A stretch of DNA of 45,014 nt from Clostridia bacterium. GTDB lineage: Bacteria > Bacillota > Clostridia > Oscillospirales > Acutalibacteraceae. Location: contig JAGBHV010000002.1 of assembly GCA_017935325.1 (NCBI GenBank), forward strand, positions 1 to 45,014. Direction: 5' to 3'. Below, one piece after another: positions 1 through 45,014 of the stretch; positions within the stretch are counted from its first letter, which is position 1; each line of letters starts with the position of its first letter. The position numbers and the translations under genes were made by a program. A model generated the notes under the pieces. That model searched no databases, was not told the origin of the DNA, and worked only from the letters and a program-made list of their open reading frames with translations.

Positions 1-23
1 AAATGACAAATATATGCAAAAAA

Positions 24-56
24 GTGGGTGATATTCGATGTATCACCCACTTTTCT
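24..56 (+). terminator. Intrinsic terminator, possibly bidirectional
   Basis: A perfect 10-bp stem (GTGGGTGATA / TATCACCCAC) with a 7-nt loop is followed by TTTTCT on the + strand. A run of A's precedes it, so it would also give a T-tract on the - strand. It probably ends a gene lying left of the window. Confidence 0.7.
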
Positions 57-103
57 ATTACTTTTCAGTTGTGTTTATTGACGAGTTTTTATATATTAAA
101 TAT

Positions 104-123
104 CCGCATATATGCTTATGCGG
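104..123. repeat. Short hairpin CCGCATA/TATGCGG
   Basis: A 7-bp inverted repeat with a 6-nt loop lies between two stronger terminators. It has only a weak T-run after it, and its role is unknown. Confidence 0.35.
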
Positions 124-140
124 GTTTATCGACAGTCTGA

Positions 141-167
141 AGCTCCCGATTTTATCGGGAGCTTTTT
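141..167 (+). terminator. Intrinsic terminator on the + strand
   Basis: A perfect 10-bp stem (AGCTCCCGAT / ATCGGGAGCT) with a TTT loop is followed by a T-run on the + strand. The - strand gene just to its right would read into this hairpin but would have no T-run after it. It therefore fits a + strand transcript from upstream best, as the second of two tandem terminators. Confidence 0.65.
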
Positions 168-169
168 AT

Positions 170-1534
170 TTAATCAATATGCTTCATATTGAGTTTTACA
201 CAGTCGGAAATTTTAACTTTTTCAAAACCTGAAACAGATGTGTAAATTGTGTCATTAACAGGCTTTGTCCATTCTTCGCCTATTGCATCAATTGTGTTTC
301 GCATGCCGAGAACCGAGCCGACTGTAGCACCGTTGCAGTCAGTATCAAAGCAGGCTTCAACAGCCATACAGATTGATTTGGCGAAATCGCCGTTACCGTA
401 AAGGAGTGCAGCGGTAACAATCATCGCGTTAGGAATGGTGTGGCACCAACCATAGCCTGTGTGCTCGTCGTATTCTTCGTGAATTCGTTTGAAAACCTTA
501 TCTGAATCAATACCGTTTCTGTAATCGTCAAGCACTGAATTTATTGAATCGTAAAGCCTTGAGGTGTGCGGTATTTCGCCGAGCCCCGCAAGAATAATAT
601 CTTCAATGCTGTCAGTCACTGCTGCTGCAGCTATCATGGCAGAGGCAAACATTTCTCCGTAAATTCCGTTTTTAACGTGGGAAATACAAGCGTCTCTGAA
701 AGCCATTTCAGCGGCTTTTTCGGGCTCGCCGGGATTGATGTATCCGAAGTAGTCTCCTCTTATCTGTGCGCCTATCCATTCGCGGCAGGGATTTTTATAA
801 ACAGCAGAATAAGGCGGTTCATATCCGTTGACAAAGTTAATAAATGCAATTCTTTCCGCAGTGAAATAATTTTCAATCGGCTGATACTTTTTCCAGGCTT
901 TAGCAACATCTGACGGGGTGAAATCTTTTGAATATTCTTCGATTATTCTCTGATACAGAACCATATAGTTTGTGTCATCATCTACAGGCATACCGCATGT
1001 GATATCAGCAAAGCATTTATTTTTCAGATTGAAAGTGCAATTTTCATATATTTCATCTGTGATTTCTGATTTGCTTATGTAACGGTTCATAGGTGTGTTT
1101 CCTGTGCCTTCAAGAAGAATTTTCATATCTTCCGATCTGATTCCTTCAACAGCTTTTCCTAAAAGGCATCCGCATACTCTTCCCATCCATGCACCGTGAA
1201 TTTTCTTTTCAAGAGTTTCTCTGTCAGGTGTGTTCTTTTCAAATTTATATTCTTTGCGTAATGCTCTGATTTCATCGAGAGAAGACGGCTCTGTGTATTT
1301 GTATCCGGTGCGGATATCGGCATTCATAACGGCTTCGTAAAGCACATCGCCCATTTTTTTCTTTGTTTCTCCTGCGGGTAATTTTGCAACAGCTTCAAAA
1401 AGCTCTTTGTATTTTTCAACATCAAGACCTTCGTCTGAAGCCTGCCTGAATTCATTCAGAAGCTCCTCGCCAAAAGGCTCCCAATAATCTTTATTTTCAT
1501 AATTGAGTTTGATTTTTTCAATATTATATTTCAT
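170..1534 (-). CDS. ADP-ribosylglycohydrolase family protein
   Basis: A 454-residue member of the ADP-ribosylglycohydrolase (DraG/ARH) superfamily. These enzymes hydrolyse ADP-ribose from proteins or small molecules using a binuclear Mg/Mn site. The N-terminal signature HGAWMGRVCGCLLGKAVEG lies near residues 113-131. The metal-binding acidic cluster PVDDDTNY is near 183-190, and the second metal motif DTDCNGATVGS starts near 397. A roughly 100-residue N-terminal extension precedes the catalytic domain. There is no signal peptide, so it should be cytosolic. It has its own promoter and an AGAGGTG-like ribosome binding site and stands alone, divergent from the deacetylase. The family call is secure. 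The substrate is not visible: this subfamily often sits in carbohydrate or nucleoside loci, but nothing next to it settles the point. Confidence 0.88.
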   Translation of the reverse strand: MKYNIEKIKLNYENKDYWEPFGEELLNEFRQASDEGLDVEKYKELFEAVAKLPAGETKKKMGDVLYEAVMNADIRTGYKYTEPSSLDEIRALRKEYKFEKNTPDRETLEKKIHGAWMGRVCGCLLGKAVEGIRSEDMKILLEGTGNTPMNRYISKSEITDEIYENCTFNLKNKCFADITCGMPVDDDTNYMVLYQRIIEEYSKDFTPSDVAKAWKKYQPIENYFTAERIAFINFVNGYEPPYSAVYKNPCREWIGAQIRGDYFGYINPGEPEKAAEMAFRDACISHVKNGIYGEMFASAMIAAAAVTDSIEDIILAGLGEIPHTSRLYDSINSVLDDYRNGIDSDKVFKRIHEEYDEHTGYGWCHTIPNAMIVTAALLYGNGDFAKSICMAVEACFDTDCNGATVGSVLGMRNTIDAIGEEWTKPVNDTIYTSVSGFEKVKISDCVKLNMKHID

Positions 1535-1555
1535 GACTGAACACCTCTTTTAAAA

Positions 1556-1584
1556 AGTATAACACACAGATGTTTGCTTATCAA
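1556..1584 (-). promoter_or_regulatory. Sigma-A promoter for the ADP-ribosylglycohydrolase gene
   Basis: On the - strand, TTGATA (-35, 1584-1579) and TATACT (-10, 1561-1556) are separated by exactly 17 nt. They lie about 25 nt upstream of the start codon. Confidence 0.7.
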
Positions 1585-1606
1585 TAAAAATATTTTAATT
1601 TTCATA

Positions 1607-1635
1607 TTGAAAAAAACGCAGAAAAATGTTATTAT
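1607..1635 (+). promoter_or_regulatory. Sigma-A promoter for the polysaccharide deacetylase gene
   Basis: TTGAAA (1607-1612) and TATTAT (1630-1635) are separated by 17 nt. The predicted start is near 1642, followed by AAGGGGAG about 6 nt before the ATG at 1685. Confidence 0.7.
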
Positions 1636-1684
1636 ATGTTATATTGTGTAAATATGTTGAGTCGATAATAAAGGGGAGATAAAA

Positions 1685-2560
1685 ATGAAAAGAATTCTGT
1701 ATTTAATTGTCGCAACATTACTTATGGTAACTTTTATGGGCGGTTGTTCTGCAGAAGGCGAGTCGCCGAAAGAAACAACTGAAGCTGAAAAAACAACTGT
1801 TCAGGAGCAGACAGAAAAGCAGACAACTGAAAAAATTACTGAAAAAGAAACTGAACCCGAATCGATAACTGATGAAAACGGAAACGAAGTTACAACTCTC
1901 GCACCAAAAGCAAAGCTTGACAGAACACCCGTAAACTGTGACCATATTGACCCTTCAAAACCCATGATTGCACTTACGTTTGATGATGGTCCGAGTGCAA
2001 ATACGGGGCGCCTTCTTAATATTCTTGAAAGAAACGGTGCAAGGGCAACATTCTTCGTTGTCGGTAAATATATAAAAGGTAATGAAGCTTTGCTTCAGAA
2101 AATGGTAGCTAACGGAAACGAACTTGCAAGCCATACATGGTCACATGCAAATCTGTCGACTTCAAGTGATGAAGTAATTATTTCCGAGCTTGCAGATACA
2201 CGCGCTGCAATAAAAAAAGCTACGGGTGTAGATGCACCGCTTGCACGTCCGCCTTATGGTGCGCATAATGAAAACGTAAAAAATATTGCAGCAAGTCAGG
2301 GCATATCTCTTATTATGTGGTCACTTGACACAAGAGACTGGGAGTCAAGAAATGCAACTGCAGTTTATAGCAAAACTATGAGTAATGTAAGAAACGGCGA
2401 TATAATTCTCTGCCACGATTTACATAAAACTACGGTAGATGCAATGGAAAGTGTAATTCCTTCACTTATTCAGAGCGGCTATCAGTTAGTTACTGTAAGC
2501 GAACTTCTTACTTACGGCAGAGAAGAACTTACTTGCGGTGAAGTATATTTCAGAAGATAA
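1685..2560 (+). CDS. Polysaccharide deacetylase (NodB family, CE4) lipoprotein
   Basis: This 291-residue exported carbohydrate esterase 4 enzyme most likely removes N-acetyl groups from peptidoglycan or another cell-surface glycan. It has a lipoprotein signal with a lipobox ending at Cys21 (FMGGC), then a Thr/Glu/Lys-rich linker (about residues 22-75), then the NodB domain. All CE4 motifs are present: TFDDGP (98-103, catalytic base and metal Asp), SHTWSH (H150/H154 metal ligands), RPPYG (188-192), DTRDW and the C-terminal LCHDLH (catalytic His near 243). The linker should hold the enzyme away from the membrane within the wall. It is a single-gene unit with its own promoter, ending at a shared terminator with glmS. 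Peptidoglycan GlcNAc/MurNAc deacetylase is the likeliest role, but substrate is inferred from the family. Confidence 0.9.
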   Translation: MKRILYLIVATLLMVTFMGGCSAEGESPKETTEAEKTTVQEQTEKQTTEKITEKETEPESITDENGNEVTTLAPKAKLDRTPVNCDHIDPSKPMIALTFDDGPSANTGRLLNILERNGARATFFVVGKYIKGNEALLQKMVANGNELASHTWSHANLSTSSDEVIISELADTRAAIKKATGVDAPLARPPYGAHNENVKNIAASQGISLIMWSLDTRDWESRNATAVYSKTMSNVRNGDIILCHDLHKTTVDAMESVIPSLIQSGYQLVTVSELLTYGREELTCGEVYFRR

Positions 2561-2602
2561 AAAAACAGAGAGAACCCGGCGAAAGTTCTCTCTGATTTTT
2601 TT
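2561..2602. terminator. Bidirectional terminator between deacetylase and glmS
   Basis: CAGAGAGAAC (2566-2575) and GTTCTCTCTG (2585-2594) form a perfect 10-bp stem. A-runs lie to the left and T-runs to the right, so it works for both convergent genes. Confidence 0.85.
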
Positions 2603-4418
2603 ATTCCACAGTAACTGATTTTGCAAGATTTTTCGGCATGTCTATATCACATCCGCGTTTTTTTGCGACGTAATATGCAAATAATTGCATAGGAATAATT
2701 TCTAAAAGCGGAGTGAAAATATCTGTACAATCAGGTATTATGATTGTTTTGTAGTTTTTATTGCAGAACGTTTTATCCTTGCATACACAAAGAATATCTG
2801 CTCCCCTTGAAAATGCTTCTTCAATATTGCTCAGCGTTTTTTTCAGCAACTGTTTGTTTGAGCATAATGCTACAACAGGCGTGTTGTTTTCGATTAGTGC
2901 AATTGTTCCGTGCTTAAGCTCTCCTGCCGCAAAAGCGGAGGAATTTATATAGCTTATTTCTTTGAGCTTCAGAGATGCTTCTGCCGCAGCAGCGAAGTCT
3001 GTGTTTCTGCCTATAAAGAACAGTTCTTTCTTTTCTTTATATTTTTCGGAAATGTTTTCTATTGTATCGGAATCGGAAAGAATTTTTTCGATTTTTTCAG
3101 GGATTTCAATAAGCTCGTTTGTGAAAAACTCAAGTTGTTTATCAGTAAGAGTTTTCTTTATGCCTGCGATATGAAGTGCCAGCATGTATAGTGCGGCAAC
3201 TTGTGTCGAGTAACCTTTTGTTGTGGCTACTGCAATTTCACGACCTGCCTTTGTTGCAATTACGTAATCGCTTTCGTTGGCAATTGTGCTTGGCAGAACA
3301 TTCACAATTCCTATCACAATTGCTCCTCTGCTGTTGGCTAAACGCAAAGCTGCAATTGAATCGGCTGTTTCTCCGCTCTGGGATATAATAATTACGGGAG
3401 TGTTGCAGCTTACGGGAGGGTTTCTGTATCTGAATTCTGAAGCAACATCAACTTCAACGGGAATTCTGCACATTTCTTCTATTGCGAATTTGCCTGCTAA
3501 TGCCGCATGATATGCGGAGCCGCAGGCGACTATATAAAGCCTTTCTGCTTTTGTGATGTCAAGAGATAATTCTGCAATTTCGTTAAGAAAAATTTTCTTA
3601 TTCTTTATTTTGTCTTTCAGGAGATTTCTGATTTTTTCAGGTTGTTGAAAAATTTCTTTGAGCATGTAATGTTCAAAATTTCCCTTGCTGTTATCAGATG
3701 ATTCGGTTGTGATTTTTTTAAAGCTTTTTTCAATGGGCTTCAGAGATGAATCAAAAAAATTTATACTGTCTTTTCTGATAACAGCAAATTCACCGTCCTC
3801 CAGATACGAAAAAACCTCGGCGTGTTCTGAAAGTGCACATATATCGGATGCAAGCAGATTTTCGTTTTCACCTTTTCCCACAACAAGGGGACTCTGCCTT
3901 TTGGCGGCATAAATGGTGCCGGGTTCATTTCTGCAAAGTATTGCCACCGCAAAAGAGCCGTCAAGGCTTGAAAAAGTTTTTCTCATAGCTTCAGGCACAT
4001 TTCCGTCGTAATGGTATGACAAAAGCTGTGGAATTACTTCTGTATCTGTATCGGAAATAAATCTGTATCCTTTGCTTTCAAGAGCCTCTTTTATAATTTC
4101 TGCGTTTTCTATTATCCCGTTGTGTACAACGGTAAACATGCCGTCTTCCGAGGTGTGAGGATGAGCGTTTGTCTCGTTTGTTTTTCCGTGAGTTGCCCAT
4201 CTGGTGTGCCCGATTCCGGTTTCAGACAAGTTGTTCAGATTTTTTGTTTTTTCAATTAAATTTTCAAGTTTGCCTTCACTTTTAAAAACAGAAAAATTTT
4301 TATGGTCTGAAAGAGCAATACCTGATGAATCATAGCCTCTGTATTCGAGCGTTTTAAGCCCTTTTATAATTACGGGCATGGCCTGATTGTTGCCTGTGTA
4401 TCCGATTATTCCGCACAT
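2601..4418 (-). CDS. glmS: Glutamine--fructose-6-phosphate aminotransferase (isomerizing)
   Basis: GlmS makes glucosamine-6-phosphate from fructose-6-phosphate and glutamine, the first committed step toward UDP-GlcNAc and peptidoglycan. The protein is 605 residues, full length for the family. The mature N-terminus begins with catalytic Cys2 (MCGIIGYTGN) of the class II glutamine amidotransferase domain. GHTRWATHG and HNGIIEN follow in that domain. Two SIS sugar-isomerase domains come next (SQSGETADS; SLKLKEISY), and the C-terminus ends in the conserved KNLAKSVTVE. The upstream region is unusual: the predicted transcript starts at the edge of a ~157-nt element with terminal inverted repeats, which stops just before the ribosome binding site (see 4440-4596). 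glmS is regulated by a ribozyme in many Firmicutes, but I could not match the glmS ribozyme core here. Confidence 0.97.
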   Translation of the reverse strand: MCGIIGYTGNNQAMPVIIKGLKTLEYRGYDSSGIALSDHKNFSVFKSEGKLENLIEKTKNLNNLSETGIGHTRWATHGKTNETNAHPHTSEDGMFTVVHNGIIENAEIIKEALESKGYRFISDTDTEVIPQLLSYHYDGNVPEAMRKTFSSLDGSFAVAILCRNEPGTIYAAKRQSPLVVGKGENENLLASDICALSEHAEVFSYLEDGEFAVIRKDSINFFDSSLKPIEKSFKKITTESSDNSKGNFEHYMLKEIFQQPEKIRNLLKDKIKNKKIFLNEIAELSLDITKAERLYIVACGSAYHAALAGKFAIEEMCRIPVEVDVASEFRYRNPPVSCNTPVIIISQSGETADSIAALRLANSRGAIVIGIVNVLPSTIANESDYVIATKAGREIAVATTKGYSTQVAALYMLALHIAGIKKTLTDKQLEFFTNELIEIPEKIEKILSDSDTIENISEKYKEKKELFFIGRNTDFAAAAEASLKLKEISYINSSAFAAGELKHGTIALIENNTPVVALCSNKQLLKKTLSNIEEAFSRGADILCVCKDKTFCNKNYKTIIIPDCTDIFTPLLEIIPMQLFAYYVAKKRGCDIDMPKNLAKSVTVE

Positions 4419-4439
4419 AAATTTATCAATCCTTTCCTC

Positions 4440-4596
4440 AGGGTAGTGCGAATAATCCGAACACGTTTTTTGCAGGTTGATTTCCGCTGACCCTTTGTTG
4501 AAATACTCGCAAATCCGTCAGCCTTTCAAACACGAAACGCCGAAAAGACGTAAAAAGATTAACTTTTTGGCGTATGCGGATTGTTTGCACTACCCT
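4440..4596. repeat. 157-nt structured element with 20-bp terminal inverted repeats (glmS leader)
   Basis: The arms are 4440-4459 (AGGGTAGTGC...) and 4577-4596 (...GCACTACCCT), complementary at 18 of 20 positions. Inside are a 10-bp hairpin (CGCCGAAAAG near 4539 with CTTTTTGGCG near 4563-4572) and GCTGAC/GTCAGC (about 4485-4490 and 4517-4522). A GTTGAAA/TTTCAAAC pairing would cross the latter, as in a pseudoknot. On the - strand it fills nearly the whole glmS leader, ending next to GAGGAAAGGA. Non-Watson-Crick positions in the closing stem and the CGCC hairpin are G-U wobbles if read as + strand RNA and A-C mismatches if read as - strand RNA. It could be a regulatory RNA or a MITE-like element; the glmS ribozyme core was not recognised. 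Confidence 0.7.
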
Positions 4597-4602
4597 AAAA
4601 TA

Positions 4603-4633
4603 ATTATAGGGTTTCTTTACGTAAAATATGCAA
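4603..4633 (-). promoter_or_regulatory. Candidate glmS promoter
   Basis: On the - strand there is a perfect TATAAT (4608-4603), with TTGCAT (4633-4628) upstream at a long 19-nt spacing. The predicted start falls near 4596, the outer edge of the inverted-repeat element. Confidence 0.45.
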
Positions 4634-4653
4634 AAAATTCTTGTTATAAAATA

Positions 4654-4682
4654 TTGATTTTTGATTATGTATGTGATAATAT
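4654..4682 (+). promoter_or_regulatory. Sigma-A promoter for the nfeD-SPFH pair
   Basis: TTGATT (4654-4659) and TAATAT (4677-4682) are separated by 17 nt, leaving a short leader with a strong AAAGGAGGTG before the ATG at 4714. Confidence 0.6.
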
Positions 4683-4713
4683 TATTTTACAAAGCAAAAA
4701 GGAGGTGCCTGAA

Positions 4714-5154
4714 ATGGTTTGGTTATGGGCAGCGTTGATGGTTGTCTTCATAATTGTTGAAGCGGTAACTGTTCAATTGCTTACAATCTGGTTTGCAGTC
4801 GGCTCATTGGCGGCTTTGATAGCTTCTCTTTTGGGCGCAACAACCGTATGGCAGTGTGTGATTTTTGTTGTTGTTTCACTTCTGGTCCTTGTGCTTACAA
4901 GACCCTATGTGAAAAAGGTGATAGAAGCCCGCACTGAACCTACCAATGCAGACAGATGCATCGGTAAAGAAGCAATTGTATGCGAAAAAATCGATAACCG
5001 CGCGGGGCAGGGTCAGGTTAAAATTGCCGGAATCACCTGGACTGCACGAAGTGAAGATGACAGCGTCATTGAAGCTGACGAAATCGTAAAGGTTGAAAAA
5101 ATCGAAGGTGTAAAAGTTATTGTATCAAAAATAAAAACAAAAACTAATGTTTAA
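4714..5154 (+). CDS. NfeD-like membrane protein
   Basis: A short NfeD-family protein of 146 residues. About two N-terminal membrane segments (residues 2-55: WLWAALMVVFIIVEAVTV... and the segment after TTVWQC) are followed by a soluble OB-fold-like C-terminal domain. That domain carries the typical IGKEAIV and GITWTARSED motifs. An ATG-less upstream extension of the frame exists, but the strong AAAGGAGG at 4698-4705 places the start at 4714. It sits 17 nt upstream of an SPFH/stomatin-like gene. NfeD and SPFH proteins are co-encoded across bacteria and are thought to act together in membrane microdomains, so a shared role is likely. There is no protease domain, unlike the long NfeD form. Confidence 0.88.
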   Translation: MVWLWAALMVVFIIVEAVTVQLLTIWFAVGSLAALIASLLGATTVWQCVIFVVVSLLVLVLTRPYVKKVIEARTEPTNADRCIGKEAIVCEKIDNRAGQGQVKIAGITWTARSEDDSVIEADEIVKVEKIEGVKVIVSKIKTKTNV

Positions 5155-5171
5155 GAAAGGTTGGCAGAATT

Positions 5172-6110
5172 ATGGAATTTGTTTGGTTTTTACTGGGATT
5201 GGTAGTGCTTGCACTTGTTGTTCTTGTTCTGAACATTAAAATCGTACCTCAGTCAAAGGCATATGTTATTGAAAGACTCGGTTCATACCGCGAAACATGG
5301 CAGACAGGTCTTCATGTGAAAATTCCGTTTCTTGAGAGAGTTGCAAAAATCGTATCTCTTAAAGAGCAGGTTGTAGATTTTCCGCCCCAGCCTGTTATTA
5401 CAAAAGATAACGTAACAATGCAGATTGACACCGTTGTTTTCTATCAGATTACTGACCCGAAACTTTACACTTACGGTGTTGAAAGACCTATTTCCGCAAT
5501 CGAAAATCTTACAGCTACTACGTTGAGAAATATTATCGGTGAGCTTGAGCTTGACCATACTCTTACTTCACGTGATACAATCAATACAAAAATCAGAGGA
5601 ATTCTTGACGAAGCAACAGACCCGTGGGGTATTAAAATCAACAGAGTTGAGCTTAAAAACATTCTTCCTCCCAGAGAAATTCAGGAAGCAATGGAAAAAC
5701 AGATGAAGGCTGAACGTGAACGCCGTGAAGCAATTCTTCGTGCTGAAGGTGAAAAAGCGAGCCGTGTTCTTGTTGCGGAAGGTCTCAAGGAATCACAGAT
5801 TCTTGAAGCTGAAGCTAAAAAAGAAGCAGCAATCCTTAATGCAGAAGCAATCAAGGAAGCTAAAATCCGCGAATCAGAAGGTGAAGCTGAAGCTATCCTC
5901 AAGGTTCAGCAGGCTTATGCACAGGCTATTGACCTTATCAATAAATCTAATCCCGGTGAAGGATATATTGCAATCAAGAGCCTTGAAGCCTTTGAAAAGG
6001 CGGCAGACGGAAAAGCTACAAAAATTATTATTCCGTCAGAAATCCAATCTCTTGCAGGTCTTGCAACAAGCCTGAAAGAGCTTGTGGTTGACGAAAAAGC
6101 TGCTGAATAA
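5172..6110 (+). CDS. SPFH/Band 7 (stomatin-like, QmcA-type) membrane protein
   Basis: A 312-residue SPFH-domain protein. One N-terminal membrane helix (about residues 3-22) is followed by the Band 7 domain beginning KIVPQSKAYVIERLGSYRET and including VDFPPQPVITKDNVTM. It also carries the RNIIGELELDHTLTSRD segment typical of stomatins. From about residue 175 comes a long charged coiled coil rich in Glu-Ala repeats (ERERREAILRAEGEKA...), then a short hydrophobic/charged tail. The family forms large oligomeric rings that scaffold membrane microdomains and modulate proteases. It is co-transcribed with the upstream nfeD partner and ends at a strong terminator. Its client proteins cannot be told from sequence. 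Confidence 0.92.
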   Translation: MEFVWFLLGLVVLALVVLVLNIKIVPQSKAYVIERLGSYRETWQTGLHVKIPFLERVAKIVSLKEQVVDFPPQPVITKDNVTMQIDTVVFYQITDPKLYTYGVERPISAIENLTATTLRNIIGELELDHTLTSRDTINTKIRGILDEATDPWGIKINRVELKNILPPREIQEAMEKQMKAERERREAILRAEGEKASRVLVAEGLKESQILEAEAKKEAAILNAEAIKEAKIRESEGEAEAILKVQQAYAQAIDLINKSNPGEGYIAIKSLEAFEKAADGKATKIIIPSEIQSLAGLATSLKELVVDEKAAE

Positions 6111-6122
6111 TATTTAACTTTC

Positions 6123-6162
6123 AAATTCACATTTGTCTTTACGGCGAATGTGAATTTTTTTT
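6123..6162 (+). terminator. Intrinsic terminator after the SPFH gene
   Basis: AAATTCACATT (6123-6133) pairs with AATGTGAATTT (6147-6157), an 11-bp stem followed by a run of T's. Confidence 0.85.
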
Positions 6163-6169
6163 AAAATAA

Positions 6170-6198
6170 TTGCAAAAGCTTTTTAAAAATGTTATACT
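6170..6198 (+). promoter_or_regulatory. Sigma-A promoter for the 6231 gene
   Basis: TTGCAA (6170-6175) and TATACT (6193-6198) are separated by 17 nt. The start codon is 33 nt further on, with GGAGG upstream of it. Confidence 0.7.
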
Positions 6199-6230
6199 GA
6201 AAATATCTTACAGATATTGGAGGATGAATT

Positions 6231-7106
6231 ATGTTTATTTGGAAAATTATCAAATCAATTCTTTATCCCGGATGGGCACTTTTTTCTGCGTTTATTATGT
6301 TGCTTTCGGGACTTATCAATGCAGGTGAAATCAGCTGTTCTCCCAATGCAGAACTTTTAAGAACAGATAAATTCACTCTTGATGAAGCGCTTCTTATGAG
6401 TCAGGGTATTACAACTGACGGCGAATATTATTACACAGCAGGTTCAATCGCTGCTGTAGACCTTGTAGGTATGGCAAAATGGACAGTGGATGAATTTGAC
6501 AAAGTTATTTATACTCACTCCGCTCTCCCGAAAGAAATAAAAGAAAAGTACGGCAGCGACCATATCGGCGGTATCAGCTATTATGACGGAAAAATTTATG
6601 CTGCAACAGAAGATGAAACAGATACATACAACCTCATTCTTATTTACGATGCTGAAACTCTTGAATATACGGGTGAGTACTACGACCTCGGCACAGAATT
6701 TCTTCCTGACGGAATTCCTTACTGCGCAGTCGATGCTGAAAATGGTTATCTTTACACTTCGCCTTTTGACGAAACAGATTATATTTTAGCGTATAACCTT
6801 GAAGATATGTCTTTCTCGCATAAAATTATGCTTTCGGAAACTATCTACAGAATCCAGGGTGCAGAAGTTTACGACGGTATCATGTATATGTCATATGACG
6901 TAAGGGATTCAGCAACAGAAAAAGTGCAGACTGTTGACGTGAAAACAGGTAAGGTCGAAACACTTTTTGAAAGAACTGTCAGCGGACGCGACCACGAAGC
7001 AGAAGGACTTACCGTTTATCCGATGGAAGACGGTTCGTTTATCCACATCGCAGACTATGATAAACTTGTTTCGGTAAATATCAGACATTATTCACTGGTA
7101 GGCTGA
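6231..7106 (+). CDS. Hypothetical membrane-anchored, beta-propeller-like protein
   Basis: This 291-residue protein has no family I can name. A hydrophobic N-terminal segment (about residues 8-30, ILYPGWALFSAFIMLLSGLI) should act as an uncleaved anchor or a signal, leaving the rest outside the cell. The remainder looks like repeated beta-blade units: Gly-Ile-Ser-Tyr-Tyr-Asp-Gly-Lys-Ile-Tyr (near 115), DAENGYLYTSPFDETDYI (near 170) and VYDGIMYMSYDVRD (near 210). These are reminiscent of YVTN/propeller proteins, but I count too few blades for a full seven-bladed ring. It stands alone, with its own promoter and a good GGAGG. The downstream palindromic element at 7127-7259 may serve as its terminator. 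Function unknown. Confidence 0.7.
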   Translation: MFIWKIIKSILYPGWALFSAFIMLLSGLINAGEISCSPNAELLRTDKFTLDEALLMSQGITTDGEYYYTAGSIAAVDLVGMAKWTVDEFDKVIYTHSALPKEIKEKYGSDHIGGISYYDGKIYAATEDETDTYNLILIYDAETLEYTGEYYDLGTEFLPDGIPYCAVDAENGYLYTSPFDETDYILAYNLEDMSFSHKIMLSETIYRIQGAEVYDGIMYMSYDVRDSATEKVQTVDVKTGKVETLFERTVSGRDHEAEGLTVYPMEDGSFIHIADYDKLVSVNIRHYSLVG

Positions 7107-7126
7107 AATATAATTTAAGAAAATTG

Positions 7127-7259
7127 AACCCACCGAGATCCTTCGCAATGTTGCTTTTCTGAGTTTGTCCTTTCTCGTCTGTCATCCTTGAGCGTAAGCG
7201 AAGGATCTGACGAGAAAAATGCAATTTTTTGCAACATTACTCAAGGATGACGGTGGGTT
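7127..7259. repeat. Palindromic repeat copy A (interrupted by copy B)
   Basis: The outer arms AACCCACC (7127-7134) and GGTGGGTT (7252-7259) flank the two halves of the shared core: GAGATCCTTCGC on the left and CTCAAGGATGAC on the right. The core loop is split by about 90 bp, including an AATGTTGC/GCAACATT pair (about 7147-7154 and 7231-7238) and the complete copy B. A T-rich stretch follows, so it may also end the upstream transcript. Confidence 0.8.
7171..7217. repeat. Palindromic repeat copy B (nested in copy A)
   Basis: The perfect 9-bp arms TTTCTCGTC (7171-7179) and GACGAGAAA (7209-7217) enclose the core TGTCATCCTTGAG...GCGAAGGATCT. The core matches copies D and E almost exactly, while the arms are unrelated to theirs. 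Confidence 0.85.
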
Positions 7260-7344
7260 ATTTTGTGTGCTCGCAGAAAGACAGATGTGTAATCCGTGAA
7301 TGTAAGCAGGGGATTTTATTTGTCAAAGAAAGGAAATAGATTAA

Positions 7345-7644
7345 ATGTACTACGTTTACATTCTTACTAACAAGAGTGATAAAGTAATGTATATAGGTGT
7401 AACTAATGATTTGCAGCGTAGATTATACGAACATAAAAATGAACTTATTGGTGGATTTACAAAGAGATACCACATACATAAATTAGTTTATTTTGAAGAA
7501 TATTCAGACCCGCTTAATGCAATAGAGCGTGAAAAGCAACTTAAGGGTTTACTCAGAATAAAGAAAAACCGGATTGTAGAAACGATGAATCCTGAATGGA
7601 ACGATTTGAGTTTTAAACTTTTTCCGGGAGTTTTTGAAATATAA
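7345..7644 (+). CDS. Small GIY-YIG endonuclease family protein
   Basis: A 99-residue single-domain GIY-YIG (URI-type, COG2827-like) protein. The signature reads YYVYILTNKSDKVMYIGVTN at residues 2-21. The catalytic-site Arg segment DLQRRLYEHK follows, then the metal-binding Glu region YFEEYSDPLNAIEREKQLKG and the conserved C-terminal NRIVETMNPEWNDL. The domain is complete and no residue expected for catalysis is obviously missing. Family members nick or cut DNA, but most of these small stand-alone proteins have no known job. The gene is monocistronic with a modest AGGA site. It lies between palindromic repeats of one family (7127-7259 on the left, 7672-7724 and 7774-7818 on the right). That placement recalls REP-associated transposase (RAYT) loci and suggests, by analogy only, that the nuclease acts on the repeats. 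Confidence 0.9.
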   Translation: MYYVYILTNKSDKVMYIGVTNDLQRRLYEHKNELIGGFTKRYHIHKLVYFEEYSDPLNAIEREKQLKGLLRIKKNRIVETMNPEWNDLSFKLFPGVFEI

Positions 7645-7671
7645 ATTTAATAATGATGTAAAAAATAACCG

Positions 7672-7724
7672 ATACACCCCAACGAGATTCTTCACTTTGT
7701 TCAAGAATGACCGTTGGGGTGTAT
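7672..7724. repeat. Palindromic repeat copy C
   Basis: The perfect 13-bp arms ATACACCCCAACG (7672-7684) and CGTTGGGGTGTAT (7712-7724) surround an inverted, diverged core (AGATTCTTC...CAAGAATGAC). The following TTTTTAG could make it the terminator of the GIY-YIG gene. Confidence 0.85.
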
Positions 7725-7773
7725 TTTTAGTTTTATGAAGTTTCTTGTCGACGTTATCAGTATGTGAAAAAAC

Positions 7774-7818
7774 AACCGCCCGTCATCCTTGAGCGTAAGC
7801 GAAGGATCTCGGGCGGTT
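7774..7818. repeat. Palindromic repeat copy D
   Basis: The perfect 9-bp arms AACCGCCCG (7774-7782) and CGGGCGGTT (7810-7818) enclose GTCATCCTTGAG...GCGAAGGATCTC. On the - strand it is followed by a T-run, so it probably also terminates the leucine-rich-repeat gene. Confidence 0.85.
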
Positions 7819-7858
7819 ATATTAGTTTAATATGGGGATAAAATAAATCTGATATATC

Positions 7859-10366
7859 TTAAGCGAAAAGGCTGAGAATAAAATTAAAAATTGCAACGAA
7901 GAACTGCCAGATTGCAACAAGGATTGCGGCTATATCAATTGTTGAAGATGAACCGGGTTCATCAGGAGTATCCGTTATGCCATTGTCTGTACTCGCAGAA
8001 TTTTCTTTCCATACCGCATAAAGCGTCATGTTTTCGGAGATGTTAATTTTTTCTCCTGCTTCATAGCTTGCTGATGTTGCGGAACTGTTTCTTGACCAGC
8101 CAAGGAATGTATATCCGCTTCTTGTGGGGACGGAGGAGGTGAGGTTTACCATGGTTTTAAGCCAAACTGCATAAAACGTTATATCTTTTGTTGGCGTATA
8201 TGATGAACCACATGAATATGCAGCGGTTGTTGCGCTGCTACTTGTTGCCCAGCCATCACAGTTAAGAGAAAAACTCTGTGAAGAAGGAGCGGCACTTCCT
8301 CCGTTTGCATTATACTTGATTTTTACAGTTTTTACAGGAGTAGGAAGTGTGGTTGAATTGCCTTTAACAACATCTGCTTTCTCGGAATCTATACTACCGC
8401 CGTTTGCATAGTAATTGATTGTATATATGTCTGTTTCTTGAACAATATTATGATTTTCGTTGCAAACTTTAAAAGTGATAGAATTAGTTTCTGCGTGATT
8501 TTTTGCTGTACAGTTAGCTGTAGTATTGCAAATTACAAGTTTTGATGAGCAGTTGTAAAAACAGTTGTTGCCTATTGATTTGAAACCTGTAGGAATATGG
8601 ATCTGAGCAAGATTTGTACAACCGGAGAAAGCAGTTGCACCTAATGAACGTTCGAAATATTCATCGTCATTGTTTTTTATAATAACTGTCTGGAGTGCTG
8701 TGCAACCTTTAAATGCACTGGAACCAATTTCTTTACAATCTGCAGGGATAGTAACATTTTTCAGTGCTTTGCAATCCTGAAACGTCATACTTTCAATTGT
8801 AAGTTCAGATATTTCGCCCTCCTTAAAAGTTATAGTTTCGAGTGCAGGGCAGGAAATGAAAGCACAGCTGCCGATTAGTGTAACAGTTGACGGAATGCTT
8901 ACTGATTTTAACGAAGAACAATACGAGAATGCCCGTTTTCCGATTGTCGTAAATCCTTCGGGGATAACTATTGTTTGAAGAGACGAACATTTTTGGAAAG
9001 CGTATCCGCTTAAAGTACGCTCGAAATATTCATCGTTATTGTTGTTTATGGTAATGGTCTGGAGATTTGTACAGCCTGAGAAAGCACTGGAACCGATATT
9101 TTGACAATTTTTGGGTATGGTAATGCTTTTCAGTGACGTACAACCACTGAATGCACTCATGTTGATAGTTAATGCGGTCTTTTCGTCCTCGGTAAATGTT
9201 ACAGATTGGAGGGCGGTGCAATTATAGAATGTACCATCACCAATAGATGTCATGGTTTTGGGGAATTTTACTGTTTTTAGTAATGTACATTCCTTAAAAG
9301 CATATTGACCAATAGCCGTGAATCCCTCGGGTATAATTACGGAAGTAAGACTTACGCATTTTTCGAAAGCATTCTTGCTGATAGTTCTTTTGATGCTTTT
9401 ATCGGAATTTTCTTTAATCGTTAATGATGATAATTTACTGCAACCACTGAATGCACCATAGTTGATATTTTGATAGTTTGATGGGATTGTGATGCTTTTA
9501 AGTGCAGTGCAGTTGCTGAAGGCATAACCGTCTATTTGTGCATTGTTAGAACCACCTTCTGTAAGAGTAACAGATTCCAATCGGATACAATTAAAGAACA
9601 CATATATATCGATTGTTCTCATAGTTTTAGGAATGGTAACTGTTTTAAGATAATTGCAGTTGGCAAAAGCGTATCTGCCAATTGTGTAAAATCCCTCAGG
9701 AATAACAATTGATGTAAGTGCAGAGCAGTTATAAAAAGCATTACTTCCGATTGTTCTTTCAAATGCAGTATTAGAATTTTCTTTTATTGTAACTTTCTGA
9801 AGCTTTGTACAACCGGAAAAAGAATCGAAGCTGATTGTGCTGTAGTTTGCCGGAATTGTTATTTCTTTTAGTGCAGTACATTTCAGAAACGCATATGCAT
9901 CTATTGTAGCTGCAGCAGTGCCACCTTCTGCAATGCTTACAGTTTCCAATCTTATACATCCCGAAAATGTCTCCCAATCAATCAAGGTTAAGCTGCTGGG
10001 GAGGCTTGCCTTTTTAAGATAAGTACAATCACTGAAGGCACCACGTCCGATTTTATAATATCCTTCAGGAATAACAATTGAGGTTATGTCTGTGTTTTCT
10101 TTGAAACTATATTTCGCAATTTCTGTAACTTTATACCCATTGAGGGTTGAAGGAAAGATTATATCTGTTTCTGCGCCTGAATATCCGGTTATGACAGCAT
10201 TACTGCCGGAAATATTGTAAATCCAATTTCCTGATGTAAGTGCTTTTGACTCGATATTGAAAAGATCAGGCAAATCAAGACCCACGAGTCCTGACAATGG
10301 TGCTGCACAAAGAATGATCGTTAATGCAAGTGCAACTGACAAAATTTTGGACATGAAATTTTTCAT
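7859..10366 (-). CDS. BspA-like leucine-rich-repeat surface protein
   Basis: This 835-residue secreted protein has an N-terminal signal peptide (about residues 5-30). A long array of BspA/LRR_5 repeats (pattern AF..C..L..I.IP....I) follows from about residue 80 to 640. Two Listeria-Bacteroides-type (InlB B) repeats come next, near 660-790 (YYANGGS, GYTFLGWSRN, TLYAVW). The protein ends in a Ser/Asp-rich linker and a hydrophobic, aromatic-rich tail at about 812-835. The LRR array is a higher-order repeat: four copies of exactly 123 residues start at residues 97, 220, 343 and 466, each beginning IPEG(Y/F)..IG. No LPXTG motif is present. BspA-like proteins mediate adhesion to host or other cells, and a similar role is inferred here. 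It is the last gene of a three-gene - strand unit, 28 nt after a membrane protein gene, with an AGAGGAG site. Confidence 0.9.
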   Translation of the reverse strand: MKNFMSKILSVALALTIILCAAPLSGLVGLDLPDLFNIESKALTSGNWIYNISGSNAVITGYSGAETDIIFPSTLNGYKVTEIAKYSFKENTDITSIVIPEGYYKIGRGAFSDCTYLKKASLPSSLTLIDWETFSGCIRLETVSIAEGGTAAATIDAYAFLKCTALKEITIPANYSTISFDSFSGCTKLQKVTIKENSNTAFERTIGSNAFYNCSALTSIVIPEGFYTIGRYAFANCNYLKTVTIPKTMRTIDIYVFFNCIRLESVTLTEGGSNNAQIDGYAFSNCTALKSITIPSNYQNINYGAFSGCSKLSSLTIKENSDKSIKRTISKNAFEKCVSLTSVIIPEGFTAIGQYAFKECTLLKTVKFPKTMTSIGDGTFYNCTALQSVTFTEDEKTALTINMSAFSGCTSLKSITIPKNCQNIGSSAFSGCTNLQTITINNNNDEYFERTLSGYAFQKCSSLQTIVIPEGFTTIGKRAFSYCSSLKSVSIPSTVTLIGSCAFISCPALETITFKEGEISELTIESMTFQDCKALKNVTIPADCKEIGSSAFKGCTALQTVIIKNNDDEYFERSLGATAFSGCTNLAQIHIPTGFKSIGNNCFYNCSSKLVICNTTANCTAKNHAETNSITFKVCNENHNIVQETDIYTINYYANGGSIDSEKADVVKGNSTTLPTPVKTVKIKYNANGGSAAPSSQSFSLNCDGWATSSSATTAAYSCGSSYTPTKDITFYAVWLKTMVNLTSSVPTRSGYTFLGWSRNSSATSASYEAGEKINISENMTLYAVWKENSASTDNGITDTPDEPGSSSTIDIAAILVAIWQFFVAIFNFILSLFA
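8603..10078 (-). repeat. Four tandem 369-bp (123-codon) coding repeats
   Basis: The encoded units (residues 97-219, 220-342, 343-465, 466-588) are all exactly 123 residues, with conserved landmarks: IPEG at the start, ITIP near position 73-76 and a (R)(T/S)(I/L) landmark at about 108-110. A fifth unit begins (IPTGFKSIG) and is cut short. Confidence 0.9.
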
Positions 10367-10394
10367 ATAAACTCCTCTTTAAAATATTTGAAAT

Positions 10395-11042
10395 TTAATC
10401 TTCACAAGCTATATAGCGGTGATTATAGCTGTCCACATATTCTCCTGCATAGCCGGAAGGATGTAGTACAATATAACCACCTCTGTCAATCTGCAAATCT
10501 CCGCTTGCGCTGCTCATAACATAGAAGGTTTCCCCTGAACTCAAATCGCGGACATATTCCGGCGGTGTTCCGCTGCTTCCTGTTGAAGGCGGTTCAAGAG
10601 GTCTGATAATAGTGATGAGAATAATGAAAAATGCCATGAACACAAGGCTCGCTATCAAAAGACCTGAAATTATGCCTCCAAGTATATGCAGATATGAGAA
10701 TAACAGACCACCTATGGGACCGTATACCAAAAAATCCCACACTGCTACAATTACGCACATGACTGCGGTTAAAATGAAGATTATATTCATTGGCAATACA
10801 TGGTTGAAAACGGCGGCTATATTGAAAATTGTAGGAAAGAGTGCAACCATGATTATTTTTACAATAGTGAATGATTTTCTTCCTGATTGAGTAATAATTC
10901 CTCTGCACACTCTGATAAAAAAGATGTTTAACAGTACAAATAAAAGTACTCCGACGCAGATGAATATAAGTCCTGTTGTCGAGAGTTCTGATGTATCTCG
11001 GGACAGAAACTCTGAGATTTTATTCAGCATTGTTTTTGTCAA
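10395..11042 (-). CDS. Hypothetical multi-pass membrane protein
   Basis: A 215-residue protein with about four to five predicted membrane helices (segments around residues 22-48, 58-80, 84-110 and 112-148). A soluble C-terminal region of about 65 residues follows, beginning with a Pro/Ser/Gly-rich stretch (PLEPPSTGSSGTPPEY). It then has a short beta-rich segment (GETFYVMSS, GGYIVLHPSGYAGEYVD). I do not recognise the family. It overlaps the end of the upstream small membrane protein gene by 23 nt and lies 28 nt before the LRR surface protein gene, so all three are probably co-transcribed. It could help export, anchor or sense the LRR protein, but that rests only on position. Confidence 0.75.
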   Translation of the reverse strand: MTKTMLNKISEFLSRDTSELSTTGLIFICVGVLLFVLLNIFFIRVCRGIITQSGRKSFTIVKIIMVALFPTIFNIAAVFNHVLPMNIIFILTAVMCVIVAVWDFLVYGPIGGLLFSYLHILGGIISGLLIASLVFMAFFIILITIIRPLEPPSTGSSGTPPEYVRDLSSGETFYVMSSASGDLQIDRGGYIVLHPSGYAGEYVDSYNHRYIACED

Positions 11043-11382
11043 CTCCGTATTTGTTGAATGTGTAATTATCTTTACCTTTTATAAGTGTTATTAATGCCAT
11101 GAAAGTGTATCCGAGACCCTTAAAGCAAGCAATACAGTAAGAAAGAACGGGGATAGGTGCAATCATGCCGATGAGTGCCTTTTTCCAGTTGATATAGAAA
11201 AAAGACATATAACTGATAGGCATCAAGGTGAAAACACCCAAAACAAGAAGTATTGTGCCTCCGATGGGCTGATCAGCAATATCCCATATTCCTGTTGCAA
11301 GCATTACAATCAGCGTGATTACTGAAAGAACTCCGCCGATGATGAGCTGTTTAGTGATCTGTTTTTTTGTGTATGTTTTCAT
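11020..11382 (-). CDS. Hypothetical small membrane protein
   Basis: A 120-residue protein with about three membrane helices (near residues 11-33, 38-58 and 65-95) and a short charged C-terminus (GKDNYTFNKYGVDKNNAE). I recognise no family. It is the first gene of the three-gene - strand unit and overlaps the next gene by 23 nt. Its translation signal is odd: the only strong site (AAAGGAGG) is 32 nt upstream of the ATG, and a 6-bp hairpin lies in between (11393-11413). No in-frame alternative ATG, GTG or TTG fits that site better. Confidence 0.7.
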   Translation of the reverse strand: MKTYTKKQITKQLIIGGVLSVITLIVMLATGIWDIADQPIGGTILLVLGVFTLMPISYMSFFYINWKKALIGMIAPIPVLSYCIACFKGLGYTFMALITLIKGKDNYTFNKYGVDKNNAE

Positions 11383-11392
11383 TTCTTTTTTC

Positions 11393-11422
11393 TGTCGGTG
11401 CAGAAATCCGACAACCTCCTTT
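11393..11422 (-). promoter_or_regulatory. Ribosome binding site separated from the start codon by a hairpin
   Basis: On the - strand, AAAGGAGG (11422-11415) is followed by TGTCGG...CCGACA (11413-11393, 6-bp stem, 9-nt loop) and then GAAAAAAGAA before the ATG. Folding would shorten the effective spacing from 32 to about 11 nt. Confidence 0.5.
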
Positions 11423-11425
11423 GTT

Positions 11426-11452
11426 TTTATACTTTTTATTTATTTTCTGCAA
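11426..11452 (-). promoter_or_regulatory. Candidate promoter for the membrane-protein/LRR unit
   Basis: TTGCAG (11452-11447) and TATAAA (11431-11426) lie on the - strand with 15-nt spacing, which is short. Nothing better is visible upstream. Confidence 0.35.
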
Positions 11453-11485
11453 CATAATGATAAACTAATGGTAATAATTTGTCAA

Positions 11486-11520
11486 TACTAAAAGTAAGTT
11501 TTTGAATGTTACTGATAGTA
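11486..11520. promoter_or_regulatory. Pair of TACT-N3-AGTA operators upstream of the XRE gene
   Basis: Two dyads, TACTAAAAGTA (11486-11496) and TACTGATAGTA (11510-11520), lie exactly 24 nt apart. They sit in the divergent region just before a TATAAT (11522-11527) for the XRE gene. The spacing of just over two helical turns and the position suit binding sites for the encoded repressor. Confidence 0.55.
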
Positions 11521-11546
11521 TTATAATAAGATGAGGGGGCGGTAGG

Positions 11547-11918
11547 ATGAAAAAGAATATCAATCTTGAAATCGGCGAGAGAGTAAGGCTTACACGTGTT
11601 TCGCGTGGCTTTTCACGTGATGAACTTGCAGAAATTCTTAACATATCAACTCTTTTTCTCGGGTATATCGAATGCGGTCAACGCGGAATGTCACTTACTA
11701 CTTTGCAGAATATGTGCAGAATTCTTAATGTTTCGGCAGATTACCTTTTGCTCGGAAAAGAAAAAGAGGGAACAGTTGACGATGATATTATTACTGCAGT
11801 AAAAGAATTGCCCGAAGATTACAAACCGCTTGCGCTTGATGCTGTGAACAACCTTAAAAAGACAATTGCAAAAGTCACAAAGGTAGCATATAAAAACACA
11901 TTGAATGAGAAACAGTAA
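11547..11918 (+). CDS. XRE-family (Cro/CI-type) transcriptional regulator
   Basis: A 123-residue protein with an N-terminal helix-turn-helix of the XRE/HTH_3 type. Residues about 8-66 run IGERVRLTRVSRGFSRDELA, then LNISTLFLGYIECGQRGMSL, then LNVSADYLLLG. A roughly 50-residue C-terminal helix-rich part (DIITAVKELPEDYKPLALDA) follows and probably dimerises. Small regulators of this form are common in Clostridia. It is divergent from the membrane-protein/LRR unit, and two TACT-N3-AGTA dyads lie in the shared intergenic region. Control of its own gene and perhaps of the divergent unit is therefore a reasonable inference. It is single-gene and ends at its own terminator. Confidence 0.88.
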   Translation: MKKNINLEIGERVRLTRVSRGFSRDELAEILNISTLFLGYIECGQRGMSLTTLQNMCRILNVSADYLLLGKEKEGTVDDDIITAVKELPEDYKPLALDAVNNLKKTIAKVTKVAYKNTLNEKQ

Positions 11919-11947
11919 GTTTATTACATGCTGTTTCTTATTTTTTT
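11909..11947 (+). terminator. Terminator of the XRE gene
   Basis: GAAACAG (11909-11915) pairs with CTGTTTC (11931-11937), and TTATTTTTTT follows. The stem starts inside the last codons of the gene. Confidence 0.65.
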
Positions 11948-11988
11948 AATAAATATTCATAATTAATGTAATATTTTTCCTATTTCTC

Positions 11989-12017
11989 TTGACAAGAAAG
12001 TGATATCAGTATAAAAT
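11989..12017 (+). promoter_or_regulatory. Sigma-A promoter of rny-ymdB
   Basis: A perfect TTGACA (11989-11994) and TAAAAT (12012-12017) are separated by 17 nt. The leader is about 100 nt and contains a small CTACA/TGTAG hairpin followed by T-rich sequence (about 12049-12068), which might modulate readthrough. Confidence 0.8.
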
Positions 12018-12125
12018 AACATAGATGGTGTATATCTGAAAATGGGTCTACATCATGTAGTGTTTTTATTCTGAGTTCTTTTGATGATATGATTTAAAAG
12101 AGTTTACGTAAAGGAGGTGCGATCT

Positions 12126-13685
12126 ATGGAGATTAAGTTAGTTGTTGCAATTATTATCGCCGTTGCTGCTGCAGTGGTTTTTGGTGTGGCAGGTTACATC
12201 ATCGGCGGTTTACATAGAAAAAAGGTTGCAGAAGCCACAATCGGTTCTGCAAACAAAGAAGCTGCAAGAATTGTCAACGAAGCTTTAACAGAGGCTGAAA
12301 CTAAAAAGAAGGAAGCCATTCTTGAAGCCAAGGACGAAATTCACAAGCAGAGAACAGAAACGGAGAAGGAACTCCGTGAAAGACGTTCTGAAGTTCAGCG
12401 ACAGGAACGCAGATTGATTCAGAAAGAGGAATCTCTCGATAAGAAGACAGATTCTCTTGAGAAAAAAGACGAAATCCTCAGTAAAAAACTGAAGGATGCT
12501 GAAGACAGATTAATCGAAATAGATAGCATCAAGAGAAGTCAGTTTGAAATGCTCGAGAAAGTTTCCGGTTATACAAAAGAGCAGGCAAAGGATCATTTGC
12601 TTAAATCTCTTGATGAGGAACTGACAAGAGAAAAATCTCTTAAAATAATGGAATACGAGCAGAAACTTAAGGATGAGCAGGATACTATGGCAAGAGAAGT
12701 TGTTGCAACTGCAATTCAGCGTTGTGCAGCAGACCATGCCGCAGAAGCAACGGTAAGTGTTGTTGCTCTTCCCAGCGATGAAATGAAAGGTCGCATTATC
12801 GGCCGTGAAGGCAGAAATATCAGAACACTCGAAACTATTACAGGCGTTGACCTTATTATTGATGATACACCTGAAGCAATTACAGTTTCAAGCTTTGACC
12901 CTGTAAGACGTGAAGTCGCAAGGCTCACACTTGAAAAACTCATTACTGACGGACGCATTCACCCCGCACGTATTGAGGAAATGTTTGAAAAATCACGCAG
13001 AGAAGTAGAAATCACAATCAAGCAGACAGGTGAGAGAGCTCTCATCGATGCAGGTGTCAACAATGTTCATCCTGAAATTGTCAAACTTATCGGTAAGTTG
13101 AGATACCGCACAAGTTACGGCCAGAACGTGCTTAATCACGCTCTTGAAGTATCTTACATTGCAGGTCTTATGGCAGCTGAAATCGGTGCTGATGTAAAAC
13201 AGGCAAAACGTGCAGGTCTTCTTCACGATATCGGTAAAGCTCTTGACCATGAAATGGAAGGCTCTCACATTCAGCTCGGCGTTGAGTATGCTAAAAAGTA
13301 TAAAGAAAACGATGCAATCGTTCATGCTATTGCTGCTCACCACGGTGAAATCGAAGCAAGAACAATCGTTGCATCTCTTGTTCAGGCAGCTGATGCAATT
13401 TCTGCAGCAAGACCCGGCGCAAGAAGAGAAAATGTTCAGAACTATATCAAGCGTCTTGAAAAGCTTGAAGAAATTTCAAATTCATTTGAGGGTGTTGAAC
13501 GCTCATTCGCAATTCAGGCAGGCCGTGAGGTACGTATTATGGTTAAACCTGAGGTTATTTCAGATGACGGCATGACTCTTATTGCAAGAGAAATTGTTAA
13601 GAAAATTGAAAGTGAGCTTGAATACCCGGGACAGATTAAGGTTAATATTATCAGAGAAAACCGTGCTGTCGATTATGCAAAGTAA
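12126..13685 (+). CDS. rny: Ribonuclease Y
   Basis: RNase Y is the membrane-tethered endoribonuclease that starts bulk mRNA decay in many Firmicutes. At 519 residues it has the family length. The order is: an N-terminal membrane helix (about 4-27), a long charged coiled coil (about 35-190), a KH RNA-binding domain ([16 protein letters not shown], near 205-225), and the HD phosphohydrolase domain with the catalytic His-Asp pair in [13 protein letters not shown]. Start choice: AAGGAGGTG sits 6-7 nt before the ATG at 12126. A GTG 9 nt upstream lies inside that site and is rejected. It is followed after a terminator-like hairpin by ymdB, the same order as in Bacillus. Confidence 0.96.
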
Positions 13686-13698
13686 TTAATTTACGATT

Positions 13699-13729
13699 GT
13701 GACTGCCGAATTTTCGGCAGTCACTTTTT
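13699..13729 (+). terminator. Terminator-like hairpin between rny and ymdB
   Basis: GTGACTGCCGAA (13699-13710) pairs with TTCGGCAGTCAC (13713-13724), with TTTTT after it. ymdB begins 18 nt later with no obvious promoter, so partial readthrough is likely. Confidence 0.8.
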
Positions 13730-13746
13730 AGTTAGGAGAAGTGTAA

Positions 13747-14514
13747 ATGAGAATACTTATTCTCGGAGACATTGTAAGTGATATCGGATGCGAACACATC
13801 AGAGAAAAATTACCCGGATTGAAAAAAAGTGAAAATATAGATTTCTGCATTGCAAACGGCGAGAATTCTGCTTCAGGAAACGGAATAACTCCTTTTTCTG
13901 CGCAATATCTTTTTGATAGCGGTGTGGATATTATTACAACGGGTAATCACGTTTACCGTCGCAGGGTAATTTATAACTTTCTTGATGAAAGGCTTGACAT
14001 TGTAAGACCGGCGAATTATTATGAATATAATCCCGGAAGAGGTTATGCCGTAGCTGACCTCGGCAGGGTTAAAATAGGTGTTATAAATCTTGCAGGAACT
14101 TATGCTATGGACAGCGTTGATAATCCGTTCAGAGTAGTTGAAAAGGTTCTTGATAATATCCGCGATTGCAAAATTAAAATTGTTGATTTTCATGCGGAAG
14201 CAACAAGCGAAAAAAGAGCAATGGGCTTTTTTCTTGACGGAAAAGTTACATGTGTTTTCGGCACGCACACTCATGTCCAGACGGCAGATGAGCAGATTTT
14301 GCCCCATGGCACGGCGTATATTACAGATGTGGGTATGTGCGGCGTAAAAGACAGCGTTCTCGGTGTTGAAAAAAATATAATAGTGAAAAAATATTATGAT
14401 TCAATGCCCGCTTTATTTGATGCGGCAAGCGGGGAATGTATGATTAACGGCCTGGTTATTGATGTTGAAAATTCAAGCGGTAAGGTAACTGAAATAAAGC
14501 GGATTAATCTTTGA
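13747..14514 (+). CDS. ymdB: YmdB-family metallophosphoesterase
   Basis: A 255-residue calcineurin-like phosphoesterase of the TIGR00282/YmdB family, which acts on 2',3'-cyclic nucleotides. In Bacillus it influences biofilm and late adaptive gene expression. Motifs in order are: LILGDIVSDIG (residues 3-13, first metal Asp), NGENSASGNG (near 38), TTGNHVYRR (near 61), DFHAEATSEK (near 145), and GTHTHVQTADEQILPHGTAYITDVGMCG (from 172, split here as GTHTHVQTAD and GTAYITDVGM). All expected metal ligands are visible. A TTAGGAGAAG site lies upstream. It follows rny, matching the conserved pairing. Confidence 0.94.
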   Translation: MRILILGDIVSDIGCEHIREKLPGLKKSENIDFCIANGENSASGNGITPFSAQYLFDSGVDIITTGNHVYRRRVIYNFLDERLDIVRPANYYEYNPGRGYAVADLGRVKIGVINLAGTYAMDSVDNPFRVVEKVLDNIRDCKIKIVDFHAEATSEKRAMGFFLDGKVTCVFGTHTHVQTADEQILPHGTAYITDVGMCGVKDSVLGVEKNIIVKKYYDSMPALFDAASGECMINGLVIDVENSSGKVTEIKRINL

Positions 14515-14529
14515 CAGGGAGGAAAGAAA

Positions 14530-16017
14530 ATGAAAAAGGCGATAAGATTTTTGTGCCTGTTAATGTGTGTGATTATAGTTTTAACAGCGTTTACTTCATG
14601 CACTGTTTCTATGGGTGAAATCAAACCTGCATCGGCAGAAATGGATGATTCAAATTATCTGAAACTCCCTGTGCGCAATACGGATTCACTCAACCCGTAT
14701 TTAGCAAAAACTGAATATAATATTGCCTTATCTTCCCTTTTGTTTGAAGGTCTTGTGAAAGTAAAAGAAGATTTTACTGTAGAAAATGTTATTGCATCGA
14801 AAGTAAAGGTCGGTGCAGAAAGTGTAACGGTGAAAATCAATCCTTCTTATTGTTTCAGCGATTCTTCTCCCATTACTGCGGCAGATGTTGAGTATTCATT
14901 CAACCTTGCAAAGGAAAGCGATACTTTCAAAAAACAGCTTGAAAATTTTGAGGAAATTTCAGCATCGGGTGACAGTGTTACTTTCAAACTGAAAAGTCCT
15001 GATATTTATGCTTCTCTCTGTCTTGATTTTCCCATAGTAAAACAGCAGACAGAAGATTATGAAGGTTTTGTTACAGGAAGCGGCAAATATAAAATTGAAA
15101 ATAATCAGACGCTTATAATGAATGAAAAATGGCACAGCAAAGAAATGCCGAAGTTAAGACGTATACGTCTTGTTAATATGCTTGATACTGCAAGCGGTCA
15201 CGAAAGCGTGGAAACGGGAAATATTTCATATTATTTCCAGGATATGAGCAGCGGTAATTATTTAAGAAAGAATGTAAGAACTCACGCAACGTTAATGACA
15301 AACCTTGTTTTTCTCGGAATGAATTCATTGAATGAGAATCTGGAAAAAATAGAAGTAAGACAGGCAGTTTCCCTGCTTATTCCGAAAGAAACAATTGTCG
15401 AGGAATCTTATCTCGGTTATGCTGAAGTTGCCGATACACCGTTTATACCTTCATGGAAAGAACTTAAGAAAATAAATTTTTCAGAAAAAAGCGAAGCGTT
15501 CAATGAAGCAACAGAACTGCTTGAAAGTGCAGGATATTCAAGGGGTAACGATGTTACACAGAACATAATGAGATTAAGACTCATCGTAAATGATGATAAC
15601 GCATTTAAGGTTTCTGCTGCTGAAAACATTGCAACTGCACTTAAAAGTGCAGGAATAGTAGTTGAGGTTGAAAAACTGCCCTTTGAAACGTTTGTGTTAA
15701 GATTGCAGAACGGAGAATACGAACTGTATATAGGCGAAATGAAAATGACAAAAAATATGAGCCTGTATCCTTTCTTTTCTTTAAACGGCGGAGCTTCTTA
15801 CGGAATCAATACAAATTCTAAAATTGTTGCTACTTATAATGATTTTCTTAACGGAAAAGTAACATTACAAAGATTTGTAGACTATTTTGAAGTTGCGGCG
15901 CCCTTTGCTCCCATTTGCTTCAGAAGCGGAATTGAAATGTATACAAACGAGCTTTCAGTTCCCCGATACGGCACAGTTACGGACAGATTTGAAAATATTT
16001 ACTCGTGGTATTATTAA
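14530..16017 (+). CDS. Extracellular solute-binding lipoprotein (SBP family 5)
   Basis: A 495-residue ABC-type substrate-binding protein of the oligopeptide/nickel family (SBP_bac_5). A lipoprotein signal occupies residues 1-20, with the lipobox ending in FTSC. The mature part opens with the family-like LPVRNTDSLNPYLAKTEYNI and includes LLFEGLVKVKEDF, SPITAADVEYSFNLAKES and VRQAVSLLIPKETIVEESYL. The usual partners (DppB/C permeases, DppD/F ATPases) are not next to it. It sits 15 nt after ymdB and 15 nt before addB, so it is an orphan binding protein riding in a nuclease operon. It may use a distant transporter or act as a receptor. The ligand is probably a peptide but is not determined. Confidence 0.88.
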   Translation: MKKAIRFLCLLMCVIIVLTAFTSCTVSMGEIKPASAEMDDSNYLKLPVRNTDSLNPYLAKTEYNIALSSLLFEGLVKVKEDFTVENVIASKVKVGAESVTVKINPSYCFSDSSPITAADVEYSFNLAKESDTFKKQLENFEEISASGDSVTFKLKSPDIYASLCLDFPIVKQQTEDYEGFVTGSGKYKIENNQTLIMNEKWHSKEMPKLRRIRLVNMLDTASGHESVETGNISYYFQDMSSGNYLRKNVRTHATLMTNLVFLGMNSLNENLEKIEVRQAVSLLIPKETIVEESYLGYAEVADTPFIPSWKELKKINFSEKSEAFNEATELLESAGYSRGNDVTQNIMRLRLIVNDDNAFKVSAAENIATALKSAGIVVEVEKLPFETFVLRLQNGEYELYIGEMKMTKNMSLYPFFSLNGGASYGINTNSKIVATYNDFLNGKVTLQRFVDYFEVAAPFAPICFRSGIEMYTNELSVPRYGTVTDRFENIYSWYY

Positions 16018-16032
16018 AAGGAGAAACTCCTT

Positions 16033-19000
16033 ATGCTTAACATAGTTTACGGAAAAGCCTCAAGCGGCAAATCAAAATATGTAAATGAAATCCTTGCATC
16101 TCTCGCACGAGAGGGATGTAAGGATTTATTGCTCGTGGTTCCTGAACAATTTTCTTTTTCTGCAGAAAGAACGATGCTTGAATTGTTAGGCCCCATAGAT
16201 TGCAACAGAGTTGAAGTTGTAATGAGCTTCAGCCATATTGCAGATACGGTAAGAAAAGAATACGGAAGCGAAAAACTCCGTGAAATCGGCAATGCACAAA
16301 AAATTCTTCTCATGAGCATGGCGATAAATCAGGTGAGTGATAAGCTTGAATTTTTCTCACGCAGAGTGAAATCGAAAGGCTTTGTAAACGAGATGATTTC
16401 TCTTTGCGATGAATTCAAGCAGAATTCTCTGACTCCCGAAAATGCAATGAGCTTCGCAGACAGTATTGAAAGCGGAACACTTAAAAAGAAATTAAGTGAG
16501 GTTTCAATTGTCCTTCAGGCGTACGATGCATTGATGCAGAACAGATTCAGCGACCCCTTTGATATTCTTACAAGGCTTTATGATGTTCTGGGAGAATACA
16601 GCTTTTTTGCAGAAAAAACAATTGTAATTGACGGCTTTTACAGCTTTTCGCGTCAGGAGCTTAAAATAATCGAAAGAATGGTTGCACAAGCGAAGGAAGT
16701 TTATGTAACAGTCTGTACCGATAAAATTTATTCTGCAAATGATGAAGATTTTGATGTTTTTTCTTACCCGAGGAAAACAGCAAAAGCAGTTATTGACATT
16801 GCAAAAAGATACGACAAAGAAGTAAAAGCAATCAAGGCTGAAAATAATGATAAAAACGTTTCGGAAGAAATAAGCTTTTTAGAAAAAAATGTTTTCAGGA
16901 TTGAAAAAGAAAAAGACGAAAAAGAAACGGAAAATATAGAAATTATATCAGCGAAAAATATTGAAAGCGAATGCAGATTTATCGCTCTTGAAGTGAAAAA
17001 GCTTCTGCGTGAAGGAAATGTCAGAAGCCGCGATATTGCAATAGTTTCCCGCGACGGCGGAGAATATGATGTTGAAATAAAAGAAGCACTGAAAAAATAC
17101 GGCATTGAGGTTTTTTCTGACAGACTTCAGCCCGTGAAAATTCAACCGCTTTGTACTTATATTTCAGGAGCTCTTGAAATTGCATCATACGGCTTTAATG
17201 AAACAAGAGTGATGAAATGCCTGAAAACAGGACTTACGGACCTTGATATAAATGAAATTTCCGAGCTTGAAAATTATGCTCTGATGTGGGGTAACAGTGC
17301 ACCGTTTACGCAGGAATGGACGGAAAATCCCGGAGGCTTCGGAGAAGAATTTTTACAAAAGGACAGAGAAAAATTAGCATATTTAAACAGCTTAAGGGAA
17401 ATTGCAATAAAACCGTTACTCAATTTAAAACGTGAATTTTCAGAAAATGTATCGGGAAGAAAAGCGGCTGAAGAAATTTTCAGACTTCTTCTCAATACTC
17501 ATGCAGATGAAAATCTTAAGAAGATTGCAATTGACCTTGAAGAAAAAGAAGAGCAGGAACTGGCTCTTGAGCAGGAAAGAATCTGGGCATTGCTTACAGA
17601 TGTGCTTGATGCAATTGCAGAGGTTGTGGCAGATGACAAAAAATCTGCCGGGGATATATATGAGCTTTTCAATGCAATTATTTCAAATGAAGAAATAGGT
17701 GTTCTGCCGCAGGGGCTTGACGAGGTGCTTGTGGGAAATGCGGAAAGAACGAGAGTGGCATCTCCGAAAATTGTTTTTGTTGTCGGTGCAAACGATGGGG
17801 TTTTCCCGCGGACTCCTCATACAGGAGGCCTGTTTACGGACAGAGAAAGAAACATTCTTCTGACTTCAGGTCTGAATCTTAATGCACCTGTTCTTGACAG
17901 AATTATGGAAGAAAGATTTATAGCTTATCACACTCTTTGCAGTGCGGAGAAAAAGCTGTATGTTTCATATTGTGCAAAATCTTTTTCGGAAGAATTATAT
18001 CCGTCAGAAATTATCAGCGAAATTAAATCTGTTTTTCCAAATTGTAAGGTAACTGATGCGGAAAAAACAGACATTTATGATTTTGTTCAGAGCGAAACTA
18101 CTGCATTTGAAACACTTGCCGGAACATGGACGAGCAACAATGAGAAAACAAATGCGCTGAAAAAGTTTTTTGAAGAAAAAGAAGAATATAAATCAAGATT
18201 TCAGGCAATTTCAAAATATCTTTCAAACGATAAAATTAAAATTGAAGACAGCGAAAAAGCAAAAAAACTTTTCGGCAAAGTTATGCATCTGTCGGCTTCA
18301 AGAATTGAAACTTTTTATAAATGCCCCTTTGAATATTTCTGCAAATTCGGTCTGAAAGCAAAGCCTGAAGAAAAAGCAGAAATAAGTCCGAGACAAAGAG
18401 GTACTGTAGTTCATTACTGTCTTGAAAAAATAATCAAGGAATACTCAATTGACAGCCTTAAAGAGATGGACAAAGCAGAGCTTCAGAAAATTATTTCCGG
18501 TATATTGAGTGAATATGCAGAAACAGCAATGGGCGGAAAAGAAAACAAATCAAGCAGGTTTACTTTCCTTTATGCCCGCTTTGAAAAAACAGTTTATGCA
18601 CTCATTGAGCAGATTATAGAAGAGTTTTCTGTCAGCGATTTTACACCTTGCGGTTATGAAGTTAAAATTGACCACGACGGTGATGTGCCGCCTTATGAAA
18701 TCAAACTTGAAGACGGTAAGATTCTTGTCAGAGGTCTTGTTGACAGAGTTGATATGATGGTAACGGAAGATAACAAATATCTCCGCGTTGTAGATTATAA
18801 AACAGGCAGTAAAGAGTTCAGACTTCAGGAAGTTCTTGACGGCATAAATATGCAGATGCTTATTTATCTTTTTGCTCTGACAGAGAACGGAAAAGACGAA
18901 TATGAAAACTGCACTCCTGCAGGAATTTTATATAAACCTGCAAGCTTTAATCAGATTAAAGCAATGCGTTATGATACAGATGAAGAAATAGAAAAGCAGA

Positions 19001-19386
19001 GAAAAAAGACAGGAAAATATTCAGGGCTTGTTCTTGCAAATGCAGAAGTAATTTACGGCATGGACAAAACCGAAAGCGGTAATATTATCAATGCAAAGGT
19101 AAAGGAAGAAAAAGATAATTCGATTTCTTTTACCGGCTCTGTTGCAACTGCAGCGCAGTTAGGAAAAATAAAACAGAAGGTTGATGAAATTATTGCGCGT
19201 ATGGGCAATGAATTGCATGAGGGAAACGTTGAGGTTTTACCTTATGAAAATGCCTGCGATTTCTGCGACTATAAAGATGTGTGCCTGAGAAAAGATGAAT
19301 CTCAGACACGTCAGAAAGCAGTAGATAAAAAAGAGAATGTTTTTGATAAGCTTGAAAAGGCGGGTGAAGAAAATGGCGGAAATTAA
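16033..19386 (+). CDS. addB: ATP-dependent helicase/nuclease subunit B (AddB/RexB)
   Basis: AddB is half of the AddAB complex that resects double-strand breaks for RecA-dependent repair. At 1117 residues it has typical length. The N-terminal nucleotide-binding loop is YGKASSGKSKY (residues 5-15). The C-terminal RecB-like nuclease carries RVVDYKTGSKEF (near 917). The four cysteines of the iron-sulphur cluster are in place: one in the KCPFEYF region (near 763) and three in CDFCDYKDVC (C-x2-C-x5-C, near 1076). A second Cys (EYFCKF) lies near the first. The start is an ATG preceded by AAAAGGAGA. It overlaps addA by 14 nt, the normal arrangement, and the pair is probably translationally coupled. 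Confidence 0.96.
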   Translation: MLNIVYGKASSGKSKYVNEILASLAREGCKDLLLVVPEQFSFSAERTMLELLGPIDCNRVEVVMSFSHIADTVRKEYGSEKLREIGNAQKILLMSMAINQVSDKLEFFSRRVKSKGFVNEMISLCDEFKQNSLTPENAMSFADSIESGTLKKKLSEVSIVLQAYDALMQNRFSDPFDILTRLYDVLGEYSFFAEKTIVIDGFYSFSRQELKIIERMVAQAKEVYVTVCTDKIYSANDEDFDVFSYPRKTAKAVIDIAKRYDKEVKAIKAENNDKNVSEEISFLEKNVFRIEKEKDEKETENIEIISAKNIESECRFIALEVKKLLREGNVRSRDIAIVSRDGGEYDVEIKEALKKYGIEVFSDRLQPVKIQPLCTYISGALEIASYGFNETRVMKCLKTGLTDLDINEISELENYALMWGNSAPFTQEWTENPGGFGEEFLQKDREKLAYLNSLREIAIKPLLNLKREFSENVSGRKAAEEIFRLLLNTHADENLKKIAIDLEEKEEQELALEQERIWALLTDVLDAIAEVVADDKKSAGDIYELFNAIISNEEIGVLPQGLDEVLVGNAERTRVASPKIVFVVGANDGVFPRTPHTGGLFTDRERNILLTSGLNLNAPVLDRIMEERFIAYHTLCSAEKKLYVSYCAKSFSEELYPSEIISEIKSVFPNCKVTDAEKTDIYDFVQSETTAFETLAGTWTSNNEKTNALKKFFEEKEEYKSRFQAISKYLSNDKIKIEDSEKAKKLFGKVMHLSASRIETFYKCPFEYFCKFGLKAKPEEKAEISPRQRGTVVHYCLEKIIKEYSIDSLKEMDKAELQKIISGILSEYAETAMGGKENKSSRFTFLYARFEKTVYALIEQIIEEFSVSDFTPCGYEVKIDHDGDVPPYEIKLEDGKILVRGLVDRVDMMVTEDNKYLRVVDYKTGSKEFRLQEVLDGINMQMLIYLFALTENGKDEYENCTPAGILYKPASFNQIKAMRYDTDEEIEKQRKKTGKYSGLVLANAEVIYGMDKTESGNIINAKVKEEKDNSISFTGSVATAAQLGKIKQKVDEIIARMGNELHEGNVEVLPYENACDFCDYKDVCLRKDESQTRQKAVDKKENVFDKLEKAGEENGGN

Positions 19387-22300
19387 ATGGACTGATGACC
19401 AGGCAAATGCAATAGAAGCATCGGGCGGTACGGTTCTTGTTTCTGCTGCCGCAGGTTCAGGTAAAACTGCAGTTTTAGTCAGGCGTGTAATTGAAAAAAT
19501 AACAGACAAAGAAAACCCTTGTTCTGTTGATGAATTGTTGATTGTAACTTTTACTAAAGCTGCAGCAGCACAGATGAAAGATAAAATCAGCCGTGCACTG
19601 TCTGAGATGGTGCAGGAAGAAAAAAATGTAAAGAAAAGGAGTTATCTTTTAAAACAGCAGATGCTTCTCAAATGTGCAAAAATTTCTACCATAGACAGTT
19701 TTTGCAGTGATATTGTAAGGAGTAACATTCAGGCAATAGAGCTTGACAGCGATTATAAACTCATTGATAAAGCCGCAATGGATACTTTAAAAGACATAGC
19801 ATATGAAGAAGTTGCAGAAGAATTCTACGAAGAGGGAGACCCGAATTTTCTTGTACTTGCAGATATGTTTACAAAATCAAATGATGATAAGGCTCTTAAA
19901 GACCTTGTTCTGAGCCTTTATGATTTTGCGCGTTCTTACAGAAATCCGAAAAAGTGGCTTGAAGAAATAGACAGACGTCTTCATTGCGAAGAAACAGATT
20001 ATACTAATCCTTATGCCGTTACTGTTGCGGATTCTTTCAGGGATGATATTCTTTATTGCAGAACGCTTGCTCAGAGGGCTTGCGAAATTCTGGATGGAGA
20101 TGAAAATGTAAACGCAGCTTACGGTAATGCTTTCAGAAACGATATTGAGTTTTTTGAAAATATTCTTGAGTGTATGCCCGAAAACTTTTCTTGTCAGCAG
20201 TGGGACCGACTTATTGAGATAACGCCTGCTAAACCTTTTTGTGCTATAGGAAGGCTGAAATCCGAATTTAAGTGTGCAGAATCAGAAGCTGTTAAAGCAA
20301 TCAGGGAAAACTATAAAGGTATTTATGAAAAATCACGTTCGTCAATAGGTGTGTCATATGCTGATAACAAGTATGATATAGAAATTCTTGCACCCGTTAT
20401 CAGGATGTTATCACGGTTTACCTTAGCTTTTTTTGACAGATTCCGTGAAGTAAAAATCGAAAAAAACTGTGCTGATTTTGATGATGTTCTTCATATGGCT
20501 CTGGGATTGCTGATAGACGAAGAAAACGAAAAAACAGAGCTTGCATATGAATATACAAATCAGTTCAAAGAAATTCTGATTGACGAATATCAGGATACAA
20601 ACGAAGCACAGGATATTTTGTTTGAGTCAATTTCCAGAGACGGAAAAAATCTGTTTTTCGTAGGTGACGTAAAGCAGAGTATTTACGGCTTCAGAAAAGC
20701 GATGCCGCAGATTTTTTTGAAAAAGAGAAAGGAATTTTCTCCCTATAACAGAGAAAACCCGTCATATCCTGCAACGATAACCCTTGATAAAAATTTCAGA
20801 AGCCGTAAAGAGGTTACTGATTTTGTGAATTTCGTTTTTTCTCATCTTATGAGTGAGGAAGTAGGCGAAATTGATTACGATGAAAGAGAATCGCTTAAAT
20901 GCGGCGGTGAGTTTGAAGATACAGATGAGATTTCGTGTGAATTTCATGTGCTGGAAAAAACTGCATTTGAAGAAACGGAACGCTCAACTGCGCAGGCAAT
21001 GTATATAGCGTCTGAAATCAGAAAAATTCTTGAAAAAGGAAAGTTCAGATTAAGTGATATTGCAATTCTTCTGAGAAAGAATAAAAACATTCCGTTATTT
21101 GTTCAGGTGCTTAATGATGCAGGAATAAACGCATATGCTGATGAAAGCGAAAGCTTGTTTGAAACACAGGAAGTAAGGACGCTGTTTTCTTTAATTAAGG
21201 TTATTGATAATCCTGCAAGGGATGTACCGCTTTTAGCTGCGATGATGTCACCTGTTTTCGGTTTTACTGCAGATGAGCTTGCTGATATCAGAATAAAAAG
21301 CAAGGGCGGAAGTTTTTATTCTGCAGTGATGTATTGTGCTGAAAACGGTGATGAAAAGTGCAGAAGCTTCCTTGATACGCTTGCATCCTTCCGTCTTGTG
21401 GCGCAGACAATGTCTCCGGGTGAGCTTGTAAGACATGTGCTTGACAAAACGGGATATAAAGCAATTGTTGCATCTCTTGACAGAGGTGCAAGACGTCAGG
21501 AAAATTTAGATATTTTCAGAACATTTGCGGAACGTTTTTCGCAGGAAAATGATATTGCACTTTCGGGTTTCGTAAGGCAGGTTGAGAGAATTGAAAAAAC
21601 TGCCGAAATCAAAGCTTCAAGCGATTCTTCGGGAAACGAAAATGCTGTGGCTATTATGTCGATACACCGAAGTAAGGGTCTTGAATTTCCCGTGTGTATT
21701 GTTGCTGAAGCAGAAGATGAATTCAGCAGACGCTGGCAGAATAACGATTTGCTCTCTCATCAGCAAAGCGGTGTGGGAATAATCGGTATCGACCCTGAAC
21801 GCATGATTAAATATGAAACATTAAGCCGTACAGCGGTTAAAATAGAAAAAGAGAAAACAGATTTATCTGAAAACATGCGTGTGCTTTATGTTGCTCTTAC
21901 CAGGGCAAAAGAAAAGCTGATTATTGTAGGTGCACCGAAGGATTTTTCCAAAACACTTGAGAAAGCGGCTGTTGCTGCTTCAGGCGAAAAAATTAATCCC
22001 GTTGCAATAAGAAAGGCATCGAGCTATCTTGAATGGATAACAACTGTTGTGTTAAAACATCCGGATGCTGTTGATATGCGGATAAAAGCAGGCGGAATTG
22101 ATGTAAAGAAAATCAGAACTGATTTTCCGCTTGAAATAAAAATTGTAAAAGAATTACCGCAGCTTGAAAAAGAGGCAACCTCTCAGGCAGAAAACGAAAA
22201 AACAGATTGCGGGTATCTGGAGAAGGTACGAAGTGCTGTGGAATATGAGTATGAATATGCGCCCTTGTCAGGCGTGCTTGCCAAAAGAGGTGCTTCAACA

Positions 22301-22879
22301 GCTTTCAAGGAAACGATAAACAGGGAATTTTTCGCCTCTGACAGACCTGCGTTTTTAAATAAAACATCACTTACTGCAGCAGGCAGAGGAACGGCGATGC
22401 ATCTGTTTATGCAGTTTTCGGATTATTTATCAGCAAAAAATAATCTTGAAAGCGAAATTGAAAAGCTTCGCGAAAGAGGATTTCTTACGGATATTCAGGC
22501 TGAAAGCCTTGACAGGAAAAAGCTGAAGGCCTTTTTTGATTCGCCGTTGTATGAAAGAATCGCATCTTCAGGTAATGTTTACAGAGAGAAAAAATTCATA
22601 ATCGGTATGTCTGCGTGCGAATTTGATGAAAAACTGCCTGAAAGATTCGATAATGAAAAGGTTATAGTTCAGGGCATTCTTGACTGTGCTTTTGAAGAAG
22701 ACGGAGAAATTGTCATCATTGATTATAAAACAGACAAGGTTACGTCTTCTGAACAGTTACGTGAGCGTTACGCCGGTCAGCTTAAGATTTATGAGAAGGC
22801 AGTAAGGGAATGTTTGGGCAAAAACGTTAAAGAAACGCTTCTTTACTCCTTCAGTCTTGAAACAACTGTCAAAATATAA
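19373..22879 (+). CDS. addA: ATP-dependent helicase/nuclease subunit A (AddA)
   Basis: AddA is the UvrD-like 3'-5' helicase and nuclease subunit of AddAB. The protein is 1168 residues. It begins MAEIKWTDDQANAIEA, a standard AddA N-terminus, and an in-frame start 36 nt upstream inside addB is rejected. Motifs in order are: Walker A AAAGSGKTAVLVRR (near 22-35), ISTIDSFC (motif Ia region), Walker B LIDEYQDTNEAQ (near 401), FVGDVKQSIYGFRKA (motif III, near 427), SIHRSKGLEFPVC (motif V, near 762), LYVALTRAKEKL (motif VI), and the C-terminal nuclease GILDCAFE...IIDYKTDKV (near 1100). All catalytic residues expected are present. No terminator with a good T-run follows; only a weak CAACTGT/ACAGTTG pairing is seen. 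Confidence 0.97.
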   Translation: MAEIKWTDDQANAIEASGGTVLVSAAAGSGKTAVLVRRVIEKITDKENPCSVDELLIVTFTKAAAAQMKDKISRALSEMVQEEKNVKKRSYLLKQQMLLKCAKISTIDSFCSDIVRSNIQAIELDSDYKLIDKAAMDTLKDIAYEEVAEEFYEEGDPNFLVLADMFTKSNDDKALKDLVLSLYDFARSYRNPKKWLEEIDRRLHCEETDYTNPYAVTVADSFRDDILYCRTLAQRACEILDGDENVNAAYGNAFRNDIEFFENILECMPENFSCQQWDRLIEITPAKPFCAIGRLKSEFKCAESEAVKAIRENYKGIYEKSRSSIGVSYADNKYDIEILAPVIRMLSRFTLAFFDRFREVKIEKNCADFDDVLHMALGLLIDEENEKTELAYEYTNQFKEILIDEYQDTNEAQDILFESISRDGKNLFFVGDVKQSIYGFRKAMPQIFLKKRKEFSPYNRENPSYPATITLDKNFRSRKEVTDFVNFVFSHLMSEEVGEIDYDERESLKCGGEFEDTDEISCEFHVLEKTAFEETERSTAQAMYIASEIRKILEKGKFRLSDIAILLRKNKNIPLFVQVLNDAGINAYADESESLFETQEVRTLFSLIKVIDNPARDVPLLAAMMSPVFGFTADELADIRIKSKGGSFYSAVMYCAENGDEKCRSFLDTLASFRLVAQTMSPGELVRHVLDKTGYKAIVASLDRGARRQENLDIFRTFAERFSQENDIALSGFVRQVERIEKTAEIKASSDSSGNENAVAIMSIHRSKGLEFPVCIVAEAEDEFSRRWQNNDLLSHQQSGVGIIGIDPERMIKYETLSRTAVKIEKEKTDLSENMRVLYVALTRAKEKLIIVGAPKDFSKTLEKAAVAASGEKINPVAIRKASSYLEWITTVVLKHPDAVDMRIKAGGIDVKKIRTDFPLEIKIVKELPQLEKEATSQAENEKTDCGYLEKVRSAVEYEYEYAPLSGVLAKRGASTAFKETINREFFASDRPAFLNKTSLTAAGRGTAMHLFMQFSDYLSAKNNLESEIEKLRERGFLTDIQAESLDRKKLKAFFDSPLYERIASSGNVYREKKFIIGMSACEFDEKLPERFDNEKVIVQGILDCAFEEDGEIVIIDYKTDKVTSSEQLRERYAGQLKIYEKAVRECLGKNVKETLLYSFSLETTVKI

Positions 22880-22897
22880 ATTTTTTTCAAAAAACAG

Positions 22898-22926
22898 TTG
22901 CAATTTATTTTGGTTTGTGTTAAAAT
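22898..22926 (+). promoter_or_regulatory. Sigma-A promoter of rpmE
   Basis: TTGCAA (22898-22903) and TAAAAT (22921-22926) are separated by 17 nt, 42 nt before the ATG. Confidence 0.75.
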
Positions 22927-22967
22927 GACATCTGTTATATTGCTACTTTATGAAAGAGGTGACAAAA

Positions 22968-23171
22968 ATGAAGGAAGGACTCCATCCTAATTATCAGGAA
23001 ACTGAAATTAAATGTGCTTGTGGCACAGTATACAAGACATGCTCAACAAAAGCTGATATGCGTGTTGATATTTGTTCAAACTGTCATCCGTTCTTCACCG
23101 GAAAACAGAAGCTTGTTGATACAGGCGGACGTGTAGACAGATTTAAGAAGCGTTTCAATCTTGACAAATAA
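22968..23171 (+). CDS. rpmE: 50S ribosomal protein L31, zinc-binding type
   Basis: A 67-residue L31 starting [19 protein letters not shown]. The four zinc-ligand cysteines are visible (KCACG and ICSNCHPF), with a further Cys in [10 protein letters not shown]. This is therefore the C+ (zinc-containing) form rather than the zinc-independent paralog. The family ending [13 protein letters not shown] is intact. The start at 22968 is preferred over an ATG 18 nt upstream, because AGAGGTG lies 7 nt before it and the L31 N-terminus matches. It has its own promoter and terminator. Confidence 0.97.
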
Positions 23172-23204
23172 TTGCTTTTGGGCATAATTTTAACAGAAGA
23201 TAAC

Positions 23205-23240
23205 GGCAGACAATTTTTTAAAGAAAGTTGTCTGCCTTTT
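23205..23240 (+). terminator. Terminator of rpmE
   Basis: GGCAGACAA (23205-23213) pairs with TTGTCTGCC (about 23228-23236), and TTTT follows. The next gene's ribosome binding site comes directly after. Confidence 0.8.
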
Positions 23241-23263
23241 CTGTGTTGGAGAGGATTTTGTCT

Positions 23264-23884
23264 ATGAACAGCTATAAAACGGTGTCGATGGAGGCATCAG
23301 ACGAATTTGTAGAGAAAAAATCAAAATTCATCGGTTATGTAAAACCTGTTCAGACGGTTGAAGAAGCGATGGCTTTTGTAAATGAAATCAAACAGAAGCA
23401 TTGGGATGCAACGCACAATGTTTATGCCTACGTTCTTCGTGATATGATGACAAGACGTTACAGCGATGACGGTGAACCTCAGGGAACGGCAGGTATACCC
23501 GTGCTTGATGTGCTTTTAAAAGCTGAAGTGGTTGATGTGGCAGTTGTGGCTACACGCTATTTCGGAGGAACTCTCCTTGGTGCAGGGGGACTGGTCAGGG
23601 CATATTCACACACAGCATCCATTGCGCTTGAAGCAGGAAAAGTGGTTACGATGCAGCTTTGTGCAATAGCTGAAGCAAAATGTGACTATTCATTTTACGG
23701 AAAGCTTCCCACACTCATTGCTGAAGCGGGAGGAAAAATTGACGACACTGTTTTTGCGGATGACGTAAAGGTTATTTTCAGAATAGCTGATACTGATTTG
23801 CAGAAATTCAATGAAAATCTTATTGATGTCAGCAACGGAAAGTTCAGATGTGAAAAAACAGGAGAAATTTTCTGTGCAATGTAA
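23264..23884 (+). CDS. YigZ/IMPACT family protein (UPF0029)
   Basis: A 206-residue YigZ-like protein. The N-terminal UPF0029/IMPACT domain includes the hallmark segments KHWDATHNVYAYVL, RYSDDGEPQGTAGIPVLDVL and VAVVATRYFGGTLLGAGGLV, followed by RAYSHTASIAL. A C-terminal ferredoxin-like DUF1949 domain follows (about 137-200). The family is linked to translation and nucleic-acid binding, but its bacterial role is not established. The start at 23264 follows GGAGAGG and gives the usual length; a TTG 36 nt upstream lies inside the terminator and is rejected. Confidence 0.92.
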   Translation: MNSYKTVSMEASDEFVEKKSKFIGYVKPVQTVEEAMAFVNEIKQKHWDATHNVYAYVLRDMMTRRYSDDGEPQGTAGIPVLDVLLKAEVVDVAVVATRYFGGTLLGAGGLVRAYSHTASIALEAGKVVTMQLCAIAEAKCDYSFYGKLPTLIAEAGGKIDDTVFADDVKVIFRIADTDLQKFNENLIDVSNGKFRCEKTGEIFCAM

Positions 23885-23951
23885 TTTTTTTGATTTTCAC
23901 GGGGGAAAACCGCAAAAATAGTTGTATATAAAGATAAAGGCGGTGTGATGT

Positions 23952-24956
23952 ATGGAAAAAACGATAAGAGAACGCACTATAGAAATTGAGCATGAAACTT
24001 TGTCGCAGTATGCTTCTTTTTCCGATGAAACAAAAGGAAGAAAAAGAGAGGAAGCGTTATGCCCCGTCAGAACGGATTTTCAGCGCGACCGTGACAGAAT
24101 TATCCATTGCTCATCTTTCAGAAGATTAAAGCATAAAACCCAGGTTTTTCTTTCTCCTGAAGGAGATTATTACAGAACACGTCTTACTCATACTCTCGAA
24201 GTTGCCCAGATTGCCCGCACAATGGCAAGGGCATTAAGACTTAATGAGGATTTAACGGAGGCTATTGCACTTGGCCACGATTTAGGTCATACACCTTTCG
24301 GTCATGCAGGAGAGCGTGCACTTGATGCAGTGGCACCTTTCGGTTTCAAGCATTACATACAGAGTGTGAGAGTTGCCGATGTTATAGAAAAAGACGGCGC
24401 AGGACTGAATCTTACGGCAGAAGTTCTCAACGGAATTGCATGCCATACAAAAGGTGAGCAGGCGTTCACGCTGGAGGGCAGGCTTGTGCGCCTTGCTGAC
24501 AGAATAGCTTACCTTAATCACGATATTGACGATGCTGAACGTGCAGGCGTAATGAGTGAGAATGATATCCCGAAAGAGATAAAGGATGTTCTCGGTTACA
24601 GCAAATCGAAAAGAATCAATACTCTTGTAATGTCAGCAATTACAAACAGCACAGATGATATTGTTCTTGACAGTGAAATCAAAGGAGCTTTTGATGAGCT
24701 TCATGATTTTATGTTCAAAAATGTTTATACAAATCCCGTCTGCAAGGGCGAGGAATATAAGGCGATAGATATGATTCAATGGCTTTATGCTTTCTTCTGC
24801 AAAAAGCCGGACAGGCTGTCGCCCGAAATGCAGAAAACAGTTAAAAAAGAAGGCACGGAACGTGCAGTTACAGATTATATAGCAGGAATGACTGACAGAT
24901 ATGCAGTAAGCGTCTTTGATAATCTGTTTGTGCCGAAATCATGGTTGAATTTATAA
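23952..24956 (+). CDS. dgt: Deoxyguanosinetriphosphate triphosphohydrolase-like protein
   Basis: A 334-residue HD-domain dNTP triphosphohydrolase of the short Dgt type, which cleaves dNTPs to the nucleoside and tripolyphosphate. Motifs include RDRDRIIHCSSFRRLKHKTQ (near 45-64), TRLTHTLEVAQIARTMAR with the first HD-domain His (near 77-94), AIALGHDLGHTPFGHAGE with the central His-Asp (near 106-123), and VRLADRIAYLNHDIDDAE with the distal Asp. The protein is shorter than E. coli Dgt, as usual in Firmicutes. It leads the dgt-dnaG-sigA cluster common in Clostridia and lies 16 nt from dnaG. The ribosome binding site is AAAGGCGGTG. No clear promoter is seen in the 67-nt gap upstream. Confidence 0.93.
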   Translation: MEKTIRERTIEIEHETLSQYASFSDETKGRKREEALCPVRTDFQRDRDRIIHCSSFRRLKHKTQVFLSPEGDYYRTRLTHTLEVAQIARTMARALRLNEDLTEAIALGHDLGHTPFGHAGERALDAVAPFGFKHYIQSVRVADVIEKDGAGLNLTAEVLNGIACHTKGEQAFTLEGRLVRLADRIAYLNHDIDDAERAGVMSENDIPKEIKDVLGYSKSKRINTLVMSAITNSTDDIVLDSEIKGAFDELHDFMFKNVYTNPVCKGEEYKAIDMIQWLYAFFCKKPDRLSPEMQKTVKKEGTERAVTDYIAGMTDRYAVSVFDNLFVPKSWLNL

Positions 24957-24972
24957 GAATGGGAGTGAACTT

Positions 24973-26733
24973 GTGGCGATTAACGATGCTTTTTTATCAG
25001 ACCTTAAAATGCGTACGGATATAACTGACCTTGTTTCGTCATACGTTTCTCTTGATTCAAGGCGTCAGGGAAGAACGCATAAAGGTTTATGCCCTTTTCA
25101 TAATGAGAAAACCCCTTCGTTTATGGTGTATGAGGATACGCAGTCTTTTTATTGCTTCGGTTGCGGAGCAGGCGGAGATGCAATAACCTTTACAATGAAA
25201 ATCGAAAATCTCGATTATATCGAAGCGGTTAAGCTTTTAGCAGAGCGTGCAGGTCTTTCAATGCCGCAGGACGGATATGATGACAGCCTGCATCAGAAGA
25301 AAAACAGAATTTTAGCGGCAAACCGCGAAGCGGCAAGGTTTTTTCATTCATGCCTGATTGATGAAAAGAATTCACATGCGCTGAATTATTTTCTCAACAG
25401 AGGGCTGACACCGCAGACAATAAAACATTTCGGTCTCGGTTATGCACCTGATTCATGGGATTCGCTGATAAAGCATATGAGGTCAAAAGGGTTCAGCGTA
25501 AACGAGCTTTATGAAGCGGACCTTGTAAAGAAAAGCACCAAAAACGGCGAAAGGTTTTACGATAATTTCAGAAACAGAATGATGACGCCGATTATTGATA
25601 TAAGAGGAAACGTTATAGGCTTCGGCGGCCGTGTGCTTGACGATTCAAAGCCGAAATATGTAAACACCGCCGATACTCTGGTTTATAAAAAAAGCCACGA
25701 AGTTTTTGCAATGAATTATGCAAAAAATTCAAAAGAAGATTTCCTTATTGTGGCGGAAGGATATATGGATGTTATTGCCTTGCATCAGGCAGGCTTTACA
25801 AATGCCGTTGCGTGTCTGGGAACTGCATTGACTCAGGAGCAGGCAAGGCTGATGAAAAGATACACAGATGAAGTAGTTTTGTCATATGACTCTGATGAAG
25901 CGGGGCAGAAAGCCACAAAACGTGCAATGCAGATTTTTTCTGATTCAGGGCTTAAGGTCAGAGTCTTGCAGCTTCGCGGCGGTAAAGACCCTGATGAAAT
26001 AATAAAAAAACACGGAAAAGAACGGTTTCGGTCTTTGCTTGACGGAGCAGAAAATGATATTGAATTCAATTTGATAAAAATCGGAGAAAAATACGATATT
26101 TCAATATCCGACGGAAAAATGAGTTTCCTGAAAGAAGCGGCTGAATTCCTGGCAGGACTTTCAAGCCCCATTGAAAGAGAAACATATTGCCTGAAACTTT
26201 CTTCAATGACGGAAGTTCCTGCGGAAGCAATAAGGCAGGAAATTAAAAAGCATCTTTCAAATGTCAGAAAAAAAGCAAAAAAAGAGCTGTACTCGCAGGC
26301 ACGTAACTTGTCAAGCGGAACAGAGGATAAAATAAATCCTGATAAGAAAAATTATCCCAAGCAGGCAAAAGCGGAAGAAATAATTTTAACAACGCTTTTC
26401 AGAAATCCTGATTTTTACAGAAAAATAAAAGACGATTTAACGCCTGATTTATTTTTTACATCTTTCAACAAGCGCGTTCTTACAGTTTTGCTGAGTCTGC
26501 TGGAAGACGGCAGAGACCTGGAGGTTTATTCTTTCCGTGACAGCTTCAGCGCAGATGAAATGGGACGGATAACATATTTGGCTGATGTTTTTAATGAAAT
26601 CAGCAACACGCTCGAAGAAATACGCGAGTGCATAGAAATGCTGAGAAGTGCAAAAAATAAAAAGTCTTCAAATGAAGTATCTGCAATGTCTGATGAGGAT
26701 TTTGCAAATATGTTTAAAAATATAAAGAAATAA
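24973..26733 (+). CDS. dnaG: DNA primase
   Basis: DnaG makes RNA primers at the replication fork with DnaB. The protein is 586 residues and starts with GTG behind GGGAGTGA. The N-terminal zinc finger is complete (CPFHNEKTPSF...FYCFGCGAGGDA, near 41-66). The catalytic core contains GFGGRVLDDSKPKY (near 216) and the TOPRIM motifs LIVAEGYMDVIALHQAG (near 257-273) and LSYDSDEAGQKA (near 300). The C-terminal helicase-binding region is shorter and more diverged, as usual. It lies between dgt and sigA (27 nt to the next gene). Confidence 0.97.
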   Translation: MAINDAFLSDLKMRTDITDLVSSYVSLDSRRQGRTHKGLCPFHNEKTPSFMVYEDTQSFYCFGCGAGGDAITFTMKIENLDYIEAVKLLAERAGLSMPQDGYDDSLHQKKNRILAANREAARFFHSCLIDEKNSHALNYFLNRGLTPQTIKHFGLGYAPDSWDSLIKHMRSKGFSVNELYEADLVKKSTKNGERFYDNFRNRMMTPIIDIRGNVIGFGGRVLDDSKPKYVNTADTLVYKKSHEVFAMNYAKNSKEDFLIVAEGYMDVIALHQAGFTNAVACLGTALTQEQARLMKRYTDEVVLSYDSDEAGQKATKRAMQIFSDSGLKVRVLQLRGGKDPDEIIKKHGKERFRSLLDGAENDIEFNLIKIGEKYDISISDGKMSFLKEAAEFLAGLSSPIERETYCLKLSSMTEVPAEAIRQEIKKHLSNVRKKAKKELYSQARNLSSGTEDKINPDKKNYPKQAKAEEIILTTLFRNPDFYRKIKDDLTPDLFFTSFNKRVLTVLLSLLEDGRDLEVYSFRDSFSADEMGRITYLADVFNEISNTLEEIRECIEMLRSAKNKKSSNEVSAMSDEDFANMFKNIKK

Positions 26734-26760
26734 CATACATAATGTGGAGGAGAATAAATT

Positions 26761-27879
26761 ATGGAAAACAATAACAACAATGTTGCAGTGCCGGAAAAGA
26801 AATCTTCATTGAAGGTTCTTCTTGAAAAAGGTAAAACTTCAGGTAAACTCTCAACGCAGGAAATTGACCTTGCTCTGATGGACCTTGATTTAAGCATTGA
26901 GGAGCTTGAGAGCTTTTATGACACAATTGAAAATCAGAATATCGAAATTATTGACGACCTTGAGGATGTAAACCTTGATGCACTCAATTTTGAAGAAGAT
27001 TTAACTAAAAGCCTTGACCTGGGCGTTGTTGGTAACGACCCGAAAAACGCAGCAATGGAAGACCATGTTAAGGTTTATCTTAAAGAAATCGGACGTGTGC
27101 CCCTTCTTACTCCCGAAGAAGAAATCGACCTTGCTATCCGCATTGCAGAAGACGACCCCAAAGCAAAGAAAAGACTTGCAGAAGCAAACCTTCGTCTTGT
27201 TGTAAGTATTGCAAAAAGATATGTGGGCAGAGGTATGCAGTTTTTAGACCTTATTCAGGAAGGTAACCTTGGTCTTATCAAAGCAGTTGACAAATTCGAC
27301 TACACAAAAGGCTTCAAATTCTCAACTTATGCTACATGGTGGATTCGTCAGGCTATTACAAGAGCTATTGCTGACCAGGCAAGAACAATCAGAATTCCCG
27401 TTCATATGGTTGAAACAATCAATAAAGTTAAAAAGACAAACAGCCAGCTTCTCCACGAAAACGGACGTGACCCTTCAGCAGAAGAAATTGCTGAAAAACT
27501 TAATCTCCCCGTTGATAAAGTGCGTGAAATTATGAGAGTTGCGCAGGAACCCGTTTCTCTTGAAACACCTATCGGTGAAGAAGAAGACAGCCATCTCGGC
27601 GATTTCATTCCTGATGAAGATGCTCTTGCTCCCCAGGATGCAGCATCAATGCTTCTTCTTAAAGAACAGCTTGCAGCAGTTCTTAAAACCCTCACTCCCA
27701 GAGAAGCAAAAGTTTTAAGACTCCGTTTCGGTCTTGACGACGGCCACCCGAGAACACTTGAAGAAGTAGGTCAGGAATTTGACGTTACACGTGAAAGAAT
27801 CCGTCAGATTGAAGCAAAGGCTTTAAGAAAACTCCGCCACCCCAGCAGAAGCAAAAAACTCAAAGATTTCCTTGATTGA
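26761..27879 (+). CDS. sigA: RNA polymerase primary sigma factor (SigA/RpoD)
   Basis: The housekeeping sigma factor, 372 residues, a compact Firmicutes form with a short region 1.1. Region 1.2 is seen in [20 protein letters not shown]. Regions 2.1-2.4 include [20 protein letters not shown], then [14 protein letters not shown], then [20 protein letters not shown]. Regions 3 and 4 include [13 protein letters not shown] and the helix-turn-helix [25 protein letters not shown] precedes the ATG. The near-consensus TTGACA/TATAAT promoters elsewhere in the window fit its expected specificity. No terminator was found after it: the next gene, a glycosidase, starts 25 nt downstream. Confidence 0.98.
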
Positions 27880-27904
27880 TTTCATAATAAAAGGGTGAAT
27901 TTGT

Positions 27905-29014
27905 ATGAAAAAAATTCTTGCTTTGTTTATGGCTTTTGTTATGGTTTTTTCAATGTTTTCACTTGCGGTGAGTGCAGAAAATAACGGTGATGTTGTTTTT
28001 GAAATTCCTGCAGATAAAGTGGATATGACGAAAACTAAAAAAACAGAAGATATTTTTATCCGTGACCCTTGTATTCTTGTTTACGGAAATAAATATTTCA
28101 TGTACGGCACAGGTGCTGCAACAAAAGCGGGCTATGGCTGTTATGTAAGTGAAGATCTTGAAAACTGGGCAGGTCCCGTAAATGTTTTTGAAGCAGATTC
28201 TGCGGAAAACTTTGACGGTATCGGTGACTACTGGGCACCTGAATGTTATTATTATGAGGGCAATTTCTATATTTTTGCAACATACAAATCAGGTACTACA
28301 CAGCACAGAGGCGTCAGCATAATGAAAAGTGAAAGTCCTTTAGGTCCTTTCACGGAAATTACTGACGGACATATTACACCTCACGAATGGGACGCAATTG
28401 ACGGCACACTTTACATTGACAAAAACGGTGAACCGTGGATGATTTTTGTTCACGAGTGGACAAGTATGCCTGACGGTGTAGGGGATATGTCTTATGCTAA
28501 ATTAAGCGAAGATTTAACTCATTTCACAACAGAGCCTGTGAGAATGTTCAAGGCAGATGACCCTTTCTGGACAAATAGCCATGTTACAGATGGCCCTTGC
28601 CCTTACAGAACAAAAGACGGTAGCCTCATTATGCTCTGGTCGAATAATATTCCTACTGCAGGTTATTCTGTGGGTATTGCAAGAAGTTCAAATGGTGAAA
28701 TTGACGGTCAGTGGAGTCACGATTTGTTTCCTCTTTATACAAAAGGAAAATATCATGCTCTTGACGGTGGTCACGGTATGATTTTTGAAACTCTTGACGG
28801 CAGACTTATGCTTTCGATTCACTCTCCCAACAGCAGTACAGAAGAAAATATGACCCATGCAATTTTTCTTGAACTTGAAGATACGGGCTCAACTGTGACA
28901 ATTAAGAGTGATGCGGAAAAATCCGATTACTTCTTCTATAAAGTCGGGCTGTTTTTTAAATATTTATGGCTCAGCATTGAAAGATTTTTTGAAAACCTGT
29001 TAGGTATAAAATAA
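27905..29014 (+). CDS. Glycoside hydrolase family 43 protein, secreted
   Basis: This 369-residue protein has a signal peptide (about 1-24, ending AVSA) and a five-bladed GH43 catalytic domain. GH43 enzymes are mostly arabinofuranosidases, xylosidases or galactosidases acting on plant polysaccharides. Visible landmarks are the base region FIRDPCILVYGNKYFMYGTG (Asp near 56), the pKa-modulating Asp in WDAIDGTLYIDKNGEPWMIF (near 164), the acid region HVTDGPCPYRTKDG, and LDGGHGMIFETLDGRLML. The acid position reads DGP where many GH43 have EGP. After residue 340 a short linker leads into an aromatic/hydrophobic tail (LFFKYLWLSIERFFENLLGI) like the tail of the LRR protein. It starts 25 nt after sigA and is 14 nt before the next gene. 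Substrate not determined. Confidence 0.9.
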   Translation: MKKILALFMAFVMVFSMFSLAVSAENNGDVVFEIPADKVDMTKTKKTEDIFIRDPCILVYGNKYFMYGTGAATKAGYGCYVSEDLENWAGPVNVFEADSAENFDGIGDYWAPECYYYEGNFYIFATYKSGTTQHRGVSIMKSESPLGPFTEITDGHITPHEWDAIDGTLYIDKNGEPWMIFVHEWTSMPDGVGDMSYAKLSEDLTHFTTEPVRMFKADDPFWTNSHVTDGPCPYRTKDGSLIMLWSNNIPTAGYSVGIARSSNGEIDGQWSHDLFPLYTKGKYHALDGGHGMIFETLDGRLMLSIHSPNSSTEENMTHAIFLELEDTGSTVTIKSDAEKSDYFFYKVGLFFKYLWLSIERFFENLLGIK

Positions 29015-29028
29015 AGGAGTGACAACTG

Positions 29029-31263
29029 ATGAAATTTGATTTTACAGGTCTTAACATTCAGGCTTCTTCAGCAGCAGAATTAAAGGCAGCAGAAATTTTT
29101 TCTCTTAAAATAGAAGAAAGAACAGGCAGAAAGCCTGAAATGAAAAATGAAAAACCCCTTGTTGTTTTTTCACAGTGCGGTGAAGAAAGACTTCCCCATA
29201 AAGACTGTTTTGAGATTGAACTTGAAGACGGCGAAATGAAAATTTACGCACATACAGTAAGAGGTCTTATTTTCGGTCTCGGTAAATTCCTTATGAAAAC
29301 AGTTTACAGCGGTGAAAAAATTACTCTTATTTCTGATATTGCCGGTAAGCATATTCCTGAAAAAAGAATCAGAGGTCATCAGAATGCTTACAGAAAGATG
29401 CCCAATACATATGATGCATGGAGTCCTGAACAGTACCGCGACCATTTTGTAAATCTGATGCTTTTCGGCACAAATACAGACGAGCTTCTTCCCCCTGAAT
29501 ATCCTGAGACAGAGGATAGCTATAACAGCCTTATGAAGTGGGATATGAAAGAGCACATGGAAAAATGCTCTCACTATGCAAATGAACTTGATCTGGACGT
29601 GTCATTATGGTATCCCAACGATGAACTTCCTGAAGATGAATCTGCGGCTTTACGCCGTGAAACTCTCAAGGATGCAGAGCGAATAGATATTATTTTCCCG
29701 CCGGGAGGAGACCCGGGCGATTATCCTGCAGACCAGTTTGTTTCACGCTGCGTTAAAATCGCAAAAGAAGTAAGAAAAGTTAAGCCTGATGTTCAGATGT
29801 GGCCTTCAGCACAGATGCCCCGCGGTATTCCCGGCTGGGGAGATATGTTTGTTGAAAAAATAAACGAAACTGAAGACGGAGTTATTACAGGCGTTATTCA
29901 GGGTCCCAACAGAGCTATGGAGGTTTACGAATTACGTCGTCGTATTGATTCACGCTTCCCGCTTCGATTCTATCCCGATATTACTCATAATTTAAGATGC
30001 GAATATTCTGTTCAGTATCCGTCAGAAGCATGGCATTATTCACTTCAGGCAGTAAACAGCCGCGAAAGCGTAAACCCCAGACCTCAGGAATATAAGAGAA
30101 TCCATTCTATCAAATCACCCTATACAGTAGGCAGTGTTGCTTACTCAGAGGGTGTAACAGACGATGCAAACAAATTTGTATGGGGCAGACTTGAATGGGA
30201 AAAAGAGCAGTCAGTAAGAGCGATGCTCGAAGACTATTCAAGGCTTTTCTTCCCCGGTGCAGACTACGTTAAATGTGCTCAGGCAATTTCAGGCCTTGAA
30301 TATAACTGGATTGGTGACCCTCTTGATAACCCCGGCATTGAAAACACTCTGAATCTTTTCAGAAATATTGTGAAAGAAAACCCCGAACTTCACGATAATT
30401 GGCGTTTCCTTATGCACCTTTACAGAGCAGAGTTTGATATGCTCGTTAAAATGAGAAGACGTGCTGAAACCGATGCTATTGACGAAGCAACTGACTATAT
30501 TTTCAGAAATGATATTGAAAAGGCAGAAGAGATTCTTTCGGTTGATTTCAGCGAAGAATACCATGCTCTTTATAACGAAATTTTTTCAATCGGCGATAAA
30601 TTATTTGACATTATCGGTATGCAGACAAGTGTTGAAAGGCACGATGCTTTAAATTGGGAACGCGGTGCGGTGCTTGACCAGATTGACCGCCCTGTTACAA
30701 ACAGACGTTGGTATTTAAAGAAAATCAAAGAAGCGAAGAAAACAGAAAATCCTGCAGAGTATATGCAGAAAATTATGCTTCGCAATAAAGTTGAACCTGA
30801 CGAAATGTTCTTCTCATTTGCAGAGCACGGCTATGCTCCTCTTGATTGCACACAGCAGCATGGCGAGCCTTATATGAATGTAATTGCTGACAGACGTGAA
30901 AACATAGATGCAGATATTCCTATGGAGCTTCTCAAATGCTACGACCATTACACGCTCAATGCAAATCTGGGCGGTTTCACAGGCAAATGCGACTATAAGC
31001 TTATTGTTGTATATCATGCAGAAGATAAAGAAAGAAAAGGCATACAGACCATTCTTGCAAACAGCAAAAAGATTTTTGAAGGCAACACTTACGGTGGCGA
31101 AAGAGATGCGGAATTTGACAAAATGTATCTTGCTCCCGGATATTTTTCAGCAACATATATTCTTCCTGAAGATGTGTTTGAAAATGGTTGCCTTGAGCTT
31201 GAAATCGGCGAAACAATTGATGGTGTGGAAATTGCCGAATTCAGAATTGTGAAAGTGAAGTGA
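29029..31263 (+). CDS. Glycoside-hydrolase-like protein of unresolved family
   Basis: This 744-residue protein has no signal peptide. The first ~110 residues look like the small alpha/beta domain found before the barrel in GH20, GH67, GH84 and GH115 enzymes (SSAAELKAAEIFSLKIEERT and the hallmark-like VRGLIFGLGKFLMK). The next ~350 residues are compatible with a TIM barrel: RIRGHQNAYRKMP, LMLFGTNTDELLPPEYPET, DVSLWYPNDELPEDES and DIIFPPGGDPGD. A helical region and a beta-rich C-terminal domain follow. I cannot assign a GH family or name the catalytic acids with confidence. It has AAAGGAG 14 nt after the GH43 gene, suggesting a shared pathway, with the cytosolic product acting on imported oligosaccharides. 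That pathway is inference. Confidence 0.65.
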   Translation: MKFDFTGLNIQASSAAELKAAEIFSLKIEERTGRKPEMKNEKPLVVFSQCGEERLPHKDCFEIELEDGEMKIYAHTVRGLIFGLGKFLMKTVYSGEKITLISDIAGKHIPEKRIRGHQNAYRKMPNTYDAWSPEQYRDHFVNLMLFGTNTDELLPPEYPETEDSYNSLMKWDMKEHMEKCSHYANELDLDVSLWYPNDELPEDESAALRRETLKDAERIDIIFPPGGDPGDYPADQFVSRCVKIAKEVRKVKPDVQMWPSAQMPRGIPGWGDMFVEKINETEDGVITGVIQGPNRAMEVYELRRRIDSRFPLRFYPDITHNLRCEYSVQYPSEAWHYSLQAVNSRESVNPRPQEYKRIHSIKSPYTVGSVAYSEGVTDDANKFVWGRLEWEKEQSVRAMLEDYSRLFFPGADYVKCAQAISGLEYNWIGDPLDNPGIENTLNLFRNIVKENPELHDNWRFLMHLYRAEFDMLVKMRRRAETDAIDEATDYIFRNDIEKAEEILSVDFSEEYHALYNEIFSIGDKLFDIIGMQTSVERHDALNWERGAVLDQIDRPVTNRRWYLKKIKEAKKTENPAEYMQKIMLRNKVEPDEMFFSFAEHGYAPLDCTQQHGEPYMNVIADRRENIDADIPMELLKCYDHYTLNANLGGFTGKCDYKLIVVYHAEDKERKGIQTILANSKKIFEGNTYGGERDAEFDKMYLAPGYFSATYILPEDVFENGCLELEIGETIDGVEIAEFRIVKVK

Positions 31264-31267
31264 TAAA

Positions 31268-33112
31268 GTGCTTTCAAAAGAAATTGAAAATATATTGCAA
31301 TTTGTTCAGAAACCCGGCAGATATACGGGCGGAGAATTTAACAGTATTATTAAAGATAAAGACAAAGTTGACATAAGATATGCATTCTGTTTTCCCGATA
31401 CATATGAAATAGGAATGTCACATCTCGGTATGAAAATTCTTTATTCACTTGTGAATGAAAGAGAAGATGCATGGTGCGAAAGAGTTTTTGCACCGTGGAC
31501 AGATATGGAAGAGGAAATGCGAAAAAACAACATTCCTCTCTATGCCCTTGAAAGCAGCGACCCTGTTAAAGATTTTGATTTGATAGGATTTACGATGCAG
31601 TATGAATTGAGTTACACTAATGTGCTCAATATGCTTGACCTGGCAGGGCTTCCCGTTTATGCAAAAGACAGAAAAGATTTAACGCCTATTGTTGTTGCGG
31701 GCGGCTCGTGTGTGTGTAATGCAGAGCCTATTGCCGACTTTGTGGATATAACTCTTCCCGGTGAAGGTGAAGAAGTTACAAACGAGCTTATCGATTTACT
31801 TAAAATCCATAAGCAGAAAGGCAGCACAAAAGAAGAGTTTCTTAAAGAAGCTGCAAAAATCGAAGGCGTGTATGTGCCTGCATTTTATAATGTAAGTTAT
31901 AATGAAGACGGCACAATCAAAGAAGTAAAGCCTACAAACGGTGCACCCGAAAAAGTTAAAAAGAGAGTTGTGAAAAATCTCGACACAATGTTTGCGCCGA
32001 AAGAATTTATCGTGCCTTTTATTGAGCCTGTACATGACAGAACAGTTGTGGAAATTTTCAGAGGATGTATAAGAGGCTGCAGATTCTGTCAGGCCGGTTT
32101 CCTCTACAGACCCATAAGAGAAAAAAGTCCTGAGGTCGTGAATGAGCAGTGCAAAGCAATCTGCAAAAACACAGGTTATGAAGAAATTTCTCTTTGTTCT
32201 CTGAGCACAAGTGACTACACAGGTCTTGAAGATTTGCTTGAAAAACTTTTCGACTGGACACTTGATGAAAAAATCAACATTTCTCTGCCCTCACTGCGTG
32301 CAGATAATTTCAGTTCTTCTATTGCAGAAAAGCTTGCAAAAATCAGAAAAAGCGGCCTTACCTTTGCTGCGGAAGCAGGCACACAAAGGCTTCGTGATGT
32401 TATTAATAAAAATGTAACTGAAGAAGAAATTCTTTCATCTTCACGTAAAGCGTTTATGAAAGGCTGGACAGGCGTTAAACTCTATTTCATGATAGGTCTG
32501 CCTACTGAAACGGATGAAGATGTAACTGCCATTGCAGACCTTTCGCAGAATGTTGTTAATGAATTTTACAATAACCCCGATAAGCCTAAGGGCAGGGGGG
32601 TAAACGTAAACATCAGCGTTGCATCTTTTGTTCCGAAACCTTTCACTCCTTTCCAATGGGAAGCACAGGATGATATTAAAACAATAGAATACAAGCAGGA
32701 ACTTCTTAAAAATTCCGTAAAAACAAAGAAAATCAATATCGGCTGGAATGACCCGAAAATGAGTTTCCTTGAGGGTGTTTTTGCCCGCGGTGACAGACGT
32801 CTTTCACAGGTTATTTACAATGCATATAAGCTTGGCTGCAAGTTTGACAGCTGGGATGACCAGTTCGATTTCGACAAATGGATGCAGGCTTTTGAGCAGG
32901 TAGGACTTGACCCTGCATTCTACGCAAACAGAAAGCGTTCGTTTGACGAAGTTTTCCCCTGGGACCATATGGACTACGGAATACCGAAAAAATTCTTTGA
33001 AAAAGAAAATAAAAAAGCCTATGAGGGCGTAACAACACCAAACTGCAGAGAAAAATGCAACGGTTGTTCTGCAAATAAGCTTTGCGGAGGTGAATGCCAT
33101 GAACTCGCTTAG
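31268..33112 (+). CDS. B12-binding-type radical SAM protein (TIGR03960 family)
   Basis: A 614-residue radical SAM protein, first of the conserved two-gene TIGR03960/TIGR03936 module of Clostridia. It starts with GTG five nt after the preceding stop; the N-terminus (LQFVQKPGRYTGGEFNSI) matches the family. The cobalamin-binding-like region includes FPDTYEIGMSHLGMKILYSL. The radical SAM cluster motif is RGCIRGCRFCQAGFLYRP (CxxxCxxC form, near 265). LPSLRADNF and FAAEAGTQRLRDVINKNVTE follow. A Cys-rich end (CREKCNGCSANKLCGGEC) may bind a second cluster. Members have been proposed to act on RNA or ribosomal components, but no reaction is proven. It overlaps the next gene by 14 nt. Confidence 0.9.
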   Translation: MLSKEIENILQFVQKPGRYTGGEFNSIIKDKDKVDIRYAFCFPDTYEIGMSHLGMKILYSLVNEREDAWCERVFAPWTDMEEEMRKNNIPLYALESSDPVKDFDLIGFTMQYELSYTNVLNMLDLAGLPVYAKDRKDLTPIVVAGGSCVCNAEPIADFVDITLPGEGEEVTNELIDLLKIHKQKGSTKEEFLKEAAKIEGVYVPAFYNVSYNEDGTIKEVKPTNGAPEKVKKRVVKNLDTMFAPKEFIVPFIEPVHDRTVVEIFRGCIRGCRFCQAGFLYRPIREKSPEVVNEQCKAICKNTGYEEISLCSLSTSDYTGLEDLLEKLFDWTLDEKINISLPSLRADNFSSSIAEKLAKIRKSGLTFAAEAGTQRLRDVINKNVTEEEILSSSRKAFMKGWTGVKLYFMIGLPTETDEDVTAIADLSQNVVNEFYNNPDKPKGRGVNVNISVASFVPKPFTPFQWEAQDDIKTIEYKQELLKNSVKTKKINIGWNDPKMSFLEGVFARGDRRLSQVIYNAYKLGCKFDSWDDQFDFDKWMQAFEQVGLDPAFYANRKRSFDEVFPWDHMDYGIPKKFFEKENKKAYEGVTTPNCREKCNGCSANKLCGGECHELA

Positions 33113-33773
33113 AATATGGTTTAAAAAGGTGGGCAGAGCCAAATATATTTCCCACCTTGACCTGATGCGTTCAATGACAAAGGCAATAAAGCGTTCAGGT
33201 CTTAAAGTCTGGTATACAGAGGGGTTCAATCCCCACGCTTACATTACTTTTCCTCTTCCGCTTTCTCTCGGTATAGAAAGTGAGAGTGAGTGCGTAGATA
33301 TCCGTGTTGAAGACGGTGTTACGGCATGGGAAGTAAAGGAAAGAATGTTTGACCAGATGCCCGAGGGTCTTGACCTGATAAGCGTAGAAGAGCCTTTCTG
33401 CAACGCAAAAGAAATAAGATACGGCAGGTACGTAATTACACTTGATTTTGAAAACGGAAATCAGGCAGAAGAATTTGCTTCTCTTTCACAGAAGCTTGTT
33501 GACGAAAAAAACCTTGTGTGTGAGAAAAAAGGAAAAAAAGGACACAAGAAGGTTATGAAAGAAGTACCTCTCGGAGAACACATCTTTAATTTTAAAGCCG
33601 AAGTGAAAGATAACGTGCTTGTGATAAACGTTGATTTATCAGCAGGAAATCCCGTAAATATCGCTCCGAACCTCCTGATTGGTGCTATTGAAAAGCAGTC
33701 GGAGACACTGCCGATATATAAGAAATACGAGAAAAAGTGTCTGCTTACAGAAAATTTCGGAATTTTCAGATAA
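33099..33773 (+). CDS. Radical SAM-associated protein, DUF2344 (TIGR03936 family)
   Basis: A 224-residue protein of the TIGR03936/DUF2344 family. It begins NSLRIWFKKVGRAKYISHLD and continues LMRSMTKAIKRSGLKVWYTEGFNPHAYITF (quoted in two parts: LMRSMTKAIKRSGL and YTEGFNPHAYITF). Then comes PLPLSLGIESESECVDI. The start at 33099 lies 5 nt after GGAGGTGA; a GTG 9 nt upstream falls within that site. It overlaps the radical SAM gene by 14 nt, so the two are probably made together. In many Clostridia an RNase E/G gene follows this pair; here it does not, and rplS with its own promoter is next. Function unknown, likely RNA related by context in other genomes. Confidence 0.88.
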   Translation: MNSLRIWFKKVGRAKYISHLDLMRSMTKAIKRSGLKVWYTEGFNPHAYITFPLPLSLGIESESECVDIRVEDGVTAWEVKERMFDQMPEGLDLISVEEPFCNAKEIRYGRYVITLDFENGNQAEEFASLSQKLVDEKNLVCEKKGKKGHKKVMKEVPLGEHIFNFKAEVKDNVLVINVDLSAGNPVNIAPNLLIGAIEKQSETLPIYKKYEKKCLLTENFGIFR

Positions 33774-33787
33774 TTTTAAAAAAACAC

Positions 33788-33816
33788 TTGATTTTTCCAA
33801 ATGCTTGTGTTATACT
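33788..33816 (+). promoter_or_regulatory. Sigma-A promoter of rplS
   Basis: TTGATT (33788-33793) and TATACT (33811-33816) are separated by exactly 17 nt. The predicted start near 33823 leaves a ~140-nt leader. Confidence 0.75.
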
Positions 33817-33822
33817 ATCAAA

Positions 33823-33962
33823 GCATTTGTATAGGTCTGACTTAACAGACCGTATTCATTGCCGAAAGACAACGAAGCTGTCGGTCCTCTGCCATTGTAA
33901 ATGTGTTATGAACGACTGTAAAAAAGCGGAATTGCCGCAGATTATTTAAGGAGGAAATTAAA
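33823..33962 (+). promoter_or_regulatory. Structured leader of rplS, candidate r-protein leader
   Basis: The leader holds successive hairpins: GGTCTG/CAGACC (33834-33851), GACA/TGTC extended by CC/GG (33862-33884), and GCGG/CCGC (33926-33938) just before AAGGAGG. L19 leaders that bind their own protein are known in Firmicutes (L19_leader), but I cannot confirm a match to that consensus by eye. Confidence 0.5.
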
Positions 33963-34307
33963 ATGGACGCACTCAAATTGATTGCACAGGACAGCATTAA
34001 AGCTGAAAAACCTGCTGTTGAAGTAGGTAACACAGTAAGAGTTCACGTTAAAATCCGTGAAGGTGAAAGAGAAAGAATCCAGGTATTCGAAGGTACAGTT
34101 ATTGCAAAACGCGGTAGCGGTGTTTCAGAAACATTCACAGTTCGTCGTATTTCATACGGCACAGGTGTTGAAAGAGTATTCCCCGTTAACTCACCCAACG
34201 TTGCAAAAGTTGAAACAATCAGAACAGGTAAAGTTCGCAGAAGCAAACTTTATTATCTTCGTGACAGAGTTGGTAAGGCTGCTAAAGTTAAAGAGCAGAT
34301 TGGTTAA
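33963..34307 (+). CDS. rplS: 50S ribosomal protein L19
   Basis: L19 sits at the interface of the 30S and 50S subunits. The 114-residue protein has the family length and signature: [20 protein letters not shown], then [38 protein letters not shown] and [21 protein letters not shown] strong AAGGAGG precedes the ATG. The common rpsP-rimM-trmD genes are not upstream; the gene has its own promoter and leader and is followed by a terminator. Confidence 0.98.
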
Positions 34308-34316
34308 TTCTGTTGT

Positions 34317-34394
34317 ATAGGGTTCAGCCCTATAACTCGATATGGATTTATTGGGGCACGCCTGTAAAGCTACAGGCTTGCCCTTTGCTTTTTA
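34317..34394 (+). terminator. Two hairpins after rplS, the second a terminator
   Basis: ATAGGG/CCCTAT (34317-34333) is followed by GGGGCACGCCTGTA...TACAGGCTTGCCC (34353-34383) and TTTGCTTTTT. A TATAAT at 34393-34398 lacks a matching -35, so lepB may rely on readthrough. Confidence 0.7.
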
Positions 34395-34425
34395 TAATTA
34401 AACTTTTAAGGGAATTCGGGATTTT

Positions 34426-35040
34426 ATGAAACGTAGAATTGAAAAATCTGTATATGTTTTTGACTCGTTGGGACAACCTGCAGAAATATATAATTCTGAA
34501 AAGAAGGAGTCAGAAAAAAGCAAATCCGTTTTTGATTGGTTTTCATCAATCATGGCGTCTTTTGTTATAATTTTTCTGCTTTTTGCATTTGCTTTCAGGG
34601 TTGTTCAGGTCAGCGGAACATCTATGACCGACACCTTGCAACACCGCGACTGGCTTCTTGTAAGCAATAATGAGAAAAATGTTCAGTTCGGTGATATTGT
34701 GGTTGCAACACCGCCTACATATAAGGGAGGTCCCGTAATCAAACGCGTTATCGGTGTGGCAGGTGATGAAATATACATTGACTTTGATAAGGGAGATGTA
34801 TATGTAAACGGAAAAATCCTTGATGAGCCGTACACAAAAACACCCACAACCTTAAGTTACGATGTTGAGTTTCCCGTCCGTGTTCCCGAAAACTGTGTTT
34901 TTGTAATGGGAGACAACAGAAACGGTTCTCTTGACAGCCGTTCTACGCAGATAGGTATTATTGATGAGAAATATATTCTCGGCAGAGTGCTTGTGCGTGT
35001 ATTCCCGTTTGAAAAAATTGATTATATTAACCTGAGATAA
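34426..35040 (+). CDS. lepB: Signal peptidase I (first of two)
   Basis: Type I signal peptidases cut signal peptides from exported proteins at the outer membrane face. This 204-residue copy has a charged ~45-residue cytoplasmic N-terminus, one membrane helix (about 46-62, IMASFVIIFLLFAFAFRVV), the catalytic Ser motif VSGTSMTDTL (near 64-73), the catalytic Lys in GPVIKRVIGVAGDE (near 105), and MGDNRNGSLDSRSTQIG (near 162). All catalytic residues are present. It lies 13 nt before a second signal peptidase gene; the copies are clearly paralogous but diverged. Two LepB side by side suggest division of labour among substrates. Confidence 0.94.
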   Translation: MKRRIEKSVYVFDSLGQPAEIYNSEKKESEKSKSVFDWFSSIMASFVIIFLLFAFAFRVVQVSGTSMTDTLQHRDWLLVSNNEKNVQFGDIVVATPPTYKGGPVIKRVIGVAGDEIYIDFDKGDVYVNGKILDEPYTKTPTTLSYDVEFPVRVPENCVFVMGDNRNGSLDSRSTQIGIIDEKYILGRVLVRVFPFEKIDYINLR

Positions 35041-35053
35041 GGAGGCATAAACC

Positions 35054-35608
35054 GTGGAAGAAATTAAAGAAGTAAAAAAAGAAGAAAACAAAGGCTCAAT
35101 GCTTTTTGATTTTGCCTCTGTAATAATGACAGGAATTGTTGCTATTGCAGTTGTTTTTACATTCTTTTTCAGAACGGCAACTGTAAGCGGCAGGTCTATG
35201 CAGCCTACACTCAATCATGCAGACATGCTTATGGTAACAGCTTTTGATAAAAAACATGAAGCAGGGGATATAGTTGTTGTTACACAGCCGAATGCATTCA
35301 ATGAACCGATAATCAAAAGAATTATTGCTGTAGGCGGTCAGACAGTTGATATTGATTTTGAACAAGGCATTGTTTATATCGACGGCAAAGCAGAGCACGG
35401 CGATTATACTCTTGCAGCTCCCACATATGAACGCGAAAATTTTGAAGGACCGATTACTGTTCCTGAAGGATTTTTGTTTGTAATGGGCGATAACAGAAAC
35501 GACTCTACCGACAGCCGTTCTGATGCTGTAGGACTTATTGATGAAAGATATATTTACGGAACAGTTGTGGGAAGGCTTTCACCTCCCGGCAGCTGGGATG
35601 TAGTTTGA
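35054..35608 (+). CDS. lepB: Signal peptidase I (second of two)
   Basis: The 184-residue second copy starts with GTG 8 nt after GGAGG. It has a shorter cytoplasmic part, one membrane helix (about 15-37), the catalytic Ser in VSGRSMQPTLNHADML (near 43-58), the catalytic Lys in EPIIKRIIAVGG (near 80), and MGDNRNDSTDSRSDAVG (near 143). It is complete. It lies 11 nt before rbgA, keeping the rplS-lepB-rbgA-rnhB order seen in many Firmicutes. The N-terminal and substrate-loop differences from the first copy are the places to look for specificity. Confidence 0.94.
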   Translation: MEEIKEVKKEENKGSMLFDFASVIMTGIVAIAVVFTFFFRTATVSGRSMQPTLNHADMLMVTAFDKKHEAGDIVVVTQPNAFNEPIIKRIIAVGGQTVDIDFEQGIVYIDGKAEHGDYTLAAPTYERENFEGPITVPEGFLFVMGDNRNDSTDSRSDAVGLIDERYIYGTVVGRLSPPGSWDVV

Positions 35609-35618
35609 GGTAATACAG

Positions 35619-36494
35619 ATGGCAAGTGATTTTCAGAATCAGGTTGTGCAGTGGTTTCCCGGACATATGGCGAAAACCCGCCGTAAAATAAAGGAAAGTC
35701 TGCCTCTTGTTGATGCTGTGACGGAAATTGTTGATGCGAGAGTTCCCGTCAGCAGTCATAACCCTGAAATTTCAGATATTATTTCAGGCAAACCGAGAAT
35801 AGTGATTCTCAATAAATGCGATGTTGCAGACGAAAATGCAACAAGAAAATGGATAAGTTATTTTAAAAGTCAGGGCATTGCTGCCATTGCGGCAGACTGT
35901 AAAAGCGGAAAAGGCTTAAATCTTTACAGACCGCTTATAAAGGAAGTCCTTGCTGATAAAATCAAATCATATGAAGAAAAAAATATGCAGGGCAGAGCTT
36001 TGCGTGTTATGGTAGTCGGCATTCCCAACACAGGCAAAAGCTCCTTTATCAACCGTATGGCAGGTAAAAAGAGAGCAGAAGTTGCCGACAGACCCGGTGT
36101 AACAAGGCACAATCAATGGTTTGTTATCGGTGACGGCATTGAACTTTTAGACACTCCCGGTGTGTTGTGGCCTAAATTTGAAGACCCTGCAGTAGGCGAT
36201 AAGCTTGCTTTTATCGGCTCTGTTAAAGATGATATACTTGATGTTGAAAGCTTAGCTGTCAGATTCCTTGAGGTCATGAAAAACGATTACCCCGAAAGGC
36301 TGACAGAAAGATATAAAATCACAGGCTTTGAAGACAAAGAGCCTTATGAAATTCTTGAAATGATAGGCAGAAAAAGAGGTATGCTCATTTCAGGCGGAGA
36401 AATAAATACCGAGCGTGCGGCAACAACAATTCTTGATGAATACCGCGCAGGAAAGCTTGGGAAAATTACATTGGATAGTGTACCTGAAGAATAA
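35619..36494 (+). CDS. rbgA: Ribosome biogenesis GTPase RbgA (YlqF)
   Basis: RbgA is a circularly permuted GTPase needed for late 50S assembly. This 291-residue copy starts with the family N-terminus VQWFPGHMAKTRRKIKESL. The permuted order G4-G1-G3 is visible: NKCDVAD (G4, near 66), VGIPNTGKSSFINRMAG (G1 P-loop, near 133-149) and DTPGVLWPKFED (G3, near 178). The C-terminal domain carries RKRGMLISGGEINTERAA. GAGGT lies upstream. It is followed by a 199-nt hairpin-rich gap before rnhB. Confidence 0.97.
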   Translation: MASDFQNQVVQWFPGHMAKTRRKIKESLPLVDAVTEIVDARVPVSSHNPEISDIISGKPRIVILNKCDVADENATRKWISYFKSQGIAAIAADCKSGKGLNLYRPLIKEVLADKIKSYEEKNMQGRALRVMVVGIPNTGKSSFINRMAGKKRAEVADRPGVTRHNQWFVIGDGIELLDTPGVLWPKFEDPAVGDKLAFIGSVKDDILDVESLAVRFLEVMKNDYPERLTERYKITGFEDKEPYEILEMIGRKRGMLISGGEINTERAATTILDEYRAGKLGKITLDSVPEE

Positions 36495-36516
36495 AGGACA
36501 CATATAAAGTTTTGGT

Positions 36517-36666
36517 CGAACTTTTTCAAAAGTTCGTAGGGTCAAGGGGCAACGCCCTTGTCGCACTCCGCAGAGTGCGAAATCTTTATGCATACCAAAG
36601 CGCAGGAGGGTAGAAAAACAGTCCTGTGTGACTGTTTTTCGTAGGGAACCCTCGCCGGGGGTTCCC
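36517..36666. repeat. Five consecutive perfect hairpins between rbgA and rnhB
   Basis: In order: CGAACTTTT/AAAAGTTCG (36517-36536), CAAGGG/CCCTTG (36543-36560), TCGCACTC/GAGTGCGA (36561-36580), AAAAACAGTC/GACTGTTTTT (36614-36639) and GGGAACCC/GGGTTCCC (36644-36666). The sequence between rbgA and rnhB has no coding potential that I can see. GTAGGG occurs at two hairpin junctions and again in the 40330 region, suggesting a modular intergenic repeat family. Confidence 0.75.
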
Positions 36667-36693
36667 TTTCGGACTTTTTATCAGGAGGTTTTT

Positions 36694-37296
36694 ATGGATT
36701 ACACTTTTGAACATCAGGCACATGAACAAGGCTTTAATATCGTCTGCGGAGTTGACGAAGCGGGCAGAGGACCGCTTGCGGGTCCCGTTTGTGCAGCGGC
36801 TGTAATTCTGCCTGACGGACTTGTTATTGAAGGACTTGATGACAGTAAAAAGCTTACGGAAAAAAAGCGTGATGCATTGTACGATGTTATATGTGAAGAA
36901 GCAATTTCTTACGGCATTGCTTTTGCAAGTGTTGAAGAAATTGAAGAACTTAATATTCTTCAGGCAACTTTCCTTGCTATGAAAAGAGCCGTCGAAAGCC
37001 TGAACGTGAAAGCAGATTTGGCTCTCGTTGACGGCAATCAGAAACCGCCCCTTGATATTCAGGCAAGAACTTTAGTCAAAGGTGATGCAAAAAGCCCGTC
37101 AATTGCTGCAGCATCAATTCTTGCAAAGGTTACACGAGACAGATTGATGGTGGAAATTGCAGAGCAGTATCCCCAATATGAATTTCCGAAGCATAAAGGT
37201 TACGGCACAAAGCTCCACTACGAAAAAATTATGGAGCACGGCATTTCTCCTGTTCACAGAAGAAGCTTTCTCAAAAAGATTACGGGTGAAAAATAA
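36694..37296 (+). CDS. rnhB: Ribonuclease HII
   Basis: RNase HII removes single ribonucleotides and RNA from RNA-DNA hybrids. The 200-residue protein starts at 36694 behind CAGGAGG; an in-frame start 66 nt upstream lies inside a hairpin repeat and is rejected. The catalytic motifs are [20 protein letters not shown] (Asp-Glu pair, near 21-22), [11 protein letters not shown] (third acid) and [20 protein letters not shown] (fourth acid, near 146). The C-terminal [12 protein letters not shown] is intact. Its stop codon overlaps the yraN start (TAATG). Confidence 0.97.
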
Positions 37297-37652
37297 TGAA
37301 TATCGGTCTTTTTGGTCTTGAGGGTGAAGACAAAGCTGCGAAATATCTAAAAAAACAAGGTTATAAAATAACTGCGAAAAATTTTCAGTCACGTTTTGGC
37401 GAAATTGATATTATTGCAGAAAATGAAGAATATATTGTTTTTGTCGAGGTCAAAGCAAGAGGTGAAAAATCAATTGCCGAGCCGAAAGAATTTGTTGATA
37501 TAAGAAAACAAAGAAAGATAATAAAAACGGCTGAAGTATATCTTGCTGAAAAATTTTCCGAAAAACAACCACGCTTCGATGTAGTGGAAATAAAAAAAGA
37601 AAAAGGGAAAACTAATCTTAACCATATAATTAATGCGTTTGAGGTGGAATGA
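37296..37652 (+). CDS. YraN family protein (UPF0102)
   Basis: A 118-residue UPF0102/YraN protein with a restriction-endonuclease-like fold. Motifs are GEDKAAKYLKKQGYKI (near 10), NFQSRFGEIDIIAENEEYIV and FVEVKARGEKSI (near 49), the last two forming a D-ExK nuclease-like core. The family function is unproven; homologs have been linked to DNA processing. It shares one base with rnhB and overlaps the next gene by 4 nt, so the three genes are probably translated in a coupled way. Confidence 0.93.
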   Translation: MNIGLFGLEGEDKAAKYLKKQGYKITAKNFQSRFGEIDIIAENEEYIVFVEVKARGEKSIAEPKEFVDIRKQRKIIKTAEVYLAEKFSEKQPRFDVVEIKKEKGKTNLNHIINAFEVE

Positions 37653-38518
37653 TGAAATTTTTTGATTTGCATTGTGATACAATCACGGAATGTTATGTGA
37701 AAAATAAAAAATTAAAAACGAACGACCTTGACATTTCTCTTGAAAAAGCAGAATGTATAGATAAATGGAATCAGGTTTTTGCAATATGGATGCCTGATGA
37801 ATTAAGAGGTAAAGAGGCTGAAGATTATTACTGCAAAGTTCTTGAAAAATTCAAGGAAGAATGTAAAGATGTAAAAGGTGCAATTCTTGCTGTTGAAGGC
37901 GGTTCTGCTCTGGCAGGTAAACTTGAAAACGTGGAAAAACTTTACCGCGACGGAGTTAAAATTATCACTCTTACCTGGAATAAAGAAAACGAGCTTGCAA
38001 GCGGTTGTTTTTCTGACGAAGATAAAGGACTGACTTCTTTCGGAAAAGAAGCAGTAAAGGAAATGGCGAAATCCGGCATTGTTCCCGATGTTTCACATCT
38101 TGGTGAAAAAGGCTTTTACGATTTGTGCGAAGCAACTGATTTTCCGTTTATTGCGAGTCATTCTGACGTATACGCCCTTGAAAATCATCCGAGAAATTTA
38201 AAGGACGAACAGATTAAAATAATCATTGAAAGAAAAGGTCTTATAGGACTTAATTTTTACAATAAGTTTTTAGGCGAAGGTAATTCGGTGCAGAAGCTTC
38301 TCGACCATGCAAAACACATTCTTCTTCTGGGCGGAACGGATGTGCTTGCTCTCGGCAGCGATTTTGACGGTTGCACAATCAACGAAGAAATCAAAGGTAT
38401 AGAAAAAATGCCTGCACTTTATAATGCTTTTTATTCTTATTTCGGCAGAACGCTGGCAGATAAGATATTTTTTGAAAATGCTGATAACTATTTCAAGCGT
38501 CAGGTATTTACTAAATAA
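37649..38518 (+). CDS. Membrane-type dipeptidase (peptidase family M19)
   Basis: A 289-residue renal-dipeptidase-like zinc hydrolase. It begins KFFDLHCDTITECYV, with the metal-binding His-x-Asp (near residue 7). Then come the bridging-Glu region LAVEGGSALAG (near 74), IVPDVSHLGEKGF and FPFIASHSDVYAL (further zinc His residues), and LALGSDFDGC near the C-terminus. The family hydrolyses dipeptides, often tolerating D-residues. There is no signal peptide, so it should be cytosolic. ATG codons at 37649 and 37652 are both possible, behind GAGGTGGA. It overlaps yraN by 4 nt. Confidence 0.92.
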   Translation: MMKFFDLHCDTITECYVKNKKLKTNDLDISLEKAECIDKWNQVFAIWMPDELRGKEAEDYYCKVLEKFKEECKDVKGAILAVEGGSALAGKLENVEKLYRDGVKIITLTWNKENELASGCFSDEDKGLTSFGKEAVKEMAKSGIVPDVSHLGEKGFYDLCEATDFPFIASHSDVYALENHPRNLKDEQIKIIIERKGLIGLNFYNKFLGEGNSVQKLLDHAKHILLLGGTDVLALGSDFDGCTINEEIKGIEKMPALYNAFYSYFGRTLADKIFFENADNYFKRQVFTK

Positions 38519-38539
38519 AAAAATTATGTTACAATAAAA

Positions 38540-38548
38540 TGATATAAC
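38540..38548 (+). promoter_or_regulatory. Possible extended -10 element for thrC
   Basis: TGATATAAC fits an extended -10 (TGnTATAAT-like) 21 nt before the thrC ATG. No convincing -35 was seen. Confidence 0.3.
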
Positions 38549-38569
38549 ATTTATTAAAGAGGGATGTTT

Positions 38570-40063
38570 ATGAAGTACACAAGTACAAGAAACAACGCAG
38601 TGTCTGTTGACGCTGCAAAAGCAATTTCTCAGGGCATCAGTGAAGACGGAGGTCTTTTTGTACCAATGTCTTTTCCGCAGATTTCACTTGATGAAATCAA
38701 AAAGATGTCAGAAATGTCTTACATCGAAAGGGCAAAGAAAGTTCTGTCACTTTACCTTACTGATTTTACAGAGGAAGAAATTTCATCCTGCGTAAACGGT
38801 GCATATGAGGAAGGTAAATTTGATAGTGAAAAAGTAGCTCCTGTTGTACCGTTCAATGACGAAGCATATATCCTTGAACTTTTCAGAGGACCTACATGTG
38901 CTTTTAAAGATATGGCGCTTCAGCTTCTGCCTTATCTTCTTACAGTTTCTGCAAAGAAAACTGCAGACGGCAAAGAAATTATCATTCTTGTTGCAACATC
39001 AGGTGACACAGGTAAAGCTGCACTTGAAGGCTTCAAAGATGTTGACAAAACAAAAATTCTTGTTTTCTATCCGTCAGACGGCGTAAGCCCCATGCAGAAA
39101 TTGCAGATGACAACACAGGAAGGCTCTAATGTAAGCGTATGTGCAATTGAAGGCAACTTTGACGATGCACAGAGCGGTGTTAAAAAGATTTTCACAGATA
39201 AAGAAATCGGCGCAAAATTAGCTGAAAACAATATGCAGTTCTCTTCTGCAAACTCAATCAACTGGGGCAGACTTGTTCCCCAGGTTGTGTACTACATTTC
39301 TGCATACTGCGACCTTATTGCAGACGGCAGAATTGTTGCAGGTGAAAAAATCAACATCGTTGTTCCCACAGGTAACTTCGGTAACATCCTTGCAGCATAC
39401 TATGCAAAACAGATGGGACTTCCCGTAAATAAATTTATCTGCGCATCAAACGCAAATAATGTTCTTACAGATTTCATCACAACAGGTGAATACAATAAAA
39501 ACCGTGAATTCTTCACAACAACTTCTCCGTCAATGGATATCCTCATTTCATCAAACCTTGAAAGACTTCTCTATCACCTTACAGGTTCAGATGATAAAGC
39601 AGTTGCAAAGATGATGAATGAATTGAATACTGACGGCAAATATACAGTAAGCGAAGAAGTTCTTAATGCCCTTAAAGCAGATTTCGATGCAGGCTGCTGT
39701 TCAGATGATGAAGTAAGCGCAACTATCGCAAAGAGCTTTAAAGAAAAGAACTATCTTCCCGATACTCACACATCAGTTGCTATTAAAGTTTACGAAGATT
39801 ATGTAAAGAGAACAGGCGATGACACAGTAACGGTTATTGCTGCCACTGCTAACCCCTATAAATTCTCAAAAGCAGTTCTCGGTGCAGTTGAAGAAGACTA
39901 TGTATGTTCGGACGAATTTGAAACAGTAAGCGAACTTGCCCGGGTTTCCGGCGTAAAATGTCCCGAACAGCTGGCAACTCTTAAAGGAAAAGAGCCGAGA
40001 TTTACGGAAATATGCAAGAAACCCGAGATGACCGAGGTCGTCTTTAAAATGTTAGGAATCTGA
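38570..40063 (+). CDS. thrC: Threonine synthase
   Basis: Threonine synthase converts O-phosphohomoserine to threonine with PLP. The 497-residue protein starts MKYTSTRNNAVSVDAA. The ATG at 38570 is chosen because AAAGAGGG lies 6 nt before it; an in-frame ATG 6 nt upstream touches the site directly. The PLP-binding Lys is in GPTCAFKDMALQLLPYLL (near 110), with ATSGDTGKAALEGF (near 146, phosphate binding), VPTGNFGNILAAYYAKQMGL (near 265) and a long C-terminal domain typical of the yeast/E. coli-like class. The other thr genes are not adjacent. Confidence 0.96.
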   Translation: MKYTSTRNNAVSVDAAKAISQGISEDGGLFVPMSFPQISLDEIKKMSEMSYIERAKKVLSLYLTDFTEEEISSCVNGAYEEGKFDSEKVAPVVPFNDEAYILELFRGPTCAFKDMALQLLPYLLTVSAKKTADGKEIIILVATSGDTGKAALEGFKDVDKTKILVFYPSDGVSPMQKLQMTTQEGSNVSVCAIEGNFDDAQSGVKKIFTDKEIGAKLAENNMQFSSANSINWGRLVPQVVYYISAYCDLIADGRIVAGEKINIVVPTGNFGNILAAYYAKQMGLPVNKFICASNANNVLTDFITTGEYNKNREFFTTTSPSMDILISSNLERLLYHLTGSDDKAVAKMMNELNTDGKYTVSEEVLNALKADFDAGCCSDDEVSATIAKSFKEKNYLPDTHTSVAIKVYEDYVKRTGDDTVTVIAATANPYKFSKAVLGAVEEDYVCSDEFETVSELARVSGVKCPEQLATLKGKEPRFTEICKKPEMTEVVFKMLGI

Positions 40064-40066
40064 CGT

Positions 40067-40234
40067 TCAGCCGCAAGTGCCGTTTGATTTGAATGTTGAA
40101 CAGCAAGTTTCGCTTGACTTGCAAGCTGTGCTTGTGCCTACATTAATGTGACCTGCAACACATTTCTGTCCGCCCTCGTTGTAAACGCAGTTTTTTGCGT
40201 TGCAAGAGATTTCTTTGATAAGATCTTTTTCCAT
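40067..40234 (-). CDS. DUF1540 domain-containing Cys-rich protein
   Basis: A 55-residue protein with the DUF1540 pattern: ISCNAKNCVYNEGGQKC, then AGHINVGTSTACKSSETCC. There are seven cysteines. Such proteins are common in Clostridia and presumably bind metal, but their role is unknown. The start at 40234 follows GGAGGCGAAATAAA; an ATG 36 nt upstream lacks a site. It is convergent with thrC with only 3 bp between stop codons and no hairpin between, so the two transcripts must overlap. Confidence 0.88.
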   Translation of the reverse strand: MEKDLIKEISCNAKNCVYNEGGQKCVAGHINVGTSTACKSSETCCSTFKSNGTCG

Positions 40235-40331
40235 TTTATTTCGCCTCCGTTTTAAATTTGCTTTTTTCAAAGCAGTTCTATTGTTCGCAGATTTTGATTA
40301 ATTATGCAATGTAAAACAGTGTATTAACGTA

Positions 40332-40440
40332 GGGGCGTCGTTTCGGCGCCCGATAATAAAAAACTGAAACCTAACTCATATCAGTGAGTTTTGGGAAACG
40401 GTACGGGAAACCCGTACCCTACGATGTTACTTCAGTTTTA
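40332..40440. repeat. Hairpin-rich repeat upstream of the metallophosphoesterase gene
   Basis: GGGCGTCG/CGGCGCCC (40333-40351, one G-U) is followed by an outer pair AAAACTGAA (40360-40368) and TTCAGTTTT (40431-40439). That pair encloses AACTCA/TGAGTT (about 40373-40390) and GGTACGGG/CCCGTACC (40400-40418). The layout is an outer stem with two inner hairpins and resembles other intergenic repeats here (shared GTAGGG). Confidence 0.7.
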
Positions 40441-40472
40441 TGGTGCATAAGTTTTTACGAAAGGAATTTACC

Positions 40473-41159
40473 ATGTCGTTGTATGCAATAGGTGACACTC
40501 ATCTGTCTTTCGGCTCGGATAAACCGATGGATATTTTCCGCGGTTGGCAGAACTTTGAAGAAAGACTTAAAAAGAATTGGAACAACCTGGTAACTGATGA
40601 CGATACCGTAGTTATCGCAGGCGATATAACATGGGCAATGAACATTGAGGGCGCGAAAGAAGATTTCAGATTTCTTGATAATTTAAAGGGCAAAAAGCTT
40701 ATCATGAAAGGCAATCATGATTATTGGTGGAGTACGAAAAAGAAAGCCGATGAGTTTTTTGAAAAAAACGGTTTTTCGACACTCAATATTCTGTTCAACA
40801 ATGCGTACAGAATCGGTGATGTTGCGGTGTGCGGTTCACGTGGCTGGTTCTATGACGGAGAGAAAGACAAGAAGGTTCTTCTTCGTGAAGCGGGCAGACT
40901 TAAAATGTCCATAGCTCAAGCGAAAAAGCTTGGCGGTGAGCCTGTTGTTTTTCTGCATTATCCGCCGCTGAATCAGGAAACGGTATGTGAAGAGATTTAC
41001 AGCGTGCTTGTTGATGAGGGAATCAGGCGTTGTTATTATGCTCATCTTCACGGGCCATCTCATAATTATGCGTTCACAGGAGAACGTGACGGTATAAAAT
41101 TTTCATTAATTTCAGGGGATTTCCTCAACTTTTGCCCAAAACTCGTTGAAAAATGTTGA
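40473..41159 (+). CDS. Metallophosphoesterase (calcineurin-like)
   Basis: A 228-residue cytosolic phosphoesterase. Metal-site motifs are: AIGDTHLSFGSDKPM (Asp/His near 7-9), VIAGDITWAMNI (near 50), MKGNHDYWWSTKKK (near 78), FLHYPP (near 165) and AHLHGPSHNYAF (near 195). It belongs to a small Firmicutes group often annotated only as metallophosphoesterase; the substrate is unknown. The start at 40473 follows AAAGGA and gives the family N-terminus. It is a single gene preceded by a hairpin repeat and followed by the tig promoter. Confidence 0.9.
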   Translation: MSLYAIGDTHLSFGSDKPMDIFRGWQNFEERLKKNWNNLVTDDDTVVIAGDITWAMNIEGAKEDFRFLDNLKGKKLIMKGNHDYWWSTKKKADEFFEKNGFSTLNILFNNAYRIGDVAVCGSRGWFYDGEKDKKVLLREAGRLKMSIAQAKKLGGEPVVFLHYPPLNQETVCEEIYSVLVDEGIRRCYYAHLHGPSHNYAFTGERDGIKFSLISGDFLNFCPKLVEKC

Positions 41160-41195
41160 CTTTTTATGACGAATTGACGATATGTTAACAAAAGG

Positions 41196-41224
41196 TTGAA
41201 ATTCAGGAAAATATTTGATAAAAT
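41196..41224 (+). promoter_or_regulatory. Sigma-A promoter of tig(-clpP-clpX)
   Basis: TTGAAA (41196-41201) and TAAAAT (41219-41224) are separated by 17 nt, 42 nt before the ATG. No heat-shock CIRCE or CtsR-like site was recognised nearby. Confidence 0.75.
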
Positions 41225-41266
41225 AATTCAGTTAATATTTACTTAAGTAAAATGGAGGACTTAAAA

Positions 41267-42718
41267 ATGAGCTTGAAATCAGCAAACAAAGTCGAAACAA
41301 ACGTATATTCTGTTGAAGTTGAAATTTCTGCAGAACAGCTCAAAGAAGCTACTGTAAAAGCTTACAACCAGCAGAAGAAAAAAATTGCACTTCCCGGCTT
41401 CCGTAAAGGTAAAGCTCCCAAGGCAATGATTGAAAAAATGTATGGCGAAGGCTTCTTCTACGAAGATGCTCTCGACATTCTCTATCCCGACGTTGTAGGC
41501 GAAGCAATCGAAGAAGCAAAGCTTGAAATCGTTGCAGCTCCCTACGATGTTGAAATCACAAAGCTTGATAAAGACGGTGCAGCACTCACACTTAAGGTTA
41601 CTGTAAAACCCGATGTTGAACTGGGCGAATATAAAGGCCTTAAAGCAGAAAAAGAATCTGCAGAAGCAACTGATGAAGAAGTAGATGCAGAAATCAAAAA
41701 TCTCCTTGAAAGAAACTCACGTCTTGTAACAGTTGAAGACAGAGCAGTTGTTTCAGGTGACATCACAGACATCAACTTTGAAGGTTTTGTTGACGGCGTT
41801 GCATTCGACGGCGGTAAAGGCGAAAACTTTGACCTTGAAATCGGTTCAGGTCAGTTTATCCCCGGTTTTGAAGACCAGATTATCGGCAAAAACGCAGGCG
41901 ATGAATTTGATGTTAACGTAACATTCCCCACAGAATATGCTCCTGAACTTGCAGGTAAAGATGCAACTTTCAAAGTTAAAGTTAACGAAATCAAATCAAA
42001 AGAATATCCCGAGCTTGACGATGAATTTGCAAAAGACGTAAGCGAATTCGATACACTTGATGAACTCAAAGCAGACATCAAAGCAAAAATCGGTGAAAGC
42101 AAAGCTCAGAGAGCAAAAGATGCTTTTGAATCAGCTCTTCTCAAACAGGTTTGCGAAGGTGCAACTGTAGAAATTCCTCAGGTTATGATTGATAATAAAG
42201 CTGACGAAATGAAACAGCAGACAGAACAGCAGATGGCTCAGCAGGGTCTGGCACTTGATATCTACCTTCAGTACATGGGTCTCTCAATGGATAAATACAT
42301 GGAAGACCTTAAAGCTCAGGCAGAAATTCAGGTTAAGACTCGTCTTGCTCTTGAAAAAATCGTTGAAGTTGAAAATATCGAAGCAACAGATGCAGATGTT
42401 GATGCAGAATTTGCAAAATACGCTGAAATGTACAAAATGGATGTTGATAATCTCAAGAAGTTCATCAATCCTGAAGAACTCAAAAAAGACCTTGCAATCG
42501 GTAAGGCTGTAGATTTCATCGTTGAAAATGCAAAAGTAGGTAAACCTGCAGCAAAGAAAGCTACAAAGAAAGCAGCTGCTGACGGCGAAGAAAAGCCCGC
42601 AAAGAAAACAACTGCTAAAAAAACAACAGCTAAAAAAGCAGCTGACGGCGAAGAAAAGGCAGCAAAAAAACCTGCAGCAAAGAAAACAACAAAGAAAAAG
42701 GAAGAAGCTGCTGAATAA
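41267..42718 (+). CDS. tig: Trigger factor, with a Lys/Ala-rich C-terminal extension
   Basis: Trigger factor is the ribosome-associated chaperone and prolyl isomerase that meets nascent chains. The 483-residue protein has the N-terminal ribosome-binding domain with the signature GFRKGKAPKAMIEKMYGEGF (near 45), the FKBP domain (near 155-240: GDITDINFEGFVDGVAF, GSGQFIPGFEDQIIG) and the C-terminal chaperone arms (about 245-425). The last 60 residues (424-483) are an added basic tail of Lys, Ala and Thr with two ADGEEK units, resembling histone H1 tails. The start at 41267 lies 7 nt after GGAGG; an upstream ATG overlaps that site. It precedes clpP and clpX as in most Firmicutes. Confidence 0.96.
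   Translation: MSLKSANKVETNVYSVEVEISAEQLKEATVKAYNQQKKKIALPGFRKGKAPKAMIEKMYGEGFFYEDALDILYPDVVGEAIEEAKLEIVAAPYDVEITKLDKDGAALTLKVTVKPDVELGEYKGLKAEKESAEATDEEVDAEIKNLLERNSRLVTVEDRAVVSGDITDINFEGFVDGVAFDGGKGENFDLEIGSGQFIPGFEDQIIGKNAGDEFDVNVTFPTEYAPELAGKDATFKVKVNEIKSKEYPELDDEFAKDVSEFDTLDELKADIKAKIGESKAQRAKDAFESALLKQVCEGATVEIPQVMIDNKADEMKQQTEQQMAQQGLALDIYLQYMGLSMDKYMEDLKAQAEIQVKTRLALEKIVEVENIEATDADVDAEFAKYAEMYKMDVDNLKKFINPEELKKDLAIGKAVDFIVENAKVGKPAAKKATKKAAADGEEKPAKKTTAKKTTAKKAADGEEKAAKKPAAKKTTKKKEEAAE
42536..42715 (+). repeat. Low-complexity Lys/Ala/Thr coding tail of tig
   Basis: The tail repeats (A)KK(A/T)(T/A) units and contains two near copies of AADGEEK. The DNA is correspondingly repetitive (GCAAAGAAA-type units) and could slip. 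Confidence 0.8.
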
Positions 42719-42763
42719 TTAAGCAAAATTCATCCTAAAATGTGTTAGTAAGGAGGCATCATT

Positions 42764-43345
42764 ATGAGCTTAGTACCATATGTAGTAGAACAAACAAACA
42801 GAGGAGAGCGTTCATACGATATTTTTTCACGTCTTTTGAGTGACAGAATTATTGTTCTCTCTGATGAAGTTAATGACGCAACAGCAAGTATTGTTGTGGC
42901 ACAGTTACTTTTCCTTGAAGGCCAGGATGCCGATAAAGACATCAGCCTTTACATCAACAGCCCCGGCGGCTCCGTAACAGCAGGTCTTGCAATTTACGAC
43001 ACAATGCAGTACATCAAGTGCGATGTTTCAACAATTTGCATGGGTATGGCAGCAAGCATGGGTGCATTCTTGTTGTCATCAGGTGCAAAGGGTAAAAGAT
43101 TTGCACTTCCTAACAGCGAAATCATGATTCACCAGCCTCTCGGCGGTGCAAAAGGTCAGGCAACTGAAATTGAAATCGCTGCAAAGCATATCCTTAAGAC
43201 TAAAGAAAATCTCAACAGAATCCTTTCCGAAAACACAGGTAAACCTATCGATGTAATCGCAAGAGATACTGACAGAGATAATTTCATGAGCGCACAGGAA
43301 GCAATGGAATACGGTCTTATTGATAAGGTAATTTATAAGAGATAA
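42764..43345 (+). CDS. clpP: ATP-dependent Clp protease proteolytic subunit
   Basis: ClpP forms the 14-subunit proteolytic chamber that works with ClpX and other Clp ATPases. The 193-residue protein is standard length. The catalytic Ser is in [15 protein letters not shown] (near 97), the His in [20 protein letters not shown] (near 122) and the Asp in [16 protein letters not shown] (near 171). The N-terminal propeptide-like region ([20 protein letters not shown]) is intact. GGAGG lies before the ATG. clpX follows 16 nt later. Confidence 0.98.
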
Positions 43346-43361
43346 CGGAGAGTATTTTATA

Positions 43362-44621
43362 ATGTCTAAAAATGATGGCACAAAAAGTTCCGTCTTTTGC
43401 TCATTCTGCGGTAAAAGTCAGGCGCAAGTGCGTAAAATGATTGCCGGTCACGGTGTTTATATCTGCAACGAGTGCGTTGATCTCTGCCGTAGTATTATTG
43501 AGGAGGAGATGGGCACTAAACGCAGAGCTCGCAAAAGCGAAGTGAAAGAAAAACCTGAATTGCCGAAGCCTCGTGAAATCAAGGAGAAGCTTGATGAATA
43601 CGTTATCGGTCAGGAAGATGCAAAGGTAGTTCTCAGCGTTGCAGTGTACAATCATTATAAGCGCATTAATTCTCTTGACGACGGCGATGTAGATATTCAG
43701 AAGAGTAATGTTATTATGCTCGGCTCAACAGGTGTAGGTAAAACTATGCTTGCACAGACACTTGCAAGAATTCTTGATGTTCCGTTTGCTATTGCAGATG
43801 CAACAACTCTTACTGAAGCAGGTTATGTGGGCGAAGACGTTGAAAACATTCTTTTAAGACTCATTCAGGCTGCTGATTTTGATATTGAGAAAGCTGAAAG
43901 AGGCATTATCTACGTTGACGAAATCGACAAAATTGCAAGAAAATCAGAAAATCCGTCTATCACACGCGACGTCAGCGGTGAAGGTGTTCAGCAGGCTCTT
44001 CTGAAAATTCTTGAAGGCACGGTTGCCAATGTTCCTCCCCAGGGCGGAAGAAAGCACCCTCAGCAGGAATTTATTCAGATTGATACTACCAATATCCTGT
44101 TTATCTGTGGCGGTGCATTTGACGGAATTGAAAAAATCATAGAAAAACGCACAGGCAATAACGGTGCTTTAGGTTTTGGTGCTGATGTAAAGGGCAAAGA
44201 AGAAAGAAAGTCTGCAAACATCAGAAATAAAGTTATTCATCAGGACCTTGTAAAGTTTGGCCTTATCCCTGAAATTGTAGGACGTCTTCCTATAGTTACT
44301 GTTCTTCAGGAGCTTGATGAAGATGCTCTCGTTCAGATTATGACCGAACCGAAAAATGCACTTGTAAAACAGTACAAAAAACTGTTTGGAATGGATGAAG
44401 TTGACCTCAACTTTGATGAAGATGCACTTCATGCTATTGCAAAGAAAACTCTTGAAAAAGAAACAGGCGCACGAGGACTTCGCTCAATTACGGAAAATAT
44501 CCTGCTTCCCATAATGTATGATATTCCGTCTGATGAAACAGTTCAGAGTGTGCAGATTACGAAAGAGTGCGTTGAAAACGGCGAAAAGCCTATAGTTATG
44601 TTCAAAGAACACGCAGAATAA
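43362..44621 (+). CDS. clpX: ATP-dependent Clp protease ATP-binding subunit ClpX
   Basis: ClpX is the AAA+ unfoldase that feeds ClpP. The 419-residue protein has the N-terminal zinc-binding domain ([17 protein letters not shown], then [10 protein letters not shown]; four Cys, near 12-42). Walker A is [18 protein letters not shown] (near 120), Walker [14 protein letters not shown] (near 183). The pore-loop region [14 protein letters not shown], sensor and IGF-type ClpP-loop region ([14 protein letters not shown], near 266) and the C-terminal small domain ([11 protein letters not shown]) all follow. It ends the tig-clpP-clpX unit before a 12-bp hairpin. Confidence 0.98.
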
Positions 44622-44638
44622 TTTTCATAAGTTCTTTT

Positions 44639-44672
44639 AATCCCTGTCAGTTATTTCCTGACAGGGATTTCT
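44639..44672 (+). terminator. Hairpin after clpX
   Basis: AATCCCTGTCAG (44639-44650) pairs perfectly with CTGACAGGGATT (44658-44669). The T-run is short, so terminator strength is uncertain. Confidence 0.65.
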
Positions 44673-44744
44673 GCTGTCATTGATGTGAGTTGTTATTGTA
44701 ACTCGTCAGTCCCGTAGTTAGTTTTTTAAATTATAATTTTCAGC

Positions 44745-44811
44745 GAAAAATCCCCTCAGTCAGAATCGCAGATTCTGACATCTACCCTTGATAATGCAAG
44801 GGGAGTTTTTC
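44745..44811. repeat. Three-way-junction repeat (AAAATCCCCT...GGGGAGTTTTT)
   Basis: An outer pair AAAAATCCCCT / AGGGGAGTTTTT encloses a perfect GTCAGAATC/GATTCTGAC hairpin (44759-44779). It also encloses a CCCTTG/CAAGGG hairpin (44785-44802) that competes with the outer stem. No gene is visible in 44622-45014, which otherwise holds only this element, the clpX hairpin and palindromic copies E and F. Confidence 0.7.
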
Positions 44812-44903
44812 ATCTATCACTGATATGAATTTCATAACAAATTGCAGGTACAATGCCATAAATGGTTTTCAACAGATAAATTATAATTTATATGTGGCTA
44901 ACC

Positions 44904-44955
44904 TTGCCATTTCGCTGTCATCCTTGAGCGAAAGCGAAGGATCTCAAAATGGCAA
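44904..44955. repeat. Palindromic repeat copy E
   Basis: The 9-bp arms TTGCCATTT (44904-44912) and AAATGGCAA (44947-44955) enclose CGCTGTCATCCTTGAG...GCGAAGGATCTC. The core is nearly the same as in copies B and D, 37 kb away, with different arms. Confidence 0.85.
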
Positions 44956-44967
44956 CACATAAAGCAT

Positions 44968-45014
44968 TTCCAAACGAGATTCTTCGCTGTCGCTCGAGAA
45001 TGACACGTTTGGAA
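44968..45014. repeat. Palindromic repeat copy F (reaches the window edge)
   Basis: The 9-bp arms TTCCAAACG (44968-44976) and CGTTTGGAA (45006-45014) enclose the inverted core AGATTCTTCGC...GAGAATGACA. The arm may continue past the window end. Confidence 0.8.

Follow-up and report, generated by a model that had tools for sequence, protein, structure and literature searches.

A REP-type palindrome at the tips of gene-end hairpins and its association with small GIY-YIG nuclease genes

The window, that is, the whole stretch of 45,014 nucleotides analysed here, belongs to a draft genome of 1.97 Mb (G000), of which it is contig C54. It carries hairpins in which a conserved palindromic core is closed by a pair of complementary arms. 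Four of these hairpins surround a short gene encoding a GIY-YIG nuclease, and a further pair lies at the end of the window. The region 7859-10366 encodes a large leucine-rich repeat protein of the BspA type that contains a Listeria-Bacteroides repeat domain. The features considered below are listed here.

7127..7259, minus strand: outer core hairpin, split by a nested unit, with arms AACCCACC/GGTGGGTT
7171..7217, plus strand: inner (nested) core hairpin, with arms TTTCTCGTC/GACGAGAAA
7345..7644, plus strand: GIY-YIG nuclease gene, 99 aa (Pfam PF01541, E 6.4e-17), the proposed partner enzyme of the palindromes
7672..7724, minus strand: core hairpin with arms ATACACCCCAACG, with A-rich and T-rich flanks
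7774..7818, plus strand: core hairpin with arms AACCGCCCG
44878..45014, no strand assigned: miniature element of two inverted core hairpins with fixed arms, the far end of which lies outside the window
44904..44955, plus strand: first hairpin of the miniature element
44968..45014, minus strand: second hairpin of the miniature element

The core is a REP-type palindrome, composed of an unpaired GTC tag, a stem that starts with AT, a small loop, the matching stem that ends with AT, and a short tail. A preliminary description of the window had reported six copies of it, each opened by its own arm and closed by the exact reverse complement of that arm, and on re-checking all six were correct in arms as well as in coordinates. 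For the four hairpins within 7125-7830, none of 200 shuffled sequences folds as well, and for each of the two within 44895-45014 only 2 of 200 do so (RNA folding). The count of six separate copies has to be amended, since the hairpins at 44904-44955 and 44968-45014 are the two halves of one miniature element, and 7127-7259 is a single copy only in the sense that its core is interrupted by a second, nested core. The arms of the four hairpins in 7127-7818 are unique.

The core pattern has 73 exact matches in the window's genome, and the reversed pattern has none. Among the 73, judged by eye, 65 carry the two arm pairs of the miniature element and 8 carry other arms; the single ones among these 8 are mostly preceded by A-rich and followed by T-rich sequence, as in terminators. 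In the miniature element the two cores are 60 bp apart and in opposite orientation, the arms are fixed (TTGCCATTTTG and ATTTCCAAACG), and AAATTATAATTT, which is its own reverse complement, is found by eye near both ends; at 44878-44889 it makes up the outside part of the window's element. Many copies are located at contig ends, and that of the window is located at the window's end. Like MITEs and REPINs, the second pair of the window is thus a repeated element of two hairpins, and many near-identical short copies without a gene are found, as in MITEs (87 of 128 distinct hairpins in the genus have the fixed arms, a class assigned by our own letter rule). Unlike MITEs and REPINs, it has AAATTATAATTT ends and paired arms around each core. 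The AAATTATAATTT ends seem to be common to several different repeats (L087, around 1955-2045, and many other loci of the genus), and the core-bearing miniature element would be one of these. At eight loci (L037, L042, L063, L065, L067, L068, L071 and L072) the miniature element has a variant form, with a core and AACACCGCCG-like arms in place of one hairpin, next to a remnant of the old arm.

Could the varying arms be a part of the element itself? The exact core was found in 5 of 60 related genomes, that of the window included, all of them in the window's genus, from which seven genomes were searched. The genus loci hold 128 distinct copies, 87 with the arms of the miniature element and 41 without; after removal of three rows that were not cores, 38 were analysed, which include orthologs as well as 11 rows (by eye) of a miniature-element variant with other arms. 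Arms were measured without gaps, allowing G-T pairs and at most two skipped bases per side, and compared with 1000 shuffles of the right flank. The mean arm of the 38 copies is 9.32 bp, with at least 7 bp in 32 of them, while the shuffles have a mean of 3.86 and a maximum of 5.5. There are 18 arm types, defined as distinct right-arm 6-mers, and when each type is represented by one row (n = 18) the mean is 9.78 bp and 16 have at least 7 bp, against a shuffled mean of 3.19 and a maximum of 5.28. In the 32 copies with arms of at least 7 bp, the right arm begins at an offset of 0 in 27 and of 1 in 5, and of the nine bases outside the arms an average of 5.6 are A on the left and 4.9 are T on the right.

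The core was also sought in one genome per species, which yielded at least 118 core-bearing stretches, and many phyla are represented among the 80 titles listed; the core occurs in bacteria of many kinds. For 139 core copies at 115 loci of other bacteria, the mean arm is 2.19 bp against 2.15 for shuffled flanks, and arms of at least 7 bp occur once, where 0.96 is expected. A universal arm rule for the core was consequently rejected, and the arms are a feature of the window's genus. Being diverse within the genus and absent outside it, the arms do not belong to the element: in the genus the core sits at the tip of gene-end hairpins, and the arms belong to the place. The claim that the arms change while staying complementary thus stands for the copies outside the miniature element, whose arms fall into 18 types and pair far better than shuffled flanks, and so does the suggestion that some paired stem is retained, whatever, almost, its sequence may be. 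It fails for the miniature element, and it is to this element alone that a few families with fixed arms, the outcome named beforehand as refuting, applies.

The gene surrounded by the four hairpins leads to a second line of evidence. At E 0.001 it is the only match in the seven genus genomes, so that the gene is present in one of seven; exact cores are present in five of seven. Among the 80 listed core loci, the genomes of 50 were searched for relatives of the GIY-YIG protein at the same threshold, and relatives were found in 37, with up to 15 matches per genome, and none in the other 13. An NCBIfam search with the protein returned nothing above a cut-off. We then analysed 50 nuclease loci, 30 from the genome search and 20 picked from its list, and, as controls, 19 stretches taken from those genomes. 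Allowing at most two mismatches in the left half of the core, and with some matches overlapping, 68 core matches were found in the 39.6 kb within 400 bp of the gene and 2 in the other 104.5 kb. The core itself occurs on both sides of the gene at only 18 of the 50 loci, which weakened the idea of a nuclease linked through this core alone and called for a more general formula.

Comparison of the flanks at loci without the core revealed other palindromes of the same plan, and these are described by the formula [CT]GTCAT-xyz-loop-z'y'x'-ATC, referred to below as the strict formula (some matches overlap). It has 129 matches in the 52.6 kb within 400 bp of the gene, the gene included, against 12 in the 104.5 kb farther away and 8 in the 60.0 kb of the 19 controls. 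Such palindromes are present on both sides of the gene at 31 of 50 loci and on at least one side at 41. Eleven other tags put into the formula gave 0 to 4 matches each, except GAGAT with 27, which are taken to be the same palindromes read on the other strand. At the nine loci without a strict match within 400 bp, looser GTC-tagged palindromes were seen by eye in seven, leaving out L323 and L324, which have the lowest-scoring relatives. There is only partial order in how the nearest palindrome is oriented: plus in 35 of 46 cases upstream and minus in 27 of 46 downstream. In addition, 6 of 398 genomes of the window's phylum, that of the window included, have a protein match at E 1e-15, and a strict palindrome lies within 400 bp at four of the five other loci.

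Plasmids provide a further set. The GIY-YIG protein has matches in 32 plasmid records, of which 16 were picked to span organisms and analysed. Strict palindromes lie within 400 bp of the gene at 11 of the 16 loci, with 45 in the 12.8 kb near the gene against 11 in the 16 kb farther away, some overlapping. The other five (L429, L430, L438, L439 and L441, Sinorhizobium meliloti among them) have no strict match, and looser palindromes of the CGTCAC or CGTCGC type were seen by eye at such loci. Matches close to the published CGTC-tagged REPs, of the form CGTCAT...ATCCA or alike, were found in Azospirillum lipoferum, Neisseria, Aeromonas, Photobacterium and several Rhizobiaceae. Azospirillum lipoferum, Neisseria and Sinorhizobium meliloti are named among the CGTC hosts in the parts of Di Nocera and others (2013; PMC3733652) that deal with these repeats. 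In Azospirillum the GIY-YIG gene is located between sufB and sufC. On a Planktothrix plasmid (L427) the nuclease gene is located between a type IIL restriction gene and the DISARM gene drmA. Taken together, most of the GIY-YIG relatives examined are beside or between palindromes of the formula, usually of one stem type.

That uniformity can be put in numbers. In the 66 loci (the 50 and the 16 from plasmids), 40 have matches on both sides of the gene, and both sides have the same stem type in 38 of the 40, with TCT and CCT pooled. The residues of the nuclease appear to track the palindrome type. A motif G[W/L/M], made of the two residues after a conserved K, was discovered on the first set, where 40 of 51 proteins are scorable: it is carried by 19 of the 20 proteins whose palindromes have YCTGA stems and by 1 of the 20 whose palindromes have another stem. 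In the further loci (5 from the phylum and 16 from plasmids, 15 of the 21 scorable) it is present in 4 of 4 with YCTGA and 1 of 11 with other stems (P 0.0037, relatedness ignored). The plasmid palindromes had been viewed, but the motifs of their proteins had not yet been read, when the YCT class of stems was narrowed to YCTGA; with the wider YCT class, counted by hand, the figures are 20 of 23 vs. 0 of 17 in the first set and only 4 of 9 vs. 1 of 6 in the further loci. L295 and L432 have CCC stems, yet carry the GW motif; no motif could be read in L278 and L319, and stem labels in this comparison were confined to loci with a strict match. On a tree of the proteins, in which 28 of 48 inner branches have support under 80, the stem types require 17 changes against 21.2 for shuffled labels, and none of 200 shuffles is as low (six labels were assigned by eye). 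The TGC group gives the strongest signal, with 0 of 500 shuffles as low (seven rows, three labelled by eye), and the YCT group alone is not clearly clustered, with 41 of 500 as low.

Which known systems are comparable? GIY-YIG homing nucleases and the UPF0213 proteins (PDB 1zg2) share the GIY-YIG domain, but the gene described here is flanked by palindromes, and its similarity to 1zg2 is weak (E 0.0012). The CGTC-tagged REPs, which include the neisserial dRS3 and the rickettsial RPE-4 and RPE-6, are described by Di Nocera and others (2013) from five phyla, apparently with no dedicated transposase and none associated, according to the parts of that paper devoted to them (PMC3733652). As characterised there, they resemble the present palindromes in the CGTC or TGTC tag, in the A-T pairs at the first two stem positions, in shortness and in a mostly intergenic location. 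The base before GTC is T or C in most genus copies and G or A in some, while the searches with the strict formula and in plasmids contained the tag, which is therefore present there by construction; the A-T pairs are seen in the GTCAT...ATC of the core. The formula of the published REPs has a stem of 8-9 bp and a loop of 4-5 nt; in the fold of the CCT-type core, 6 plus 2 pairs are formed around an internal bulge, and the loop has 4 nt. Differences from the families as presented in PMC3733652 are the arms outside the core in the genus, the associated GIY-YIG gene, and the tail, which in most published families is CCA and in the window's genus is CT or CC; CCA-like tails do occur in several plasmid records. 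Given this tail, the core is a relative, and not a member, of the four published CGTC families.

REPtrons, the GTAG REPs with their RAYT gene, are alike as small palindromes beside the gene of a DNA-cutting enzyme, with many gene-free copies, as far as they are treated in PMC3733652; unlike in REPtrons, the flanked gene here encodes a GIY-YIG protein (PF01541) and not a tyrosine transposase. The string GIY is absent from the main text of PMC3733652. No paper combining GIY-YIG with dRS3 was found in the published literature searched, and GIY-YIG combined with REPIN led, by title, to papers on restriction enzymes only. GIY-YIG beside RAYT or the string CGTC occurs in several papers, by title on fungal mitochondrial genomes and other subjects; in the text available of one (PMC9465073) the terms meet only in one gene list. 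In the available text of a 2025 REP survey (PMC12306157) CGTC is found only in a reference and GIY is not found, and papers matching the letters of the core are unrelated by title. The preliminary statement that no described element follows this rule is therefore to be narrowed: the core itself obeys most of the CGTC REP formula as laid out in PMC3733652, and neither the flanking GIY-YIG gene nor the placement at hairpin tips was met in the published literature searched, mostly by title.

We suggest, with a probability of roughly two in three, that a REP palindrome driven by a nuclease, and settled or kept in the tips of gene-end hairpins, explains the constant core with its varying arms. From the association, which is observed, we infer mobilisation. 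The nuclease would recognise its own palindrome and cut at or near the tag, the cutting would drive the copying of the palindrome, and the copies would land in, or be kept in, the tip of a terminator hairpin. Copies at a tip would survive because the stem is still paired and the gene end still works, which would leave a conserved core with arms that are well matched but differ from place to place. Where hairpins have A- and T-rich edges, they probably act as terminators; a simple terminator scan of 7100-7860, which allows loops of 3-8 only, found none. Against the explanation count the presence of the gene in one of the seven genus genomes, although five have exact cores, and the 13 of 50 core-bearing genomes in which no relative was found at E 0.001.

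The main rival takes the gene as a guest of the palindromes and not as their mover: the GIY-YIG gene would be a homing parasite that lands on REP palindromes. Homing nucleases typically have a GIY-YIG domain of the kind that Pfam finds in the protein of the window. Cores persist in congeners that lack the gene, and the palindromes bracket the gene as insertion between paired palindromes would leave them. By itself, however, homing gives no account of the multiplication of the palindromes, and we regard this explanation as unlikely, though to be taken seriously; the many gene matches (up to 15) in some core-bearing genomes do not decide the matter.

A second alternative, to which we give a similarly low probability, relies on terminator turnover alone and holds that gene-end hairpins are often replaced, by recombination or fresh duplication, the core being a loop type that happens to be handed on. 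Orthologous gene ends bear on it directly. Six relatives were compared at the C6 site, one (G004) at the C10 site and three at the window site; there, as at sites B and D, the compared relatives lack a core at the corresponding position, and their hairpin is mostly unlike. At site 1 the arms are common to G000 and G004, G006 has a core with other arms, and G002 and G003 have core-free hairpins. At site E the arms of G006 and G003 are the same, with the core tag degraded in G003, and G000, G002, G005 and G001 differ. In most or all of the relatives compared at sites 1, B, C6, C10, D and E the hairpins are different, so that arms and hairpin are often replaced together, a point against the nuclease-driven reading. 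Gene-end hairpins, then, turn over fast in the genus, with the core as a guest in their tips. The unlike, core-free hairpins at C6, C10, the window site, B, D and E favour turnover as the explanation.

The nested unit bears on both explanations. The unit in 7127-7259 has a second, diverged copy on another contig of the same genome (G000:C25), within other outer flanks. The two copies are homologous up to the ends of the outer core and unlike outside, in favour of arms that belong to the place. Their inner arms differ by a paired change from C-G to T-A, in favour of turnover. Plain insertion into a tip does not explain the inner hairpins' own arms, which counts against the nuclease-driven reading. 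A second nested case was noticed at L070, around 1830-1910 (G002), where a core hairpin with ATAATCCCTGATG arms lies inside the tip of another core; no clean empty site was found for it.

Two sites speak against turnover alone. At site A the arms GCCACCG are the same in three species (G004, G000 and G002) while the core drifts. At site 2 (G000:C59, around 5 kb) the arms CACCACCG/CGGTGGTG are common to five species and are kept while the core changes its state and orientation: it is on the minus strand in G004 and G002, on the plus strand in G000 (degraded) and G003, and absent from G006, where a core-free hairpin, AACACCACCGG-AAT-CCGGTGGTGTT, has both arms. The hairpin is thus independent of the core. 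A tree of a nearby 1235-bp stretch makes G006 and G003 sisters and does not separate the branching of G000, G004 and G002; with G006 sister to the core-bearing G003, site 2 fits gain or loss of the core, and inversion or two insertions, alike. The comparison with empty sites proposed at the outset shows both arms without a core at this site and unlike hairpins at most others.

The same site counts against the idea, raised in the preliminary description, that one arm is made at insertion as an inverted copy of the other by template switching: the complementarity of the arms is exact and nearly flush, as this would give, but G006 has both arms without a core (unless it was lost there) where four other species have the same arms with one, and the 139 copies in other bacteria have no arms, so that we consider it very improbable.

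A wider reading may be ventured, tentatively and at slightly less than even odds: that small GIY-YIG nucleases, a large family, are the dedicated enzyme of CGTC-type REPs across bacteria, each reading its own stem, partly through the two residues after the K, with the palindromes spreading by settling in hairpin tips. A nuclease that is bracketed by palindromes in unrelated bacteria, with residues that appear to follow the type of palindrome, makes the question of the missing transposase, as it stands in the relevant parts of the 2013 paper (PMC3733652), directly testable, and the puzzle from which this analysis started has an answer in a fixed core with arms that belong to each host site.

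Beside the miniature element, at 44746-44816, the window apparently holds a member of a second repeated gene-end family, AAAATCCCC...TCAGAATC...GATTCTGA...GGGGAG. A stretch related to it has tens of matches in the genomes of the genus, and the copies differ in paired stretches.
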